From positions 186,001-250,000 of the forward strand of contig NZ_JADKSG010000001.1 of NCBI RefSeq assembly GCF_015350805.1: a DNA stretch of 64,000 bases. The letters run 5' to 3'. Source of the stretch: Herbiconiux sp. VKM Ac-1786 (GTDB taxonomy: Bacteria; Actinomycetota; Actinomycetes; Actinomycetales; Microbacteriaceae). Within the stretch, counting starts at the first letter, position 1. Each line of letters starts with the position of its first letter. The position numbers and the translations under genes were made by a program. Under the pieces are notes generated by a model. That model had not been told where the DNA came from and did not search any database. It worked only from the letters and a program-made list of their open reading frames with translations. Of the stretch, positions 1 to 64,000 are shown in pieces.

Positions 1-1198
1 ACGGTCGGGGCGGTCTAGGCGGCGGCGGGTCGAAGAGGGACGGGCGGGCGGCGGCCGGGCCGAGGACGAGTTCGACGACGTCGGCGGGGGACGTGACGCA
101 GGTGGCGTCGTACTCCCGGAGGAGGCGGTGGCAGCCGGCCGAGGTGACGCTGGTGACCGGTCCGGGGACGGCGCCGAGGGGGCGACCGAGGGCGGCGGCG
201 TGTCCGGCGGTGTTGAGCGAGCCCGAGCGGTGGCCCGCCTCGACCACCACGGTCGCTCGCGTGATGGCGGCGATCAGCCGGTTGCGCTGCAGGAAGCGCC
301 ACTTGGTGGGCGACGCCCCGCAGGGCAGCTCCGACACGACGGCGCCGCGGGCGGCGATGCGGAGCAGGAGGTCGTGGTGGGCCGCCGGGTAGAGGCGGTC
401 GACGCCGCCGGCCAGGAACGCCACCGTGGTTCCGCTGCTCACCAGCGCGGCGCGGTGCGCCATGCCGTCGATGCCGTAGGCCCCGCCGGACACGACCGAG
501 AAGCCGCGGTCGCTCACTCCCGCCGACAGCTCCATGGCGACGTGCTCGCCGTAGTTCGTGGCGTCGCGGGATCCGACGATGGCGATACCGCCGCCCGGGT
601 GGTCGACCGCCCGCACGTTCCCCCGCACCCAGAGCGCGTGCGGCGCGTGGAGATCGAGGTCCCGGCAGCCCTCCGGCCAGAGCGGATGCTCGGGGGTGAG
701 CAGCCGCGCCTCGAACCGTGCCGCCGACCGCAGCGACCCCACCACGACCCGCGACACCACCCGCGGCCGCCACCGCTCGAGCGCCGCTCCCACCACCTCC
801 GCGGTCACCCCCTCGTGCTCGATGCGGCCTCCCGCCTGATCGGGATCGGAGACCTCCGCGCCGAGCGCCGCGAGCCACTGCGCGGGCTCGGCGCGGTCGA
901 TGAGCATCGTCAGGGCGCGGTCCGCGCCGAGCGCGGCCACGACGAGCCCGGCGACCGAGTCCCCCGGCTCAGCGATACCCGACCAGGCCGCCGCCGCGAA
1001 CAGACTCGCGCCCGAGGCTTCCTCCGAACTGGAGTCGTCAGCGAGATCAGAGGAAGACGACGGAGCCGATGCCCATTCGTCGCCGGTCAGTGGAGTAGCG
1101 GACGCGGCGGGCGGCGGGGCACCGGCGCCGGCGGGCGGGACCGCGACCGCCCGTGCCAGGGTGAGGACGAGGGAGCGGTCGAGGCCGAAGAGCATCAT
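1..1198 (-). CDS. dprA: DNA processing protein DprA (3' end beyond the window)
   Basis: DprA loads RecA onto incoming single-stranded DNA during transformation; it is also found in species not known to be competent. The frame stays open from the ATG at 1198 to base 1, giving 399 codons without a stop, so the C-terminus is missing. The Rossmann-like DprA core is clear: IAIVGSRDATNYG, then VVSGGAYGIDGMAHRAAL, FLAGGVDRLYPAAH, FLQRNRLIAAIT and VVVEAGHRSGSLNTA. The first 110 or so residues are Ala/Ser-rich and less conserved. The start ATG overlaps the comM stop in ATGA, so translation is probably coupled to comM. Identification is firm; the exact start is likely. Confidence 0.95.
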   Translation of the reverse strand, partial: MMLFGLDRSLVLTLARAVAVPPAGAGAPPPAASATPLTGDEWASAPSSSSDLADDSSSEEASGASLFAAAAWSGIAEPGDSVAGLVVAALGADRALTMLIDRAEPAQWLAALGAEVSDPDQAGGRIEHEGVTAEVVGAALERWRPRVVSRVVVGSLRSAARFEARLLTPEHPLWPEGCRDLDLHAPHALWVRGNVRAVDHPGGGIAIVGSRDATNYGEHVAMELSAGVSDRGFSVVSGGAYGIDGMAHRAALVSSGTTVAFLAGGVDRLYPAAHHDLLLRIAARGAVVSELPCGASPTKWRFLQRNRLIAAITRATVVVEAGHRSGSLNTAGHAAALGRPLGAVPGPVTSVTSAGCHRLLREYDATCVTSPADVVELVLGPAAARPSLFDPPPPRPPRP

Positions 1199-2727
1199 GC
1201 CGAGACCGACTTCCGCAGGAAGAGCGCCCAGCCGACATGGTCGGGGGCCGGGGACGGCACGGCGTCGAGGTCGGCGAGGGTCCAGGCGACGCGGAGGACG
1301 CGGTCGTAACCGCGCATGGTGAGGGTACCGCGCTCGAGAGCTCGGTCGATGGGGCCCGAGGTCGCGGGTGGGAGACGGCGGGGGCGCGAGCGGAGCCACG
1401 AGCCCGGGACCTCGGCGTTCGTCTTCCACGGCGTGGCCGAGAGGCGGGCGCGGGCGACGGCGCGGGCGTTCTCGACGCGGGCTCGCGCCGAGGCGGTGGT
1501 GGTGCGCGGGAGGTCGTCGTCGGTCATCCGCACCGCCGAGGTGGTGACGCGGTTGACGCGCAGCTGCAGGTCGACGCGGTCGAGCAGCGGGCCCGAGAGG
1601 CGGCCGAGGTAGCGGCGGCGGGAGAGCGGCGAGCAGGTGCAGGGCACGTCGCCGGCGCCGTACTGGCCGCAGGGGCACGGGTTCGCGGCCAGCACGAGCT
1701 GGAAGCGGCCCGGGAAGCGCGCGGTGGCGCTCGCTCGGTGGATCACGATCGTGCCCGACTCGAGCGGCTGCCGCAGCGCATCCAGCACCGACGACGGGAA
1801 CTCGGGCGCCTCGTCGAGGAAGAGGATGCCGTGGGCGGCGCGCGCGGCGGCGCCCGGCCGGATGACCTTCGAGCCGCCTCCGACGAGGGCCGCGGCCGAC
1901 GAGGTGTGGTGCGGGCTCTCCAGCGGCGGGCGCGTGATGAGGCCGTTCAAAGGGCGGCCGGCCAGCGACGAGACCGAGGTGACCACGAGCGACTGCTCGG
2001 CGTCGAGGTCGGGCAGGAGTGCCGGGAGGCGCTGGGCGAGCATGGTCTTGCCGGCTCCGGGCGGCCCGAGCATCAGCAGGTGGTGCCCTCCGGCCGCCGC
2101 CACCACGAGCGCCTCGACGGCGTCGGCGTTGCCCACGACGTCGGCGAGGTCGCCGTCGGGTGCGGGAGGAGCGGGCGCCACCGGGAGCGTCAGCGGGTCG
2201 ACCGAGGTGGGCTCGAGCACCGCCCCGTGATGGATCAGCGTCTGCCGCAGCGACGCCACCGTCACGATCTCGACGTCGGGCACGAGCAGCGCCTCGGCGG
2301 CGTTGCCGGCGGGCACGACGAAGCGTCGGTACCCCGCGGCCCGCGCGGCGACGATCGCCGGCAGCGCGCCCTGCATCGGCCGCACCCGGCCGTCGAGGCT
2401 GAGCTCACCGAGGTGCACCACCGCGCCGATCGCCGACGCCGGGATGACGCCCTCCGCCGCGAGCACCGCCACCGCGATGGCGAGGTCGTAGGTCGACCCC
2501 TGCTTCGGCAGCGACGCCGGCGAGAGATTCACCACGATCTTCTTCGCCGGCAGGGCGCAGCCGTCGTTGGCGGCGGCGGCCCGCACCCGGTCTTTCGCAT
2601 CGGACAGCGCTGCATCCGGCAGCCCGATCAGCTGGAACCCCGGGATCGCATCGGCGATGTGCGCCTCGACCTCGACGACGGCCCCGCTCATGCCGAGCAG
2701 GGCGACCGACAGCGTTCGCGCCACCAT
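1195..2727 (-). CDS. comM: YifB/ComM family Mg-chelatase-like AAA+ ATPase
   Basis: 510 residues, the normal length. The N-terminal Lon-protease-like fold (about 20-150) is followed by a Mg-chelatase AAA+ domain with Walker A GPPGAGKT at 221-228, Walker B in HGILFLDEAPEF and the cysteine cluster NPCPCGQYGAGDVPCTC. In Gram-negative competent bacteria ComM is a branch-migration helicase that helps integrate transforming DNA; its role in actinobacteria is less clear. The start ATG shares one base with the yraN stop (TGATG). A strong Shine-Dalgarno AGGAGGT lies a few bases before it, inside the 3' end of yraN. Gene order yraN-comM-dprA is common in actinobacteria. Confidence 0.96.
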   Translation of the reverse strand: MVARTLSVALLGMSGAVVEVEAHIADAIPGFQLIGLPDAALSDAKDRVRAAAANDGCALPAKKIVVNLSPASLPKQGSTYDLAIAVAVLAAEGVIPASAIGAVVHLGELSLDGRVRPMQGALPAIVAARAAGYRRFVVPAGNAAEALLVPDVEIVTVASLRQTLIHHGAVLEPTSVDPLTLPVAPAPPAPDGDLADVVGNADAVEALVVAAAGGHHLLMLGPPGAGKTMLAQRLPALLPDLDAEQSLVVTSVSSLAGRPLNGLITRPPLESPHHTSSAAALVGGGSKVIRPGAAARAAHGILFLDEAPEFPSSVLDALRQPLESGTIVIHRASATARFPGRFQLVLAANPCPCGQYGAGDVPCTCSPLSRRRYLGRLSGPLLDRVDLQLRVNRVTTSAVRMTDDDLPRTTTASARARVENARAVARARLSATPWKTNAEVPGSWLRSRPRRLPPATSGPIDRALERGTLTMRGYDRVLRVAWTLADLDAVPSPAPDHVGWALFLRKSVSA

Positions 2728-3086
2728 CAGTGCACCTCCTGGAGGTGCTGCACGCTCGGTTCGCCGTGCGTCGGCCAGATGACGCCGACCACGTCGATGC
2801 GGAACGGCATCCGCCGCCCGGGGTGCACGGCCGCGACGTACGCCGCGGCCAGGAGATGCAGCCGCCGGAGCTTCGCGGGCGTGACGGCCTCGAACGGATG
2901 CCCGTAGGCCTCCGAGGTGCGCGTCTTCACCTCGACGATGACGAGCGCGGGCCCGTCGATCGCCACGATGTCGATCTCGCCGGTCGCGCAGCGCCAGTTG
3001 CGCTGCACCACCTGCATGCCGATCGCGGCCAGGTGCTCGGCCGCTATGCCCTCACCGCGGTGGCCCAGTTCGTCTTTCGCCTTCAT
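2727..3086 (-). CDS. yraN: UPF0102 family YraN-like endonuclease-fold protein
   Basis: 119 residues. The family has a restriction-endonuclease-like fold. The expected motifs are present: GHRGEGIAAEHL, NWRCATGEIDIVA and the VEVKTR signature, giving the E-x-D-x-E-V-K pattern of a PD-(D/E)XK site. No physiological role is established; it commonly travels with comM and dprA. I chose the ATG at 3086 (MKAKDELG) because GGAGG precedes it by six bases; an upstream in-frame TTG at 3104 would add six residues that contain this Shine-Dalgarno. Confidence 0.9.
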   Translation of the reverse strand: MKAKDELGHRGEGIAAEHLAAIGMQVVQRNWRCATGEIDIVAIDGPALVIVEVKTRTSEAYGHPFEAVTPAKLRRLHLLAAAYVAAVHPGRRMPFRIDVVGVIWPTHGEPSVQHLQEVH

Positions 3087-3192
3087 GTGTACCTCCGCGA
3101 CCAAGGGTGCGGAAGAACGCAGGAGCGAAAGGCGTCAGACGAGGATCTGTGGACGAATCACGAAGAAGTCGAAATGTGCAGGACGAAACGCC

Positions 3193-3516
3193 CTACTCGT
3201 CGAGCGCCAGCTCCTTGGGCAGCTCGAAGTCCTTGCTCGAGAGCTCCTCGACGTTGACGTCCTTGAACGTCAGCACGCGCACCGACTTCACGAAGCGGTC
3301 GGAACGGTACACGTCCCACACCCACACGTCGTTCATCGTGAGCTCGAAGTAGAAGTCGTGCTCCGTGTCGCGACGGGCCAGCTCGACCTCGTTGGCGAGG
3401 TAGAAGCGGCGCTCGGTCTCGATCACGTACTTGAACTGGGAGACAACGTCCCGGTACTCGCGGTAGAGGGCGAGCTCGACCTCACGGTCGTAGTCCTCGA
3501 ATTCGTCTTCGTCCAT
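3193..3516 (-). CDS. DUF2469 family protein
   Basis: 107 residues, very acidic at the N-terminus (MDEDEFEDYDREVELALYREYRDVV), matching the small DUF2469 family, which is conserved in actinobacteria and usually lies just after rnhB. No function is known. It ends with many acidic residues and has no membrane segment. The start ATG follows GGAG at a suitable distance, 20 bases after the rnhB stop, so it is probably in the lepB-rnhB transcript. Confidence 0.9.
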   Translation of the reverse strand: MDEDEFEDYDREVELALYREYRDVVSQFKYVIETERRFYLANEVELARRDTEHDFYFELTMNDVWVWDVYRSDRFVKSVRVLTFKDVNVEELSSKDFELPKELALDE

Positions 3517-3536
3517 CGTGGCTCCAGTCTAGGCGG

Positions 3537-4367
3537 CTACGCGACCGACTCGACGCCGGGTTCCGGATGCCCGCCGGCACCCGCTGGCGAGACCGACCCC
3601 GCGTCCACCGCCTCCAGCGCCGACAGCGCCGCGAGGTCGAACAGCTCGGTCGACCCGACGATCCGCGACAGCCACGTGTGCCGGTGCAGCGGCGAGGCCC
3701 CGAGCGAGACGATCGCGTCGCGATGCTCTTCGCTGGCGTAGCCCTTGTTCCGCTCCCAGCCGTACGCCGGATGCTCGGCCGCGTGCTCGATCATCATCCG
3801 GTCCCGCGCGACCTTCGAGATCACCGAGGCCGCGGCGACCGAGGCGCAGTCGCGGTCGGCCTTGATCCGGGTGCGCACCGTGACCGGCACGGGAGCGGCG
3901 GCGCTCAGCCAGTCCCACTGCCCGTCGAGGATGATCGTCGCCGCCGTGACGTCCACGCCGTCGGCGAGCAGCGACTCCAGGGCGCGGCTGCCCGCCAGGC
4001 CGAGGCAGGCGCTGATCCCGAGCGAATCGATCTCGGACGCGGAGGCGTACCCGACCGCGTGGGCGAGGCTCCACGCCCGGGCGATGGGCGCGAGCTCCTC
4101 CCGCCGCGGCTCCGACAGCATCTTCGAGTCGCGCAGCCCCTTGGGCACCGACTTCGTCGCGCGGATGTCGATCACGCTGACGCCGACACCGACCGGCCCC
4201 GCGAGCGCACCGCGCCCGACCTCGTCGCAGCCGATGATCAGACCGCTGTGAGGAGCGGCGTCGGCAGGAGCATCCTGAACCGGAGGCGCAGAAGCCCGCC
4301 GACGCGGCTTCACCAGCCCCGCGATCTCACGCTCGAACCGCAGCGTGGGATCGGCGACCGGACTCAC
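3537..4367 (-). CDS. rnhB: Ribonuclease HII
   Basis: 276 residues. RNase HII cleaves the RNA strand of RNA-DNA hybrids and removes single ribonucleotides from DNA. The first acidic pair is in GCDEVGRGALAG (about 48-59); further signatures are DSKMLSE, RIKADRDCASVAAASVISKVARD and HPAYGWERNKGYASEEH. About 45 residues precede the catalytic core, longer than the enterobacterial enzyme but usual in actinobacteria. The ATG overlaps the lepB stop in ATGA (4364-4367), which implies translational coupling to the signal peptidase gene. Confidence 0.96.
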   Translation of the reverse strand: MSPVADPTLRFEREIAGLVKPRRRASAPPVQDAPADAAPHSGLIIGCDEVGRGALAGPVGVGVSVIDIRATKSVPKGLRDSKMLSEPRREELAPIARAWSLAHAVGYASASEIDSLGISACLGLAGSRALESLLADGVDVTAATIILDGQWDWLSAAAPVPVTVRTRIKADRDCASVAAASVISKVARDRMMIEHAAEHPAYGWERNKGYASEEHRDAIVSLGASPLHRHTWLSRIVGSTELFDLAALSALEAVDAGSVSPAGAGGHPEPGVESVA

Positions 4368-5236
4368 TGGACGGCTCCCGGCAGAGCAGGAGCAGCGACC
4401 ACACCCTCAGAAGACGACGAAGACGACGAGGACGACGGAACAGAAGGCGCCGACAGCGGCTTTGCCGCCCCCTCCCGCGACGGTATCCCGTCGAACACGT
4501 TCCCGTGGTTGTCGAGCCACCCCCAGTGGTCGATCGGCCACGTCACCAGCACCGCGCGCCCCACCACGTTCGCCTCGGGCACGAACCCCTTGCCGGGCTT
4601 GTCCTGGTTGAACCGCGAGTCGGCCGAGTTGTAGCGGTTGTCGCCCATCACCCAGAGCGAGTCGGCGGGCACCGTGATGTCGAACGGCTCCTGCGAGACG
4701 GCCGAGACGCCGTCGGGCAGTTTGAGGTAGGAGTTCTCGTCGAGCGGGATGTCGTTGACCTCCATCTGCCCGAGCGCGTTGCAGCAGACGACGTGGTCGC
4801 CCGGCAGCCCGATGACGCGCTTGATCAGGTGGTCGTTGGCGTCGTCGGCGGCGAGGCCAACGCCCTCGAGCACCCAGTCGACGGCCGCGGCGAGCGGGTT
4901 CTTCGGCTGCTCGACCGTCGGCATCAGCCAGCCGCCCGGGTCTTTGAAGACCACGACGTCGCCGCGCGAGATGGGGATCAGGTTCGGCTCGAGCTGGTTC
5001 ACGAGGATGCGGTCGTCGACCTGCAGCGTGTTCTCCATCGACCCCGAGGGGATGTAGAACGAGCGCACGAGGAACGTCTTGATCAGCACCGACGCCAGCA
5101 GCGCGATGACGAAGATGATCACGAGGTCGCGGGCGAAGAGCCACGCGCTGCGCGAGCGCCGCGACTGCGACGAGTCCGACCGCCCCCCGGCGGTGTCTTC
5201 GCGTCGTTCGTGCGAGGGCACTGATGTGTCTGTCAT
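4364..5236 (-). CDS. lepB: Signal peptidase I
   Basis: 290 residues. Membrane serine protease that cleaves Sec and Tat signal peptides. A Ser/Arg-rich cytoplasmic N-terminus is followed by one membrane segment (about 32-57), the nucleophile Ser66 in YIPSGSMENTL and the general base Lys139 in LIKRVIGLPGD, then GDNRYNSADSR. The C-terminal tail holds a run of nine serines before GVVAAPALPG; the DNA there is a short GAC/GAA repeat at about 4404-4440, probably prone to slippage. No obvious Shine-Dalgarno precedes the ATG. It follows rplS after a hairpin and heads lepB-rnhB-DUF2469. Confidence 0.96.
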   Translation of the reverse strand: MTDTSVPSHERREDTAGGRSDSSQSRRSRSAWLFARDLVIIFVIALLASVLIKTFLVRSFYIPSGSMENTLQVDDRILVNQLEPNLIPISRGDVVVFKDPGGWLMPTVEQPKNPLAAAVDWVLEGVGLAADDANDHLIKRVIGLPGDHVVCCNALGQMEVNDIPLDENSYLKLPDGVSAVSQEPFDITVPADSLWVMGDNRYNSADSRFNQDKPGKGFVPEANVVGRAVLVTWPIDHWGWLDNHGNVFDGIPSREGAAKPLSAPSVPSSSSSSSSSEGVVAAPALPGAVQ

Positions 5237-5243
5237 TTAACCG

Positions 5244-5282
5244 CCTGAGCTCCCGAACCACTGTAGTGGTCGGGAGCTCAGG
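5244..5282 (-). terminator. Hairpin between rplS and lepB
   Basis: An 18-bp inverted repeat (arm starting CCTGAGCTCCCGA, one bulged A, two-base loop GT) lies just before lepB and after the rplS stop. There is no U-tract. A second shorter stem (TGCGTGC at 5294-5300 with GCACGCA at 5304-5310) lies between it and rplS. It may end or attenuate rplS transcription; because the stem ends only eight bases from the lepB start, it could also affect lepB translation. Confidence 0.6.
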
Positions 5283-5323
5283 ATAGCTCTCAGTGCGTGC
5301 CGGGCACGCAGAGAATGCGCAGC

Positions 5324-5671
5324 TTACGCGAAGCGCTTCTCCTTGATCTTGGCCTTCTTGCCCCGCAGGTTGCGCAGGTAGTACAGCTTGGCGCGACGCA
5401 CGTCACCGCGGGTGACGATCTCGATGTGGTCGATCACAGGGGAGTGCACGGGGAAGGTGCGCTCGACGCCCACCTGGAAGCTGACCTTGCGGACGGTGAA
5501 GGTCTCACGGACGCCCTCGTTCTTGCGGGCGATGACGACGCCCTGGAAGACCTGGATACGCGAGCGCGTGCCTTCGATGATGTTCACGTGCACCTTGACG
5601 GTGTCGCCGGCACGGAAGTCGGGGATGTCGCTCTTCAGCGACGCTGCATCGACTGAGTCGAGGATGTGCAT
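5324..5671 (-). CDS. rplS: 50S ribosomal protein L19
   Basis: 115 residues, the standard length. L19 sits at the 30S-50S interface. Sequence features: [46 protein letters not shown] and [10 protein letters not shown] start at the ATG at 5671 ([12 protein letters not shown]); an in-frame GTG at 5698 would add nine residues that do not resemble the family. The 156 bases upstream (5672-5827) hold no gene and probably contain the promoter and a 5' leader. In many bacteria rplS directly follows trmD; here map and a membrane protein gene separate them. Confidence 0.95.
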
Positions 5672-5827
5672 GATGTGTTCGCAATCTGTACCCGCCACAG
5701 GTCGACTACGGCTTCGGTGTCAGTAGAAGATGTTGTGCCCGATAGTTGCTGGCTCCCCTGTGGCAGAGCCGGGCCGCGGCACAAGGGTCCATTGTGTCAC
5801 AGACGCGCGGATGCACGCAAAGCGCGG

Positions 5828-6349
5828 TCAGCCGCGGGGCGACGATCCTCGCTCGGACGTCTCGATCACGATGTACTCCCCGTCGACGCGGGGTGCCCGC
5901 ACGGCACCCGGAGCGGACGGGGTGCGCGGCATCTGCGCCCGCGCGGCCTGCGCCTCGAAACCGGCGAGCGTCGCCTTGACGCGCTTGCGGGTCTCGACCA
6001 CGAGCTCGACGATGCCGACCCAGAACAGGGCGATCAGCGCCACCACGGCGAGGGTGCCGAGGAGGGCGGTGAACTCCGTGAAGAAGCCGACCGAGATGAC
6101 GAGGCCGTGCAGCACGGTGAGCAGCAGCACGTCGAGCCACGAGACCGCCTTCGCGGCCCGCACCTCCTTGCGCGCCGAAGTGATGCCGGCGACGGCGAGC
6201 ATGCCGACGGTGAGCATCATCACGCCCACGATCAGCCCGAGGATCTGCCAGCCGGTGGCGGCGAAGACGCCCCAGCCGACCAGGATCCACGCGGGGAGGA
6301 TCACCGCAGCGGGGAACTGCCAGTAGAAGAAGGCCCGTCGGATGAACAC
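5828..6349 (-). CDS. Conserved four-helix membrane protein
   Basis: 173 residues from a GTG at 6349 preceded by CTGGAGAC. About four hydrophobic segments: FYWQFPAAVILPAWILVGWGVF, ILGLIVGVMMLTVGMLAV, SWLDVLLLTVLHGLVISVG and LLGTLAVVALIALFWVGIVEL. A basic, probably cytoplasmic tail ends in RGSSPRG. I do not recognise a function; similar actinobacterial proteins are usually listed as membrane proteins of unknown role. It is divergent from map, with an 88-base shared promoter region. Reading the frame further upstream would run into map, so longer starts were rejected. Confidence 0.75.
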   Translation of the reverse strand: MFIRRAFFYWQFPAAVILPAWILVGWGVFAATGWQILGLIVGVMMLTVGMLAVAGITSARKEVRAAKAVSWLDVLLLTVLHGLVISVGFFTEFTALLGTLAVVALIALFWVGIVELVVETRKRVKATLAGFEAQAARAQMPRTPSAPGAVRAPRVDGEYIVIETSERGSSPRG

Positions 6350-6437
6350 GTCTCCAGAGTATGCAGGCTCTCCGGATGTTCGCTGTGATCCCGGTGGGTA
6401 GGGTCTTATAGACACCGCCCCATCGGAAGGACCCCGC

Positions 6438-7208
6438 ATGATCGAGCTCAAGACCCCCGCCGAGATCGAGCAGATGCGGCCCGCGGGCGTGTTCGTCGCC
6501 GAGGTGCTGACCGAGGTCGCCAAGCGGGCCACCGTCGGCACCAACCTCCTGAAGCTCGACCAGATCGCGCACGAGATGATCACGGCGCGGGGCGCCGAGA
6601 GCTGCTACATCGACTACCACCCTTCCTTCGGCGCCTCGCCGTTCGGCAAGGTGCTCTGCACGAGCGTCAACGACGCGGTGCTGCACGGGCTCCCCCACGA
6701 CTACGCGCTGCGCGACGGCGACCTCCTGACCCTCGACTTCGCCGCCTCGGTGAACGGCTGGGTCTCCGACTCGGCGCTGTCGTTCGTGGTGGGCGCGCCG
6801 AAGTCGGCGGCCGACACCACGCTGATCGAGGTCACCACCGCCGCCCTCGCCGCCGGCATCGCCGAGGCGAAGCCCGGCAACCGCCTCGGCGACATCTCGG
6901 CGGCGATCGGCGCGGTCGCCACGGCGGCCGGCTACGGCGTGAACACCGATTTCGGCGGGCACGGCGTCGGCCGCACCATGCACGGCGACCCGCACGTGCC
7001 GAACCAGGGCCGCGCCGGTCGCGGGCTGCCGCTGCGCGCCGGCCTCGTGATCGCGATCGAGCCGTGGTTCCTCGAGACGACCGACAAGATCTACACCGAC
7101 AAGGACGGCTGGACCCTCCGCTCGGCCGACGGCTCGAACGGCGCCCACATGGAGCACACGGTGGCGATCACCGAGGACGGCCCGCTCGTGCTCACCGCCC
7201 GGAGCTAG
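6438..7208 (+). CDS. map: Type I methionine aminopeptidase
   Basis: 256 residues. Removes the N-terminal methionine from nascent proteins. The five metal ligands can be placed: Asp in LTLDFAASVNGWVSDSAL (two), His in GHGVGRTMHGDPHVPN, Glu in VIAIEPWF and Glu in HMEHTVAITEDG. No N-terminal SH3-binding extension. The ATG is preceded by GGAAGG. It faces trmD convergently with a 44-base gap and stands in the plus direction inside a minus-strand ribosomal cluster. Confidence 0.96.
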   Translation: MIELKTPAEIEQMRPAGVFVAEVLTEVAKRATVGTNLLKLDQIAHEMITARGAESCYIDYHPSFGASPFGKVLCTSVNDAVLHGLPHDYALRDGDLLTLDFAASVNGWVSDSALSFVVGAPKSAADTTLIEVTTAALAAGIAEAKPGNRLGDISAAIGAVATAAGYGVNTDFGGHGVGRTMHGDPHVPNQGRAGRGLPLRAGLVIAIEPWFLETTDKIYTDKDGWTLRSADGSNGAHMEHTVAITEDGPLVLTARS

Positions 7209-7252
7209 CGCGGGCGCGCATCCGTCGCCGCCTCACGACGCCCCGGCGGCGG

Positions 7253-7963
7253 CTACTCGGGCGGCAGCAGGTCGGGCGGCAGCAGGTCGGGCCGCACCCG
7301 TCGCGTGCGCTCGAGCTGCTGCTCGCGGCGCCACGTGTCGACCGCCTTGTGGTTGCCGCTCATCAGCACCGGCGGCACGTCGAGGCCGCGCCACGAGGCC
7401 GGCTTGGTGTAGCTCGGGTACTCCAGCAGCCCGTCCTCGTGCGACTCCTCGACGAGGCTCTCGGGGTTGCCGACGACACCGGGGATGAGCCGGCCGATGG
7501 CCTCGATCATCGCCATCACGGCGACCTCTCCCCCGTTCAGCACGTAGTCGCCGATCGAGACGAGTCGCACCTCGGCACGGGTCGCGGCGTGGTCGAACAC
7601 GCGCTGGTCGATGCCCTCGTAGCGGCCGCAGCCGAACACGAGGTGCTCGCGGCCGGCCAGCTCGCGGGCCATCGCCTGCGTGAACACGGTGCCGGCGGGC
7701 GAGGGGAAGATCACGACGGGCCGGGCGTCCGGATGCTCGGGCAGCACCTCGTCGAGGGCCTCACCCCAGGGCTCCGGCTTCATGACCATGCCCGCGCCGC
7801 CGCCGTAGGGCGTGTCGTCGACCGTGCGGTGACGGTCGTGGGTGAAGTCGCGCAGGTTGTGCGGCACGACCTCGAGGATGCCCGTGCGACGCGCCTTGCC
7901 GAGCAGCGAGATGTCGAGCACGTCGAAGAACTCGGGGAAGATCGTGACGACGTCGATGCGCAT
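7253..7963 (-). CDS. trmD: tRNA (guanine-37-N1)-methyltransferase
   Basis: 236 residues. Methylates G37 of tRNAs to prevent +1 frameshifting. SPOUT trefoil-knot signatures are present: [37 protein letters not shown] and [19 protein letters not shown]. The last residues read [11 protein letters not shown], from a tandem 15-bp repeat (7259-7273 and 7274-7288). The ATG lies six bases after TAGGCT, so the mRNA is probably leaderless, and a strong hairpin separates it from rimM. trmD therefore seems to be transcribed on its own. Confidence 0.96.
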
Positions 7964-7969
7964 CCCCTA

Positions 7970-7975
7970 AGCCTA
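7970..7975 (-). promoter_or_regulatory. -10 element of a leaderless trmD promoter
   Basis: TAGGCT followed by six bases and the trmD ATG. This TANNNT-N6-start layout recurs at many genes in the window and places the transcription start on the first base of the start codon. Confidence 0.6.
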
Positions 7976-7988
7976 GGCGGGCGGACAT

Positions 7989-8040
7989 CGCCACGAACGA
8001 CGAGGACCGACACCGCATGCGGGTCGGTCCTCGTGTGGCG
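7989..8040 (-). terminator. Hairpin between rimM and trmD
   Basis: A perfect 12-bp stem (8000-8011 with 8023-8034, arm ACGAGGACCGAC) is extended after a bulge by CGCCAC/GTGGCG (7989-7994 with 8035-8040). It begins five bases after the rimM stop and looks like a factor-independent terminator without a U-tract. Confidence 0.7.
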
Positions 8041-8044
8041 TGCG

Positions 8045-8632
8045 TTACTCCGCGTCGGACGCGGGTGGCGCCGGCTCGTCGTCGTCGGGCAGCTCCTCGA
8101 AGAGCCCCGTCGGCGGCGTGACGGTGACCACACCCGCGGCGAGGTCGACCGACGGCACGATCGCCTTGACGAACGGCACCATGACCTCGGTGCCCTCGTT
8201 CGTCTTGACGATCAGCAGGTCTTGCGCCGGCATGTGCTCGACGAGCTTGACGGTGCCGACCTGCTCACCGTCGCGCTCGACGCGGAGGCCGACCAGCTGG
8301 TGGTCGTACCAGGCGTCGGGCTCGGTCGAGACTGCGTCGGCCTCGTCGAGGTCGATCCAGAGGATCGCCTTGACGAGGCCCTCGGCGGCCGTGCGATCCG
8401 AAACGCCCTTGAAGAAGCCCACCGGATGCCCGTTGTACATGCGCAGCTCAGCGAGCTCGAGGGTCTCACCGTGCCAGGGCGAGGACGTGGGCACCTGGAG
8501 GGTGAACACCGCGCCCGGAACGAAACGTCGTTCCGGGTCGTCGGTGAACAGCTCCAGCTTGATCGCGCCCTTCAGCCCATGGGCCTTGGTGAGACGACCG
8601 ACCCGCAGTTGCGTCTTGTTGTTCTCAGTAAT
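8045..8632 (-). CDS. rimM: Ribosome maturation factor RimM, apparent ATT start
   Basis: 195 residues. RimM binds S19 and helps 30S head maturation. The N-terminal domain starts with LRVGRLTKAHGLKGAIKLELF; the PRC-barrel domain follows (YDHQLVGLRV, AQDLLIVKTNEG). No ATG, GTG or TTG exists in frame between a TAG inside khpA and the conserved KAHGLKG motif. The codon at the expected place is ATT, read ATT-ACT-GAG-AAC-AAC-AAG, overlapping the khpA stop. The first conventional start, GTG at 8509, would delete the conserved N-terminus. The C-terminus is acidic (DDDEPAPPASDAE). Function is certain; the start codon is an inference. Confidence 0.9.
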   Translation of the reverse strand: MTENNKTQLRVGRLTKAHGLKGAIKLELFTDDPERRFVPGAVFTLQVPTSSPWHGETLELAELRMYNGHPVGFFKGVSDRTAAEGLVKAILWIDLDEADAVSTEPDAWYDHQLVGLRVERDGEQVGTVKLVEHMPAQDLLIVKTNEGTEVMVPFVKAIVPSVDLAAGVVTVTPPTGLFEELPDDDEPAPPASDAE

Positions 8633-8861
8633 CGGTGTCCACCACGTCTACACGAACGCGCCGGCCATCGGCCAGAGCGGTGACGAGGGTGCGCAGCGCC
8701 TTGGCGGTGCGACCGGAACGGCCGATCACGCGGCCGAGGTCATCGGGGTTCACACGAACCTCGAGGACCTCGCCGCGCGGTGAGCTCTTCGTGATGACCC
8801 GGACGTCGCCCGGGTTGTCGACGATCCCCTTGACGAGGTGCTCGAGAGCGGGAGCGAGCAA
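8625..8861 (-). CDS. khpA: KH-domain RNA-binding protein KhpA
   Basis: 78 residues from a TTG at 8861, two bases after the rpsP stop. A single KH domain with the GxxG loop in LGRVIGRSGRTAKALRTLV. KhpA proteins bind RNA, often with KhpB/EloR, and affect cell-wall growth or sRNA function in Firmicutes. The position between rpsP and rimM is the classic one. Its last codons overlap the start of rimM, suggesting coupling. Confidence 0.93.
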   Translation of the reverse strand: MLAPALEHLVKGIVDNPGDVRVITKSSPRGEVLEVRVNPDDLGRVIGRSGRTAKALRTLVTALADGRRVRVDVVDTDY

Positions 8862-8863
8862 GG

Positions 8864-9331
8864 TCAGGCCTTGTCCGCGGCGTCTTCGGCGGCCTCGACG
8901 GCAGCCTCGTTGGCCTCGGTGTCGGTCGCGGCAGCGGCCTCGGCGTCAGCAGCGGCCTCGGCCTCGACGGCCTTGGGCTCGGCGGCCTTCGGCTTCAGGA
9001 CGGGCTTCTTCTTCTCGTCGACGACGAAGGCCTCCTTCTCGCCCTTGACGCGCACGGTCGAGACCGCGTCCTTGTCGCCCTTGAACTTGCCCCAGTCGCC
9101 GGTGAGCTTCAGCAGCGCGGCCACCTGCTCGGTGGGCTGGGCGCCGACGCCGAGCCAGTACTGGGCACGCTCGGAGTCGACCTTGATGACCGAGGGCTCC
9201 TCGGTCGGGTGGTACAGACCGATCTCCTCGATGACGCGACCGTCGCGCTTGGTGCGCGAGTCGGCGACGACGATGCGGTAGTACGGCGCACGGATCTTGC
9301 CGAGACGCTTCAGACGGATTTTGACAGCCAC
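8864..9331 (-). CDS. rpsP: 30S ribosomal protein S16 with long acidic tail
   Basis: 155 residues. The S16 fold fills the first 80 or so ([44 protein letters not shown]). The rest is an actinobacterial-type extension that becomes Ala/Glu-rich ([20 protein letters not shown]) and probably disordered. I start at the GTG at 9331, preceded by AGGAGAATT; the longer reading upstream has no family similarity. First gene of rpsP-khpA-rimM. The promoter must lie in 9332-9508, which also serves the divergent gene. Confidence 0.95.
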
Positions 9332-9508
9332 AATTCTCCTGTGTGATCTATGAGGTGGGCGAACTGGGGGCCGTGAGCGTGGGGGCACACTCGGCACAAG
9401 CTCTGAGGGAATCCACTCCGCCTGATTAGAGGGTCGGGCGGGGGCAGACTCGACTGGCTATTCTGACAGAGATTGCTCCCAAAGCGGTAATTCTGGAAAG
9501 GCCCCTGC

Positions 9509-10642
9509 ATGGAGATCTCCTTCGCCCCCTCGGAGCGCTCGACCCTCGGCATCGAATGGGAGGTCGCGCTCGTCGAGCAGAGCTCGGGAGATCTGGTGTC
9601 GGTGGCGGCCGATGTGCTCGACGCGCTCCGGCAGGACGACGGCTCCGAGCATCCGCGGATCACCGGCGAACTGCTGCTCAACACGGTCGAGCTCGTCAGC
9701 GGGGTGCACCACCGGGTGGCGGATGCGGTGGACGATCTGCAGGGCCAGCTCGCCGAGGTGCGGGCCATCACCGACCCCCTCGACGTCGAGGTGATGTGCG
9801 CCGGCTCGCACCCCTTCGGGCAGTGGTTCGACCAGACCGTCACCGACAAGGAGCGCTACCACAAGCTGATCGACCGCACCCAGTGGTGGGGGCGCAACAT
9901 GATGATCTGGGGCATCCACGTGCACGTCGGCATCGACGACCGCGAGAAGGCGCTGCCGATCGTGAACTCGCTGCTGAACTACTACCCCCACCTGCAGGCC
10001 CTCAGCGCCTCGAGCCCGTTCTGGGGCGGGGTGAACACAGGATACGCCTCGAACCGGGCGCTGATGTTCCAGCAGCTGCCGACCGCGGGCCTGCCCTACC
10101 AGTTCGGCGCCTGGGCGAACTACGAGGAGTACGTCGACGACCTGCTGCGCACGGGCGTGATCAGCGACCACACGGAGGTGCGCTGGGACATCCGGCCGAG
10201 CCCGCAGTGGGGCACGGTCGAGATGCGCGCCTGCGACGGCCTGTCGAGCCCCGAGGAGATCGGGGCGGTGGCGGCGCTCATCCAGTGCCTCGTCGACGAC
10301 ATGTCGGCCCGCCTGGACGCCGGCGAGGAGCTGCCGACGATGCAGCCCTGGTACGTGCGCGAGAACAAGTGGCGGGCCGCCCGCTACGGCATGGACGCCG
10401 AGATCATCCTGAACTCCGCGGGCGACGAGCAGCTGGTGACGGATGCGGTGGCCGGCGAGCTCGTTCGCCTCGCCCCGGTCGCCGAGCGGCTGGGCTGCGC
10501 GGTCGAGCTCGACCAGGTGAACCTGATCCTCGAGCACGGCGCGAGCTATCAGCGGCAGCTGCGGATCGCCGAGGCGAACGGGGGGAGCCTGAAGGCGGTC
10601 GTGGCATCGCTCACGCGGGAGCTGCGGCACGGGCTCGCCTGA
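9509..10642 (+). CDS. YbdK-type carboxylate-amine ligase (GCS2 family)
   Basis: 377 residues. Belongs to the glutamate-cysteine ligase family 2; YbdK enzymes join glutamate and cysteine weakly, and the natural substrate in actinobacteria is unknown. Typical features: TLGIEWEVALVE at the start, GSHPFGQW, WGIHVHVGIDDREKA, SASSPFWGGVNTGYASNR and RPSPQWGTVEMRACDG. No signal peptide. GGAAAGG lies before the ATG. The organism makes mycothiol rather than glutathione by lineage, so a glutathione role is unlikely. Confidence 0.88.
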   Translation: MEISFAPSERSTLGIEWEVALVEQSSGDLVSVAADVLDALRQDDGSEHPRITGELLLNTVELVSGVHHRVADAVDDLQGQLAEVRAITDPLDVEVMCAGSHPFGQWFDQTVTDKERYHKLIDRTQWWGRNMMIWGIHVHVGIDDREKALPIVNSLLNYYPHLQALSASSPFWGGVNTGYASNRALMFQQLPTAGLPYQFGAWANYEEYVDDLLRTGVISDHTEVRWDIRPSPQWGTVEMRACDGLSSPEEIGAVAALIQCLVDDMSARLDAGEELPTMQPWYVRENKWRAARYGMDAEIILNSAGDEQLVTDAVAGELVRLAPVAERLGCAVELDQVNLILEHGASYQRQLRIAEANGGSLKAVVASLTRELRHGLA

Positions 10643-10727
10643 GCATCCGCTCGCCCGCCCGCGCGCCGGCCGGCCCGCCCGCTCGGCCGCCCGCCCGCGC
10701 GGCCGCCCGCCCGCTCGCCCACTTGCG
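10643..10727. repeat. GCCCGCCCG low-complexity spacer between convergent genes
   Basis: Between two stop codons the DNA is nearly pure G+C, built of GCCCGCCCGC, GCGGCC and GGCCGC blocks that can fold several ways. It begins with the word GCATCCG at 10643-10649. A transcription stop for both flanking genes is plausible but no single stem dominates. Confidence 0.5.
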
Positions 10728-11537
10728 CTAGGTCGTGACCGAGTCGCGCCAGGCCACGAGGTCGCGCACGCCCTGCATGTCGAGCTCGGGCGCCGTGATG
10801 CCGAGGGTGAAGAGCGTGACGCCGAGCTCGAGCTGCCGGTCCATGTCGGGCAGGCCGTCGCCGCGGGCGCCGCGCGTACCCACCGAGATCTCGATCTCGG
10901 ACATCGGGCGGTCGACCTTCTCGCACCATTCGCCGAGGATGCCGAGCTTGCGCTCCAGCGTCTCGGTGTCGGCGAAGGAGTGCCAGATGTCGGCGTGCTG
11001 GGCCACGATGCGGAGGGTCTTCTTCTCTCCGCCGCCGCCGATCAGCACCGGGATGTCGCGGGTGGGCGCCGGGTTGAGCTTCGCCCAGCGCGACTCGATG
11101 CGGGGCAGGGCTTCGGCGAGGGCATCCAGTCGCTGACCGGCCGTGCCGAACTCGTAGCCGTACTCGTCGTAGTCACGCTCGAACCAGCCCGAGCCGATGC
11201 CGAAGATCAGCCGGCCCGTGTCGCCGTCATGGGCGCTGATGTGGTCGACCGTGCGGGCCATGTCGGCCAGCAGGTCGGGGTTGCGGTAGCTGTTGCAGGT
11301 GACCAGCGGGCCGAACTCGATGCGGGACGTCTGCTCGGCCCAGGCGGCGAGCATGGTCCAGCCCTCGAAGTGCAGGCCGTCGGGCTCGCCGGAGAGCGGG
11401 TAGAAGTGGTCCCAGTTGAAGGCGATGTCGACGCCGAGGTCTTCGAGCTCGGCGAGGGTGTCGCGGATGGTCGCGTAGGAGGCGTGCTGGGGAGCGATCT
11501 GCACGCCGACGCGCACAGGGCGGGAGGTGGTCGTCAT
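10728..11537 (-). CDS. LLM class F420-dependent oxidoreductase
   Basis: 269 residues. Luciferase-like (beta/alpha)8 barrel oxidoreductase: VRVGVQIAPQHASYATI at the start, FNWDHFYPLSGEP, LGVDIAF, LIFGIGSGWFERDYDEYGYEF and IPVLIGGGGEKKTLRIVAQHADIW. The pattern is that of TIGR03560-like F420-dependent enzymes. Substrate unknown. I start at the ATG at 11537, six bases after TATGCT; the frame is open further upstream but runs toward ffh and lacks similarity. It stands alone between convergent and parallel neighbours. Confidence 0.85.
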   Translation of the reverse strand: MTTTSRPVRVGVQIAPQHASYATIRDTLAELEDLGVDIAFNWDHFYPLSGEPDGLHFEGWTMLAAWAEQTSRIEFGPLVTCNSYRNPDLLADMARTVDHISAHDGDTGRLIFGIGSGWFERDYDEYGYEFGTAGQRLDALAEALPRIESRWAKLNPAPTRDIPVLIGGGGEKKTLRIVAQHADIWHSFADTETLERKLGILGEWCEKVDRPMSEIEISVGTRGARGDGLPDMDRQLELGVTLFTLGITAPELDMQGVRDLVAWRDSVTT

Positions 11538-11543
11538 GGTGCC

Positions 11544-11549
11544 AGCATA
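11544..11549 (-). promoter_or_regulatory. -10 element of a leaderless promoter (LLM oxidoreductase)
   Basis: TATGCT, six bases, then ATG at 11537. Supports the chosen start. Confidence 0.55.
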
Positions 11550-11601
11550 GGCACGCTGAGGCCGCCTGGCGCCTAGCCGCTCACCGACCGCGAGGCTCCG
11601 A

Positions 11602-13179
11602 CTAGCGCAGGAAGCGCTGCAGGGCCTCGAGCTCCTCGGGGCTCGGGTTCTGGCCGCCCGCCGGGGCCTTGGCGCCGAGGCCGAAACCGGCACCGCCGCC
11701 CGAGCCCGCCGCGATCGCCGGCTTCTCACCCGAGGCGCGCGCCGCGTTCTCGGCCGCCCGCTTCGCGGGGTTGCCCGAGCGCGATCCGCTCTTCTTCTTG
11801 GCCTGCGGCTTGCCGCGCCCGCCGCCGAAGCCGGCACCCGGGATCGGGCCCATGCCGGGCACGTTCGGCACGCCGCCCTTCGCGACCGTCTTCATCATCT
11901 TCGAGGCCTGCTCGAAGCGCTGCACGAGCTGGTTCACGTCGGTGACGGTCATGCCGGAACCGCGCGCGATGCGCAGGCGCCGCGAACCGTTCAGGAGCTT
12001 CGGGTTGGTGCGCTCGGCCTTCGTCATCGACTGGATGATCGCCTCGGTGCGCACGATCTCCTTCTCGTCGAAGTTGTCGAGCTGCTCCTTCAGGCCGCCG
12101 GCGCCGGGCAGCATGCTCATCATCTTCTTGATGGAGCCGACGTTGCGCAGCTGCTGCATCTGCTTCAGGAAGTCGTCGAGCGTGAAGCTGTCGGTCGCGA
12201 ACTTCTCGGCGACCTTGCGGGCCTCCTCCTCGTCGAAGGCGCCCTGCGCCTGCTCGATCAGGGAGAGGATGTCACCGAGATCCAGGATGCGCGAGGCCAT
12301 CCGGTCGGGGTAGAAGGGCTCGAAGGCGTCGAGCGTCTCGCCGGTCGAGGCGAAGATGATGGGGCGTCCCGTGACCGACGCCACGGACAGCGCGGCACCG
12401 CCTCGGGCGTCGCCGTCGAGCTTGGTCAGCACGACACCGGTGAAGTCGACGCCCTCCTGGAACGCGCGGGCGGTGGCCACCGCGTCCTGACCGATCATCG
12501 CGTCGATGACGAACAGCACCTCGTCGGGGTCGACGGCCTTGCGGATGTCGGCCGCCTGCTTCATCATCTCGGCGTCGACGCCGAGGCGGCCGGCCGTGTC
12601 GATGATGACCGTGTCGTACTGCTTGTCGATCGCGTACTTGATCGAGTCCTTCGCCACGCGCACCGGGTTGCCGACGCCGTTGCCGGGCTCGGGGGCGTAG
12701 ACCGGCACGCCGGCCTGGCCGCCGACGATCTGCAGCTGGTTCACCGCGTTGGGGCGCTGGAGGTCGGCCGCGACGAGGATCGGGGTGTGGTTCTCCTTGG
12801 CGAGCCAGCGCGCGAGCTTGCCGGCGAGGGTCGTCTTACCGGCACCCTGGAGGCCGGCGAGCATGATCACGGTCGGCGGCTTCTTCGCGAACTCGAGCCG
12901 GCGCTGCTGCCCGCCGAGGATCTGCACGAGCTCCTCGTTGACGATCTGCACGACCTGCTGGGCCGGGTTCAGGGCGCGGTTGACCTCGTCGCCGAGGGCG
13001 CGCTCGCGAACCTTGCCGGTGAACTCCTTGACGACCTCGAGCGCGACGTCGGCGTCGAGCAGGGCACGGCGGATCTCGCGCACCGTGCTGTCGACGTCGG
13101 CCGGGCTCAGCTTGCCCTTCGTGCGGAGGTTCTTGAAGGTTTCGGCGAGCCTGTCCGAGAGATTTCCAAAAGTAGCCAT
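11602..13179 (-). CDS. ffh: Signal recognition particle protein Ffh
   Basis: 525 residues. GTPase of the signal recognition particle; binds 4.5S RNA and signal sequences and docks on FtsY. N domain 1-90, G domain with P-loop GLQGAGKTT at 108-116, DTAGRLGVDAEMM and TKLDGDARGGAALS; M domain with the RNA-binding SRRLRIARGSG and a methionine-rich helix. The tail is Gly/Ala/Lys-rich (FGGGRGKPQAKKKSG), as in other actinobacteria. The partner ftsY lies 3.4 kb away in the same direction. Confidence 0.97.
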   Translation of the reverse strand: MATFGNLSDRLAETFKNLRTKGKLSPADVDSTVREIRRALLDADVALEVVKEFTGKVRERALGDEVNRALNPAQQVVQIVNEELVQILGGQQRRLEFAKKPPTVIMLAGLQGAGKTTLAGKLARWLAKENHTPILVAADLQRPNAVNQLQIVGGQAGVPVYAPEPGNGVGNPVRVAKDSIKYAIDKQYDTVIIDTAGRLGVDAEMMKQAADIRKAVDPDEVLFVIDAMIGQDAVATARAFQEGVDFTGVVLTKLDGDARGGAALSVASVTGRPIIFASTGETLDAFEPFYPDRMASRILDLGDILSLIEQAQGAFDEEEARKVAEKFATDSFTLDDFLKQMQQLRNVGSIKKMMSMLPGAGGLKEQLDNFDEKEIVRTEAIIQSMTKAERTNPKLLNGSRRLRIARGSGMTVTDVNQLVQRFEQASKMMKTVAKGGVPNVPGMGPIPGAGFGGGRGKPQAKKKSGSRSGNPAKRAAENAARASGEKPAIAAGSGGGAGFGLGAKAPAGGQNPSPEELEALQRFLR

Positions 13180-13309
13180 CGTGCGCCTAGTTTAACCGTT
13201 CCGCGGGCCGGCCGAGGCGCGCTCACGGCGAACGCCGCCCGGCGCCGTTCCCAGCCGGTCTGCAACTCGTTAACGTAAAGTAAACAGTTGGCCGGAAGGG
13301 GGTGCACGC

Positions 13310-14683
13310 ATGAGTGCGATGTTCCGATCCCTCGCCAGCATCGACTACCGCATCTGGTTCGCCGGCGCCCTCGTCTCCAACGTCGGCACCTGGATGCAGC
13401 GCACCGCCCAGGACTGGATCGTCCTCACCGAGCTCAGCGACCACGACGCCGTGGCGCTCGGCATCACGACCGCGCTGCAGTTCCTCCCCCAGCTGCTGCT
13501 GGTGCCCTTCTCAGGGCTCATCGCCGACCGGCTCGACCGGCGCCGCACGCTGATGGTGACGCAGCTCGCCATGGGTCTGCTCGGCGCGGGGCTCGGCGTC
13601 ATCGTGCTGGCCGGGCTCGCCCAGCTCTGGATCGTCTACCTCTTCGCCCTGCTGCTCGGCGTCGCCGCCGCGGTCGACGCCCCGGTGCGCCAGACCTTCG
13701 TCTCTGATCTCGTGGCCGGGCCGAACCTCGGCAACGCGGTCGCCCTCAACTCGGCCTCGTTCAACGCCGCCCGCACGATCGGGCCGGCCGTCGCGGGCCT
13801 GCTCGTCGCCGGGATCGGGGCGGGCTGGGTGTTCCTCCTCAACGCCGTCACGTTCGCGGCCGTGCTGGCGTCGCTCGTCGCGATCCGCCGCGACCGGCTG
13901 GTGCAGCAGCCGCGGGCGCCCCGGGCGAAGGGGCAGCTGCTCGAGGGCTTCCGCTACGTCCGCCGCCGGCCCGACCTGCTGATCGTGTTCGCGGTGGTGT
14001 TCATCATGGGCACCTTCGGCTTCAACTACCAGATCTTCACCTCGACCATGGCGACCGTCACCTTCGGCCTGGACTCGGCGGGCTTCGGCATCCTGACCTC
14101 GGTGATGGCCGTCGGATCGGTGGCCGGGGCGCTGCTCTCGGCGAGCCGGGACAAGCCGCGGGTGCGACTGGTGTTCCTGTCGTGCGGGCTGTTCGCGGTG
14201 GCGGCGCTGGCCGCGGCGCTGGCGCCCTCGCTCGTGACGTTCGCCGCGGCCATCGTGCTGATCGGGTTCGCCGGGCAGGTGATGATCACGACCGCCAACG
14301 GCACCGTGCAGACGAGCACCGATCCGCTGATGCGCGGGCGGGTGATGGCGCTGTACATGGCGATCCTGATGGGCGGGACGCCGATCGGGGCTCCGCTGAT
14401 CGGGGCCGTCGCCAACACGCTCGGGCCGCGGTGGGGGCTCGGGGTCGCCGCCGCCGCGGGGTTCGCGGCCTTCGCCGCCGGGGTGGTGTGGCTGGCGGTG
14501 TACCGCCGGGCGCGCATCCGTCGCACCGGGCACGGGCTGGGCGCACGGCTGCAGCTGGTCTACGGGGAGGGCGACCGGATGGCCGGGGCCGTCACCGCGA
14601 CCGGGTCGTTCCAGGCGGTCAGGCCGCGCGCGGAGCTGGCCGAGGATCTGTCGCTCGACGAGGCGGACGCGCGGCGGGGCTGA
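13310..14683 (+). CDS. MFS transporter, DHA3-type exporter
   Basis: 457 residues with about 12 membrane helices. N-terminal pattern FRSLASIDYRIWFAGALVSNVGTWMQRTAQDWIVL and the loop GLIADRLDRRRTLMVTQ fit the EntS/DHA3 group of drug or siderophore exporters. About 50 hydrophilic residues follow the last helix. GGAAGGGGG lies eleven bases before the ATG. The 130-base gap from divergent ffh contains an A+T-rich stretch (GTTAACGTAAAGTAAAC at about 13269-13285) that could be promoter or operator DNA. Substrate unknown. Confidence 0.85.
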   Translation: MSAMFRSLASIDYRIWFAGALVSNVGTWMQRTAQDWIVLTELSDHDAVALGITTALQFLPQLLLVPFSGLIADRLDRRRTLMVTQLAMGLLGAGLGVIVLAGLAQLWIVYLFALLLGVAAAVDAPVRQTFVSDLVAGPNLGNAVALNSASFNAARTIGPAVAGLLVAGIGAGWVFLLNAVTFAAVLASLVAIRRDRLVQQPRAPRAKGQLLEGFRYVRRRPDLLIVFAVVFIMGTFGFNYQIFTSTMATVTFGLDSAGFGILTSVMAVGSVAGALLSASRDKPRVRLVFLSCGLFAVAALAAALAPSLVTFAAAIVLIGFAGQVMITTANGTVQTSTDPLMRGRVMALYMAILMGGTPIGAPLIGAVANTLGPRWGLGVAAAAGFAAFAAGVVWLAVYRRARIRRTGHGLGARLQLVYGEGDRMAGAVTATGSFQAVRPRAELAEDLSLDEADARRG

Positions 14684-14744
14684 GTCTGTTCTTTCTCTCG
14701 TAGTTCGTCTTTTCGTTGTCGGGGGCCTCTGCTTGAGTGGACGC

Positions 14745-15632
14745 ATGCGCCACTCCATCGTCATCCTGCCCCAGTACCCCTGGCCCGAGATGCGGCGGCG
14801 CTGGCAGCTCGCGGAGGAGCTGGGCTTCGACAGCGCCTACACCTACGACCACCTCTCGTGGCGGTCGCTCGCCGACGAGCCCTGGGGTGCCACGGTGCCG
14901 ACGCTCGCGGCGGCCACGCTGGCGACGTCGCGCATCCGGCTGGGCACCTTCGTGGCGTCGCCGAACTACCGGCACCCCGTGCCGTTCGCGAAGGAGCTGG
15001 CCGCTCTCGACGAGCTGTCGGGCGGGCGGATGACCTTGGGTCTCGGCTCGGGAGGCACGGGTTTCGACGCCACCGTGCTCGGCGCCGAGGTGCTGCCGCC
15101 GCGGGCGAGGCACGATCGCTTCGCGGAGTTCGTGGCGCTGCTCGACGAGCTGCTGCGCTTCGAGCAGCGCGGGTCGGGCGGCATCTCGTCGTCGGGGTCG
15201 TTCTACACGGCTCAGGATGCGCGGATGGTCGGTGCGCCGTCGCAGACGCCGCGCGTGCCGTTCCTGATCGGCGGCAACGGGCCGAAGGGGCTCGCGCTGG
15301 TGGCGCGGTACGGGGAGGGCTGGGTGACGACCGGGCGCGACGGCGCCACGGGTTCGGCGTGGTGGGATGCGGTGGCCGAGCAGTGCGCGCGGCTCGACGA
15401 CGCGCTCTCGGCCGCGGGGCGCTCGCCGTCCTCCCTCTCGCGGCACCTCTCGCTCGACAGCGGCGGAACGTACTCGCTCGAGAGCGTCGACGCCTTCGAG
15501 GAGCTGTCGGGGCGGGCCGCCTCGCTCGGGTTCACCGACGTCGTGAGCCACTGGCCGCGGGAGTCGGGCATCTACGCCGGGCGCGAGGAGGTGCTGCTCG
15601 AGGTGGCCTCGCGCTTCGGCGCCCACGGGTAG
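14745..15632 (+). CDS. LLM class F420-dependent oxidoreductase
   Basis: 295 residues. A second luciferase-like oxidoreductase, only distantly like the one at 10.7 kb: SIVILPQYPWPEMRRRWQLAEELGFDSAYTYDH, RIRLGTFVASPNYRHPVPFAKEL, GRMTLGLGSGGTGFDA and VPFLIGGNGPKGLALVARYGEGWVT. I chose the ATG at 14745; TTGAGT ends seven bases upstream and a TTG at 14733 would add four residues. The downstream hydrolase begins ten bases after the stop, so the two may act together, but the substrate is not evident. Confidence 0.84.
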   Translation: MRHSIVILPQYPWPEMRRRWQLAEELGFDSAYTYDHLSWRSLADEPWGATVPTLAAATLATSRIRLGTFVASPNYRHPVPFAKELAALDELSGGRMTLGLGSGGTGFDATVLGAEVLPPRARHDRFAEFVALLDELLRFEQRGSGGISSSGSFYTAQDARMVGAPSQTPRVPFLIGGNGPKGLALVARYGEGWVTTGRDGATGSAWWDAVAEQCARLDDALSAAGRSPSSLSRHLSLDSGGTYSLESVDAFEELSGRAASLGFTDVVSHWPRESGIYAGREEVLLEVASRFGAHG

Positions 15633-15635
15633 CGT
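15630..15635 (+). promoter_or_regulatory. -10 element of a leaderless promoter (alpha/beta hydrolase)
   Basis: TAGCGT overlaps the stop codon of the upstream oxidoreductase; six bases later comes the GTG at 15642. Confidence 0.5.
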
Positions 15636-15641
15636 GGAGGG

Positions 15642-16469
15642 GTGGAGTTCGCGACCAATCCCCATGACGGCGTCCGCATCGCGTATCGGCACCAGGCTCC
15701 GACCGCCGCGCATCCGTCTGTCGGCGACGGGTCGGCGCCCGTGCCTCTCGTGCTCGTGCACGGCACCGCGCTCTCGCAGGCGATCTGGCGCGGCTTCTGG
15801 TACCTGAAGGCGTTCGCGCCGTCGCGCGCCGTCGTCACGCTCGACCTCCGCGGTCACGGCCGCAGTGACAAGCCGCACGACGCCGCCGCCTACGACATGG
15901 GCCGCTTCGTCGACGACGTGGTGGCGGTTCTCGACGCCCTCGGCATCGCCCGGGCGCACTACCTCGGCTACTCCCTCGGTGCCCGCGTCGGCTTCTCGCT
16001 CGCCGCCACCCACCCCGACCGTCTGGCGAGCTTCATCAGCGTGGCGGGCGCGCCCGGCACCGGCGCCGGCACCTTCGACCGGGTCTTCTTCGAGGGCAGC
16101 ATCGATGCGCTCGAGCGCGGCGGCATGGAGGGCTTCCTCGCCGAATGGCAGCGCACCACCGGCAGCCCCGTCGACCCGATCACCCGCACGGCCTTCCTGG
16201 CGAACGACGCCCCGGCCCTCGCAGCCTACATGCGCGAGACCGAGCGCCAGGCGACCGTGCCCGACGACCTGATCGCCCGCTTCCCGATGCCGCTCCTCCT
16301 GCTGGCCGGCACCCGCGACCGCCCCCGCCTCCGGGCGGCCGAGCACGTGCAGGCGGCCCTCCCCACGGCCGAGCTCACGATCCTCGACGGCGCCACCCAC
16401 GCCGACACCCCCCGCCACCCGGGCGCCCTCCCGGCCATCCAGGCCTTCCTCGACCGCCACCCCGCCTGA
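15642..16469 (+). CDS. Alpha/beta hydrolase
   Basis: 275 residues, GTG start. Alpha/beta fold: VPLVLVHGTALSQAIW (oxyanion region), LDLRGHGRSDKP, nucleophile Ser in LGYSLGARVGFSLA, Asp in LLLLAGTRDRPR and His in ILDGATHADTP. No signal peptide. The pattern is that of esterase or 3-oxoadipate-lactonase-like enzymes, but no substrate can be assigned. Probably transcribed with or just after the LLM oxidoreductase. Confidence 0.84.
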   Translation: MEFATNPHDGVRIAYRHQAPTAAHPSVGDGSAPVPLVLVHGTALSQAIWRGFWYLKAFAPSRAVVTLDLRGHGRSDKPHDAAAYDMGRFVDDVVAVLDALGIARAHYLGYSLGARVGFSLAATHPDRLASFISVAGAPGTGAGTFDRVFFEGSIDALERGGMEGFLAEWQRTTGSPVDPITRTAFLANDAPALAAYMRETERQATVPDDLIARFPMPLLLLAGTRDRPRLRAAEHVQAALPTAELTILDGATHADTPRHPGALPAIQAFLDRHPA

Positions 16470-16530
16470 CCGGCGCGACCGCGCGGACTAACGACCGGCC
16501 CGAGCGGCGAGCCAGCAAACCAGCGCGGAC

Positions 16531-17398
<868 letters not shown>

Positions 17399-17406
<8 letters not shown>

Positions 17407-17671
17407 TGCGCTCGGACACCTCGCGCGCCGACGGGTTGGTGGCCGTCGAGCCGTCGGGGAAGATCAGCGTCGGAACCGTCTGGTTGCCGCCGTTCACCGA
17501 GGCGACCAGCTCGGCCGTGCCGTCGACCTCCTCGATGTTCACCTCGGTGTAGGCGATGCCCTGCGCGTCGAGCTGGCTCTTCAGGCGCTTGCAGTACCCG
17601 CACCAACCGGTGGAGAACATGGTGACGGAGCCCGCGGCGGGCGTGTAGGTGTCGATCGAGGCGATGCTCAT
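17399..17671 (-). CDS. Mycoredoxin-type glutaredoxin
   Basis: 90 residues. Glutaredoxin fold with the dithiol site WCGYC (Cys24, Cys27), cis-proline in QTVPTLIF and DGSTATNPSAREV, as in actinobacterial mycoredoxin-1, which reduces mycothiol mixed disulfides. The protein is cytosolic. The start ATG follows TAAACT by six bases, so it is probably leaderless. The overlap with ftsY suggests one transcript, mixing redox and secretion functions with no obvious link. Confidence 0.9.
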
Positions 17672-17677
17672 GGCATC

Positions 17678-17683
17678 AGTTTA
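17678..17683 (-). promoter_or_regulatory. -10 element of a leaderless promoter (mycoredoxin-ftsY)
   Basis: TAAACT, six bases, then ATG at 17671. Confidence 0.55.
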
Positions 17684-17698
17684 AGCCCGGCCGAGGGC

Positions 17699-18676
17699 TC
17701 AGGCGTCGCCGTCGAACATCGTGGTGACCGAGCCGTCGGAGAACACCTCGCTGATGGCCCGCGCGATCAGCGGGGCTATCGGCAGGATGGTCAGCCTGTC
17801 CCAGTGCTTCTCGACCGGGATCGGCAGGGTGTCGGTGACGACGACCTGGTCGATGAACTCCGACTGCAGGATGGTCGAGGCCGGGTCGCTGAACACGGCG
17901 TGCGTCGCCGCGACGACCACGCCGGTGGCGCCGTTCGCCTTGAGCGCCTCGGCGGCGGCCACGATGGTGCGGCCGGTGTCGATTAGGTCGTCGACCAGCA
18001 GGCAGACGCGGCCGGCCACGTCGCCCACGATCTCGTGCACGCTGACCTGGTTCGGCACGCGCGGGTCGCGGCGCTTGTGGATGATCGCGAGGGGGACGCC
18101 GAGCTTGTCGCTCCAGATGTCGGCCACGCGCACGCGGCCCATGTCGGGGCTGACCACGGTGAGGGTCGACGGGTCGAGCACCTTCCGCATGTGCTCCATC
18201 AGCACGGGCATGGCGAACAGGTGGTCGACGGGGCCGTCGAAGAAGCCCTGGATCTGCGCGGCGTGCAGGTCGACCGACATGATGCGGTCGGCGCCGGCGG
18301 CCTTGAACAGGTCGGCCACGAGACGGGCCGAGATCGGCTCGCGCCCACGTCCCTTCTTGTCCTGGCGGGCGTAGGGGTAGAACGGCGCGACCACGGTGAT
18401 GCGCTTGGCGGATGCCCGCTTCAACGCGTCGACCATGATGAGCTGCTCCATCAGCCACTCGTTGATCGGAGCCGTGTGCGACTGGATGACGAACGCATCC
18501 GCCCCTCGCACGCTCTCGCCGTAGCGGATGTACAGCTCGCCGTTGGCGAAGGTGCGGGCCTCGGTGTCGACGAGGGTGGTGTCGAGTTCGGCCGCGATGT
18601 CCTCGGCCAGTTGCGGATGAGCTCGCCCTGAGACGACGAGGAGGGACTTCTCTCCGCTGGCCTTGATTCCGGACAC
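17699..18676 (-). CDS. prs: Ribose-phosphate pyrophosphokinase
   Basis: 325 residues. Makes PRPP from ribose 5-phosphate and ATP for nucleotide, histidine and tryptophan synthesis. Motifs: LVVSGRAHPQLAEDIA, FANGELYIRYGESVRG, PFYPYARQDKKGRGREPISA (ATP-binding flexible loop) and the PRPP loop CLLVDDLIDTGRTI. The GTG at 18676 directly abuts the glmU stop, so glmU-prs is an operon, an arrangement common in Gram-positive bacteria. PRPP from this enzyme would feed apt at 26 kb. Confidence 0.97.
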   Translation of the reverse strand: MSGIKASGEKSLLVVSGRAHPQLAEDIAAELDTTLVDTEARTFANGELYIRYGESVRGADAFVIQSHTAPINEWLMEQLIMVDALKRASAKRITVVAPFYPYARQDKKGRGREPISARLVADLFKAAGADRIMSVDLHAAQIQGFFDGPVDHLFAMPVLMEHMRKVLDPSTLTVVSPDMGRVRVADIWSDKLGVPLAIIHKRRDPRVPNQVSVHEIVGDVAGRVCLLVDDLIDTGRTIVAAAEALKANGATGVVVAATHAVFSDPASTILQSEFIDQVVVTDTLPIPVEKHWDRLTILPIAPLIARAISEVFSDGSVTTMFDGDA

Positions 18677-20149
18677 CTATTCTCCGCTCGTTCGCGTTGG
18701 GGTCTGCGTCGTGGTCTCGCCGTCGCCGTCGTGGGCCCGGGCCGCTGCTTGCGCCGCCGCCGTGCCCGCCCGGTTCTGCTCGACCCAGCCGGCCATGTTC
18801 CTCTGAGGCGCCACGTTTATCGCGAGCGAGCCGGCCGGCACGTCCTTGCGGACGACCGTTCCGGCACCCGTGTAGGCGCCGTCACCAATCCTAACCGGGG
18901 CGACGAAGACGTTGTGCGACCCGGTGCGAACGTGCGACCCCACCTGGGTGCGGCTCTTGTTCACGCCGTCGTAGTTCGCGGTGATCGTGCCCGCACCGAC
19001 GTTCGACTCGACGCCGACCTCGGTGTCGCCGATGTACGACAGGTGCGGCACCTTCGAGCCCTGCCCGATGTGCGAATTCTTGGTCTCGACGAAGGTGCCG
19101 ATCTTGCCACCGGCGTCGAGCACGGTGTTCGGCCGGAGGTAGGCGAACGGTCCGACGGATGCGCCCGCCCCGATCACGCTCAGGGTCGCGTCGGTGCGCT
19201 TCACGACCGCGCCCTCGCCCACCTCGCAGTCGACGAGGGTGGTGTCGGGGCCGATCTCGGCACCACGGGCGACGCTGGTGGCACCCTTGACCTGGCTTCC
19301 CGGATGCACGGTCACATCCTCGGCCAGGCTCGCCTTCAGGTCGATCCACGTCGTCGCCGGGTCGATCACGGTGACGCCCGCGAGCTGCCAGCCCCGCACG
19401 ATCAGCGCGTTCAGCTTCGCGGCCGCCTCGGAGAGCTGGGCGCGGTCGTTCACGCCGGCCACGATCCACGGCTCGGCGACGGTGACCGCGGCCACGTCGG
19501 AGCCGGCGCGGCGGAGGAGCCCGACGACGTCGGTGAGGTATTTCTCGCCCTGGGCGTTCGCCGTGGTGACCTGCGCCAGCATGTCGCGCAGCTGGGCGAG
19601 GCCGAAGACGTAGACGCCGGCGTTGATCTCGCGGAGGGCGCGCTCGGACTCGGTCGCGTCCTTCTGCTCGACGATGCGGTCGAGCATCCCGTCGGCGCTG
19701 CGGACGATTCGGCCGTAGCCGGTCGGGTCGTCGAGCTGGGCGCTCAGCAGGGTCGCGCCGGCGCCCGTACGGCGGTGCTCGGCCAGGAGGCCGGCGAGGG
19801 TGTCGGCGTCGAGCAGTGGTACGTCGCCGCTGACGACCAGCACGTCGCCGTCGAAGCCCGCGGGCAGCGCCTGGACGGCCTGCTCGACGGCGCGGCCGGT
19901 GCCGGGCACCTCGTCCTGCTCGACGACGATGGCCGACGGGAAGTGGTCCTCGATGACCTCGACGACGCGGTCGCGCTCGTGGCGCACGACGGTGAGCGTG
20001 TGGGCGGCGTCGAGCTGGCCGGCGGTGGCGAGCACGTGGCCGATCAGGGGCACGCCCGCGATCTCGTGCAGGATCTTCGGGAGGGACGACTTCATGCGCG
20101 TGCCCTGGCCTGCCGCGAGGACGATGATGGCGAGGTTCTGGTCGGGCAT
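18677..20149 (-). CDS. glmU: Bifunctional UDP-GlcNAc pyrophosphorylase / GlcN-1-P acetyltransferase
   Basis: 490 residues. Last two steps of UDP-N-acetylglucosamine synthesis for peptidoglycan. N-terminal nucleotidyltransferase signature LAAGQGTRMKSSLPK near residue 12, then VVSGDVPLLDADT; from about 260 a left-handed beta-helix with hexapeptide repeats and the acetyltransferase motif FVETKNSHIGQGSKVPHLSYIGD. The C-terminus has a Thr-rich extension (DGDGETTTQTPTRTSGE). I start at ATG 20149 (MPDQNLAIIV), since the upstream 16 codons read through spacer DNA. Confidence 0.97.
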   Translation of the reverse strand: MPDQNLAIIVLAAGQGTRMKSSLPKILHEIAGVPLIGHVLATAGQLDAAHTLTVVRHERDRVVEVIEDHFPSAIVVEQDEVPGTGRAVEQAVQALPAGFDGDVLVVSGDVPLLDADTLAGLLAEHRRTGAGATLLSAQLDDPTGYGRIVRSADGMLDRIVEQKDATESERALREINAGVYVFGLAQLRDMLAQVTTANAQGEKYLTDVVGLLRRAGSDVAAVTVAEPWIVAGVNDRAQLSEAAAKLNALIVRGWQLAGVTVIDPATTWIDLKASLAEDVTVHPGSQVKGATSVARGAEIGPDTTLVDCEVGEGAVVKRTDATLSVIGAGASVGPFAYLRPNTVLDAGGKIGTFVETKNSHIGQGSKVPHLSYIGDTEVGVESNVGAGTITANYDGVNKSRTQVGSHVRTGSHNVFVAPVRIGDGAYTGAGTVVRKDVPAGSLAINVAPQRNMAGWVEQNRAGTAAAQAAARAHDGDGETTTQTPTRTSGE

Positions 20150-20185
20150 CTTCAGGGTCTCCTTCGTCGCAGTGCTGGAGCACGG

Positions 20186-20208
20186 GAATCGATCCACCGG
20201 ATCGATTC
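20186..20208 (-). terminator. Perfect hairpin between tRNA-Gln and glmU
   Basis: Ten-base perfect arms (GAATCGATCC, loop ACC, GGATCGATTC) lie seven bases after the tRNA 3' end and 37 bases before glmU. It may end the tRNA transcript or act as a processing or attenuation hairpin ahead of glmU. No U-tract. Confidence 0.6.
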
Positions 20209-20214
20209 ACGCGC

Positions 20215-20285
20215 TCCGCCTCCGGGATTCGAACCCAGACCTAACAGCTCCAAAGGCTGTCGTGCTGCCATTACACCAAGGCGGA
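20215..20285 (-). tRNA. tRNA-Gln (anticodon TTG)
   Basis: 71 bases. Acceptor stem TCCGCCT/AGGCGGA, D arm GTGT/GCAC, anticodon stem ACAGC/GCTGT with loop CTTTGGA (anticodon TTG, positions 34-36), T arm CTGGG-TTCGAAT-CCCGG. The 3' CCA is not encoded. Glutamine is the assignment for TTG. Confidence 0.93.
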
Positions 20286-20356
20286 CCACCGCGGTCTCCC
20301 CCGGTGCAGTAGTCCAGTCTGCCAGACGGGCCGCGTCACGCCCGGCGCGGCTTGGG

Positions 20357-20362
20357 GATAAT
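20357..20362 (+). promoter_or_regulatory. -10 element of the marR-type gene
   Basis: GATAAT, six bases, then ATG at 20369; near-consensus and leaderless by position. Confidence 0.55.
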
Positions 20363-20368
20363 GAGGGG

Positions 20369-20869
20369 ATGAGCAGCAGGCCGACCCGGGACACCGTCGA
20401 CGAGATCGTCGACGCGTGGATGCGCGAGCATCCGGATCTCGACTTCTCGCCGCTGAAGATCCTCTCGCGGGTGTCGCGGCTCGCGAAGCAGCTCGAGAAG
20501 ACCCGCCGCGCCTCGTTCGCCACTGTCGACCTGGAGTCGTGGGAGTTCGACGTGCTCGCCGCCCTGCGCCGAGCGGGCAGCCCGCACGAGCTCAGCCCGA
20601 AGGCGCTGCTCGAGCAGACCTACGTCTCGAGCGGCACGATGACGAACCGCATCGACGGCATGGTCAGGCGCGGGCTGGTCGAGCGGCGCACCGACCCCAA
20701 CGACGGCCGGGGGGTGCGGGTGCGGATGACCGGGGAAGGCCGTGACCGCGTCGACGGCGCCATCTCGCACCTCGTCGCGGCCGAGACCGAGCTGCTCGCG
20801 GGCCTCACGAAGGGCGACCAGGAGCGGCTGGCGGCGCTGCTGCGGCGGCTGTCGTTGGACATGGCCTGA
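20369..20869 (+). CDS. MarR family transcriptional regulator
   Basis: 166 residues. Winged-helix regulator: LEKTRRASFATVDLESWEFDVLAALRRAG, helix-turn-helix LSPKALLEQTYVSSGTMTNRIDGMVRRGLVERR and wing DPNDGRGVRVRMTGEGRDRVDGA. The pattern fits the LinR/MarR subgroup of actinobacteria. It is alone in its transcript: 60 bases precede the DUF222/HNH gene, which has its own -10 element. Likely autoregulated; the targets are unknown. Confidence 0.88.
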   Translation: MSSRPTRDTVDEIVDAWMREHPDLDFSPLKILSRVSRLAKQLEKTRRASFATVDLESWEFDVLAALRRAGSPHELSPKALLEQTYVSSGTMTNRIDGMVRRGLVERRTDPNDGRGVRVRMTGEGRDRVDGAISHLVAAETELLAGLTKGDQERLAALLRRLSLDMA

Positions 20870-20917
20870 GCGCCTGAGTCGAGGGCGATTATTCGAGCAT
20901 TCATCAGGAGTTTATGA

Positions 20918-20923
20918 TAGAAT
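20918..20923 (+). promoter_or_regulatory. -10 element of the DUF222/HNH gene
   Basis: TAGAAT followed by six bases and ATG at 20930, in a visibly A+T-rich stretch (20888-20930). TATGAT at 20913-20918 overlaps it and is an alternative. Confidence 0.5.
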
Positions 20924-20929
20924 CTCAGT

Positions 20930-22291
20930 ATGACTCCAGCCGCCCTCCTCCACGACATGGCCGCGCAGGTCTGCGGCCTGTCTGGCGCGGGTCAGGCGGG
21001 TCTCGGCGACGACGAGCTGCTGGAAATGGTGGCCGCCTACGAGGCCCTCGGGCGCGCGGTGTCGGCGCAGCAGGTGCGGCTCGCCGGCGAGGTCGGGGTG
21101 CGGTCACGCACGGAACTCGGTGACGAGGGCCTGAGCCGGTCGCAGAACTTCACCAGCCCCGTCGCACTCGTCGCGAAGGTGACCGGCGCGTCGGTGCGGG
21201 CGTGCAAGGCGCGGCTTGAGCTCGGTCGGAAGCTGCGGGGGGCGGTGCTGCTGGGTGGGGGCGAGGGGCCGGCGCCGTTCCCGGCGGTCGCCCGCGTGCT
21301 GGATGAGGGCGTTCTCGGGGTCGAGGCAGCGGCGGCCATCGTGAAGCAGTGCGGCGTGCTCGCCGACCGTGGATGCTCCCCCGAGGTTCTGAGTCTCGCC
21401 GAGGAGACCCTCGTCGACCAGACCCTCTCGTGCCGGCTGACTGCCGATGAGACATTCAGGGCTGCGATCCATCTGCGCGAGGTGCTCGACCCCGACGGTG
21501 CCGAACCGCGCGACGAGGTGCTGCAGATGCAGCGATCACTGACGATCACGCAATCGGCGGATGGGATGTATCGGGGGAAGTTCGCGCTCCCGCCCGAGCA
21601 GGGCGGGGTGTGGGTATCGAGCATCCTGGCGATGCAGAGCCCGCGCGTGGCCGGGCCGCGGTTCGTCGATGGAGACGAATACGTGACTGCCGACGGCCGC
21701 ACCCAGGCGCAGAAGAACGCCGACACGGTGACTGAGCTCATCGCTCGCGCGGCCGGCGCCGACGACATGCCCCGCATCAACGGTTCAATCGCCACCGTCA
21801 ACGTGCACATGACCCTCGATGACCTCGAGAAGGGCCGGGGCGTCGGGTGGATCGATGGCATCGACCAGCCCATTCCCGCCTCGACCGTGGCGCAGTTGCG
21901 GTGCTCGTCACCGGTCGCGGCGACGCTGTTCGGCGACAAGGGCGAGGTGCTCTTCCACGGCAAGGCCAAGCGGCTCTTCACCCCAGCGCAGAATCGGGCG
22001 CTAGCGGCGAGGGATGGCGGGTGCGTGTGGCCCTCCTGCGACCGGCCACCCTCGTACTGTGAAACGCACCATGCGAACGAGTGGGTCTCGGACGATCATC
22101 CGCCCGGACGAACCGACATCGACAACGGCGTCCTCCTCTGCCACTTCCACCACTCCCACCTGCACAAATCACCATGGAAACTGACCATGCAGAACGGGGT
22201 GCCTCACCTCATCCCTCCGAGGTGGGTAGACACGGAACAGAAGCCGATCCCGACGACCCGTCGACGCACCATCCAGCGACCCGCCGCCTAG
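20930..22291 (+). CDS. DUF222 / HNH endonuclease domain protein
   Basis: 453 residues. An N-terminal DUF222 (13E12-repeat) helical domain fills the first 300 residues; the C-terminus holds an HNH nuclease motif: ARDGGCVWPSCDRPPSYC, ETHHANEW, NGVLLCHFHHSHLHK. All expected Cys and His positions are kept, so the nuclease may be active. Such genes occur in many copies in actinobacterial genomes; their role is unknown. Base and codon use look less G+C-rich than the neighbours. It lies between a MarR gene and a strong terminator, next to a tRNA, which is compatible with past insertion, but no integrase or repeats are seen. Confidence 0.88.
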   Translation: MTPAALLHDMAAQVCGLSGAGQAGLGDDELLEMVAAYEALGRAVSAQQVRLAGEVGVRSRTELGDEGLSRSQNFTSPVALVAKVTGASVRACKARLELGRKLRGAVLLGGGEGPAPFPAVARVLDEGVLGVEAAAAIVKQCGVLADRGCSPEVLSLAEETLVDQTLSCRLTADETFRAAIHLREVLDPDGAEPRDEVLQMQRSLTITQSADGMYRGKFALPPEQGGVWVSSILAMQSPRVAGPRFVDGDEYVTADGRTQAQKNADTVTELIARAAGADDMPRINGSIATVNVHMTLDDLEKGRGVGWIDGIDQPIPASTVAQLRCSSPVAATLFGDKGEVLFHGKAKRLFTPAQNRALAARDGGCVWPSCDRPPSYCETHHANEWVSDDHPPGRTDIDNGVLLCHFHHSHLHKSPWKLTMQNGVPHLIPPRWVDTEQKPIPTTRRRTIQRPAA

Positions 22292-22309
22292 CCAGCCACC
22301 GCATCCGGA

Positions 22310-22364
22310 GGCAAGCGCGAAGCGCGCGGCAGCACACCCGGCTGCCGCGCGCTGACGCGCTTGC
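22310..22364. terminator. Strong bidirectional terminator hairpin
   Basis: Outer arms GGCAAGCGCG (22310-22319) and CGCGCTTGCC (22355-22364) pair perfectly; inside, GCGCGCGGCAGC pairs with GCTGCCGCGCGC around a seven-base loop. It lies between two convergent genes and would serve both. Confidence 0.85.
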
Positions 22365-22401
22365 CCGAGATGGACATGGCCGGGTCTACAGACCAGCGCC
22401 G

Positions 22402-24195
<1,794 letters not shown>

Positions 24196-24201
24196 CTGTC
24201 G

Positions 24202-24207
24202 AGGGTA
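24202..24207 (-). promoter_or_regulatory. -10 element of a leaderless promoter (ABC-F gene)
   Basis: TACCCT, six bases, GTG at 24195. Divergent from the -10 at 24273. Confidence 0.5.
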
Positions 24208-24272
24208 CAGGGCGCGGATGGGAGCCCGGCCCAGCCTGCCCCGCTCACATGGGGACGCGACCGGTGCGCACC

Positions 24273-24278
24273 TATGCT
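24273..24278 (+). promoter_or_regulatory. -10 element of a leaderless promoter (spermidine-synthase-like gene)
   Basis: TATGCT, six bases, ATG at 24285. Confidence 0.5.
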
Positions 24279-24284
24279 GGGCGG

Positions 24285-25139
24285 ATGCTCGCCGATCGCC
24301 GCCGGTTCTCCTTCTCGTTCGACGGGCGCAAGGCCACCCTGAAGCGGGTGCACCGCGCGAGCGAGAGCTACGAGCTGAGCGTCGACGGGGTGGCGCAGTC
24401 GGTGGTGTCGTTGACGGATGCGCGGCTGCTCTCCTGGCCCTACGTGCAGCACATCGCCCGGGCGATCGACGCGGCCGCGGCGCCCGGCGCTCCCGTCTTC
24501 GCCGTGCACCTGGGGGCGGGCGCGATGGCGCTGCCGCGGTACGTGGCGGTGACGCGTGCGGGGTCGCCGCAGCTCGTGGTGGAGTTCGAGCGGGAGCTCT
24601 GCGAGGCGGTGCTCGCCGCGCTGCCGCTGCCCGAGGCGGCGGACATCGCGGTCGCGTACGGCGACGCCCGGGCTCTCGCCGAGACGGGCTCGGGCCTGGA
24701 ACGCGAGTGGCGGGGCGCCGAGGTGACGGTCGTCGACCTCTGGGACGCCGCGACCATCCGCGCCCACGTCGCAAGCCTCGAGTTCTACCGCCTCGTGGCG
24801 GGGCGGTCGGCGCCCGAGGGGCTGGTGGCGGTGAATCTGCTGGACGGGCATCCGTTCGAGTACGCGCGGGCTCAGGCGGCGACCCTCCGAGAGGTGTTCG
24901 CCGACGTGGCCGTGGTGACCGACTTCGACCCCGACGACGCGGAGGGGCCGCTCGGCAACGTGGTGGTGCTGGCGAGCGGTGGAGCCGTGGCGGTGGCCGC
25001 GCATCCGGAGCTCTTCGGGGACGAGAAGCCGTTCGTGCTGCACGGCGCCGCCCTCGACGCCTGGATCGGCGACGCGCGGGTGCTCACCGACGCCGACGGG
25101 GTCGACTCCCCCGACATCGACGACCCCCGCTGGGCCTGA
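24285..25139 (+). CDS. Spermidine-synthase-like protein
   Basis: 284 residues. Resembles the spermidine synthase-like methyltransferase-fold proteins of actinobacteria: YVQHIARAIDAA, FAVHLGAGAMALPRYVAV, QLVVEFERELCEAVLAALPLP, VAYGDARALAETG and EVTVVDLWDAATI. The glycine-rich nucleotide motif LGAGAMALPR is present, but the GGGDG/DxD centre of true SpeE is not clear, and no speD is nearby. No signal peptide or membrane helix. It may bind SAM or a related ligand; polyamine synthesis is doubtful. Confidence 0.7.
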   Translation: MLADRRRFSFSFDGRKATLKRVHRASESYELSVDGVAQSVVSLTDARLLSWPYVQHIARAIDAAAAPGAPVFAVHLGAGAMALPRYVAVTRAGSPQLVVEFERELCEAVLAALPLPEAADIAVAYGDARALAETGSGLEREWRGAEVTVVDLWDAATIRAHVASLEFYRLVAGRSAPEGLVAVNLLDGHPFEYARAQAATLREVFADVAVVTDFDPDDAEGPLGNVVVLASGGAVAVAAHPELFGDEKPFVLHGAALDAWIGDARVLTDADGVDSPDIDDPRWA

Positions 25140-25313
25140 CGGGCACTCAGCGGGGGCCGGTGTCACGGCTTGGCCGGGCGCGGGCGGGGCGGGAGGGTGC
25201 CCATGGTGGTGCCTTTCGGTTCGCCGGGGCCGCGCCTCGACGTCGCCCGGATGCCGAAACGGTAGCGCCGAACGCCGGAGCATCCGCCTGAGCAGTTTGT
25301 ACTCAGTGCCGGA
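25140..25313. other. Gene-free spacer between convergent genes
   Basis: 174 bases without a credible gene. It contains an inverted pair of the recurring heptamer: CGGATGC at 25248-25254 and GCATCCG at 25280-25286, which could form a small stem and a transcription stop. Confidence 0.5.
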
Positions 25314-25943
25314 TCAGCCCCGCAGCAGGCGCGTGCGGCTCAGGCCGACGACCGCGCAGCCCATCAGGCCGATGAACCCCGCGATGCCCAGCACGTAGAC
25401 CGCGACCGCGCCGTAGCCGCCGGGCTGCGACGGGTCGAGGAACGGGTACGGGTACCAGCCGACGAGCGGCCCGCGGATCATCGTGTAGACCGCCCAGGCG
25501 ATCGGGAACGCGACGATCGCCCAGAGGGCGCTCCAGCGGAGGGGCGATTTGCCGGGCGAGAGGATCCAGACCAGCACGATGTAGATCGGCGCGATCAGGT
25601 GCAGAACCTCGTTCGACCAGGCCAGGGTGCGCCCCTGCTCGAGCGTGATGCTGCGGAGCAGGAGGTTGTAGACGACGCCGGTCGTCGCCATGTACGTGAC
25701 GATCGCGGCGAGCGAGAGGTTGAACCAGGGCGGGTCGCGGCGCACGGTGAACGAGAAGTAGGCGCCGACGAGCAGGGCGATCGCGGCGAGAGCGTTCGAG
25801 AGGATCGTGAAGTAGCTGAAGAAGTTCACCAGGAAGTGCGTGACGTCGGGCACCACGTCGAGGCTGTAGACGAGCTGCCCGACGATGGCCGCGATGATCA
25901 CTCCGGCGGCCACGACCCTGATCACCCCGAACACTCTGCGCAT
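25314..25943 (-). CDS. Pr6Pr family membrane protein
   Basis: 209 residues with six predicted membrane helices. Typical of the Pr6Pr (FAR-17a/AIG1-like) family: FSYFTILSNALAAIALLVGAYF, TGVVYNLLLR, NEVLHLIAPIYIVLVWIL and YPYPFLDPSQPGGYGAVAVYV. In eukaryotes relatives hydrolyse fatty-acid esters of hydroxy fatty acids; bacterial function is unknown. The conserved Asn and His (LSN, LHLIAP) are kept. I chose ATG 25943, six bases after TAGAGT, over the GTG two codons upstream. Confidence 0.82.
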   Translation of the reverse strand: MRRVFGVIRVVAAGVIIAAIVGQLVYSLDVVPDVTHFLVNFFSYFTILSNALAAIALLVGAYFSFTVRRDPPWFNLSLAAIVTYMATTGVVYNLLLRSITLEQGRTLAWSNEVLHLIAPIYIVLVWILSPGKSPLRWSALWAIVAFPIAWAVYTMIRGPLVGWYPYPFLDPSQPGGYGAVAVYVLGIAGFIGLMGCAVVGLSRTRLLRG

Positions 25944-25949
25944 GGGCAC

Positions 25950-25955
25950 ACTCTA
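25950..25955 (-). promoter_or_regulatory. -10 element of a leaderless promoter (Pr6Pr gene)
   Basis: TAGAGT, six bases, ATG at 25943. Only eleven bases separate it from the opposite -10 of apt. Confidence 0.55.
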
Positions 25956-25966
25956 GCGACGGGCTC

Positions 25967-25972
25967 TACGAT
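25967..25972 (+). promoter_or_regulatory. -10 element of a leaderless apt promoter
   Basis: TACGAT, six bases, ATG at 25979. Confidence 0.55.
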
Positions 25973-25978
25973 TGACGG

Positions 25979-26560
25979 ATGCCCGACCAGAACGCACCCG
26001 TCGCCCCTGCCGTCTCGCCCGCCGCCGTCTCGCCCGCCGTGGTGGAGGCCATCCGCTCGGGCATGACCGAGACGCCCGACTTCCCGTCGGAGGGCATCCT
26101 GTTCCGCGACCTGTCGGGGCTGTTCGCCGACGCGGAGGGGCTGCGCACCGTCGCGGAGGCGCTCGTGGAGGGCTTCGGGCCGATCGACGCGGTGGCCGGG
26201 GTCGAGGCGCGGGGCTTCGTGCTCGGCGCGGCGGCCGCCGTCGCGACCGGGCACGGGATGCTCGCCGTGCGGAAGGCCGGCAAGCTGCCCGGCGAGGTGC
26301 TGAACGAGAGCTACGCGCTGGAGTACGGCTCGGCGAGCCTCGAGGTGCACCCGTCGACGCTGCCGCCGCGGGCGCGCGTGGTGATCGTCGACGACGTGCT
26401 GGCGACGGGTGGGACGCTGGCGGCGACGATCCGGCTGATGGAGCGGGCGGGCTGGGACGTCGTGGGGGTCGCCGTCGTGCTCGAGCTCGAGGCGCTCGGC
26501 GGACGTGCGGTGGTCTCGGCGGCGACCGCGGCCCCGGTGAAGGCGCTGCTCGCGCTCTGA
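25979..26560 (+). CDS. apt: Adenine phosphoribosyltransferase
   Basis: 193 residues. Converts adenine and PRPP to AMP. Motifs: TPDFPSEGILFRDLSGLF, VEARGFVLGAAAA, VRKAGKLPGEV, EYGSASLEVH and the PRPP loop VVIVDDVLATGGTLAAT. An extra Ala/Pro-rich N-terminus of about 20 residues precedes the core. Leaderless start. It can use bases freed by the nucleoside hydrolase encoded 1.1 kb away and PRPP from prs. Confidence 0.95.
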   Translation: MPDQNAPVAPAVSPAAVSPAVVEAIRSGMTETPDFPSEGILFRDLSGLFADAEGLRTVAEALVEGFGPIDAVAGVEARGFVLGAAAAVATGHGMLAVRKAGKLPGEVLNESYALEYGSASLEVHPSTLPPRARVVIVDDVLATGGTLAATIRLMERAGWDVVGVAVVLELEALGGRAVVSAATAAPVKALLAL

Positions 26561-26579
26561 CGCGCGGCTGGTCGCGACG

Positions 26580-26629
26580 GTCGGCGCGCGACGCCGGTCG
26601 ACGTGGGACGCCAGTCGGCGCGCGACGCC
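26580..26629. repeat. Direct repeat GTCGGCGCGCGACGCC between apt and ispE
   Basis: The 16-base word occurs at 26580-26595 and 26614-26629 (period 34), with a diverged GGACGCCAGTC between. It lies in the 100-base spacer between convergent genes; function unknown. Confidence 0.6.
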
Positions 26630-26660
26630 AGCCTGCGAACGACCCTAGCCCGCGGAGACG

Positions 26661-27599
26661 CTAGTCCGCGACGACGCGGGCGCCCGCGACCGGGCCCGTG
26701 ACGCGCACGACGTGGTGCCGCGCCGCGCTCAGCGCGATCTGCAGCTCGAGCGCGCCGTCGAGGTCGGCCGCGAGGAACGCGATCGTCGGCCCCGAGCCCG
26801 AGACGATGCCCGCGAGGGCGCCGTTCTGCTCCCCCACCTCGAGCACCGAGGCGAGCCCCGGGCTCAGGTGCAGCGCCGGCGCCTGCAGGTCGTTGCTCAG
26901 CGACTCGGCGAGCATGTGCGGGTCGCCCGCCCGCAGCGCCTGCAGCACGTCGGCGTCGACGGTCGGCTGGCCCTGGGCCGGGAAGATGTCCTGCGCGTGC
27001 CGCTCGCGGTGGCGGTCGAGCTCACGGTAGACCTCGGGGGTCGAGACACCGTGCTCGGGCAGCACGAGCACCCACGGGAACTGCCCCTTCGCGAGGGCGG
27101 GGCTGAGCTGGTCGCCCCGTCCGGTGCCGATGGCGGTGCCTCCGGCGAGGGCGAAAGGCACGTCGGCGCCGAGTTCGGCGGCCAGCGCGAGCAGCTCGTC
27201 GCGCCCGAGGTCGGTGCCCCAGAGGGTGTCGCAGGCCAGGAGGGCGGCGGCAGCATCCGCCGACCCGCCGCCCATGCCGCCCGCGATCGGGACGTTCTTC
27301 GAGATGCGCAGCGACACGCCCTCGCGGTAGCCGGCCCGCCGGGCGAGCAGGCGCGCGGCGCGGATCGCGAGGTTCGACCCGTCGGTCTCGAGCCCCGAGG
27401 TGTCGATGTGGCCGCCCTCGAAAACGACCGAGAAGTCGTCGGCGGGGCTGGCGAAGACGTCTTCGTAGAGCGAGACGGCCTGGTAGGCGGTGGCGACGTC
27501 GTGGTACCCGTCGGGCATCACCGCGCCCACCTTGAGGAAGACGTTGATCTTGCCGGGGGCCCGCACGTGCACGGTCTTCGGTGCGCCCCGGTCGTTCAT
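26661..27599 (-). CDS. ispE: 4-diphosphocytidyl-2-C-methyl-D-erythritol kinase
   Basis: 312 residues. GHMP kinase of the MEP isoprenoid pathway. Signatures: [14 protein letters not shown] at the N-terminus, the ATP loop [20 protein letters not shown] and [13 protein letters not shown] near the C-terminus. I start at ATG 27599 (MNDRGAPK); another in-frame ATG lies three codons upstream. TAGGTT ends seven bases before the start. It often follows rsmA (ksgA) in actinobacteria; here the two are 7 kb apart. Confidence 0.95.
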
Positions 27600-27635
27600 G
27601 CTCTCCAACCTATCCCACGTGGCGGACGCCCCCGA

Positions 27636-28631
27636 TCAGTGCCCCGACAGCACCCGCACGAAGTCGGCGAGGAACGCCTCGCGGTCGACGTCGAGCACCA
27701 CGACGGTGTCGGGAGCCGGCTCGCTCGGCCAGGACACCGGCAGCCCGGTCGCGGTGCGCATGAGGTGCGCGCGGGTGGCGAAGCCGTCGCTGGTGATGTT
27801 GACGGGGCCGGTGGTGGCGGAGGTGATCCACTCGGGATGCACCAGCAGCGCCGCCGCGAGCCCGTCGTGCGCCGGCGAGACGCGGCGGCCCCAGGAGTAC
27901 TGGTAGAAGTCCATGTACGCCTCGAGCACCTGCGCCGAGAAGGTGCCCCACTCGGTGCCGGCACGGTGCAGGGCCTGCACGGCCTGCTCGTCGACGATCG
28001 TGTGGGCGGTGACGTTGACGCCGACCATCACGAGCTGACGGCGCGGCGCCGCGAAGACCCGGCGGGCGGCCTCGGCGTCGTTGTGGATGTTCGCGTCGAC
28101 CATCTGCACCGTGCCGAGCGGCGGGAACGGGCCGGACCCGCCCATGATGACCACCGAGCGGTAGAGCGTCAGCAGCTCGGGCTCGATCTCGAGGGCGAGA
28201 CCGAGGTTGGTCAGCGGGCCGACGGGCAGCAGGTCGTAGTAACCGGGCTTCGAGCGGCCGAGCTCGACCAGCAGCTCGGCGCTGGAGAGCGGCGAGAGGT
28301 TCTTCGGGGCGATCGGGTCGGACCAGAGGTCGCCGAGTCCGTCGCGGCCGTGCACGTGCCCGGCGATGCGCGGCTCGCCGTCGATGGGGCCGGCGGCGCC
28401 GCGGGCGACGAGCACGTCCTCGAGGCCGGCGAGCTTCTGCACGCGGGCGATGTTCGTCAGCGCCGCCTCGACCGGGGTGTTGCCGTAGACGCTCGTGATG
28501 GCCGAGATCTCGGCGTCGTCGCGGCCGGCCAGGTAGAGCAGGGCGAGCGCGTCGTCGATGCCGGTGTCGGTGTCGACGACGATGTGGCGGGTCTCGCGGG
28601 CGGGGGTGGGGGTGGCCGTGGCGTCGGTCAT
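27636..28631 (-). CDS. Nucleoside hydrolase (inosine-uridine preferring type)
   Basis: 331 residues. Cleaves ribonucleosides to base and ribose. The calcium-binding DTDTGIDDALALL motif starts near residue 20; further family features are VYGNTPVEAALTNIARV, LLPVGPLTNLGLAL, VIMGGSG, ANIHNDAEAARRVF and the His-containing SPAHDGLAAALLVHP. No signal peptide, so it acts inside the cell after uptake. It follows the BMP-type transport genes on the same strand with a 112-base gap and has GGAC before its ATG. Confidence 0.93.
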   Translation of the reverse strand: MTDATATPTPARETRHIVVDTDTGIDDALALLYLAGRDDAEISAITSVYGNTPVEAALTNIARVQKLAGLEDVLVARGAAGPIDGEPRIAGHVHGRDGLGDLWSDPIAPKNLSPLSSAELLVELGRSKPGYYDLLPVGPLTNLGLALEIEPELLTLYRSVVIMGGSGPFPPLGTVQMVDANIHNDAEAARRVFAAPRRQLVMVGVNVTAHTIVDEQAVQALHRAGTEWGTFSAQVLEAYMDFYQYSWGRRVSPAHDGLAAALLVHPEWITSATTGPVNITSDGFATRAHLMRTATGLPVSWPSEPAPDTVVVLDVDREAFLADFVRVLSGH

Positions 28632-28743
28632 GGTGCGTCCTTCGGTGCTGGTCGGGTGGGGCGGATGCGCGGCCCCCGCGCGAGGCGGGCGGCGGGCGAG
28701 GGGCGGCGGCACGGGCATCCGCTCGTCGCCGGGGTGGGGCGGG
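28632..28743. other. Spacer with an inverted pair of the recurring heptamer
   Basis: GCGGATGC at 28661-28668 and GCATCCGC at 28715-28722 form a perfect 8-bp inverted repeat around a 46-base G+C-rich loop, inside the otherwise tight nucleoside operon. It might reduce read-through into the hydrolase gene. Confidence 0.5.
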
Positions 28744-29646
28744 TCAGGTGGTGGTGAGCGAGGCGCGCTTCGCGAAGCGGATGCGGGTGGCCACCAGCAC
28801 GAGCAGCGTGATCGCGTAGGGGGCGGCATCGGTGAGCTGCTGGGGCGCGCCGATGCCCTGCAGGCGGAAGCCCAGCGCCTCGGCCGCGCCGAAGCCGAGG
28901 CAGGCGACGGGCAGCCAGAGCGGGCGGCCGGCGACGAGCATGACGGCGGCGACGGCGATCCAGCCGCGGCCGGCGGTCATGTTCTCGGTGAAGACGGTCA
29001 CGTTGCCGAGGGCCAGCTGGGCGCCGGCGATGCCGCAGAGGGCTCCGCCCGCGATGGTGACCCAGGTCTGATACGAGGCGACGCTCACGCCGAGGGCGGC
29101 CGCGGCATCCGGATGCTCGCCCACGCCCCGGAGGCGCAGGCCCCCCGCCGAGCGCTTCAGCCACAGCCCCACGGCGACGATGAGCACGAAGGCGAGCGGC
29201 ACGAGCGCCGTCTGGCCCGCGAAGATCGGGCCGATCACCGGCACGTCGGCGAGGAACGCCATCTTCGGCAGCCCCTCGAGGCCGCGCGGCGAGAAGGAGC
29301 CCGAGGTGTCGAAGAGCACCCGCAGCAGGAAGCCCGTGAGACCGATCGCGAGGAGGTTCGTGCCGATCGCGATGATGATCGGGTCGGCGTGCCAGCGGGC
29401 GGCGCCGACCGCGAGCACCACCGAGAACAGGGCGGTCGAGACGAGCGCGGTGAGCACCCCGCCCCAGGCGCTGCCCGTGTAGTAGCTGCCCGCGACCGCG
29501 GCGAAGGCGCCCCAGAGCATCTGACCCTCGAGGGCGATGTTGAACACGCCGACCTGGGCCGAGATGGCGCCCGCGAGGGCGGCGTAGAGGATGGGCGTGG
29601 CCGCGAGGAGGACGGCCGCCACGAAGCCGAGTTCGAAGACGTGCAT
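28744..29646 (-). CDS. BMP-type nucleoside ABC transporter permease
   Basis: 300 residues, eight or more membrane helices. Branched-chain-type permease: LLAATPILYAALAGAISAQVGVFNIALEGQMLWGAF, GTNLLAIGLTGF, LRLRGVGEHPDAAAALGVSV (the loop that contacts the ATPase) and NMTAGRGWIAVAAVMLVAG. Fits the YufQ/NupQ-like subunit. Its ATG shares one base with the stop of the previous permease. Confidence 0.92.
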   Translation of the reverse strand: MHVFELGFVAAVLLAATPILYAALAGAISAQVGVFNIALEGQMLWGAFAAVAGSYYTGSAWGGVLTALVSTALFSVVLAVGAARWHADPIIIAIGTNLLAIGLTGFLLRVLFDTSGSFSPRGLEGLPKMAFLADVPVIGPIFAGQTALVPLAFVLIVAVGLWLKRSAGGLRLRGVGEHPDAAAALGVSVASYQTWVTIAGGALCGIAGAQLALGNVTVFTENMTAGRGWIAVAAVMLVAGRPLWLPVACLGFGAAEALGFRLQGIGAPQQLTDAAPYAITLLVLVATRIRFAKRASLTTT

Positions 29647-30746
29647 CAGGCCGAGCTCCTCTCGGTGCGCCGCTGGTCGAGCACCGTGCGGAGGGCGAGC
29701 ACGACGATCACGACGCCCTGCAGCACATCCGACAGCTGGCGCGGCACGTCGGCCGAGCGCTCCATGCCGGCGCCGCCGACCTGGAGGATGGTGAACAGGA
29801 TGGCGGTGACCGGGATCAGCGCCGGGCGTCCGCCCGCGAGCAGGGCCGCGGCGAGGCCGGCGAAGGTGTAGCCGGGCGAGATGAGCGCGCCGTCGATCAG
29901 GCGGAAGGGCGACGACATCACGATCACGGCACCGACCACGCCCGCGGCGGCTCCGGCGGCGGCCATCGCGCCGAGGGCCAGGCGGCCGACGCGCACTCCC
30001 CCGTAGGCGCCGAAGCGGCGGTTCGCGCCGACCACGCGCAGCTCGAAGCCGACGGCGGTGCGGGAGTCGACCACCCAGAACACGACCATCAGCAGCACGA
30101 TGATGATGAGGCCGGCGTTGGAGTACGAGAGGTCGCCGAGGGCCCACATGCGGGCGCCCTCGGGCAGTCGGGTGGTCTGGGCGACCGCCGAGCCGGCCTC
30201 GCCGAGGGGGAAGCGCACCAGGTAGCTGACCACGGCGACGGCCACCGGGCTGAGCAGCAGGGTCGAGATGATGATCGGGATGCCGAACCGGGTGGCGAGC
30301 GGCGCCGAGATCGCTCCGAAGGCGCCCGCGACGATCGCCGCGCCGATGACGGCGAGCGGGATGAGGACGATCGAGGGCAGCGGCAGGCTCGACGCGATGA
30401 CGGTGGCGGTGAGGCCGCCGAGCACGAGCTGCCCGTTGCCGCCGAGGTTGAACTCGCCCATGCGCAGCGGGATCGCCGCCGCCAGCGCCATGCCGCAGAT
30501 GAAGGCCCAGACCGAGAAGGTGTAGTCGAGCTGCCCGGGGTCGAGCGAGTTCTGGATGACTGCGGTGTAGGCGGTGATCGGGTCGAGGCCGGCGGCGAGG
30601 ATGATCACGGCGCCGATCAGCAGGGCGAGCACGACGGCGCCGATGGGCACGACGGCGGGGTGACGCAGGGCGGCGGTAGCGAGGCGGCGGCCGCGGCTCG
30701 ACGCTTTCGCGGGGGCGGCGGACGTGGTCTCGGGTGGGGCGGTCAT
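29646..30746 (-). CDS. BMP-type nucleoside ABC transporter permease
   Basis: 366 residues, nine to ten helices after a basic Ala-rich N-terminus of about 35 residues. YufP/NupP-like: IPLRMGEFNLGGNGQLVLGG, TRFGIPIIISTLLLSPVAVAVVSYLV, FELRVVGANRRFGAYGGVRV (coupling loop) and ISPGYTFAGLAAALLAGGRP. Overlaps the ATPase stop in ATGA. Pairs with the permease downstream to form the channel. Confidence 0.92.
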   Translation of the reverse strand: MTAPPETTSAAPAKASSRGRRLATAALRHPAVVPIGAVVLALLIGAVIILAAGLDPITAYTAVIQNSLDPGQLDYTFSVWAFICGMALAAAIPLRMGEFNLGGNGQLVLGGLTATVIASSLPLPSIVLIPLAVIGAAIVAGAFGAISAPLATRFGIPIIISTLLLSPVAVAVVSYLVRFPLGEAGSAVAQTTRLPEGARMWALGDLSYSNAGLIIIVLLMVVFWVVDSRTAVGFELRVVGANRRFGAYGGVRVGRLALGAMAAAGAAAGVVGAVIVMSSPFRLIDGALISPGYTFAGLAAALLAGGRPALIPVTAILFTILQVGGAGMERSADVPRQLSDVLQGVVIVVLALRTVLDQRRTERSSA

Positions 30747-32464
30747 GCGCGGTCTCCGTCGTGGGGCGCGGTGGGGTGGGGCGCAGTGGAGCGGGGCGCG
30801 GTGGGGTCGGGCGCGGTGAGGTCGGGCGCGGCGGGGTCGGGCGCGGCGTCGGAAGCCTCGGTCGGGTCAGCGGCGGCGGCGCCCGCCATGGCCGCGCCGA
30901 TGCGCTCGGTGGTGGCCTCGGCCGCCGTGAAGGAGGCGACGATCGCGCCGCCGTACATCACGAGCACCCGGTCGGCGAGGGCGAGCAGCTCGCTGATCTC
31001 GTGCGAGACCAGCAGGATGCCGTTGCCCGCCGCCCGGTAGTCGAGCAGCCGACCGTGGATGGCCCCGATCGCCCCCACGTCGACGCCCTGCGTCGGCTGC
31101 TCCGCGATCAGCAGCGGCGCCTGGTGCGCGAGCTCCCGCGCCACGACGACCTTCTGCGCGTTGCCGCCCGAGAGCGATCCGATCAGCTGCTGCTCCCCCG
31201 AGGTGCGCACGTCGTAGTCGGCGATCAGCTCGCGCGCCTGAGACCGTTCGGCCTTCAGGGACATCCACCCGCGACGGATGCCCGTGGACGCCCCGATCGG
31301 AGCGCTGCGGTGATGGCCGAGCGCCGCGTTCTCGGCGACCGTCATGGTGACGGCGCTCCCCTCGCCGCGGCGGTCCTCGGGGATGACGGCGAGCCCGCGC
31401 GCACGCCGGTCCCGCACCGAGGCTCCGGTGACGTCGGCGCCGGCCAGGCGCACGCGGCCCGCCGCGACCCCGAGGGTTCCGAGCACCGCGGCCACGAGCT
31501 CGTGCTGTCCGTTGCCCGAGACGCCGGCGATGCCGACGATCTCGCCGCGCCGCACCGAGAGCGACACGTCCGAGACGACGGTGCGCCGGCCATCCGACAC
31601 CGACAGCCCCTCGACCTCGAGCACGGTCTCGCCCGGCGTGCCGGTGCCCGGGTTCTTGACCTCGGCGATCGCCCGGCCGGTCATCGCGCGCACGAGCTCG
31701 GCCGCCGAGGCGTCGCGGGTCGCGAACCGCCCGGTGACCCGGCCGTCGCGCAGCACGGTGACCTCGTCACTGACGGCGAGCACCTCGTGGATCTTGTGCG
31801 TGACGAGCACGACCGTCGTACCCGCGTCGGCCGCGCGACGGATCACGGCGAACAGGCTGTCGACCTCGCTCGGCGTGAGCACGGCGGTGGGTTCGTCGAG
31901 GATGAGGATGCGGGCGTCCCGATGCAGCGCCTTGAGGATCTCGACGCGCTGCCGCGCCCCGGCCGACAGTGAGCCCACGACGGCCGCGGGGTCGGTGTCG
32001 AGGCCGTAGCGGGCTGCCAATTCGCGCACCCGCGCATCCGCTGCCCGTCTGTCGACGAAGGCCTTGCCGAACAGGCCCCGGCGCCTCGGTTCGGCCCCGT
32101 AGACGACGTTGTCGGCGACGCTCATCGTGTCGAAGAGGCGGAAGTGCTGGTGCACCATGCCCAGGCCCGCGGCGATCGCGTCGAGCGGGCCGGCGAAGCG
32201 CACGGGGCGGCCCTCGACCCGGATCTCGCCCGAGTCGGGCTCGAGCAGACCGAACAGCATCGACATGAGCGTCGACTTGCCGGCGCCGTTCTCACCCATC
32301 ACCGCGTGCACGGTGCCGCGGCGCAGCACGAGGTCGACCCCGTCGTTCGCCACGACGGAGCCGAACCTCTTGCCGATGCCGATCAGCTCGACCGCGGCCT
32401 CTCCCTCGGCGGGAGCGGGCGGCCGAGCTGCGTCGGCGGCATCATCGGATGCGCGAGAGACCAT
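30743..32464 (-). CDS. Nucleoside ABC transporter ATP-binding protein, two ABC domains
   Basis: 573 residues. Two fused ABC modules as in sugar/nucleoside importers (YufO, RbsA-like). First: GENGAGKSTLM, LSAGARQRVEI, LILDEPTAVLTPSE. Second: degenerate Walker A GVSGNGQHE, LSGGNAQKVVVARELAHQ, EQPTQGVDVGA. After residue 535 or so comes a low-complexity tail of the pattern P-D/H-x-T-A-P, encoded by an imperfect 15-bp repeat at about 30765-30850. Six bases separate it from the BMP lipoprotein gene. Supplies energy for uptake. Confidence 0.93.
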   Translation of the reverse strand: MVSRASDDAADAARPPAPAEGEAAVELIGIGKRFGSVVANDGVDLVLRRGTVHAVMGENGAGKSTLMSMLFGLLEPDSGEIRVEGRPVRFAGPLDAIAAGLGMVHQHFRLFDTMSVADNVVYGAEPRRRGLFGKAFVDRRAADARVRELAARYGLDTDPAAVVGSLSAGARQRVEILKALHRDARILILDEPTAVLTPSEVDSLFAVIRRAADAGTTVVLVTHKIHEVLAVSDEVTVLRDGRVTGRFATRDASAAELVRAMTGRAIAEVKNPGTGTPGETVLEVEGLSVSDGRRTVVSDVSLSVRRGEIVGIAGVSGNGQHELVAAVLGTLGVAAGRVRLAGADVTGASVRDRRARGLAVIPEDRRGEGSAVTMTVAENAALGHHRSAPIGASTGIRRGWMSLKAERSQARELIADYDVRTSGEQQLIGSLSGGNAQKVVVARELAHQAPLLIAEQPTQGVDVGAIGAIHGRLLDYRAAGNGILLVSHEISELLALADRVLVMYGGAIVASFTAAEATTERIGAAMAGAAAADPTEASDAAPDPAAPDLTAPDPTAPRSTAPHPTAPHDGDRA

Positions 32465-32470
32465 GCAGGA

Positions 32471-33526
32471 CTAGCCGGCGGTCAGGGGGTCGGTCACCGT
32501 GATCTCGCCCGAGACGATCTGGTCGCGCACGGCGGCGACCTTCTCGATCACGTCGGGGTGGTCGGCGATGAGGCACTGCGAGTCGGCGACGCCGTCTTCG
32601 AGGCCGGTCAGGCTGACGCCGCCCTCAGCCAGGCCGTAGGAGGTGAAGCCGCCGGTCGTGCCGTCGAGGATGTCGCCGACGGAGTTGACGAGAGCCACGT
32701 CGACGCGCTTGATCGCGTTGTCGACGACGTTGCCGGGAGAGTCGAGGCACTGGTTGGTGTCGACGCCGAAGGCCTTGAAGCCGGCCTCGGAGGCCGCTTC
32801 GAAGACGCCCAGGTTTCCACCCGAGGCGGCGGCCTGCACGTAGTCGGCACCGCCGTCGGCGAGGATCTGCGCCTGCGCCTTGGAGCGGGCCTGGTCACCG
32901 AACGGGTTGTCGCCGCCGACGTACTGCACGGCGGTCTTCACGCCGGGCTTGACGCTCTCGGCGCCCGCGAAGAACGGGTCGACCCAGCGGTGCAGGAACG
33001 GGGTGTCGAGCGAGGCGACCACGCCGACGTTGCCCGACTGGGTGAGGAGGCCGGCCTCGACACCGGTGAGGTAGGTGGCCTCGTACTCCTTGAACACGGC
33101 GGAGGTGAGGTTCTCGGTGGGCTCCTCGGCCGAGGTGTCGATCAGCAGGAACTGCTGGTCGGGGTAGTCGGCGGCGGCCTGGGTGATCTGGTCGAGCACG
33201 CTGAAGCTGACGCCGATGATGATGCTCGGCTTCTCGCGAACGGCCGCGTCGATGTTCTGCTGGATGCTCGTCGGGTCTTCGCTCTCGTAGACGTCGACGC
33301 TGGCGCCGTACTTCTCGCCGGCCTGCTCGGCGCCGTCGGCGGCGAGCTGCAGGAAGTTGTTCGACCCGATGGGGGTGGGGGTGATCAGGATGATCGACTC
33401 GTCGCCGGAGGCACCGGTGCTGTCGCCGCTGCCACTGCCGCTTCCGCCGCTCGAACAGGCGGCTACGGAGGCGATGAGGCCGACGGCGAGTGCTGCGGCA
33501 CCCGCTCGACGCGCGAATTTCGACAT
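32471..33526 (-). CDS. BMP family substrate-binding lipoprotein
   Basis: 351 residues. Lipoprotein signal with lipobox ASVAAC (Cys24), then a Gly/Ser linker and the Bmp domain: FLQLAADGAEQAGEKYGASVDVYESEDPT, IIIGVSFSVLDQITQAAADYPDQQFLLIDT, LTGVEAGLLTQSGNVGVVASLDTPFLHRW and GVDTNQCLDSPGNVVDNAIKRVD. BMP/PnrA/NupN proteins bind purine nucleosides. It heads the operon BMP-ATPase-permease-permease-hydrolase. AGGGGAC precedes the ATG. Confidence 0.94.
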   Translation of the reverse strand: MSKFARRAGAAALAVGLIASVAACSSGGSGSGSGDSTGASGDESIILITPTPIGSNNFLQLAADGAEQAGEKYGASVDVYESEDPTSIQQNIDAAVREKPSIIIGVSFSVLDQITQAAADYPDQQFLLIDTSAEEPTENLTSAVFKEYEATYLTGVEAGLLTQSGNVGVVASLDTPFLHRWVDPFFAGAESVKPGVKTAVQYVGGDNPFGDQARSKAQAQILADGGADYVQAAASGGNLGVFEAASEAGFKAFGVDTNQCLDSPGNVVDNAIKRVDVALVNSVGDILDGTTGGFTSYGLAEGGVSLTGLEDGVADSQCLIADHPDVIEKVAAVRDQIVSGEITVTDPLTAG

Positions 33527-33718
33527 GGGTGTCCCCTTACAAAGTGGATCTGCTGTGATTGGGCGGCCGCACCAGGGGCCGCACTCCATGGTATCGGGAC
33601 GGTGGGTCCCAACCCGCGCCCGGGACACATAACGAAACACACTCGTCACACGCCCGGCCTGTGTGCCAGTGGACGGCTGTGCAGGAGTGGACGGTGTCGT
33701 GCGGGCCGACGACGTACG
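33527..33718. promoter_or_regulatory. Upstream region of the nucleoside uptake operon
   Basis: 192 bases without a gene. On the minus strand there is a stem GCGGCC/GGCCGC (33565-33584 region) and an A+T-rich stretch (GTTTCGTTATGTG, about 33629-33641) that could hold the -10 region. No clear purine-repressor box or riboswitch could be recognised. Confidence 0.4.
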
Positions 33719-34591
33719 TCAGGGGATGCTCGGCAGCGCCGCGTGCAGGGCGACGGCCTCGGCGACCACGCGCTCGGGATCGTCCCGCTGGATCGAGTGC
33801 CCGGCGCCGTCGACGACCGCGAAGTCGAACTGCGGCGACGACGCGCCCAGCCGCTCGCCCTCGTCCGTCGTGAACGAGGCACCCTTCCCCTGGTCGGCGG
33901 CCAGCACCCTCACCCTCGAGCGGATGCGCGCCGCGACCGGCTCGAGTTGCCACCGTGCGTTGTCCCGCACGGTGCGCTCCACCACGAAGGGGCTGACGAG
34001 CCGGGCGGCGACGACCTTCTGCGTGGCGTCCTCGCTGTGCCACCGCGGATTCGCGGCGAGCAGAGCGTCGGGGTCGAGCTCGCGGAGCTCGCCGAGCAGG
34101 CCGGTCACGAGGGTGTCGTGGCGGTGCTCGTCGACGGCGAGCACGGGATCGAGCAGCAGCAGCGCGCGGGCCCAGTGCGGATGGCGGGCCGCCGCGACGG
34201 TCGCGACGGCGCCGCCGAGCGAGTGGCCGATCACGAGATCCCAGCCGCGCACGGGGTTGCCGTGCGGGGCCAGCCCGAGCACGTCACCGGCGAAGTCGTC
34301 GAGGGCGTAACCGAGGGTGCGCGGCGAGGCGCCGTGCCCGCGCAGGTCGGCGGCGGTCACCGACCAGCCTTCGGCGGCGAGTGCGGAGGCGACCTGCCAC
34401 CAGGTGCCGGCGGCCGAGGTGAGGCCGTGCAGCAGCAGCACGGCGGGCCGCGCGTCGGGCGGCCCCCACCGCAGGGTCGCGAGCTGGACGGGGTACCCGG
34501 CGTTCGACGTCACCCTCCGATCGTCCCACCACCCCGCCGCATCCGGCACCTCAGAGTCGCCCCGCGACGCGGATCGCGCCGCACCGCTCAT
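33719..34591 (-). CDS. Alpha/beta hydrolase
   Basis: 290 residues. Alpha/beta fold: PAVLLLHGLTSAAGTWWQVA, ADLRGHGASPRTLG, nucleophile Ser in VIGHSLGGAVATVAA, Asp in LLLLDPVLAVDE or VRVLAADQGKG, His in VDGAGHSIQRDDPERV. No signal peptide. Substrate unknown. The start is uncertain: the ATG at 34591 lacks a Shine-Dalgarno, and the GTG at 34513 has GGAGG directly against it. Confidence 0.82.
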   Translation of the reverse strand: MSGAARSASRGDSEVPDAAGWWDDRRVTSNAGYPVQLATLRWGPPDARPAVLLLHGLTSAAGTWWQVASALAAEGWSVTAADLRGHGASPRTLGYALDDFAGDVLGLAPHGNPVRGWDLVIGHSLGGAVATVAAARHPHWARALLLLDPVLAVDEHRHDTLVTGLLGELRELDPDALLAANPRWHSEDATQKVVAARLVSPFVVERTVRDNARWQLEPVAARIRSRVRVLAADQGKGASFTTDEGERLGASSPQFDFAVVDGAGHSIQRDDPERVVAEAVALHAALPSIP

Positions 34592-34656
34592 GATGGGGCT
34601 CAGTTCGCACCCGTCAGGCCCGGCCCAACGCGGTGCCGGTGGTTCGGCTGCGCCGC

Positions 34657-35781
34657 TTAGGACGCGGTCTCGGTGGGGTCGGCTGCGGCCTGGTCGGGCG
34701 CGGTCTCGGCGGTGGCGGATTCGGCGACGGGGGTGGCGGCCTCGGCGGCGCGGGCTACCGCGAGGAAATCGTGGACCGTGAGGGACTCGCCGCGGGAGGT
34801 GGGCGGCACGCCGGCCGCCTCGAGGACGGCCGTGGCGCGCTGGGAGTCGCCGAGCAGCTCGCTGAGGGACTGGCGGAGCATCTTGCGGCGTTGGCCGAAG
34901 GCGGCGTCGACGAGGGCGAAGGTGCGCACGCGCAGCTCCTCCGAGGCGAGGCCCGAGCCGACACGGTCGAAGGCCACGAGCACCGAGTCGACGTTCGGCA
35001 CCGGCCAGAAGACCTGCCGGCTGACCTGGCCGGCCGTGCGCCAGTCGCCGTACCAGGCGGCCTTGACCGACGGCGAGCCGTAGACCTTCGAGCCGGGATC
35101 GGCGGCGAGGCGGTGGCCGACCTCGGCCTGCACCATGACGACGCCGGAGCGGATCGACGGGAAGTGCTCGAGCAGGTGCAGCAGCACCGGCACCGAGACG
35201 TTGTAGGGCAGGTTGGCCACCAGGCGGGTGGGGTCGCCCGGCAGCGAGCGGATGCGCAGGGCGTCGTCGCGGATCACCGTGAGCCGCGCATCCGGAGCCA
35301 GCTGCGACACCGTGAGCGGCAGCTGCGCGGCGAGGCGGTGGTCGATCTCGACGGCGACCACCTCGGCGCCGGCCTCGAGGAGACCGAGGGTGAGGGAGCC
35401 GAGGCCGGGGCCGACCTCCACGACGACGTCGCCCGCCTCGACCTTGGCGACGCGAACGATCTTGCGCACGGTGTTGGCGTCGATGACGAAGTTCTGGCCC
35501 AGCTTCTTGGTGGGCGTCAGGTCGAGCAGCCCTGCGAGGTCGCGGATCTCGGCCGGTCCGAGCAGCGAGACCGCCGCAGCGGACGCGGCCACAGGCGCGT
35601 CGGCGTGGGCGGACGCCCCAGGCGCGTCGTCCGAGCGGGCGGACGCGTCAGGCGCGTCGGCGTGGGCGGACGCCCCAGGCGCGTCGTCCGAGCGGGCGGA
35701 CGCGTCAGGCGCGTCGGCCGCGCGCACAGACGGTTCAGGCATGGCGGCCGAAGCGTCGGCCGGCGAAGCGGGGTCGGTCAC
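34657..35781 (-). CDS. rsmA: 16S rRNA dimethyladenosine transferase RsmA with repeated N-terminus
   Basis: 374 residues; relatives are near 280-290. Dimethylates A1518 and A1519 of 16S rRNA late in 30S assembly. The enzyme core starts near residue 70: LLDLTPTKKLGQNFVIDANTV, EVGPGLGSLTLGLLEAGA, ANLPYNVSVPVLLHLLE and the C-terminal domain FGQRRKMLRQSL. Ahead of it is a low-complexity leader holding two identical 19-residue units (DAPDASARSDDAPGASAHA). The GTG at 35781 overlaps the tatD stop. A later start inside the leader cannot be excluded. Ala/Glu-rich tail. Confidence 0.94.
   Translation of the reverse strand: MTDPASPADASAAMPEPSVRAADAPDASARSDDAPGASAHADAPDASARSDDAPGASAHADAPVAASAAAVSLLGPAEIRDLAGLLDLTPTKKLGQNFVIDANTVRKIVRVAKVEAGDVVVEVGPGLGSLTLGLLEAGAEVVAVEIDHRLAAQLPLTVSQLAPDARLTVIRDDALRIRSLPGDPTRLVANLPYNVSVPVLLHLLEHFPSIRSGVVMVQAEVGHRLAADPGSKVYGSPSVKAAWYGDWRTAGQVSRQVFWPVPNVDSVLVAFDRVGSGLASEELRVRTFALVDAAFGQRRKMLRQSLSELLGDSQRATAVLEAAGVPPTSRGESLTVHDFLAVARAAEAATPVAESATAETAPDQAAADPTETAS
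35595..35708. repeat. Perfect 57-bp tandem duplication in rsmA
   Basis: 35595-35651 and 35652-35708 are identical base for base (57 bp, in frame, 19 codons). The unit itself contains a shorter GACGCC/GACGCG-type near-repeat. Perfect identity points to a recent slippage or recombination event. Confidence 0.95.
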
Positions 35782-36686
35782 GAGGCCTGCACCGGCTCGT
35801 CCTCCCAGCGGCCGTAGACGAGCTCGGTGTTCGAGGAGATCTGGGCGGCGAGCATCGACACGTCGGTGCCGAGGTGCGCGGCCATCGCGCGGAGGGTGTG
35901 CGGGATGAGGTAGGGGGCGTTCGGCCGGCCGCGGTAGGGCATCGGCGTGAGGTACGGGGCGTCGGTCTCGACGAGGAGGAGCGCACGCGGCGCGGTCTCG
36001 AGGGCCTCGCGGAGGTTGTGCGCGTTCTTGAAGGTGACGTTGCCGGCGAACGACATGTACCAGCCGTTCTCGGTGCAGATGCGTGCGAGCTCGGCGTCGC
36101 CCGAGAAGCAGTGGAAGACGGTGCGCTCGGGGGCGCCGACCCGCTTCAGTGTCTCGATCACCTCGGCGTGGGCGTCGCGGTCGTGGATCTGCAGCGCGAT
36201 GCCGTTCTCTTTCGCGATCTCGATGTGCGCCTCGAAGGAGCGGTACTGCGCCGCCCGACCCTCCTCGCCCGTGCGGTAGAAGTCGAGCCCGGTCTCGCCG
36301 ACGGCGCGAACGCGCGGCCAGCCCGCCAGCTCGGCGATCTCGGCCAGGGCCGCGTCGAGCCCGCCGGCGGCGGCGTACTCGGGCGCCTCGTTCGGGTGCA
36401 GCGCGACCGCGGCCAGCATGCGCGGCTCGCGGGCGGCCTGCTCGGCCGACCAGCGGCTCGTCTCGAGGTCGGTGCCGACCTGCACCACGCCGCGCACGCC
36501 GACGGCCGAGGCCCGGTCGAGGTGCTCGCGGTAGTCGATAGGGTCGGCGGTGTCGGCGATCTCGAGGTGCGTGTGGTTGTCGTACACCGGCACCACGAGC
36601 GCCTCGGGCAGCGGCGGGTAGCTCTGGTCGCCGCGGTCGGAGGGCTCGCGCGTGCGCAGGTGGTCGGGCAGCTCGGGCGAGGTCAC
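35778..36686 (-). CDS. TatD family deoxyribonuclease/hydrolase
   Basis: 302 residues. Metal-dependent hydrolase with the TatD set: VYDNHTHLEIAD (first His pair), GEIGLDF-like VGETGLDFYRTGEE, LQIHDRDAHAEVIETL, FHCFSGDAELA, VETDAPYLTPMPYRGRPNAPYLI. GTG start at 36686 overlaps the metG stop (GTGA), and its own stop overlaps the rsmA start, giving a tight metG-tatD-rsmA operon that is widely conserved in Gram-positive bacteria. Confidence 0.94.
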   Translation of the reverse strand: MTSPELPDHLRTREPSDRGDQSYPPLPEALVVPVYDNHTHLEIADTADPIDYREHLDRASAVGVRGVVQVGTDLETSRWSAEQAAREPRMLAAVALHPNEAPEYAAAGGLDAALAEIAELAGWPRVRAVGETGLDFYRTGEEGRAAQYRSFEAHIEIAKENGIALQIHDRDAHAEVIETLKRVGAPERTVFHCFSGDAELARICTENGWYMSFAGNVTFKNAHNLREALETAPRALLLVETDAPYLTPMPYRGRPNAPYLIPHTLRAMAAHLGTDVSMLAAQISSNTELVYGRWEDEPVQAS

Positions 36687-38251
36687 GAGGCCTCGACCTC
36701 GATGCGCGGGAAGAGCGCCTCGAGCGGTTGCACGCGGTCGCCGCCCTGCCACTCGAAGGCCGAGCGGATGTTCTGCTCCTGCACGGTGCCGACGCCGGAC
36801 AGCGCCGTCCACAGCTTGGCCGCCGCCTCGGGCACGACCGGCGACAGCAGCACGGCCAGCGTGCCGAGGCCGCGCAGCGCCGTGCTCAGCACGGTGGCGA
36901 GACGGTCGGCGTTCGCCGGGTCTTTCGCGAGGCCCCAGGGCTCCTGCACGGTGATGTAGCCGTTGAGCTCGTCGACGAGCTCCCAGATGCGCGCGAGCGC
37001 CTCGTGCACGGCCAGGCGCGAGATGGCCTCGTCGGCCGCCGCCGTGACGCGGCGCTCGGTGTCGCGGATGGCGAGCTCCGCATCCGTCACCGACGCCTCG
37101 ACCGCCGTCGGCACCGCGCCGTCGAAGTAGCGGTTCACCATCGCGACCACCCGCGAGGCGAGATTGCCGAAGCCGTTCGCGAGCTCGGCCTGGTAGCGGG
37201 CCGACAGGTCTTCCCACGAGAACGAGCCGTCTTGCCCGAAGCTGATGGCGCGCATGAAGTAGTAGCGGAACGCGTCGGAACCGAAGGTGTCGGTGATCTG
37301 CTCGGGCGCGATGCCGGTGAGCTTCGACTTCGACATCTTCTCGCCGCCGACGAGCAGCCAGCCGTGCCCGTAGACCTGCTTCGGCACCTCGAGCCCCGCG
37401 GCCATCAGCATGGCCGGCCAGATGACGGCGTGGAAGCGCGCGATGTCTTTGCCCACGATGTGGGTCGCCGGCCAGAGCCGCGCGAACTTCTCGTCGTCGG
37501 AGCCGTAGCCGGCGGCCGTGGCGTAGTTCAGCAGCGCGTCGAACCAGACGTAGACGACGTGCGACTCGTCCCACGGCACCTTGATACCCCAGTCGAAGGT
37601 CTGCCGCGAGATCGACAGGTCGGTGAGCCCGCGGCGCACGAACGACACGATCTCGTTGCGCACGCTCTCGGGCTGCACGAAGTCGGGCCGCTCTTCGTAG
37701 AGGTCGAGCAGCCGCTGCGTGAAGTCGCTCATGCGGAAGAAGTAGTTGCGCTCCTTGAGCAGCTCGACCGGCTTGGAGTGGATGGCGCAGACCAGCTGCC
37801 CCTCGTACTGCCCCGTGCCGTCGACCAGGTCGCCGAGCTGCTTGTACTCCTCGCAGCCGACGCAGTAGTACCCCTCGTACTCGCCGGTGTAGATGTAGCC
37901 CGCGTCGTGGAGTCGCTGCAGGAACAGCTGCACGTTGACCTCGTGCCGCTCGTCGGTGGTGCGGATGAAGTCGTCGTTGGAGATGTCGATCGTCTCGAGC
38001 AGCGGCTGCCAGGCCTCGGCCACGAGCTTGTCGGCCCACTCCTTGGGCGTGACGCCGTTGGCGGTGGCGGTGCGCAGGATCTTCTGCCCGTGCTCGTCGG
38101 TGCCCGTGAGGAACCAGGTGTCGTCACCGGCCTGCCGGTGCCAGCGCGCGAGCACGTCGGCGGCGACCTCGGTGTAGGCGTGCCCGATGTGGGGCACGTC
38201 GTTCACGTAGAAGATCGGCGTGGTGATGTAAAAGGCGGAGCCGGCGGACAT
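36683..38251 (-). CDS. metG: Methionyl-tRNA synthetase
   Basis: 522 residues. Class I synthetase: HIGH at 21-24, TGTDEHGQKI, the zinc knuckle region YYCVGCEEYKQL, WFDALLNYATAAGYG and the KMSKS loop near residue 305. No C-terminal tRNA-binding (EMAP) domain, which fits the short actinobacterial form. I start at ATG 38251 because TAGGAT ends seven bases upstream; another ATG three codons earlier (38260) lies within that element. Confidence 0.96.
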   Translation of the reverse strand: MSAGSAFYITTPIFYVNDVPHIGHAYTEVAADVLARWHRQAGDDTWFLTGTDEHGQKILRTATANGVTPKEWADKLVAEAWQPLLETIDISNDDFIRTTDERHEVNVQLFLQRLHDAGYIYTGEYEGYYCVGCEEYKQLGDLVDGTGQYEGQLVCAIHSKPVELLKERNYFFRMSDFTQRLLDLYEERPDFVQPESVRNEIVSFVRRGLTDLSISRQTFDWGIKVPWDESHVVYVWFDALLNYATAAGYGSDDEKFARLWPATHIVGKDIARFHAVIWPAMLMAAGLEVPKQVYGHGWLLVGGEKMSKSKLTGIAPEQITDTFGSDAFRYYFMRAISFGQDGSFSWEDLSARYQAELANGFGNLASRVVAMVNRYFDGAVPTAVEASVTDAELAIRDTERRVTAAADEAISRLAVHEALARIWELVDELNGYITVQEPWGLAKDPANADRLATVLSTALRGLGTLAVLLSPVVPEAAAKLWTALSGVGTVQEQNIRSAFEWQGGDRVQPLEALFPRIEVEAS

Positions 38252-38258
38252 GCTGACC

Positions 38259-38264
38259 ATCCTA
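38259..38264 (-). promoter_or_regulatory. -10 element of a leaderless metG promoter
   Basis: TAGGAT, seven bases, ATG at 38251. It contains part of the alternative upstream ATG and so argues for the later start. Confidence 0.5.
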
Positions 38265-38271
38265 AAGGGGG

Positions 38272-38354
38272 CGGATGCCCGTGCCGGCCCGTGTGACGGG
38301 CTGTGGAGAGGTGCGCGCGCGTTCGCGGTCGTGGAGGAGCGGAGCGGGCATCCG
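38272..38354. repeat. Inverted pair of the recurring heptamer
   Basis: CGGATGCCCG (38272-38281) and CGGGCATCCG (38345-38354) are perfect reverse complements, with a 63-base loop that holds a smaller stem GCCCGT/ACGGGC. The right arm lies five bases after the stop of the quinone oxidoreductase gene, so it could form the base of its terminator. Confidence 0.65.
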
Positions 38355-38359
38355 GAGCC

Positions 38360-39280
38360 CTACTCCATGCGCAGCACGATCTTGCCGGCGACGTGCCGCG
38401 TCGCGAGGTGCTCGTAGGCCTCGGCCACGCGCTGGAGCGGGTAGACGGTGTCGATCACCACGCGGAGGGCGCCCTCGGCGACGAGCTCGGCGAGCCGCGC
38501 CAGCGTCGGTGCGCCGCCGCCCTGGGCGTTGCCCTCGGTCTTCACGCCCCGCGCCGCCGCCGCCGGGTCGGCGACCGTGTCGATGCGCTCGGGCGCGACT
38601 CCCAGGGCGAGCGCCAGGTCGACCGAGCCGCGGCCCGCAGTGTCGATGAAGGCGTCGACGCCGTCGGGGGCGAGCTCGCGGAGGCGCTCCAGGGCGGCAT
38701 CGCCGTACTCGACCGCCTCGACGCCGAGCTCCTCGAGCAGGCGGTGGTCGTCGCGACGGGCGAGGCCGATGACGCGGGCTCCGGCGAGCCGGGCCAGCTG
38801 CACGGCGAACAGGCCGACACCGCCCGTGGCGCCCGCGACGACGAGGGTCTCACCGGACGCGACCCCGACGGCCCGCACCGCGGCGACCGCGGTGGTGCCG
38901 GCGACGTAGAGCGTGGCGGCCTCCTCCCAGGTGACCCCGGCCGGCTTCGGCACGAGGTTCTCGGCCGGCACGACGGTGTGGGTCGCGTGGGCGCCGCGGC
39001 GGTCGCTGAAGCCGACGACCTCGTCACCGGCCTCGACGCCGGTGACGCCCGGGCCCGTGGACTGAACGCGGCCGGCGAGGTCGCTGCCCTCGCCGCTCGG
39101 GAGGGTCGTGGGGAAGATCTCCTCCAGCCGTCCCTCGCGGATGGCCGCCTCGCCGGGGTTGATCGACGAGGCGACGACCTCGACACGCACCTCGCCGGGG
39201 CCGGGCTCGGGCCGGTCGACGTCGACCACCTCGAGCACCTCGGTGCCGCCGAACGTCTGGAATCGCACTGCTGAAGCCAT
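38360..39280 (-). CDS. Zinc-independent quinone oxidoreductase-like NADP enzyme
   Basis: 306 residues. Medium-chain dehydrogenase of the quinone oxidoreductase group: VRFQTFGGTEVLEVVDVDRPEPGPGEV, the GroES-like half, then the NADPH-binding AATLYVAGTTAVAAVRAVGV and VVAGATGGVGLFAVQLARLAGA. No zinc-cysteine cluster. C-terminal AEAYEHLATRHVAGKIVLRM is typical. Start at ATG 39280, after TAGGCA and seven bases. Substrate unknown. Confidence 0.88.
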   Translation of the reverse strand: MASAVRFQTFGGTEVLEVVDVDRPEPGPGEVRVEVVASSINPGEAAIREGRLEEIFPTTLPSGEGSDLAGRVQSTGPGVTGVEAGDEVVGFSDRRGAHATHTVVPAENLVPKPAGVTWEEAATLYVAGTTAVAAVRAVGVASGETLVVAGATGGVGLFAVQLARLAGARVIGLARRDDHRLLEELGVEAVEYGDAALERLRELAPDGVDAFIDTAGRGSVDLALALGVAPERIDTVADPAAAARGVKTEGNAQGGGAPTLARLAELVAEGALRVVIDTVYPLQRVAEAYEHLATRHVAGKIVLRME

Positions 39281-39337
39281 GCGTCCCTGCCTACCCCGTC
39301 CGTCCTCGCCCCGCACGGGGGTGGACGGGCACGCGCG

Positions 39338-40159
39338 TCAGGGCCGCTTCGCCGCCAGCGCCGCCTCGTAGAGGTCGCGGCGCGACAGCCCGGTCGCCTC
39401 GGCGACCGCGACGGTCGCCTCTTTCAGCCGCGTGCCCGACGCGACGAGCGACTGCACCTCGGCGAGCGCCGTCGGCAGATCGGCGGCGAGCGCCGGCGCC
39501 CCCGCCACGACGATCACGATCTCGCCCTTCACCCCACCGGCCGCCCAGGTGACCAGCTCGGCGGCGGTGCCCCGGCGTGCCTCCTCGTAGAGCTTCGTCA
39601 GCTCGCGCACCACGGCCACCCGGCGGTCGTCGCCGAGCACCGAGGCGAGGTCGGTCAGCGACTCGGCGAGGCGGTTCGGGGACTCGAAGAACACCATCGT
39701 CCGGGGCTCGCGGGCGAGCATCCTGAACGTGCTGAGACGGTCGCCGCGCTTGCGGGGCAGGAAGCCCTCGAAGGTGAAGCGGTCGGTCGGCAGCCCCGAG
39801 AGGGCGAGGGCGGTGACGACCGCCGACGGCCCGGGGATGACGGTGACCGGCACGTCGGCGGCGATCGCGGCCGAGACGAGCAGGTAGCCGGGGTCGGAGA
39901 CGGTGGGCATCCCCGCGTCGGAGAGCAGCACGAGTTCGCCGTCGCGGGCGAGCTCGACGAGCGACGCCGCCTTCTCGCGCTCGTTGTGCTCGTGCAGCGG
40001 CAGCAGGCGCGGACGGTTCTCGATGCCGAGGCCGCGCAGCAGCTTGACGGTGACGCGCGTGTCCTCGGCGGCGATCACCTCGGCCGACTCGAGCAGCTCG
40101 ACGAGCCGGGCCGAGGCGTCCTTGAGGTTGCCGATGGGCGTGGCGGCGAGGATGAGCAT
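39338..40159 (-). CDS. rsmI: 16S rRNA 2'-O-ribose C1402 methyltransferase RsmI
   Basis: 273 residues. MLILAATPIGNLKDASARLVELL, EVIAAEDTRVTVKLLRGLGI, LLSDAGMPTVSDPGYLLV, VIPGPSAVVTALALSGLPTDRFTFEGFLPRK and ELTKLYEEARRG are diagnostic. It methylates C1402 in the decoding centre. The ATG at 40159 is fixed by the family start; the reading frame happens to stay open another 3.5 kb upstream. Divergent from the mannosyltransferase gene with 57 bases between. Confidence 0.96.
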   Translation of the reverse strand: MLILAATPIGNLKDASARLVELLESAEVIAAEDTRVTVKLLRGLGIENRPRLLPLHEHNEREKAASLVELARDGELVLLSDAGMPTVSDPGYLLVSAAIAADVPVTVIPGPSAVVTALALSGLPTDRFTFEGFLPRKRGDRLSTFRMLAREPRTMVFFESPNRLAESLTDLASVLGDDRRVAVVRELTKLYEEARRGTAAELVTWAAGGVKGEIVIVVAGAPALAADLPTALAEVQSLVASGTRLKEATVAVAEATGLSRRDLYEAALAAKRP

Positions 40160-40204
40160 GCCCCCAGTCTCCCAGCCTGCACGGCGCACCCGGGTCGCCA
40201 CCGT

Positions 40205-40210
40205 TAGCAT
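40205..40210 (+). promoter_or_regulatory. -10 element of a leaderless promoter (mannosyltransferase)
   Basis: TAGCAT, six bases, GTG at 40217. Confidence 0.55.
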
Positions 40211-40216
40211 TGCCCG

Positions 40217-41911
40217 GTGAGCACCGAGGAGCCGACGACCGCGCCGTCCCCGCCCCCCGACGCGCACGAGGCTCAGGATGCTCGCGCCGCAGCCGACGCG
40301 CCGGCCGCAGCCGTGGCCACCGCCGCCGACACTACCGACGCCCCCGCCGAGCCCGCGCTCCCCGTCCGCACCGGATCCCGCCTCGACGACTGGTGGCTCC
40401 GCCTCCTGGCCACCCCCGCCCGCGAGCGCGCCTGGCGCTGGGGCGGCCCGATCGCAGTCACCCTGCTCGCCGCCGTGCTGCGTCTGGTGAACCTCGGCCA
40501 TCCGCACAGCCTCGTCTTCGACGAGACCTTCTACGTCAAGGATGCCTGGGCCACCTGGAACCTCGGCTACGAGGCCACCTGGCCGGCCGACGCCGACACG
40601 CGGTTCAACGCCGGCGAGACCGACATCTTCCAGACGATGGGCTCGTTCGCCGTGCATCCGCCCCTCGGCAAGTGGATCATCGGCGCCGGCATGGAGCTCT
40701 TCGGCCCCGGCGACTCGACGGGGTGGCGCATCTCGGTGGCGGTGGCGGGCATCCTGCTGGTGCTGCTGACGACGCTGATCGCGGTGAAGCTGACCCGCTC
40801 GACGCTGCTCGGCGTGATCGCCGGGTTCCTGCTGGCGATCGACGGGCACGCGATCGTGATGAGCCGGGTGGGCATCCTCGACGGGCTGTCGTCGCTGTTC
40901 CTGCTGCTCGGCTTCGGAGCGGTGCTGCTCGACCGGGCCTGGCACGAGCGCAGGCTGGCCGCGGCGCTGAATGGGAAAGAGAATGCCACCTGGGGCCCCG
41001 CGATCTGGTGGCGCCCCTGGGTGCTCGCCGCGGCGGTCGCGTTCGGCGCCGCCTCCTCGGTGAAGTGGAGCGGCCTCTATTTCCTCGCCGCGTTCGGCGT
41101 CTACCTGATCGTCGTCGACGCCCTCGCCCGCCGCCGGCTCGGCCTGCCGTTCTGGTTCAGCGCCGCGGTGCTGAAGCAGGGCCCGGTCACGGCGATCCTG
41201 CTCGTGCCGCTCGCCGTCGTCACCTACCTCACCACCTGGATCGGCTGGTTCGCCACCACCGGCGGCATGTACCGCACCTGGGCCCAGACCTCGGGCGGCG
41301 AATGGACCGGCGCCCTCAGCTGGGTGCCGCTGGCCGTGCAGAACTTCTGGCACCTCGAGGTGGCGATCTACCAGTACCACGTGGGCGAGAACTCGCCCCA
41401 CCCCTACGCGGCGAACCCGCTGACCTGGCTCTTCCTGATCCGGCCGACGCAGATGTACGTGGCGCAGGTCGACGACTCCGTCTGCGGCGGAACCACCTGC
41501 TACGAGAACATCACCTCGATCGCCAACCCGATCATCTGGTGGTGCGCGACGGCCGCTCTGTTCTACCTCGTGTACCGCCTGGTGCGCCGCCGCGAGTGGC
41601 AGGTCGGGCTGGTGCTGATGGGAATGGTCGCCGGCTACCTGCCGTGGCTGATGTACACGGGCCGCACGGTGTTCCAGTTCTACACGATCGCGTTCGAGCC
41701 CTACATGATCCTCGGGCTGACGATGGTGATCGGGCTGGCGCTCGGTTCGCGGGCCGATCCACGCCCGCAGCGCACCCGGGCACTGGCGATCGTCGGGGCG
41801 TTCCTCGTGATCTGCGTGCTGGTGAGCGCGTGGTTCTACCCGGTGTGGGTCGGGATGCCCGTGCCCGCCTGGTTCCTCAGCCTGCACTACTGGCTGCCGA
41901 GCTGGCGCTGA
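40217..41911 (+). CDS. Dolichyl-phosphate-mannose-type protein O-mannosyltransferase
   Basis: 564 residues, GT-C fold, about ten or more membrane helices. Actinobacterial Pmt transfers mannose from polyprenyl phosphate to secreted proteins. An Ala/Pro/Asp-rich N-terminus of about 60 residues precedes the first helix. The catalytic DE lies in SLVFDETFYVKDAWATWNLGYE; HPPLGKWIIGAGMELFG, VSSVKWSGLYFL-type and YQYHVGENSPHPYAANPLTWLFL are family features, and the pair CGGTTCYEN is in a loop. Overall length is normal. rsmI-pmt adjacency is common in actinobacteria. yeiH follows after one base. Confidence 0.93.
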   Translation: MSTEEPTTAPSPPPDAHEAQDARAAADAPAAAVATAADTTDAPAEPALPVRTGSRLDDWWLRLLATPARERAWRWGGPIAVTLLAAVLRLVNLGHPHSLVFDETFYVKDAWATWNLGYEATWPADADTRFNAGETDIFQTMGSFAVHPPLGKWIIGAGMELFGPGDSTGWRISVAVAGILLVLLTTLIAVKLTRSTLLGVIAGFLLAIDGHAIVMSRVGILDGLSSLFLLLGFGAVLLDRAWHERRLAAALNGKENATWGPAIWWRPWVLAAAVAFGAASSVKWSGLYFLAAFGVYLIVVDALARRRLGLPFWFSAAVLKQGPVTAILLVPLAVVTYLTTWIGWFATTGGMYRTWAQTSGGEWTGALSWVPLAVQNFWHLEVAIYQYHVGENSPHPYAANPLTWLFLIRPTQMYVAQVDDSVCGGTTCYENITSIANPIIWWCATAALFYLVYRLVRRREWQVGLVLMGMVAGYLPWLMYTGRTVFQFYTIAFEPYMILGLTMVIGLALGSRADPRPQRTRALAIVGAFLVICVLVSAWFYPVWVGMPVPAWFLSLHYWLPSWR

Positions 41912-41912
41912 C

Positions 41913-42959
41913 ATGAGCGCGCCGCCCGCCGGTCGGGCGCCCGACCTGCTTCGACGGGTGCTGCCTGGCATCCTGGTCGCCGCCGCCGCGGCGCTCGTCG
42001 CCCTCGCGCTACACCTCGCACTGCCCGCCGTGCCGCTGCTCACGATCGCGGTCGTGCTCGGGATCGTCGTGGGCCAGCTCCCGCCCGCCCAGCGACTGCT
42101 CGACGGCGTGCTGAAGCCCGGCCTCGGCCTGTCGTCGCGGCGCCTGCTGCGCATCGGCATCGTGCTGCTCGGCCTCAAGCTCAGCCTCGTCGACATCGCG
42201 GCGCTCGGCTGGCCCACAGTGCTCGCGATCGTCGCGATCGTGCTCATCACCTTCGTCGCCACCTTCGGTCTCGGCCGCCTGCTCCGGCTGCCGGGCCACC
42301 AGCCCGTGCTGATCGCCGCGGGCTTCTCGATCTGCGGCGCCTCGGCGATCGGCGCCATCAGCGCGGTCACCCGCAGCGACGAGGAGGAGACCGCCACCCC
42401 CGTCGCCCTCGTCACCCTCTGCGGCACGCTCGCGATCGCGGTGCTCCCGGTGCTCCGCTTCCCGCTCGGCCTCTCCCCCGAGCAGTTCGGACTCTGGGTC
42501 GGTCTCAGCGTGCACGACGTCGGCCAGGTCGTCGCCACCGCCCAGATCGCGGGCCCCACGGCGCTCGCCGTCGCCGTCGTCGTGAAGCTCACGCGGGTGC
42601 TGACGCTGGCACCCATGGTCGCCGGTGTCTCCCTCGTGACGAGACGAGCGGATGCCCGCGCCGCCGTCACCCCGGCCGCCCGCCCCGCGCTCGTGCCGCT
42701 GTTCGTCGCGGGTTTCCTCGCGGCGGTGCTGGTGCGCACCCTCCTGCTGCCGCTGGTCGCGGCACCCGTGGCGACCACACTGCTGGACGTCGCCGACGTC
42801 GCGCAGAACGCCCTCTTCGCGGTGGCGCTGTTCGCGCTCGGCACGAGCATCCGCTTCGCGCGCCTGGCCCGCACCGGCTGGCGCGCGCTCATCGTGGGGC
42901 TGGCATCGTGGGCGCTGATCGCGGCGCTCTCGCTCGGCGCGGTCGCGCTGCTCACCTGA
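41913..42959 (+). CDS. YeiH family putative sulfate exporter
   Basis: 348 residues, about ten helices. UPF0324/YeiH: LGIVVGQLPPAQRLLDGVLKPGLGLSSRRLLRIGIVLLGLKLSL, AAGFSICGASAIGAISAVTRSDEEETATPVALVTLCGT and GLSVHDVGQVVATAQIAG. Described as putative sulfate or sulfonate-related exporters; the substrate here is not shown. Starts one base after the mannosyltransferase stop, so co-transcribed. Its last codons are part of a 26-bp tandem duplication. Confidence 0.9.
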   Translation: MSAPPAGRAPDLLRRVLPGILVAAAAALVALALHLALPAVPLLTIAVVLGIVVGQLPPAQRLLDGVLKPGLGLSSRRLLRIGIVLLGLKLSLVDIAALGWPTVLAIVAIVLITFVATFGLGRLLRLPGHQPVLIAAGFSICGASAIGAISAVTRSDEEETATPVALVTLCGTLAIAVLPVLRFPLGLSPEQFGLWVGLSVHDVGQVVATAQIAGPTALAVAVVVKLTRVLTLAPMVAGVSLVTRRADARAAVTPAARPALVPLFVAGFLAAVLVRTLLLPLVAAPVATTLLDVADVAQNALFAVALFALGTSIRFARLARTGWRALIVGLASWALIAALSLGAVALLT

Positions 42960-42988
42960 CCGCCGCGGTCGCGCTGCTCACCTGACCG
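42938..42988. repeat. 26-bp tandem duplication across the yeiH stop codon
   Basis: The same 25 bases (starting CGCGGTCGCGCTGC and containing the TGA stop) occur at 42938-42962 and 42964-42988. The second copy is non-coding, a fossil of the yeiH 3' end. Confidence 0.9.
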
Positions 42989-43024
42989 TCGGCGCTCGTG
43001 CTGCCCGTCGGATGCCCCACCGGG

Positions 43025-43099
43025 CGTCGGTACGGGAGGAGAATCGCGGCGATGGCGCTCCCCGGAGGATATGGCCGCCATTCTCCTCCCGTGCCGACG
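43025..43099. repeat. Palindromic element, copy 1
   Basis: Twenty-base arms (43025-43044 and 43080-43099) with one mismatch, core GTACGGGAGGAGAAT. It lies after yeiH and before the AfsR-like gene. The same arm core is found at 48581-48647 and nowhere else that I saw. It may be a terminator for the mannosyltransferase-yeiH operon. Confidence 0.8.
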
Positions 43100-43135
43100 T
43101 GCTGCGGGGCGCGGCAGGCGTGGTGGCGGGGAAAG

Positions 43136-43141
43136 TAGGCT
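43136..43141 (+). promoter_or_regulatory. -10 element of a leaderless promoter (AfsR-like gene)
   Basis: TAGGCT, six bases, then GTG at 43148. A GTG directly adjacent at 43142 would leave no room for a transcription start, so the second GTG is preferred. Confidence 0.55.
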
Positions 43142-43147
43142 GTGCGC

Positions 43148-46100
43148 GTGAGCGATCGGGGTGCAGCGGCGGTCGTGGGGGTGCTCGGGCCGGTGGCCGT
43201 GGGGCGCGGCGGGGTGTGGGTCGAGCCGTCGGGGCGCCGGGCCAAGGCGGTGCTCGTGGTGCTGGCGCTCGCCGCCGGGCGGGCCGTGGGCGTCGAGGCG
43301 CTGATCGACGAGGTGTGGGGCGACGAGCCGCCGCGATCCGCGCGGGGGGCACTGCAGGCGCTGGTGTCGCGGCTGCGATCCGCGTTCGGTGACGGCGTGA
43401 TCGAGTCGACCGCGTCGGGATACCGGCTGGGGGTCGGCACCGACCTCGGCGAAGCGCGAGCCGAGGCGGCGCGGGCAGCGCAGGCCCTGGCGGGAGGCGC
43501 CCCCGAGGACGCGGCCCGGATAGCCTGCGAGGCCGCCGCGCTGTGGCGCGGCACTTCGGGCGCCGACCTCGATCCGGGCGAGCTCGCCGATGCACTCGCG
43601 AGCGCTGCCGACGAGGTGGCCGCGGCCCTGGATTCGACCGCCGCGGCCGCCGCGCTCGCCCTCGGCCTCGCCGCCGACGCCGAGGCCGCCGCTCGCAGGC
43701 TCGCCGCCCGGGCGCCCTTCGACGACCACGCCCAGCTCCTCCTGATGAGGGCGCTCGACAGGCAGGGCCGCGGAACGGAGGCGGTCGCCGCCTTCGCGCA
43801 GTATCGCGAACGGGTGCAGGACGCCTTCGGAACCAGCCCCTCGCCCGAGCTCCAGGCCCTGAACCTCGAGCTGCTCGACCGCGCGGAGCAGCCCCCGGCC
43901 GCGGCGACGGCCACGCCGGCGTCTGCGGCGGCATCGGCGACGGACGCGCCCGGCACCGCCGCACCGTTCGCCCGGGGCATCCGGGCGGCGCCCAACGCCT
44001 TGGTGGGACGCGAGGACGCGGTGCAGGCCGTGCTCGCGCTACTGCAGCAGGCGCGCGTGACGACGATCCTCGGGCCGGGCGGGCTCGGCAAGACGCGGCT
44101 GGCGCACGAGGTGGCGGCAAGGTCCGTCGGGGCGTTCGGCGCGGTCGTCGTCGTGGAGCTCGCGAGCGTGCGCAGCGCCGAGGACGTCGTGTTCGCGCTG
44201 GCGTCGGCCCTGGGCATCCGGGAGCTCGGCACCTCACGGCGGATGGGCGACCAGCGGGTGCGCGCCGACCTCCGCATGCGCATCCTGGACCGGCTGGCCG
44301 AGCGCCGCACGCTGCTCGTCGTCGACAACTGCGAGCACCTGATCGACGCGGCCGCCGGCTGGGTGGCCGAGCTGACCGCCGAGCTGCCCGCCCTGACCGT
44401 GCTGACGACGAGCCGCACGCCGCTCAGCATCTCGAGCGAGCGCGTGTACGCACTGCAGCCGCTCGGGGCTTCCGGCACCGATCAGCCCGAGGCCGATCCC
44501 GCCGTGCAGCTCTTCCTCGATCGTGCCACCGCCGCCCGCCCCGACGCCGCCCTCGACCCCGCCACCGTCGCGCGGCTCTGCGAGCGACTCGACGGGCTGC
44601 CGCTGGCGATCGAGCTGGCGGCGGCGCGCATCCGCTCGCTGTCGCTCGACGAGATCGAACGCCGGCTCGGCAACCGCTTCGCCCTGCTGACGGGCAGCGA
44701 CCGCACGGCCCCCGAGCGGCACCGCACGCTGCTCGCCGTGATCGAGTGGAGCTGGAACCTGCTCGGCGCCGACGAGCAGCGCGCCCTCGCCCGGCTCTCG
44801 GAGTTCGCCGACGGCTTCAGCGGCGACGCGGCCCGCGCGGTCGTCGGGCCGGGCGTCGACGACGCGCTCGACGGGCTCGTGGCGCAGTCGCTCGTCGTGC
44901 TGAGCGAGCCGGCGGTCGCTGACATCGACGCGGCGGGCGGGGTCGCGGGCAGGGCTGCAGGCGGTGCGGTGGTCGGGGCTGTCGGCGGGGCCGCAGGCGG
45001 CGGCGCTGGGGCCGGGGCGGCAGGCGGCGGCACGGCCGGCGGGCTGCGGTTCCGGATGCTCGAGACCGTCCGTGAGTTCGGACGGCTGCAGCTCGAGCGC
45101 GGTGCGCTCCGGGCCGAGGTGCAGGACGCCCTGTTCGCCTGGGCCGACGCCTTCGGCGAGCGCCTGCTGCCCCGGCTGAACGGGAGCGGACAGGTGGCGG
45201 CGCTCCGCGAGGTCGCCGCCGAGGAGGACAACCTCATCGACGTGCTGCGCCGCGCGGTCGACGCCGGTCGTCCCGACGTCGTGGTGTCGGTGTTCGCGCT
45301 GCTGGCCTGGTACTGGTCGTTGCGCGGGACGCACTCCGAGGTGCTGGCGTTCGCCGCGCCGGTGTTCGAGAGCGTGCGCCGCTACGATCCGACGGCGGAG
45401 CGCGCGGGGAGCACCGTGCTGTCGCTGATCCTGATCGCCGTGACGCAGCTGGTGGGGCAGCAGCGGGCGGCGTACCGGGTGCTGTCTCGGGTGCGCCGGG
45501 TGCTGGCCGCGCATCCGGTGACCGAGCCGCGACTGGCCGCCATGGCGGAGATCGCCCTGGCGATCGGCGACGCCGCTCGCCTGGAGGCCGCCATCGACCG
45601 CGCCCGCTCCTCGGCCGACCGGCCGACCGCCCTGATCGGCAGCCTCGTCGCGAGCCTCGCGGCCGAGAACGCGGGCCGGTACCCCGAGGCGATCACGACG
45701 GCGCGACGGGCCGCGTCGCTCGCCGACTCGCTCGGCGACACCTGGGGTGCGGGCATGGCGGCGCAGATGCTCGCCCAGCTGCACAGCCAGAACGCCGAGC
45801 CCGCCGAGGCGCTGCGCTGGGCCGTGCGCGCCCGGACGAGCATGAGCGCCGTCGGCGCGAGCGACGACGTGCGGCAGCTCGAGTGGGTGATCGCGGCGAA
45901 CGACATCGGCGTGGGCGCGCTCGACGAGGCCGCCGTGCTGTTCGAGCGACTGGCCGCCGATCCCGGGCGGGCCGACGGCGTCGACGTCGCGTCGATCGGC
46001 CGGGCCGGACTCGCCGAGGTGCTGCGCGCCCGCGGCCTCGTCGAGCAGGCGGCCGAGGAGAACCGGAGGGCGCTCGCGAGCTTCGACGTGCCGCGCGGGC

Positions 46101-46561
46101 GGTCGTCGCCCTGGTTCCGGTTGGCGCTGTCGAGCGTGCTCGGCGCCCTCGTCGTCGACGGCACGGGAACCGTCGAGGAGCAGCGCCGGATGGCGCGGCG
46201 CCTGCGCTCGCGCACCCTCGCGAGCCTGCGGCCGGCGGGCGTGTACGTCGACCGTCCCGTGCTCGGTGCCTCGCTCGTGGGGCTCGCGGCGTGGGCGGCC
46301 GGAGTCGGGTCCCTGGGCGCGTCGCTCGCGCTCGAGCTGCTGGCGCTCGCCGAGACGATGGGGGCGCGCCAGGACAACCCGGGCCTGCACATCGCGCCGA
46401 TGGTGGCGCGCTTCGCGGCACTGGTGGGTGAGGACGCGGTGGCGTCGGCCCGGGCATCCGCTGCCCTGCTCGGGCACGACGAGCGGCCCGGGCGTGCGGC
46501 GGAACTGCTGCGCGCACCCGGGCCGTGGTCGTGGGCCTGGACGGACCAGGCCGAGGTCTGA
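43148..46561 (+). CDS. AfsR/SARP-like regulator with BTAD, NB-ARC and TPR-like regions
   Basis: 1137 residues. N-terminal winged-helix DNA-binding domain (VGVLGPVAVGRGGVWVEPSG, VLALAAGRAVGVEALIDEVWG, LQALVSRLRSAFGDGVIES), then a bacterial transcriptional activation domain ending in YRERVQDAFGTSPSPELQAL, then a STAND ATPase with P-loop ILGPGGLGKTRLAHEVA, VVVELASVRSAEDVVFAL, LLVVDNCEHLIDAAA and LPLAIELAAARIRSLSLDEI. About 500 C-terminal residues look like TPR helices. A Gly/Ala-rich insert sits at about 595-632. Such proteins sense a ligand or partner and activate nearby genes; the convergent ABC exporter is the obvious candidate. No biosynthetic genes are next to it. Confidence 0.9.
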   Translation: MSDRGAAAVVGVLGPVAVGRGGVWVEPSGRRAKAVLVVLALAAGRAVGVEALIDEVWGDEPPRSARGALQALVSRLRSAFGDGVIESTASGYRLGVGTDLGEARAEAARAAQALAGGAPEDAARIACEAAALWRGTSGADLDPGELADALASAADEVAAALDSTAAAAALALGLAADAEAAARRLAARAPFDDHAQLLLMRALDRQGRGTEAVAAFAQYRERVQDAFGTSPSPELQALNLELLDRAEQPPAAATATPASAAASATDAPGTAAPFARGIRAAPNALVGREDAVQAVLALLQQARVTTILGPGGLGKTRLAHEVAARSVGAFGAVVVVELASVRSAEDVVFALASALGIRELGTSRRMGDQRVRADLRMRILDRLAERRTLLVVDNCEHLIDAAAGWVAELTAELPALTVLTTSRTPLSISSERVYALQPLGASGTDQPEADPAVQLFLDRATAARPDAALDPATVARLCERLDGLPLAIELAAARIRSLSLDEIERRLGNRFALLTGSDRTAPERHRTLLAVIEWSWNLLGADEQRALARLSEFADGFSGDAARAVVGPGVDDALDGLVAQSLVVLSEPAVADIDAAGGVAGRAAGGAVVGAVGGAAGGGAGAGAAGGGTAGGLRFRMLETVREFGRLQLERGALRAEVQDALFAWADAFGERLLPRLNGSGQVAALREVAAEEDNLIDVLRRAVDAGRPDVVVSVFALLAWYWSLRGTHSEVLAFAAPVFESVRRYDPTAERAGSTVLSLILIAVTQLVGQQRAAYRVLSRVRRVLAAHPVTEPRLAAMAEIALAIGDAARLEAAIDRARSSADRPTALIGSLVASLAAENAGRYPEAITTARRAASLADSLGDTWGAGMAAQMLAQLHSQNAEPAEALRWAVRARTSMSAVGASDDVRQLEWVIAANDIGVGALDEAAVLFERLAADPGRADGVDVASIGRAGLAEVLRARGLVEQAAEENRRALASFDVPRGRSSPWFRLALSSVLGALVVDGTGTVEEQRRMARRLRSRTLASLRPAGVYVDRPVLGASLVGLAAWAAGVGSLGASLALELLALAETMGARQDNPGLHIAPMVARFAALVGEDAVASARASAALLGHDERPGRAAELLRAPGPWSWAWTDQAEV

Positions 46562-46578
46562 GCGTCTGGCCTCTGGCC

Positions 46579-47402
46579 TCAGGCCTTCTTCATGTAGGCG
46601 CGCACCGTGAGGGGCGCGAAGATCGCGACGATGATCGCGGCGCCGAGCAGCGAGATCCAGGCGTCGGAGGTGAACGTCGCGGTGTTGGCCAGGTCGCGCA
46701 CCGCCGTCACGAGGTGCGACACCGGGTTCACGTTCACGAACCACTGCAGCACGGGCGGCAGGGTGTCGACCGGCACGAAGGCGTTCGAGAGGAACGTCAG
46801 CGGGAACAGCACGAGGAACGAGATGCCCTGCACGCTGGCGGCGCTGCGGGCGATGACGCCGAAGAACGCGAAGATCCAGCTGATGGCCCAGGAGCAGGCG
46901 ATCACGAGTAGGCCGGCCACGACCACCGCGCCGAGCCCGCCGCCCGGGCGGTAGCCCATGATGAAGCCCATCACGAAGGTCAGCGTGGTGGCGATCGCGT
47001 AGCGCACGGTGTCGGCCAGCAGCGCGCCGGCGAGCGGGGCGATGCGGGCGATCGGCAGGGACTTGAAGCGGTCGAACACGCCCTTGTCCATGTCCTCGCG
47101 CAGCTGCACGCCGGTGACGACGCTGGTGGTGATGACCGTCTGCACGAGGATGCCCGGGATCAGCAGCGGCAGGTAGTCGGCGACGCTGCCCGCGATCGCC
47201 CCGCCGAAGATGTAGGTGAACATCAGCGTGAAGATGATCGGTTGCACGGTGACGTCGATCAGCTGCTCGGGCGTGCGGCGGATCTTGATCAGGCCCCGGC
47301 CCGCCATGCTGAGCGAGTTGCGCAGGGTCTGGGCGATCGTGACGTGGTTCTTGAGGGTGCGCTGGGCACCGGGGGTGATGGTGAGGGTGCTCATGCTCGC
47401 GC

Positions 47403-47406
<4 letters not shown>
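46579..47406 (-). CDS. ABC-2 type transporter permease (DrrB-like)
   Basis: 275 residues with six helices. DrrB-like: RRTPEQLIDVTVQPIIFTLMFTYIFGGAI, LLIPGILVQTVITTSVVTGVQLREDMDKGVFDRFKSLPIAR and LVLFPLTFLSNAFVPVDTLPPVLQWFVNVNPVSHLV. The start ATG overlaps the ATPase stop (ATGA), so the two are made together. It ends 17 bases from the convergent AfsR-like gene. Confidence 0.92.
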
Positions 47407-48437
<1,031 letters not shown>

Positions 48438-48516
48438 GGGGCGTCCTTTCGTAGTGGATGCCCCTACCCTCGCCGGGCGCGCTGACGCGGCGCCGACGTG
48501 GCGCTGACGTGCGCTT

Positions 48517-48547
48517 ACACGCGCGCGCGCGCTCGCTCGCTCGCTTA
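48517..48547. repeat. (CG)n followed by (GCTC)n microsatellite
   Basis: ACACGCGCGCGCGCGC runs into GCTCGCTCGCTCGCTTA upstream of the ABC exporter genes. Alternating purine-pyrimidine DNA can adopt Z-form and is slippage-prone. It is part of a 214-base gene-free spacer (48438-48651) that also carries the second palindromic element. Confidence 0.7.
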
Positions 48548-48580
48548 CGTCGGTGCCGGGTTGCCGCGGCGGGCGGGTGC

Positions 48581-48647
48581 GGTACGGGAGGAGAATCCGG
48601 GCCTTGGCCCTGTGGGGGGCTCGAAGGGCGGATTCTCCTCCCGTACC
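48581..48647. repeat. Palindromic element, copy 2
   Basis: Perfect 18-bp arms (48581-48598 and 48630-48647, core GTACGGGAGGAGAAT) with a 31-base loop, ending five bases after the yyaL stop. Same arm core as 43025-43099; loops are unrelated. Terminator-like position for yyaL. Confidence 0.85.
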
Positions 48648-48651
48648 GACG

Positions 48652-50622
48652 TCAGTCGCGGGCGAGGGCCGCCGGGTCGGTGACCGGGAGGCGGCAGACG
48701 AAGTCGCGGCAGAGGTAGGCCGTCGGGAGGCCGTCGCGCGTGGCGCGGTCGGCGAAGAGCTCGAAGCCGGAGGCGGCGAGGAGCTGCGCCTGCTCGTCGG
48801 TCGCCCGGGCGACGACAGCGCCGCGCCACGTGCGGACGCGGGCGGCGAGGGCGTCGGGTGAGGGCGTGCGGTCGGGGGCGTCGGGGGCGGGGGTGCGGTC
48901 GAGGGGGTCGGACGGGGCGGGGGTGACGAGCACGAGCTGCTCGGCGGGGCGGGAGAGCCGGGTGAGGAGGTCGAGGGTGGCGCCGAAGGCGATGGGCTGC
49001 GCGACGGCGTCCGCCGCCAGGGGCGCGACCGCGCGGAGGGCCGCGGCGCGGTAGCGCGCGTCCGCGGTGAGGGCGTGCAGGAGGAGCGCCGCGGAGGCGG
49101 CGGCGGAGTTGCCCGAGGGGTAGGCGCCCTCCGAGGGGTCCAGTTCGCTCGCCAGGCCCTGGGCCCCGAGCACGGGATCGCCCCCGCCGGGGACGGCGAA
49201 CACGGGGGTGGTGGGGTCCTCGGCCAGGACGGCATCCACGAGCATCCGGCCCGCTGTCGCGTAGCGCGTGGAACCGGTGGTGGCGGCGAGGCGGAGGAGG
49301 CCCTCGGCGAGCATGCCGTAGTCCTCGAGGGTGGCGACCGCCGTGGACGCGCGGCCGTCGATCGAGGCACGGAGGAGGCGCGGCGGCTCCCCGGCGGGCG
49401 AGGTGACGTGCGCCTCGAGCAGGTGGTCGGCCGCGTGCTGGGCGGACAGGGCGAACTCGGGACGGTCGAACACGAAGGCGGCCTGGGCGAGGGCGCCGAT
49501 GGCGAGGCCGTTCCAGCCGGTGAGCACCTTCTCGTCGAGGGCGGGCGGGGTCTGACGGGCGCGGGCCTCGGCGTCGAGCGCGTAGTAGCCGCCCTCGACG
49601 CGGTGGCCGTCGACGGTGCTCTCGGAGTCCTGGGCCGAGGCGAATCCGCCGGACTGCAGCTGCATCACCTCGATGAGGAAGCCGGCGACCCCGAGTGCGG
49701 CGTCGCGCGCCCAGAGCTCGTGCGGGGCAGACGCCCACGCCGCGGTGAGGGCGTCGAGCAGGAGGGCGTTGTCGTAGAGCATCCGCTCGTAGTGGGGCTC
49801 GCTCCAGTCGCGCTTCGTCGCGTAGCGGAAGAAGCCGCCCTCGACGGGGTCGCGGAGCGGCGACGCGGTCATCGCGCGGAGGGTGCGCAGCGCGAGAGCC
49901 GCGGCGCCTGTGGCCGTGTCGCCGGAACCAGCCCCCACCTCGAGCAGGAAGCGGAGCACCGGCGCCACGGGGAACTTGGGCGCGCCGCCGAAGCCGCCGT
50001 GCTGAGCATCCTCGTACTGACCGAGCTCGGCGACGACGGCCGCGAGCTGCTCGGCCGAGACCGCGCCCGCGCCCGCGTCGGCGCCCCCGACCGCCACCGC
50101 CCCCCGCCCGCGCAGCCGCTCCTGCCCCTCGGCGAGCATCGCGGCGAGCCCCGCGGCCGAGCGCTCGACCTCGGCGCGGCGGGTGGTCCAGGCGTCGTCG
50201 ACCGCGGCGAGCACCTGCGAGAACGCCGGATGCCCGTCCACCGGCACCGGCGGCGAATACGTCCCGGCGTGGAACGCCTGCCCCGTCGGCGTGACGAACA
50301 CGTTCAGCGGCCACCCCAGGTTCTGGGTGAACGCCCCGGCCGCGGCGAGGTACGCCGAGTCGACCTCCGGATGCTCCTCCCGGTCGACCTTGACCGCCAC
50401 GAACCGCTCGTTCAGGTACGCGGCGAGCGCCGGGTCGCTGAAGCTCTCGCGCGCCATGACGTGGCACCAGTGGCACGTCGAGTACCCGATCGACACCAGC
50501 ACGGGCACGTCCCGCTCGCGGGCGGCGGCGAACGCCTCCTCGCCCCACGGGTACCAGTCGACCGGATTGTCGGCGTGCGAGCGCAGGTACGGGCTGATCG
50601 CGTCCCCGAGTCGGTTCGTCAT
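48652..50622 (-). CDS. YyaL/DUF255 thioredoxin-fold protein
   Basis: 656 residues. N-terminal DUF255 thioredoxin-like domain: [45 protein letters not shown] (active-site-like CHWC), then an (alpha/alpha)6 region like N-acylglucosamine 2-epimerases: [38 protein letters not shown] and [16 protein letters not shown]. Related to spermatogenesis-associated protein 20; bacterial role unknown. I start at ATG 50622 ([10 protein letters not shown]); twelve upstream codons lack similarity and GGAGG lies just before the ATG. Confidence 0.92.
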
Positions 50623-50667
50623 GCCTCCACCCTCGCACCGCCCGGCCGACGCCACCACGGGGCAGGG

Positions 50668-50735
50668 CCCGATCGACTTGCCACTTTCCGCCCCAAAATC
50701 GCCGTTTCAGGGCGGATTTCGGCAACTCGATCGGG
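50668..50735 (-). terminator. Long imperfect palindrome after the DUF1684 gene
   Basis: Arms starting CCCGATCGA...TTGCC...TCCGCCC (50668-50693) and their near-complement (50710-50735) enclose 16 bases. The right arm touches the DUF1684 stop. Likely transcription terminator. Confidence 0.7.
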
Positions 50736-51491
50736 TCAGTGGCGGGCCACCTGCTTCTCGCCCGCGCGCACGGGCAGCGCGAGGCGGTTCTGGGCGGGCG
50801 GGAGGGGGCAGACGTAGAAGTCGGCGAACGCGCAAGGCGGCAGGTAGGCGCGGTTGAAGTCGACCTCGATCGGGCCGGCGCCGCCATCCGCCCGCAGCTT
50901 GAGGAAGCGGAAGCGGTAGCTCTCGGTGCCGCTCGTCGCGTCGGCGAACACGACCTGCATGCCGGTGCGGGGCCCGGTCGCGACCAGCGCCACCTCGTCG
51001 CCGCCGATCGTGACCGTCACGGTGCCCGCCAGCGCGCTCGTCTCGGTGTAGCCGTCGATCTCCTCGACGTCGATCGTCGCGCCCTCGTCGGCCGGCTCGA
51101 AGCGCCCCGCCAGAACCCATGCCTCATCGGGCATGTACGAGTCGATGCCGGCGACGGATGCCCGGCTGCCCGCCCCCGCGTCGAGAACCCGCAGCGCCAC
51201 CTCGTCGTCGCGGCGGAAGTGCCGCAGCACGAGCGACCCCACGAGGACCTCACCGCCCTCCTCGATCGTCAGGTCGTCGCCGACGATGTCGCCGTCCTCG
51301 ACGCGCCAGGTGCCGTCGAGTCCCTCGATGGCGACAGGCTCCGCGCCGGGGGTGAGCCAGTGCGTCCCGACGAGCGCGGCGATGCCGTGCGGAGCCGTGA
51401 CGAGCCGCAGTCGCGCCTCGTGCCAGGACGCGAGTGCCTGCTCGAACTCGGAGGGGAAGGAGGCGGGGCGGTCGGCGTTCGGGTCGGTCAC
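50736..51491 (-). CDS. DUF1684 domain protein
   Basis: 251 residues. Matches the DUF1684 family: FEQALASWHEARLRLVTAPHGIAALVGTHWL, an acidic beta-rich middle, and the signature FNRAYLPPCAFADFYVCPLPPAQNRLALPVRAGEK. No signal peptide. Family function unknown; it is often annotated near hydrolases. The GTG at 51491 follows TAGGCT by six bases. Confidence 0.88.
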   Translation of the reverse strand: MTDPNADRPASFPSEFEQALASWHEARLRLVTAPHGIAALVGTHWLTPGAEPVAIEGLDGTWRVEDGDIVGDDLTIEEGGEVLVGSLVLRHFRRDDEVALRVLDAGAGSRASVAGIDSYMPDEAWVLAGRFEPADEGATIDVEEIDGYTETSALAGTVTVTIGGDEVALVATGPRTGMQVVFADATSGTESYRFRFLKLRADGGAGPIEVDFNRAYLPPCAFADFYVCPLPPAQNRLALPVRAGEKQVARH

Positions 51492-51497
51492 CCGTCG

Positions 51498-51503
51498 AGC
51501 CTA
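51498..51503 (-). promoter_or_regulatory. -10 element of a leaderless promoter (DUF1684 gene)
   Basis: TAGGCT, six bases, GTG at 51491. Confidence 0.55.
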
Positions 51504-51610
51504 CGTCGGGCGGTGGACCCGGGGGCCGGGATGCCCGAGACTGGAGCCGTCGCGGCAGCGCCGCCGCGCATCCGGAGCCGGCCCGCGGGGCCGAGACGTT
51601 GGAGGCCGCC

Positions 51611-52417
51611 ATGACCGAGTTCACCCAGAGCAGCACGGGCGACACCGTCGCGTTCGACCGCTACGGCGACGGCAGCGGCCCGACGGTCGTGTTCATCGCC
51701 GGCGCGGGGCCGTACCGCGCGGGCGACGCCGTCACGACCGAGACGGCGCAGCTCGCGGCCGCCGACGGGCTCACGACGCTCGTGTTCGACCGGCTGGGGC
51801 GCGGCGAGAGCGCCGCCGAGGGCGTGCTCGACCTCGACCGCGAGCTCGAGGCCGTGCGGGCGGCGATCGCGGCGGCCACCGGGTCGGAAGACGGGCGCGC
51901 CGTGCTCGTCGGCCACTCCTCCGGCTGCTCGATCGCCCTCGCCGCGACGGTGCGCGGCCTGCCGGTGAGCGGGCTGGTGCTCTGGGAGGCGCCGCTCAGC
52001 GAATCCGCCGCCGACACCGCCGAGTGGAGCGACGGCTTCGAGGCGCTGCTCGACGCGGGCGAGGACGAGCGGGCGAAGGAGCACTACATGCGGGACATGC
52101 CGCCCGAGTTCCTGGCGGGCGCGAAGGCCTCGCCCGCATGGCCCGCGATCGTGGCCAACGCGCGCACCGAGCGGGCCGACGGGCAGTCGATGAAGTGGGC
52201 GAACGCGGCGCTCGAGGGCGACGGCTTCCCCGGGATCGACGTGCCGGTGCTCGCGGTGTACGGCACCCAGACGTTCCCGCAGATGCCGCTCGCGGCCGCC
52301 CGCATCGTCGCCGCGATCCCGGGCGCGCGGGAGAAGACGGTCGAGGGCGCGATGCACTCGTGGCAGCCGGCCGCGATGGCCGCCGAGCTCGTGACCTTCG
52401 CCCGCGCGCTCGCCTGA
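51611..52417 (+). CDS. Alpha/beta hydrolase
   Basis: 268 residues. GPTVVFIAGAGPYRAGDAV, LVFDRLGRGES, nucleophile Ser in VLVGHSSGCSIALAATV, Asp in VLAVYGTQTFPQ region and His in VEGAMHSWQPAAMA. Similar to small cytosolic hydrolases of actinobacteria with no assigned substrate. GGAGG lies before the ATG at 51611; the longer upstream frame enters the divergent promoter region and was rejected. Confidence 0.84.
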   Translation: MTEFTQSSTGDTVAFDRYGDGSGPTVVFIAGAGPYRAGDAVTTETAQLAAADGLTTLVFDRLGRGESAAEGVLDLDRELEAVRAAIAAATGSEDGRAVLVGHSSGCSIALAATVRGLPVSGLVLWEAPLSESAADTAEWSDGFEALLDAGEDERAKEHYMRDMPPEFLAGAKASPAWPAIVANARTERADGQSMKWANAALEGDGFPGIDVPVLAVYGTQTFPQMPLAAARIVAAIPGAREKTVEGAMHSWQPAAMAAELVTFARALA

Positions 52418-52466
52418 CGGGCCGGGCGGCCCCACCCACCCCCCGCGGCGGTACGATGGAGGGCTC

Positions 52467-55400
52467 ATGTCTGCCGCCCCCCTGCGCATCGTCTTCCCCC
52501 CCGAGCTGCCCGTCAGCCAGAAGCGGGAAGATATCGCGCGTGCCATCGAGGCCCACCAGGTCGTGATCGTCGCCGGCGAGACCGGATCGGGCAAGACCAC
52601 CCAGCTCCCCAAGATCTGCCTCGAGCTCGGCCGCGAGAACATCGGCCACACCCAGCCCCGCCGCCTCGCCGCCCGCACGATCGCCGAGCGCATCGCCGAG
52701 GAGCTCGGCCAGGAGGTCGGCGGGCTCGTCGGCTACCAGGTGCGCTTCACCGACCGCGCGAGCAAGGAGACGCGCGTCAAGCTGATGACCGACGGCATCC
52801 TGCTGAACGAGATGAACCACGACCGGCTGCTCAGCCGCTACGACACGATCATCATCGACGAGGCCCACGAGCGCAGCCTCAACATCGACTTCCTGCTCGG
52901 CTACCTCAAGCAGCTGCTCCCCCGGCGACCCGACCTCAAGCTCATCATCACGAGCGCCACGATCGACCCCGAGAGCTTCGCCCGCCACTTCGCCGAGCCC
53001 GACGGCACGCCGGCCCCCATCGTCGAGGTCTCGGGCCGCACCTTCCCGGTCGAGGTGCGCTACCGCCCGCTGGCTCCGGATGCCCCCGCCGACGACCCGG
53101 CCGACGACGACTACGACGAGACCGACGCCGACGAGGGCGCAGCCCCCGAGCGCCCCCGCGCGACCCCCAAGCCCCGAGCCGGACGGGGCGACGACCGCCC
53201 CTCCGAACCCAAAGACCTCTTCGAGGCCATCGGCGACGCCCTCGACGAGCTGGCCCGCGAGAAGCCGGGCGACGTGCTCGTCTTCCTCAGCGGCGAGAAC
53301 GAGATCCGCGACGCCGAGGAGGCCCTCCGCGGGAAGTTCGCCGCGACCGGTGGGGCCGGCCAGACCGAGGTGCTGCCGCTGTACGGGCGGTTGAGCGCCG
53401 CCGAGCAGCACCGGGTGTTCCAGAGGAGCAGCACCCCGGGCATCCGTCGCCGTGTCGTGCTGGCCACGAACGTCGCCGAGACGAGCCTCACGGTGCCGGG
53501 CATCAAGTACGTGATCGATGCCGGAACCGCGCGCATCAGCCGCTACTCGGTGCGCTCGAAGGTGCAGCGGCTGCCGATCGAGCCGATCTCGCAGGCCAGC
53601 GCGAACCAGCGCTCGGGGCGGAGCGGGCGCACGAGCGACGGGATCGCGATCCGGCTGTACTCCGAAGAGGACTACACGCGGCGCCCCGAGTTTACCGACC
53701 CGGAGATCCTGCGCACGAACCTCGCGGCGGTCATCCTGCAGATGATCTCGCTGGGGCTGGGCGACATCGCGTCGTTCCCGTTCCTGCAGCCGCCCGACTC
53801 GCGGGGTGTGAAGGACGGCCTCGATCTGCTCGCCGAGCTCGGCGCGACGCGTGCGGGCAAGGCCGGTGAGCAGCCGCGACTGTCGGCGATCGGCCGCGAC
53901 CTCGCCCGCCTGCCGATCGAGCCGCGGTTCGCCCGCATGGTCGTCGAGTCCAAGCGCACCAACACGAGCCGCGAGGTGCTGGCGATCGTCGCGGGCCTCA
54001 CGATCCAGGACCCGCGCGAGCGCCCCCTCGAGAAGCGCGGCCGCGCCGACGAGCTGCATGCCCGCTTCGCCGACCAGACCAGCGACTTCCTCACCCTGCT
54101 GAACCTCTGGAACTACCTCGAGGAGAAGCAGCGCGAGCTCGGTTCGAGCGCGTTCCGGCGCCTCTGCAAGGCCGAGTTCCTGAACTACCTGCGCATCCGC
54201 GAATGGCAGGACGTCTACCGCCAGCTGCGCCAGCTCGCCAAGCCCCTCGGGCTCGAGATCGGCGAGCCGAGCGTGAACCCCGACGGCATCCACCGCTCGA
54301 TCCTCTCGGGCCTCCTCAGCCAGATCGGCCTGCGCGACCAGGTCAAGCGCGACTACCTCGGCGCCCGCCAGACCCGGTTCTCGATCTTCCCCGGATCGAC
54401 GCTGGCGAAGAAGCAGCCCGCGGCCGTGATGAGCGCCGAGCTCGTCGAGACCAGCCGCCTGTTCGCGCGGATGAACGCCGCCATCGACCCCGGCTGGGCC
54501 GAGGCGATGGCGGGCGACCTCGTGAAGCGCAGCTACTCCGAGCCGCACTGGGAGAAGAAGCAGGGCGCCGCCGTCGCCTACGAGCGCGTCACCCTGTTCG
54601 GCGTGCCGATCGTCGTGCACCGCCGCGTGCAGTTCGCCCGGATCGACCCCGAGTACGCCCGCGAGCTCTTCATCCGGCACGCGCTCGTCGAGGGCGAGTG
54701 GGAGTCGCAGCAGGCCTTCGACCGCGCCAACCGGGCCTTCCGCCGCGACCTCGAGCAGCTCGAGGAGCGCAGCCGTCGTCGCGACATCCTGCTCGACGAC
54801 GAGGCCGTGTTCGAGTTCTACCAGGCCCGCATCCCGCGCGACGTCGTCTCGCAGCGCAGCTTCGAGGGCTGGTGGAAGAAGGCCCGCCACGACGACCCCG
54901 AGCTGCTCACGATGACCGTCGAGACGCTGCTGCCCGAGGGTGCGCCCGACGTCGACGAGAGCGAGTTCCCGGCCGAGTGGCAGCAGGGCGACCAGCGGCT
55001 GGCGCTGTCGTACCGCTTCGAGCCGGGCGCCGCCGACGACGGCGTGACGGCCACCGTGCCGCTCGCACTGCTGCCGCGGTTGAAGCCCGAGGGCTTCGAG
55101 GCGCAGGTGCCGGGGCTGCGGCGCGATCTCGTGACCGCGCTCATCCGCTCGATGCCGAAGCGGCTGCGCGTGAACTTCGTGCCCGCCACCGACTGGGCCG
55201 GGCGGCTGCTCGACGAACTCGGCGACCTGGGCGCCGACGCGGGAGACGACTTCCCCGCCCGCCTCGCCGCCCTCATGTCGAAGCTCGCCCACACCCCGGT
55301 CACGGCCGCCGACTTCGACCGGGCGAAGCTCCCCGAGCACCTCCGCGTCACCTTCCGCGTGGTCGACGAGCGCGGACGCACCGTCGGCGCCTCCAAAGAC

Positions 55401-56483
55401 CTCGTCGAGCTCCAGAGCACCCTCTCCGACGCGGCCCGCGCCTCGATCTCGCGCGCGGTGCGCCAGGTTCCGGATGCCCGTCCCGCCCGCACCTCGCGCG
55501 GCGACGCACCGGGCTCCGTCGAGGGCGTCCGACGCGGCGCGGGCCCCGACGCCGTCGCGGCCGCGAGCGGCCCCGCAGCACCGACCTCGGCCGGCGATGC
55601 CGCCGGCGCCTTCCGCGAGCGGTCGCAGCTCACCTCCTGGTCGTTCGGAACTCTCCCCCACCACGTCGACACCCGCCAGCACGGCGGCGTCATCCGCGCC
55701 TATCCGGCCCTCGTCGACGAGAAGACGGGCGTCGCCCTCCGCCTGATGGCGACCCCTGAGGAGCAGGCCCGGGAGACGCCCGCGGGCATCCGGCGCCTGC
55801 TGCTGCTCGCCGTGCCGAGCCCGGCCTCCTACGTGCGGGAGCACCTCACCCAGAACGAGAAGCTGCTGCTCGCGACGAGCCCGTACCAGAACGTCAACGC
55901 GCTCTTCGACGACGCGATGACGGCGTGCGCCGACGAGGCACTGACCGCACTGCACCCAGACGGTCTCGTCTGGACGGAGGAGGAGTTCGACGCGGTGCGC
56001 GACCGCCTCTCGAAGGCCGTGCTCCCGCTGCTGGATCAGACCGTCGCCACCGTCGTGCGCATCCTGGGCGGCGTGCGCGACGTGGAGAAGGCGATCAAGT
56101 CGGTGACGAGCATGGCGCTGCTGCCGGCCATCGCCGACGCCCGCGAGCAGCTGGCCGCCCTCGTGCGCCCCGGCTTCGTCTCGGCGACCGGCCTCGCCCG
56201 GCTCGGACACCTGCCCCGCTACCTCGCGGCGATCGTCTACCGGCTCGAGATGCTGCCCGACAACCCGGCCCGCGACCGCGCCTGGATGACCGAGGTGCAG
56301 ACCGCGACGGCGCGTCTGATGGACGCCGGCGGCCGCATCCCCCTGGCGCCGCACTCGCCGCCCCACCTCGTGCGGGCCCGCTGGCTGATCGAGGAGCTCC
56401 GCGTCGGCCTCTTCGCCCAGCCGCTCGGCACCGTGGAGCCCGCCTCGCTGCAACGCGTCACGAAGCTCCTCGCGGCGCAGTAG
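52467..56483 (+). CDS. hrpA: ATP-dependent RNA helicase HrpA (DEAH box)
   Basis: 1338 residues, normal for HrpA. Walker A GETGSGKTTQ (37-46), DEAHERSLN, SATIDPESF, TNVAETSLTVPGIKYVIDAG and QRSGRSGRTSDG, followed by the ratchet, OB fold and the large DUF3418 C-terminal region (YRFEPGAADDGVTATVPL, LTSWSFGTLPHHVD). An acidic/proline-rich linker at about 200-245 interrupts the two RecA domains. HrpA in E. coli resolves stalled or colliding ribosomes. GGAGGG before ATG; TACGAT lies nine bases upstream. Single-gene transcript. Confidence 0.95.
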   Translation: MSAAPLRIVFPPELPVSQKREDIARAIEAHQVVIVAGETGSGKTTQLPKICLELGRENIGHTQPRRLAARTIAERIAEELGQEVGGLVGYQVRFTDRASKETRVKLMTDGILLNEMNHDRLLSRYDTIIIDEAHERSLNIDFLLGYLKQLLPRRPDLKLIITSATIDPESFARHFAEPDGTPAPIVEVSGRTFPVEVRYRPLAPDAPADDPADDDYDETDADEGAAPERPRATPKPRAGRGDDRPSEPKDLFEAIGDALDELAREKPGDVLVFLSGENEIRDAEEALRGKFAATGGAGQTEVLPLYGRLSAAEQHRVFQRSSTPGIRRRVVLATNVAETSLTVPGIKYVIDAGTARISRYSVRSKVQRLPIEPISQASANQRSGRSGRTSDGIAIRLYSEEDYTRRPEFTDPEILRTNLAAVILQMISLGLGDIASFPFLQPPDSRGVKDGLDLLAELGATRAGKAGEQPRLSAIGRDLARLPIEPRFARMVVESKRTNTSREVLAIVAGLTIQDPRERPLEKRGRADELHARFADQTSDFLTLLNLWNYLEEKQRELGSSAFRRLCKAEFLNYLRIREWQDVYRQLRQLAKPLGLEIGEPSVNPDGIHRSILSGLLSQIGLRDQVKRDYLGARQTRFSIFPGSTLAKKQPAAVMSAELVETSRLFARMNAAIDPGWAEAMAGDLVKRSYSEPHWEKKQGAAVAYERVTLFGVPIVVHRRVQFARIDPEYARELFIRHALVEGEWESQQAFDRANRAFRRDLEQLEERSRRRDILLDDEAVFEFYQARIPRDVVSQRSFEGWWKKARHDDPELLTMTVETLLPEGAPDVDESEFPAEWQQGDQRLALSYRFEPGAADDGVTATVPLALLPRLKPEGFEAQVPGLRRDLVTALIRSMPKRLRVNFVPATDWAGRLLDELGDLGADAGDDFPARLAALMSKLAHTPVTAADFDRAKLPEHLRVTFRVVDERGRTVGASKDLVELQSTLSDAARASISRAVRQVPDARPARTSRGDAPGSVEGVRRGAGPDAVAAASGPAAPTSAGDAAGAFRERSQLTSWSFGTLPHHVDTRQHGGVIRAYPALVDEKTGVALRLMATPEEQARETPAGIRRLLLLAVPSPASYVREHLTQNEKLLLATSPYQNVNALFDDAMTACADEALTALHPDGLVWTEEEFDAVRDRLSKAVLPLLDQTVATVVRILGGVRDVEKAIKSVTSMALLPAIADAREQLAALVRPGFVSATGLARLGHLPRYLAAIVYRLEMLPDNPARDRAWMTEVQTATARLMDAGGRIPLAPHSPPHLVRARWLIEELRVGLFAQPLGTVEPASLQRVTKLLAAQ

Positions 56484-56556
56484 CCGAGCATCCGCTCTCT
56501 CTGTTCACGACCCGGCCCACCCTGTGACCAGGATGGGAATGTAGGCTAGTTCGGTT

Positions 56557-57765
56557 ATGAGCAGCTACCGGGACCTTCTGAAGACGCGCGGCGTCGCGCG
56601 CATCATCGCGGCCCAGCTGACCGCGCGTTTCCCGAACGGGATGCTGTCGCTGGCGTTCCTGCTGCACATCGAGCACACCTACGACTCCTACGGCGTGGCG
56701 GGGCTCGTGCTCGCCGCGCTGAGCATCGGCCAGGCCATCGCCGGGCCGCTGACGAGCCGGCTGATGGGGCGCTGGGGCATGCGCCCGGTCATCCTCACGG
56801 CGATGATCATCTGCGCCCTCGCCATCTCGACGATCGCCCTGTTCCCGCTCGGCATCGCAGCCGACATGGGCATCGCGCTGATCGCAGGGCTCAGCACCCC
56901 GCCCATCCAGCCGGCCGTGCGCACGATCTACCCGAAGATGGTGAACTCCTCCCAGCTCACCCCGCTGTTCTCGCTCGACGCCTCGGCGCAGGAGATCATC
57001 TGGGTGCTCGGGCCGGTCATCGTCACCTTCGTCTCGATCCAGATCGGCACCGTCTGGGGCATCATGCTCGCGGTGGCGTTCCTGATCGGCGGCGGCATCT
57101 GGTTCCTCACCAGCCCCGAGCTCGGTCGGGTGCGCATCCCGCGCTCGAAGCGCAAGCTCGGCGTCGTGCTGAAGAAGCCGCCGGTGCTGCTCGCGACCAT
57201 CGTCGGCTTCCTGCTCGTCGCCGCCTGCGCGGCCATCGAGGCGGGCGTCGTGTCGACGTTCGGCGAGGGCGGGGCCGAGGCCGGCATCGTGCTCGCGGTC
57301 TTCGCGATCGGCTCCCTCGTCGGCGGACTCTCGCTCGGCCACAAGCCGATCGGCCCCTGGGCGCTCGCCCGCCGCATGGCGATCGTCTTCGTCGGCACCG
57401 CCATCGCCGCCGCGTGGCTGAACATCTGGTGGCTCGCGATCACGCTCTTCATCGCGGGCATCGGCATCGCGCCGGCCCTCGCGGTGATGTTCGCGATCGT
57501 CTCGGCGAGCGTGCGGTTCAGCGACACCGCCGAGGCCTACGGCTGGGTCGGCACCGGTCAGCTGATCGGCGCGGCCGTGGGGTCGGCGCTGGCCGGCTTC
57601 CTGATCGACGGCATCGGCGCGGTCGGAGCGTTCATCGTGGCCGCGGCCCTGGCGCTGCTCGGGTTCCTGGTGCCGCTCCTCGGCAAGCGCTACCACCCCG
57701 ACCTCCGCGGCCGGGATGCGAGCCCGCTGCCCGACACCGAGCCCGTCGCGACGATCACGGGCTGA
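56557..57765 (+). CDS. MFS transporter
   Basis: 402 residues with 12 helices. RIIAAQLTARFPNGMLSLAFLLHIE, GQAIAGPLTSRLMGRWGMRPVILTAMI (cytoplasmic loop motif), LSTPPIQPAVRTIYPKMV and GTGQLIGAAVGSALAGFLIDGIGAVGAF. Fits small actinobacterial MFS exporters. A TAGGCT stands nine bases before the ATG. The aldo/keto reductase begins two bases after its stop, so both are in one transcript. Confidence 0.86.
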   Translation: MSSYRDLLKTRGVARIIAAQLTARFPNGMLSLAFLLHIEHTYDSYGVAGLVLAALSIGQAIAGPLTSRLMGRWGMRPVILTAMIICALAISTIALFPLGIAADMGIALIAGLSTPPIQPAVRTIYPKMVNSSQLTPLFSLDASAQEIIWVLGPVIVTFVSIQIGTVWGIMLAVAFLIGGGIWFLTSPELGRVRIPRSKRKLGVVLKKPPVLLATIVGFLLVAACAAIEAGVVSTFGEGGAEAGIVLAVFAIGSLVGGLSLGHKPIGPWALARRMAIVFVGTAIAAAWLNIWWLAITLFIAGIGIAPALAVMFAIVSASVRFSDTAEAYGWVGTGQLIGAAVGSALAGFLIDGIGAVGAFIVAAALALLGFLVPLLGKRYHPDLRGRDASPLPDTEPVATITG

Positions 57766-57767
57766 TC

Positions 57768-58592
57768 GTGTCCCCGTCTCCCCTGCTCCCGCTCAACGAC
57801 GGCGCCGCGATGCCGCAGCTCGGCCTCGGTGTCTACAAGACGACCGACGAGGAGGCCGCCACCGCGGTCTCGTTCGCCCTCCGCCACGGCTACCGCCTGA
57901 TCGACACCGCCTCGATGTACCACAACGAGCGGGGCGTCGGCGAGGGGGTGCGAGCATCCGGAGTCGACCGCTCGGAGGTCTTGGTCACCACCAAGGTCTG
58001 GTTCACCGACAACGGCTACGACGAGACCCTGCGCGCCTTCGACGACTCGATGCGGATGCTCGGCCTCGACCACCTCGACCTCTACCTCATCCACTGGCCG
58101 GCCCCGCTCCGCGACCGGTACGTCGAGGCCTGGCGGGCGCTGATCGCCCTGCGCGACTCGGGGCGCGTGCGCTCGATCGGCGTCGCCAACTTCCACCCCG
58201 CGCACCTCACCCGGATCGTCGAGGAGACCGGCGTCGTCCCCGCCGTCAACCAGGTCGAGCTGCACCCGCGGCTGCCGCAGACCGCGCTTCGGGCCTTCGA
58301 CGCGGCGCAGGGCGTCGTGACGCAGTCGTGGTCGCCGCTCGCGCGCGGTGGCCTGATCGCCGACCCCGTACTCGCCCGCCTCGCCGCGAAGCACGGCCGC
58401 AGCCCGGCGCAGATCGTGCTGCGCTGGCACGTGCAGCTCGGTCTCGCGGTCATCCCGAAGTCGGTGACGCCGGCGCGCATCGTCGAGAACCTCGACGTCT
58501 TCGACTTCACGCTCGACGATTCCGACCTGGCGGCCATCGCCTCCCTCGAGACGGGCGAGCGCACGGGCGTCGACCCGAACGACCGCAACTGA
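57768..58592 (+). CDS. Aldo/keto reductase
   Basis: 274 residues, GTG start. (beta/alpha)8 NADPH-dependent reductase: MPQLGLGVYKTTDEEAATAV, catalytic Asp and Tyr in LIDTASMYHNERGVGEGV, Lys in VTTKVWF, His in YLIHWPAPLRDRYVEAW, SIGVANFHPAHLTRIVEET, NQVELHP and the NADPH-binding VIPKSVTPARIVENL. Related to 2,5-diketo-D-gluconate reductases; substrate unknown. Confidence 0.92.
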   Translation: MSPSPLLPLNDGAAMPQLGLGVYKTTDEEAATAVSFALRHGYRLIDTASMYHNERGVGEGVRASGVDRSEVLVTTKVWFTDNGYDETLRAFDDSMRMLGLDHLDLYLIHWPAPLRDRYVEAWRALIALRDSGRVRSIGVANFHPAHLTRIVEETGVVPAVNQVELHPRLPQTALRAFDAAQGVVTQSWSPLARGGLIADPVLARLAAKHGRSPAQIVLRWHVQLGLAVIPKSVTPARIVENLDVFDFTLDDSDLAAIASLETGERTGVDPNDRN

Positions 58593-58607
58593 CCCGTCGT
58601 CTTCGCC

Positions 58608-58907
58608 CTACGTCACTTCACGAGCGGAAACCAGTGCCGATCTCGAAGTGGGGAGTCGGTGCCGATGCTCACCCAGCTGCCCTCGACGATGGGGTGGCAC
58701 TCCGAGGTCCAGACCCGGGAGGTCGAGCCGCCGCCCGGTGTCCGGCCGGGCCACGCAGAAGACGCGGTCGGTTCGGCGGATCAGCAGCCTGGCGACGCAT
58801 ATCGGCGTGGGTGGTGTGGACCGCCGGACGACCTCGGCCCGCCCGGACCGCGGAAGCCACGCGGCGTCCCGCGTGACGTGCACGACCGTCTCCTCGTCAG
58901 CGGCCAC
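58608..58907 (-). pseudogene. Remnant of a NUDIX-like gene (deletion and frame change)
   Basis: From ATG 58907 one frame reads a plausible N-terminus: ETVVHVTRDAAWLPRSG, PPTPICVARLLIRRTDRVFCVARPD, GRRLDLPG. After that the frame turns into Arg/His-rich nonsense. In another frame the end reads WTSECHPIVEGSWVSIG then DSPLRDRHWFPLVK and stops at 58613, like the C-terminus of actinobacterial NUDIX-type proteins. The middle, including a NUDIX box, is missing. I infer an internal deletion that also shifted the frame. Family assignment is from memory of such proteins and is uncertain. Confidence 0.5.
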
Positions 58908-58940
58908 CCCGAGAGCGTACCCAGGTGAGAGGCCCGGCCG

Positions 58941-58992
58941 AGCCGTCGCAAATCGCCCTCTCGGAGCTCTGAGAGGGCGATTTGCGACGGCT
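58941..58992. terminator. Perfect 22-bp palindrome
   Basis: Arms 58941-58962 (AGCCGTCGCAAATCGCCCTC plus TC) and 58971-58992 are exact reverse complements with an eight-base loop. It is 68 bases after the EamA gene stop on the minus strand and is the most perfect stem in the window. Nothing else is seen in 58908-59060. Confidence 0.8.
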
Positions 58993-59060
58993 GGATCGGG
59001 GCGGGGACGCTCCGCGGCGTTTTCGGGGTCTGTCGGCGTGGGCCGCTCGAGGGACTCGAT

Positions 59061-60149
59061 CTAGGGGTCGGTGGGCGTCGGTGTCGTCGGGGGCACGGGC
59101 GAGGCCGGGCCCGGGACGGCGGGGGTGCGGCGGAAGGCCGCGCTGTTCGCCAGGGCGACGCCGCCGAGCACGATGAGGCCGCCGATCGCCTGCGCGAGGG
59201 TCAGCGGCTGCCCCGCGATCACCACGAAGATCGCCGTGAACACCGCGATGAGGTTGAGGAACACGCCCGCGCGCGCCGGCGGGATGACCGCGAGCGCCCG
59301 CCCCCACAGGAGGTAGGACATGACGGAGGGGAAGACGGCGATGAACCCCAGGGCCCACCAGCCGCCGTCGGTCTGCGGGAACGTCGGCCCGCCCGTGAGC
59401 AGCGACACCGGTGCGAGCAGCACCACCGCGATCGCGACCTGGGCGGCCGTGGCGCTGATGGCGGGCATCCGCGGCGCCTGGCGCAGGAGCAGCGTGTAAG
59501 CCGTCCAGGCAAGGATCGCGCCGATCATCAGCACGTCGCCCACGCCGAAGCCGCCGGTGAACAGCGACAGGATCGAGCCGCGCGAGAGCACGATCAGCAC
59601 GCCGATGAGCGCCACCAGGATACCGATCGCCGCCGTGCGCGACAGCTTCTGCCGCAGGATCACGACCGCCGCGATGCTGATCAGCGCCGGGTTGAAGGCG
59701 TTGATCAGCGAGGCGCTCAGCGCGTCGATGTGCAGCAGGGCCGAGTAGAGCAGCAGCGAGTACGCGAGGATGCCCGCCACGCTCTGCGCGAGCAGCCACC
59801 GCCAGTTGCGCCACAGCGCCCGCCAGTCGGGCCGCTCGACGAGCTGCGCGATGACGACGAGCGGCACGAGCGCGAGGCACCACCGCAGCAGCACGAGGCT
59901 CATCGGGTCGAGCTCCCGCACGGCGACGACGCCCACGACGTTGTTGCCCGCCCAGAACGCGGTCGCCAGCACCAGCGACACCACGGCGACGATCGTCGCG
60001 CGACGCGCGCCCGCCGACGATCCCGCCGCCGACCCCGGCGTCAGTCCTGGCGTCGCTCGCGCCGTCGGTTCCGGATTCGAACCCGGCGTCGATCCCGAGC
60101 CGCCCGCTGTTCCACCCGAGCCGCCCGCTGCCCCGCCCGCACCGCTCAT
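59061..60149 (-). CDS. EamA/DMT family transporter
   Basis: 362 residues with ten helices in two EamA repeats: ATAFWAGNNVVGVVAVRELDPMSLVLLRW, LLLYSALLHIDALSASLINAFNPALISIAAVVIL and the second repeat VGDVLMIGAILAWTAYTLLLRQAP, SYLLWGRALAVIPPARAGVFLNLIAVFTAI. The first 55 residues are Gly/Ser/Thr/Pro-rich and the tail is Pro/Thr-rich; both are probably disordered. I start at ATG 60149 with GGGGGAG upstream; an in-frame ATG eight codons earlier is possible. Metabolite export is likely; substrate unknown. Confidence 0.86.
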   Translation of the reverse strand: MSGAGGAAGGSGGTAGGSGSTPGSNPEPTARATPGLTPGSAAGSSAGARRATIVAVVSLVLATAFWAGNNVVGVVAVRELDPMSLVLLRWCLALVPLVVIAQLVERPDWRALWRNWRWLLAQSVAGILAYSLLLYSALLHIDALSASLINAFNPALISIAAVVILRQKLSRTAAIGILVALIGVLIVLSRGSILSLFTGGFGVGDVLMIGAILAWTAYTLLLRQAPRMPAISATAAQVAIAVVLLAPVSLLTGGPTFPQTDGGWWALGFIAVFPSVMSYLLWGRALAVIPPARAGVFLNLIAVFTAIFVVIAGQPLTLAQAIGGLIVLGGVALANSAAFRRTPAVPGPASPVPPTTPTPTDP

Positions 60150-60311
60150 CGCTCCCCCAAGCCGTTCCGCCACCCGCTGTGCGAGGACACTCGTGACCGG
60201 AAGGCCCGGCGGTGGACGCGCCGACCCGGCCCGGTCGCACGCTGCGCGCCGCCTACCGACCGCGACCCCATGCTAGGCCGAGCAGCATCGGCCGCGGGCG
60301 CGCCGCGCACC

Positions 60312-60352
60312 CCCACAACCAGGGGGCGCACCTCACCCCGACCGCGCGGTCG
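60312..60352 (-). terminator. Hairpins after the second aldo/keto reductase gene
   Basis: A 14-base perfect palindrome (CGACCGCGCGGTCG, 60339-60352) abuts the stop codon, followed by a stem of CCCCC and GGGGG arms with a seven-base loop. The rest of the 204-base spacer 60150-60353 shows no gene. Confidence 0.5.
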
Positions 60353-60353
60353 C

Positions 60354-61334
60354 CTACCAGCGGTCGTGGATGGCGGCCCGGAAGGAGCGGTCGTAGATCT
60401 CGTGCACGGTGGCGTCGAGGGTCGGCGGCAGCTCGAGCGAGCCGGCGGCCGCGTTCGACTCGGCCTGGGCGCGGTTGCGTGCACCCGGGATGACCGTCGA
60501 GACGCCGTCCTGCGCCGCCACCCACGCGAGCGCCGCCGCCGCCGGAGCGACCCCCGAGGGCAGAGCGGCCGCGAAGGCCTGCGCCGCCTCGACACCGGTC
60601 GCGAAGTCGACCCCCGAGAAGGTCTCGCCGACGTCGAAGGCGCTGCCGTCGCGGTTGTAGGTGCGGTGGTCGTTCTCGGCGAACGTGGTGTCGACCGTGT
60701 ACTTGCCGCTCAGCAGCCCCGACGCCAGCGGCACCCGCGCGATGATGCCGACGCCGGCCTCGCGGGCCGCCGGGAGCACCTCGTCGAGCGGCTTCAGCCG
60801 GAAGGCGTTCAGGATGATCTGCACGGTCGCCGTGCCGGGCCGCGCGATCGCGGCGAGCGCCTCGGCGGTGGTCTCGACGCTCACGCCGTAGTTCGCGATC
60901 GCGCCCTCCTCGACGAGGGTGTCGAGCGCGTCGTAGACGGCGTCGCTCGAGAAGACGGGGGTCGGCGGGCAGTGCAGCTGCACCAGGTCGAGGGTGTCGA
61001 CCCCGAGGTTGGCGCGGCTGCGATCGGTCCAGGCGCGGAAGTTCGCCAGCGTGAACTCGGCCGGATCTTGCGCGCCTCGGCGGCCCATCTTCGTGGCGAC
61101 GGTGAGCCGCGCATCCGGATTCTCGCGGCGGAAGCGGCCGATGATGGTCTCGCTGCGCCCGTCGCCGTAGACGTCGGCGGTGTCGAAGAAGGTGACGCCG
61201 GCGTCGACCGAGGCGGCGAGCACGTCGAGGGCGGCGTTCTCGTCGACGTCGCCCCAGTCGGCGCCGAGCTGCCAGGTACCGAGGCCGATGATGGAGACGG
61301 AGCGGCCGGTGCGGCCGAGGGTTCGTTCGAGCAT
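60354..61334 (-). CDS. Aldo/keto reductase
   Basis: 326 residues. Tas/YajO-like group: LGRTGRSVSIIGLGTWQLG, catalytic Asp and Tyr in TFFDTADVYGDGRSE, Lys in TVATKMGRRG, His in LVQLHCPPTP, YGVSVETTAEALAAI and VSTVIPGARNRAQAESNAAA. Different subgroup from the reductase at 57.8 kb. The ATG lies six bases after TAGGGT. Divergent from the DUF4349 gene. Confidence 0.92.
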   Translation of the reverse strand: MLERTLGRTGRSVSIIGLGTWQLGADWGDVDENAALDVLAASVDAGVTFFDTADVYGDGRSETIIGRFRRENPDARLTVATKMGRRGAQDPAEFTLANFRAWTDRSRANLGVDTLDLVQLHCPPTPVFSSDAVYDALDTLVEEGAIANYGVSVETTAEALAAIARPGTATVQIILNAFRLKPLDEVLPAAREAGVGIIARVPLASGLLSGKYTVDTTFAENDHRTYNRDGSAFDVGETFSGVDFATGVEAAQAFAAALPSGVAPAAAALAWVAAQDGVSTVIPGARNRAQAESNAAAGSLELPPTLDATVHEIYDRSFRAAIHDRW

Positions 61335-61340
61335 GCTCCG

Positions 61341-61346
61341 ACCCTA
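61341..61346 (-). promoter_or_regulatory. -10 element of a leaderless promoter (aldo/keto reductase)
   Basis: TAGGGT, six bases, ATG at 61334. Confidence 0.55.
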
Positions 61347-61438
61347 ACGCGAGCGCCCGACATCGGCCCGTCGAGGCGCAGCGATAACGACCGGGTAACC
61401 ATCGCGGCGGTCCCAGGCGGCCTTCAGACAACCGGCCC

Positions 61439-61444
61439 TAGCGT
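61439..61444 (+). promoter_or_regulatory. -10 element of a leaderless promoter (DUF4349 gene)
   Basis: TAGCGT, seven bases, ATG at 61452. Confidence 0.5.
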
Positions 61445-61451
61445 GAGCGGC

Positions 61452-62495
61452 ATGAGACGAATGATCCTCGCTTCCTCCGCCGTGGTCGCGGTGCTGCTGC
61501 TGGCCGGATGCTCGGCGGCCGGCTCCTCGTCGAGCCAGTCCGAGGGCGTCCCGTACGTCGACGGGCAGCGCCTCGACCCCGCCGAGGCCGCGCCCGAGGG
61601 CGGTGTCGCGGCCGACGGCTCGACCGAGTCGCTCGCCGAGTCCGAGCAGAGCGTCATCACCACGGGCTGGATCACGATCACCGTCGACGACCCCGCCGCC
61701 GCGACCGACGACGCGATCGCGCTGGTCGACTCGCTCGACGGGCGCATCGACTCCCGCACGCAGGAGGCCGGCAGCGACGACCAGGGCGCGAGCTCGCAGC
61801 TCACCGTTCGGGTGCCGGCCGAATCGGTCGACCAGGCCGTCGACGGGCTCCGCGAGCTGGGCGACGTCGAGTCGGTGTCGATCAGCACCAGCGACGTCAC
61901 GCTGCAGGTGCGCGACCTCGACGCGCAGATCTCGGCACTGCAGGCCTCGGTCGACCGGCTGCTCGACCTGGTGGGGTCAGCGGCCACCACCGCCGACCTG
62001 ATCGAGCTCGAGACCGCGATCTCCGACCGGCAGGGGCAGCTCGACAGCCTGAAGTCGCAGAAGCAGTACCTCTCCGACCAGATCGACTACTCGACGCTGA
62101 CGCTCGACCTGCAGCAGAAGGGGGCGCTGCCCTCGGCCGCGCCCGGTGACTTCTGGCTAGGCCTCGCGGCCGGCTGGGCGTCGCTCGGCGCGACGGCCTC
62201 GGCATTCCTGGTGCTCGCCGGGGTTCTCATCCCGTGGCTGCTGCCGCTCGCAGTGCTCGCGGCGATCGCGCTGCTCATCGTCGCGGTGGTGCGCCGAGGC
62301 TCCCGCCGCGCGACCCCGCCCGCGCCCGCCGCGCCCGACACCGCGAGCACAGGCGTGGACACGTCGGCCCCCGCACCCGCCGCGGCAGCATCGGCACCCG
62401 CCACATCCGCACCCGCGCCTGCCCCAGACGCACCCACCCCAGCCCCCGACACCTCAGCCACCCCGAGCGACCACCCCCGCCCCGACACCCTCTAG
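61452..62495 (+). CDS. DUF4349 lipoprotein
   Basis: 347 residues. Lipoprotein signal with lipobox LLAGC (Cys20), a Ser-rich linker, then the DUF4349 domain: ITTGWITITVDDPAAATDDAIALVDSLDGRIDSRTQ, VRVPAESVDQAVDGLRELGDV and a coiled-coil (ISALQASVDRLLDLV, LIELETAISDRQGQLDSLK). One membrane helix follows (about 250-280) and then an Ala/Pro/Thr/Ser tail of about 60 residues. Topology suggests an anchored cell-envelope protein. Function of the family is unknown; some are linked to anti-sigma or stress roles. Confidence 0.87.
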   Translation: MRRMILASSAVVAVLLLAGCSAAGSSSSQSEGVPYVDGQRLDPAEAAPEGGVAADGSTESLAESEQSVITTGWITITVDDPAAATDDAIALVDSLDGRIDSRTQEAGSDDQGASSQLTVRVPAESVDQAVDGLRELGDVESVSISTSDVTLQVRDLDAQISALQASVDRLLDLVGSAATTADLIELETAISDRQGQLDSLKSQKQYLSDQIDYSTLTLDLQQKGALPSAAPGDFWLGLAAGWASLGATASAFLVLAGVLIPWLLPLAVLAAIALLIVAVVRRGSRRATPPAPAAPDTASTGVDTSAPAPAAAASAPATSAPAPAPDAPTPAPDTSATPSDHPRPDTL

Positions 62496-62513
62496 CGACG
62501 AGAGCGGCCCGGC

Positions 62514-63830
62514 TCAGCCCGCCGGGTGCTGCTGCACCCAGAGCTCCCGCCGCAGCGTCAGCACGTGCAGCGCCGCGTCGTCGACCCGCGACGCCGGGAT
62601 CGTTCCCGCCCGCACCGCCGCCGCCAGCGACGCCACGAGCGGCGGAAGATCCACCGTGCTGTTGTAGAGCAGCACGTCGTTGCCCGCCGCCACCGCCGCG
62701 ATCGCGTTCGCCGTGCGATCCGCGTACGCCGGAACCCCCGACGCCTCGAGCATCAGCAGATCATCCGTCACCGCCACGCCCTCGAACCCGAGCTCCTCGC
62801 GCAGCACGCGATGCCACTCGGGCGAGAGCGACGCGGGCCGCGCATCCACCGCCGTGTAGGCCAGGTGCCCGAACATCACGAGCTCGGCCCCGGCATCGAT
62901 CCCCGCGGCGAACGGCGGGGCGACCTCGCTCCGCCACTGCTCCAGCGGCAGCGGCGTCGACGGGATCGACGTGTGCGAATCCCCCGCCGTCGCCCCGTGC
63001 CCCGGGAAGTGCTTCAGCGTGCTGAACACGTGCCCGCGCTCCGCCTCCACCGCGGCGGCCACCCGATCGGCCGCCGACGCCGCCTCCGTTCCGAGCGCCC
63101 GCTCGAAGATGAACGACCCGGGATCGGCGGTCACGTCGGCCACGATCCCGAAGTTCACCGTCATCCCGGTCGCCTCCAGCAGCGCCGCCCGCTGCGCGAA
63201 CGCATCGTTCGTCGACGCGACCGGCTCCGACTTCAGGGTGTCCGCCGCCGGATACCCGTCCTCCGCCAGCCGCGCCACGATCCCACCCTCCTCGTCGATC
63301 GCCACGAGGGTGCCGAGGCCCTCGCTCTGCTGCAGCGCATCCGTCAACGCCGTCGCCTGCACGCTCGACCCGGGCACGTTGTCGCCGAGCAGCAGCAGCC
63401 CGGCCGGCTGGTTCGCGGTGAGATACGCCTGCAGCGGCGCCGGATCGGCCCCGCCCACGTGCACCATCACGAGTGACGCGAGCTTCTGCTCGAGCGTCAT
63501 GGTCGACAGTCGCGCCTCGGCATACAAGCGGATGCGCTCCCCCACCGACACGACGGGGAACTCCCCGCGCACCCGCCCGCTCCCCTCCGGTGCCGCCCCC
63601 GAGGCGCCCCCCGCCGCCGACGTCGCACTCCCGGACGGGGCGACCCCCGACCCGCCACCGCCCCCGGCACTCGACGTCGCGGCACCCGCAGGCCCGCCCG
63701 CGGTTCCGCCCCCGAACAGCGCCGACCCCGTGCATCCGGAGACCGCCATCGTCGCCGCGAGCAGCACACCCGACAGCACCCCGAGGCGCCCGGCCGCCGA
63801 ACGGCGCCGGGGAGTGACCACGCGCGTCAT
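62514..63830 (-). CDS. Glycoside hydrolase family 3 lipoprotein (NagZ-like)
   Basis: 438 residues. Lipobox AVSGC (Cys33), Gly/Ser/Ala-rich linker to about residue 85, then a GH3 N-terminal barrel: MTLEQKLASLVMVHVGG, LVAIDEEGGIVARL, HVFSTLKHFPGHGATAGDSHTSIP (the NagZ His-Asp loop), ELVMFGHLAYTAVDA and EGVAVTDDLLMLEA (nucleophile Asp). Likely an extracytoplasmic beta-N-acetylhexosaminidase acting on cell-wall fragments. No GH3 C-terminal domain. The ATG overlaps the upstream gene stop (ATGA). Confidence 0.92.
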   Translation of the reverse strand: MTRVVTPRRRSAAGRLGVLSGVLLAATMAVSGCTGSALFGGGTAGGPAGAATSSAGGGGGSGVAPSGSATSAAGGASGAAPEGSGRVRGEFPVVSVGERIRLYAEARLSTMTLEQKLASLVMVHVGGADPAPLQAYLTANQPAGLLLLGDNVPGSSVQATALTDALQQSEGLGTLVAIDEEGGIVARLAEDGYPAADTLKSEPVASTNDAFAQRAALLEATGMTVNFGIVADVTADPGSFIFERALGTEAASAADRVAAAVEAERGHVFSTLKHFPGHGATAGDSHTSIPSTPLPLEQWRSEVAPPFAAGIDAGAELVMFGHLAYTAVDARPASLSPEWHRVLREELGFEGVAVTDDLLMLEASGVPAYADRTANAIAAVAAGNDVLLYNSTVDLPPLVASLAAAVRAGTIPASRVDDAALHVLTLRRELWVQQHPAG

Positions 63831-64000
63831 TCGGGCACGGGCCCGAGCAGCGCGTTCGCGACCGTGGAGTGCGCCGACTCGTCGTCGGAGGGATGGAACA
63901 TGCCCGCGACGACGTCGCGGTAGAGCCGCCCGAGCTCGCTCGAGGAGGCGATGGCCGAGCCGCCTGAGACACGCAGGGCATGATCGACGACGACGCGGGC
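63827..64000 (-). CDS. Acyl-CoA dehydrogenase family protein, C-terminal end only
   Basis: 57 codons and a stop, open to the window edge. VVVDHALRVSGGSAIASSSELGRLYRDVVAGMFHPSDDESAHSTVANALLG is typical of the last helices of acyl-CoA dehydrogenase or DszC/SfnB-like flavoproteins; the motif after RLYRDV that closes on FAD is present. The 5' part lies outside. Its stop TGA overlaps the GH3 gene start. Confidence 0.8.
   Translation of the reverse strand, partial: ARVVVDHALRVSGGSAIASSSELGRLYRDVVAGMFHPSDDESAHSTVANALLGPVPE

What the first reader, a model, noticed from the sequence alone, without database searches (positions are those of the whole stretch)
1..64000. Over-represented heptamer GCATCCG / CGGATGC, densest between genes
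Reading both strands by hand I counted about 80 copies (about 44 GCATCCG and 36 CGGATGC). Independent bases at about 72% G+C would give roughly 15. About 13 copies fall in the roughly 3.8 kb of intergenic DNA, where about one is expected: 5808, 7218, 10643, 22301, 25248, 25280, 28662, 28715, 38272, 38348, 43009, 51568, 56488. Intergenic enrichment argues against codon or dipeptide bias as the cause. The near equality of the two orientations argues against polar motifs such as Chi or KOPS. Spread, intergenic bias and inverted pairs resemble DNA uptake sequences in Neisseria and Pasteurellaceae, and dprA and comM are in this window. A common flank is GAGCATCCGCTC or GCGCATCCGGAG. Other causes (methylation site, chromosome organisation, biased mutation) remain open. 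Counts are by eye and may be off by several.
Basis: partly seen in the sequence, partly recalled or inferred. Interest (0 to 1): 0.75.

Follow-up and report, generated by a model that had tools for sequence, protein, structure and literature searches.

The report
Probable DNA-uptake tag in Microbacteriaceae
A short DNA word is scattered thousands of times through the genome of a soil and plant bacterium and, in genus-specific spellings, through much of its family, like the self-DNA tags of two Gram-negative families, so these Gram-positive bacteria may also recognise and import DNA of their own kind.

Summary
In detail: GCATCCG occurs 80 times in the window (shuffle mean 25, maximum 42), and all 13 named intergenic copies are intergenic. 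The genome holds 4,130. The unit is about CGNGCATCCG (2,000 copies, 136 of the reversed word). It is enriched between genes (45 observed, 1.3-2.1 expected) and in all six reading phases beyond synonymous codon shuffles, so it acts at DNA level. It shows no polarity around dnaA. In genes, congeners keep it better than control words; at ~80% identity copies turn over. The genus is Herbiconiux. One genome per genus, 54 of 85 Microbacteriaceae genera are enriched at least 3-fold; 0 of 38 other families. Enriched genera examined keep core GCATCC with different flanks; Clavibacter (one locus) and one unnamed genus use GGATCC. This resembles the DUS/USS of Neisseriaceae and Pasteurellaceae. Best reading: a DNA uptake (self-recognition) sequence, the first in Gram-positive bacteria if true. 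Against: uptake untested, no receptor found, no ComP-class pilin in Herbiconiux, and ComEC and a pilus-type ATPase equally present in word-poor genera. Main rival: a HIP1-like word with another function.

The parts
683..692 (-). extended copy CGNGCATCCG
2612..2618 (+). core copy GCATCCG
2807..2813 (+). core copy
2895..2904 (-). extended copy
3564..3573 (-). extended copy
3768..3777 (-). extended copy
5808..5817 (-). extended copy, intergenic
7215..7224 (+). extended copy, intergenic
7730..7739 (-). extended copy
8423..8432 (-). extended copy
9646..9655 (+). extended copy
9720..9726 (-). core copy
10440..10446 (-). core copy
10643..10649 (+). core copy, intergenic
14511..14520 (+). extended copy
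14929..14938 (+). extended copy
15707..15716 (+). extended copy
17199..17205 (+). core copy
18409..18418 (-). extended copy
18495..18501 (+). core copy
19156..19162 (-). core copy
19301..19310 (-). extended copy
20425..20434 (+). extended copy
22301..22307 (+). core copy, intergenic
22655..22661 (+). core copy
24282..24291 (-). extended copy
24415..24424 (-). extended copy
24845..24854 (+). extended copy
24998..25007 (+). extended copy
25248..25254 (-). core copy, intergenic, left arm of inverted pair between convergent genes
25280..25286 (+). core copy, intergenic, right arm of inverted pair
25976..25985 (-). extended copy straddling a gene end
27253..27259 (+). core copy
28662..28671 (-). 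extended copy, intergenic, left arm of inverted pair
28712..28721 (+). extended copy, intergenic, right arm; the pair ends 22 bases past a stop codon
28778..28784 (-). core copy
29105..29111 (+). core copy
29110..29119 (-). extended copy
31275..31284 (-). extended copy
32031..32040 (+). extended copy
32446..32455 (-). extended copy
33921..33930 (-). extended copy
34539..34545 (+). core copy
35249..35255 (-). core copy
35285..35294 (+). extended copy
37080..37086 (+). core copy
38272..38281 (-). extended copy, intergenic, left arm of inverted pair, 11 bases upstream of a - strand gene start
38345..38354 (+). extended copy, intergenic, right arm, 5 bases past the stop codon of the next - strand gene
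40651..40660 (+). extended copy
42649..42658 (-). extended copy
42844..42853 (+). extended copy
43009..43015 (-). core copy, intergenic
43977..43983 (+). core copy
44214..44220 (+). core copy
44625..44634 (+). extended copy
45053..45062 (-). extended copy
45508..45517 (+). extended copy
46451..46460 (+). extended copy
47435..47441 (-). core copy
48088..48097 (+). extended copy
49239..49248 (+). extended copy
49779..49785 (+). core copy
50227..50236 (-). extended copy
50368..50374 (-). core copy
51155..51164 (-). extended copy
51565..51574 (+). extended copy, intergenic
53077..53083 (-). core copy
53437..53446 (+). extended copy
54193..54199 (+). core copy
55471..55480 (-). extended copy
55783..55792 (+). 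extended copy
56485..56494 (+). extended copy, intergenic
57951..57960 (+). extended copy
58053..58062 (-). extended copy
59462..59471 (+). extended copy
61108..61117 (+). extended copy
61505..61514 (-). extended copy
63337..63343 (+). core copy
63529..63535 (-). core copy
63729..63738 (+). extended copy
2..1195 (-). dprA (runs off the window): context only, not shown to act on the word
   Evidence: Pfam PF02481, E 4e-66
1195..2727 (-). comM: context only
   Evidence: Pfam PF01078, PF13541, PF13335

Best explanation
The word (about CGNGCATCCG in this Herbiconiux; core GCATCC in the enriched genera examined) is a genome-wide self-recognition tag that works like the DNA uptake sequences of Neisseriaceae and Pasteurellaceae. 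Proposed mechanism: during natural transformation a surface DNA receptor binds DNA carrying the word better than other DNA. The receptor could be a pilin of the Flp/Tad pilus or a partner of ComEA; it is not identified. The DNA is drawn to ComEC, and DprA and RecA recombine it into the chromosome. DNA that has the word is imported and recombined more often, so copies accumulate wherever a mutation makes one and are replaced when one is lost. That gives thousands of copies in both orientations, tolerated in any reading frame and favoured between genes, where no protein is harmed. The receptor drifts between lineages, which gives genus-specific dialects. Shown here: the word, its DNA-level maintenance, absence of polarity, dialects, phylogenetic limits. 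Inferred: recognition during uptake, the receptor, the drive.
For: Abundance: 2,000 CGNGCATCCG against 136 reversed controls. DNA level: 45 in 32.8 kb of intergenic DNA against 1.3-2.1 expected; in genes 203 against 18-24 by Markov models, with excess over synonymous shuffles in all six frame/strand phases (forward 25/40/55 against 0.2/10.9/1.4, reverse 36/38/9 against 6.8/2.1/0.5). Conservation in genes: kept 55 of 63 in G010 against 307 of 484 for permuted words, and 59 of 69 against 290 of 553 in G001 (p 1e-4 and 6e-8). Codon-matched: CAT codons inside the word kept 22 of 23 against 13 of 32 elsewhere in G010, 22 of 26 against 13 of 35 in G001. Non-polar: 109/105 left and 42/50 right of dnaA. 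Spacing near random; similar density in co-directional, divergent and convergent gaps. Of 14 neighbouring pairs under 60 bases, 10 are in the hairpin order -+ (p 3e-4), 7 of these 10 between genes. Turnover: GCATCCG kept 317 of 773 against 24,967 of 76,128 (32.8%) for permuted words at ~80% identity (56 ordered pairs of 8 regions, not independent). Dialects: Agromyces and Cryobacterium GCGGCATCCG, Subtercola CGGGCATCC, G034 and G035 CCGCATCC, Clavibacter CGGATCC, G019 AGGATCC. Enriched at least 3-fold over control in 54 of 85 family genera, 0 of 38 other families, one genome each. Depleted on the 165-kb second contig of G022: 4 in 60 kb against 54 in 160 kb. Machinery: ComEC in 15 of 16 genus genomes; a pilus-type (PF00437) ATPase in 5 of 6 genus genomes examined, Tad type by inference. 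Natural transformation is reported for two Microbacteriaceae (PMC11577799, passages) and works through Flp pili and ComEC in Micrococcus luteus (PMC4322843, passages).
Against: No uptake experiment for this genus is known to me, and I found no receptor. N_methyl pilins (the ComP class) were not detected in any of the 16 genus genomes, so a ComP-type receptor is unlikely there. ComEC is present in 28 of 28 and a PF00437 ATPase over cut-off in 28 of 28 genomes chosen as word-poor (16) or word-rich (12), so the machine does not predict the word. G012, a MAG, shows neither ComEC nor a PF00437 ATPase over cut-off yet has a high word density; an assembly gap is possible. The two family members reported as transformable were not identified among the genomes here; small genomes are mixed (G025 ratio 0.66, G020 and G064 above 4, from counts). 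DNA flanking the word is not more alike between congeners than DNA far from it; it is slightly less alike. Intergenic conservation alone is not significant (9 of 11 against 10 of 21; 8 of 12 against 6 of 18; p 0.13 each). Contig 2, whose place relative to the origin is unknown, has 42/60 extended copies by strand (p 0.09). Agreia and Frigoribacterium exceed codon shuffles for GCATCCG in genes (46 against 17.9; 23 against 7.5) but not between genes (3 against 3.0; 1 against 1.6).
Confidence: 0.6

Rival explanations
1. A HIP1-like word: an abundant word of unknown or methylation- or repair-linked function, created and kept by a sequence-specific repair or methylation process inside the cell rather than by uptake.
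For: HIP1 of cyanobacteria is very abundant and tied to orphan methyltransferases (PMC4390886, passages). An N6/N4 methyltransferase family member exists in all 21 family genomes searched. G012 keeps the word without detected ComEC.
Against: The word is not palindromic. The methyltransferase is present and similar in word-free G028 and in G019 with its different word, and by eye its conserved stretches do not change with dialect (19 of 20 fetched align as one family, G032 differs). Near-miss words are depleted or enriched by position, and 13 single differences between congeners are of 10 types, unlike a Vsr-type repair of one mismatch. Other methyltransferase families were not searched.
Confidence: 0.2
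2. Binding site of a nucleoid or chromosome-organising protein that needs many evenly available sites and has co-evolved with its site in each genus.
For: Thousands of copies, turnover of positions with density within about two-fold between species, dialects, chromosome preference over the second contig of G022.
Against: Known site systems of this kind are polar or regional or far fewer (recalled, not tested); here there is no polarity around dnaA and near-random spacing. No candidate protein found. Such a protein would have to change specificity often.
Confidence: 0.12
3. Chi-like recombination site that protects DNA ends from a RecBCD/AddAB/AdnAB-type nuclease.
For: Abundant, genus-variable short word.
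Against: No strand preference on either side of dnaA (109/105 and 42/50; extended 56/56 and 26/27) and no heterogeneity over 20 stretches (p 0.85). Intergenic enrichment.
Confidence: 0.05
4. Codon, dipeptide or compositional bias.
For: One phase (GGC ATC CGN) has the largest expected count of the 7-mer under codon shuffling (58 expected, 94 observed).
Against: Excess of the extended word in all six phases over synonymous shuffles, and a 21- to 35-fold excess of CGNGCATCCG between genes.
Confidence: 0.01
5. Transcription signal: regulator site or intrinsic terminator.
For: Close inverted pairs prefer the hairpin order -+ (10 of 14); 7 of these 10 are between genes and 5 of 10 lie 8-35 bases past a stop codon, 2 more in divergent gaps 10 bases upstream of a start.
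Against: Most copies are inside genes (203 of 248 extended copies). Density is similar in co-directional, divergent and convergent gaps (1.54, 1.29, 1.54 per kb). Close pairs are a small minority of copies.
Confidence: 0.02

Closest known systems
DNA uptake sequence (DUS) of Neisseriaceae
   Same: About 10-12 bases, thousands of copies, dialects around a fixed core (PMC3630211: abstract and section on dialects); inverted pairs between genes and no general orientation bias in the genome (PMC2346458, part 1 of 3).
   Different: Different word. Actinobacteria instead of Proteobacteria. No N_methyl (ComP-class) pilin detected in the genus. Uptake not shown.
Uptake signal sequence (USS) of Pasteurellaceae
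   Same: Short non-palindromic motif (ca. 9-12 bases), highly enriched, two dialects, receptor only predicted so far (PMC12616744, passages).
   Different: Word unrelated, host phylum different; here more dialects and one change inside the core (GCATCC to GGATCC).
HIP1 of cyanobacteria
   Same: Very abundant genome-wide word, rare or replaced in some relatives (PMC4390886, passages).
   Different: HIP1 is a palindrome containing targets of orphan methyltransferases; this word is not a palindrome, and the one methyltransferase family examined does not track its dialects.
Micrococcus luteus transformation by Flp pili with ComEA and ComEC
   Same: Nearest studied transformation machine (same order, recalled); in Herbiconiux a ComEA-like gene, judged by eye, lies next to comEC in 9 of 10 regions, the tenth being read across a gap.
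   Different: The term uptake sequence does not occur in the M. luteus paper (0 occurrences).
Chi and KOPS
   Same: Short over-represented words (recalled).
   Different: Both are polar (recalled); this word is not, around dnaA.

Membership tests
DNA uptake sequence (general, DUS/USS) | Non-palindromic ~10-base word in thousands of copies, far above expectation | tested here: met
   2,000 CGNGCATCCG in 3.89 Mb against 136 reversed
DNA uptake sequence (general, DUS/USS) | Both orientations about equal, no replication polarity | tested here: met
   contig 2 alone 42/60, p 0.09
DNA uptake sequence (general, DUS/USS) | Enriched between genes, part as inverted pairs | tested here: met
DNA uptake sequence (general, DUS/USS) | Dialects around a fixed core within a family | tested here: met
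   core itself shifts to GGATCC in two genera
DNA uptake sequence (general, DUS/USS) | Dialects follow the species tree | not tested
   no tree was built; three close Herbiconiux genomes share one dialect
DNA uptake sequence (general, DUS/USS) | DNA with the word is taken up or transforms better | not testable with these tools
   needs an uptake assay
DNA uptake sequence (general, DUS/USS) | Host has an uptake machine | tested here: inconclusive
   ComEC in 15 of 16 and a PF00437 ATPase in 5 of 6 genus genomes, but equally present in word-poor genera; competence of Herbiconiux unknown
Neisseriaceae DUS-ComP system | ComP-type minor type IV pilin receptor | tested here: not met
   no N_methyl pilin detected in 16 of 16 genus genomes
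HIP1 | Palindrome containing the site of an orphan methyltransferase | tested here: not met
   not a palindrome; the one methyltransferase family examined is also in word-free and other-dialect genomes; other families not searched
Chi / KOPS | Orientation biased along replichores | tested here: not met
MITE or other interspersed repeat | Homologous flanks beyond the word | tested here: not met
   flank information is low from the first base outside, with weak preferences up to about 8 bases away
Intrinsic terminator | Hairpin after gene ends | tested here: inconclusive
   fits 5 of 10 close -+ pairs only

The most novel reading that the evidence does not exclude
Microbacteriaceae have their own uptake-sequence language. 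A core (GCATCC, shifted to GGATCC in at least two genera) with genus-specific flanks is read by an unknown receptor on a Flp/Tad-ComEA-ComEC transformation machine that, in Herbiconiux, works without type IVa pilins. It arose independently of the two proteobacterial cases and limits gene exchange between genera of an abundant soil, plant and freshwater family.
Probability: 0.5. Interest if true: 0.92.

Novelty: new variant of a known kind. Interest (0 to 1): 0.8.

Why it matters
[quoted passage not shown] A third, independent case in Gram-positive Actinobacteria would show that self-tagging of DNA evolves repeatedly and with another pilus type. It would give a family with several dialects for finding a receptor by co-variation, and would explain how gene exchange is channelled in abundant soil, plant and freshwater bacteria. 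In practice, adding the right dialect word to a construct could make hard-to-transform harmless Microbacteriaceae genetically accessible. If it is not an uptake word, a family-wide DNA word kept this strongly with no known reader is still unexplained.

Tried and rejected
Codon or composition bias: rejected by synonymous shuffles and intergenic counts. Polar motifs: rejected. The conserved N6/N4 methyltransferase as reader: does not track dialects. Type IV pilin as reader: none detected in the genus. TadE: matched in 50 of 60 genomes, not in G000, with no visible relation to the word. ComEC and PF00437 ATPase as predictors: present in all 28 genomes of the contrast. Local homogenisation of DNA near copies, as a sign of preferred recombination: not seen; third-position identity at 12-100 bases and beyond 2 kb was 0.845 and 0.902 for G010, 0.787 and 0.862 for G001. 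Decay of the word in G012, which lacks detected ComEC: not seen, and the genome is a MAG. Foreign DNA tested by third-position G+C: no clear trend over five gene classes. Location inside genes: mild lack in the last fifth only.

Rows dropped and part samples. L002 was left out of intergenic and codon tests (an 11-kb stretch without called genes). In one search, 4 of 6 G000 pieces found no partner in the fetched G010 stretches and 3 of 6 none in G001, because synteny was guessed; the counts rest on the rest. In one search, 77 of 80 named loci were used (L155, L202 and L217 left out). Named loci of one genus share one gene region, so their counts are not independent; in Agromyces and Cryobacterium some reading phases hold few or no copies. 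In one search, 88 of 199 family rows and 38 of 148 class rows were typed in (first genome of each genus, or of each other family, plus three more of this genus); genomes of one genus can differ (g106: about 8.4 and 1.9 from counts), so 54 of 85 depends on the genome taken. Gene calls are from my own simple caller. G025 gave too little for codon tests. In one search the first G022 stretches showed little signal; more stretches did. In G035, coding words such as CGAGCAG rank above the word.

Papers. Ten searches. None listed a paper on such a word in Microbacteriaceae; this holds only for the held open library and those terms. The four 7-mers as whole words gave five unrelated papers. Seen: passages of PMC4322843, PMC6370729, PMC11577799, PMC12616744, PMC4390886; part 1 of 3 of PMC2346458; abstract, outline and one section of PMC3630211.

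Full report
What is there. GCATCCG occurs 80 times in the window, 44 on + and 36 on -, against 25 (maximum 42) in shuffles. In the whole genome there are 4,130 copies, against 975 of the word read backwards. Reading the flanks the unit is CGNGCATCCG: 979 + 1021 copies against 56 + 80 reversed. Positions C5, A6 and C8 of the ten are the strictest: near-misses there are 0.73, 0.49 and 0.16 of the codon-shuffled expectation in genes. Positions 1 and 10 are loose: near-misses are 3.7- and 3.0-fold enriched. Weak preferences for G three and two bases upstream and C five and six bases downstream may be further contacts.

It is a DNA-level signal. Over 19 stretches of this genome (424 kb, L002 left out), intergenic DNA holds 45 extended copies where 1.3-2.1 are expected, and genes hold 203 where 18-24 are expected by Markov models. 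When synonymous codons are shuffled among genes, each of the six frame and strand phases of the extended word still exceeds expectation, including phases that need A- or T-ending codons such as GCA, CAT and GAT. In two congeners, G010 (93-94% identical over the aligned parts) and G001 (90-92%), the extended word in genes is kept in 55 of 63 and 59 of 69 cases; permuted words of the same letters are kept in 307 of 484 and 290 of 553. In G010 the CAT codon is kept in 22 of 23 cases inside the word and in 13 of 32 outside it. Intergenic copies show the same direction but the numbers are small and not significant alone.

How it is arranged. Orientation is even on both sides of dnaA (at G000:C1:1386 kb) and over 20 stretches (heterogeneity p 0.85); contig 2 alone has 42/60 extended copies (p 0.09) and its place relative to the origin is unknown. 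Spacing is close to random, and density is similar in co-directional, divergent and convergent gaps. Of 14 adjacent pairs closer than 60 bases, 10 stand in the order CGGATGC...GCATCCG. Of these 10, 7 lie between genes and 3 inside genes; 5 lie 8-35 bases past a stop codon and 2 in divergent gaps 10 bases upstream of a start. At about 80% identity 317 of 773 copies of GCATCCG are kept, against 24,967 of 76,128 permuted words (56 ordered pairs of 8 regions), while density stays within about two-fold between species (1.07-2.27 per kb). So copies come and go while the number is roughly held, as expected of a process that acts on the word anywhere rather than of fixed sites.

Where it occurs. Named neighbours put the genus as Herbiconiux: contigs of G015, G004 and G012 have the lengths of named Herbiconiux contigs (H. 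solani, H. oxytropis, a MAG), and the nearest MetG proteins are mostly Herbiconiux. All 16 genus genomes are enriched for CGNGCATCCG, 4.0- to 16.4-fold over control; 23 genomes of 19 other families of the order range from 0.7 to 2.5. For GCATCCG, taking one genome each, 54 of 85 family genera are at least 3-fold over control, 23 are under 2-fold, and none of 38 other families of the class reaches 3-fold (highest 2.4).

Dialects. With codon-shuffle controls, the core GCATCC stays and the flanks change by genus or clade. The own clade (G000, G001, G010) has CGNGCATCCG. Six other Herbiconiux (G006, G014, G003, G007, G002, G015; 40 kb each) prefer C directly before the core and C four bases before it; G004 differs again. 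G016 has about GCGGCATCCG, G021 about CGCGGCATCCG, G022 CGGGCATCC, G034 and G035 CCGCATCC. Among named genera, Agromyces and Cryobacterium use GCGGCATCCG, Subtercola CGGGCATCC and Clavibacter CGGATCC (38 against 4.0 in genes, 6 against 1.8 between genes, one 21.6-kb locus). The unnamed genus of G019 has AGGATCC: 62 against 10.6 in genes, 12 against 1.15 between genes. Agreia and Frigoribacterium show no excess between genes (3 against 3.0; 1 against 1.6) but do exceed codon shuffles in genes (46 against 17.9; 23 against 7.5). G028 has none (29 GCATCC against 41 expected), and genus g72 is depleted (0.30 of control).

Mechanism. The pattern matches uptake sequences in the sequence-level features I could test. 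Natural transformation has been reported in two small-genome Microbacteriaceae (PMC11577799, passages), and Micrococcus luteus uses Flp pili and ComEC (PMC4322843, passages). Herbiconiux has ComEC in 15 of 16 genomes, a comEA-like gene (judged by eye) next to it in 9 of 10 regions examined, the tenth (G004) being read across a gap, no detected N_methyl pilin in 16 of 16, and a PF00437 ATPase in 5 of 6 genomes examined. A Tad-based machine with an unknown receptor is therefore the likeliest reader. This part is inferred. The machine's genes are equally present in word-poor genera (28 of 28 genomes each), so they do not predict the word.

Rivals. Chi and KOPS fail on polarity. A HIP1-like word is the main rival and cannot be excluded: the word is not a palindrome, and the one methyltransferase family examined does not follow the dialects, but other readers inside the cell were not searched. 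A chromosome-organising protein is possible. The second contig of G022 (165 kb, probably a plasmid, not typed) has 4 copies in 60 kb while the chromosome has 54 in 160 kb; any host-specific word would show this, so it does not decide between the readings.

Literature. [quoted passage not shown] My ten searches of the held library listed nothing on such a word in Microbacteriaceae. Papers outside that library were not searched.

Verdict. The uptake reading is the best supported and is directly testable. Novelty: a new variant of a known kind if uptake is shown; an unexplained family-wide word otherwise.

Noticed in passing
G000:C1:1239528-1240406 (L223) and L224-L242: An N6/N4 DNA methyltransferase family member is found in 21 of 21 family genomes searched; of 20 fetched, 19 align as one family. 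The clade of G000, G001 and G010 carries a Pro/Ala-rich insert.
   Followed up: partly
G012 (MAG GW715_bin.41), L143 and L243: No ComEC and no PF00437 ATPase over cut-off detected, yet a high density of the word; either an assembly gap or a lineage that lost the machine.
   Followed up: partly
G088 and G157 (genus g72): GCATCCG is depleted to about 0.3 of the reversed control in this family genus.
   Followed up: no
L028-L030 (G023): Repeat with GGTTGAGGAG, about 12-17 copies of its words between genes in 60 kb, few in genes.
   Followed up: no
L051-L052 (G031): Intergenic repeat with GCAGGGCCGCAGG-like words, about 17 copies between genes in 40 kb.
   Followed up: no
L002, about 3435-14415: An 11-kb stretch without genes by my caller, in a stretch of lower G+C (0.634); could be a ribosomal RNA operon plus an island.
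   Followed up: no
window:20957-22291: DUF222-family protein (Pfam PF02720).
   Followed up: no
window:20213-20285: tRNA-Gln (anticodon ttg) on the - strand.
   Followed up: no
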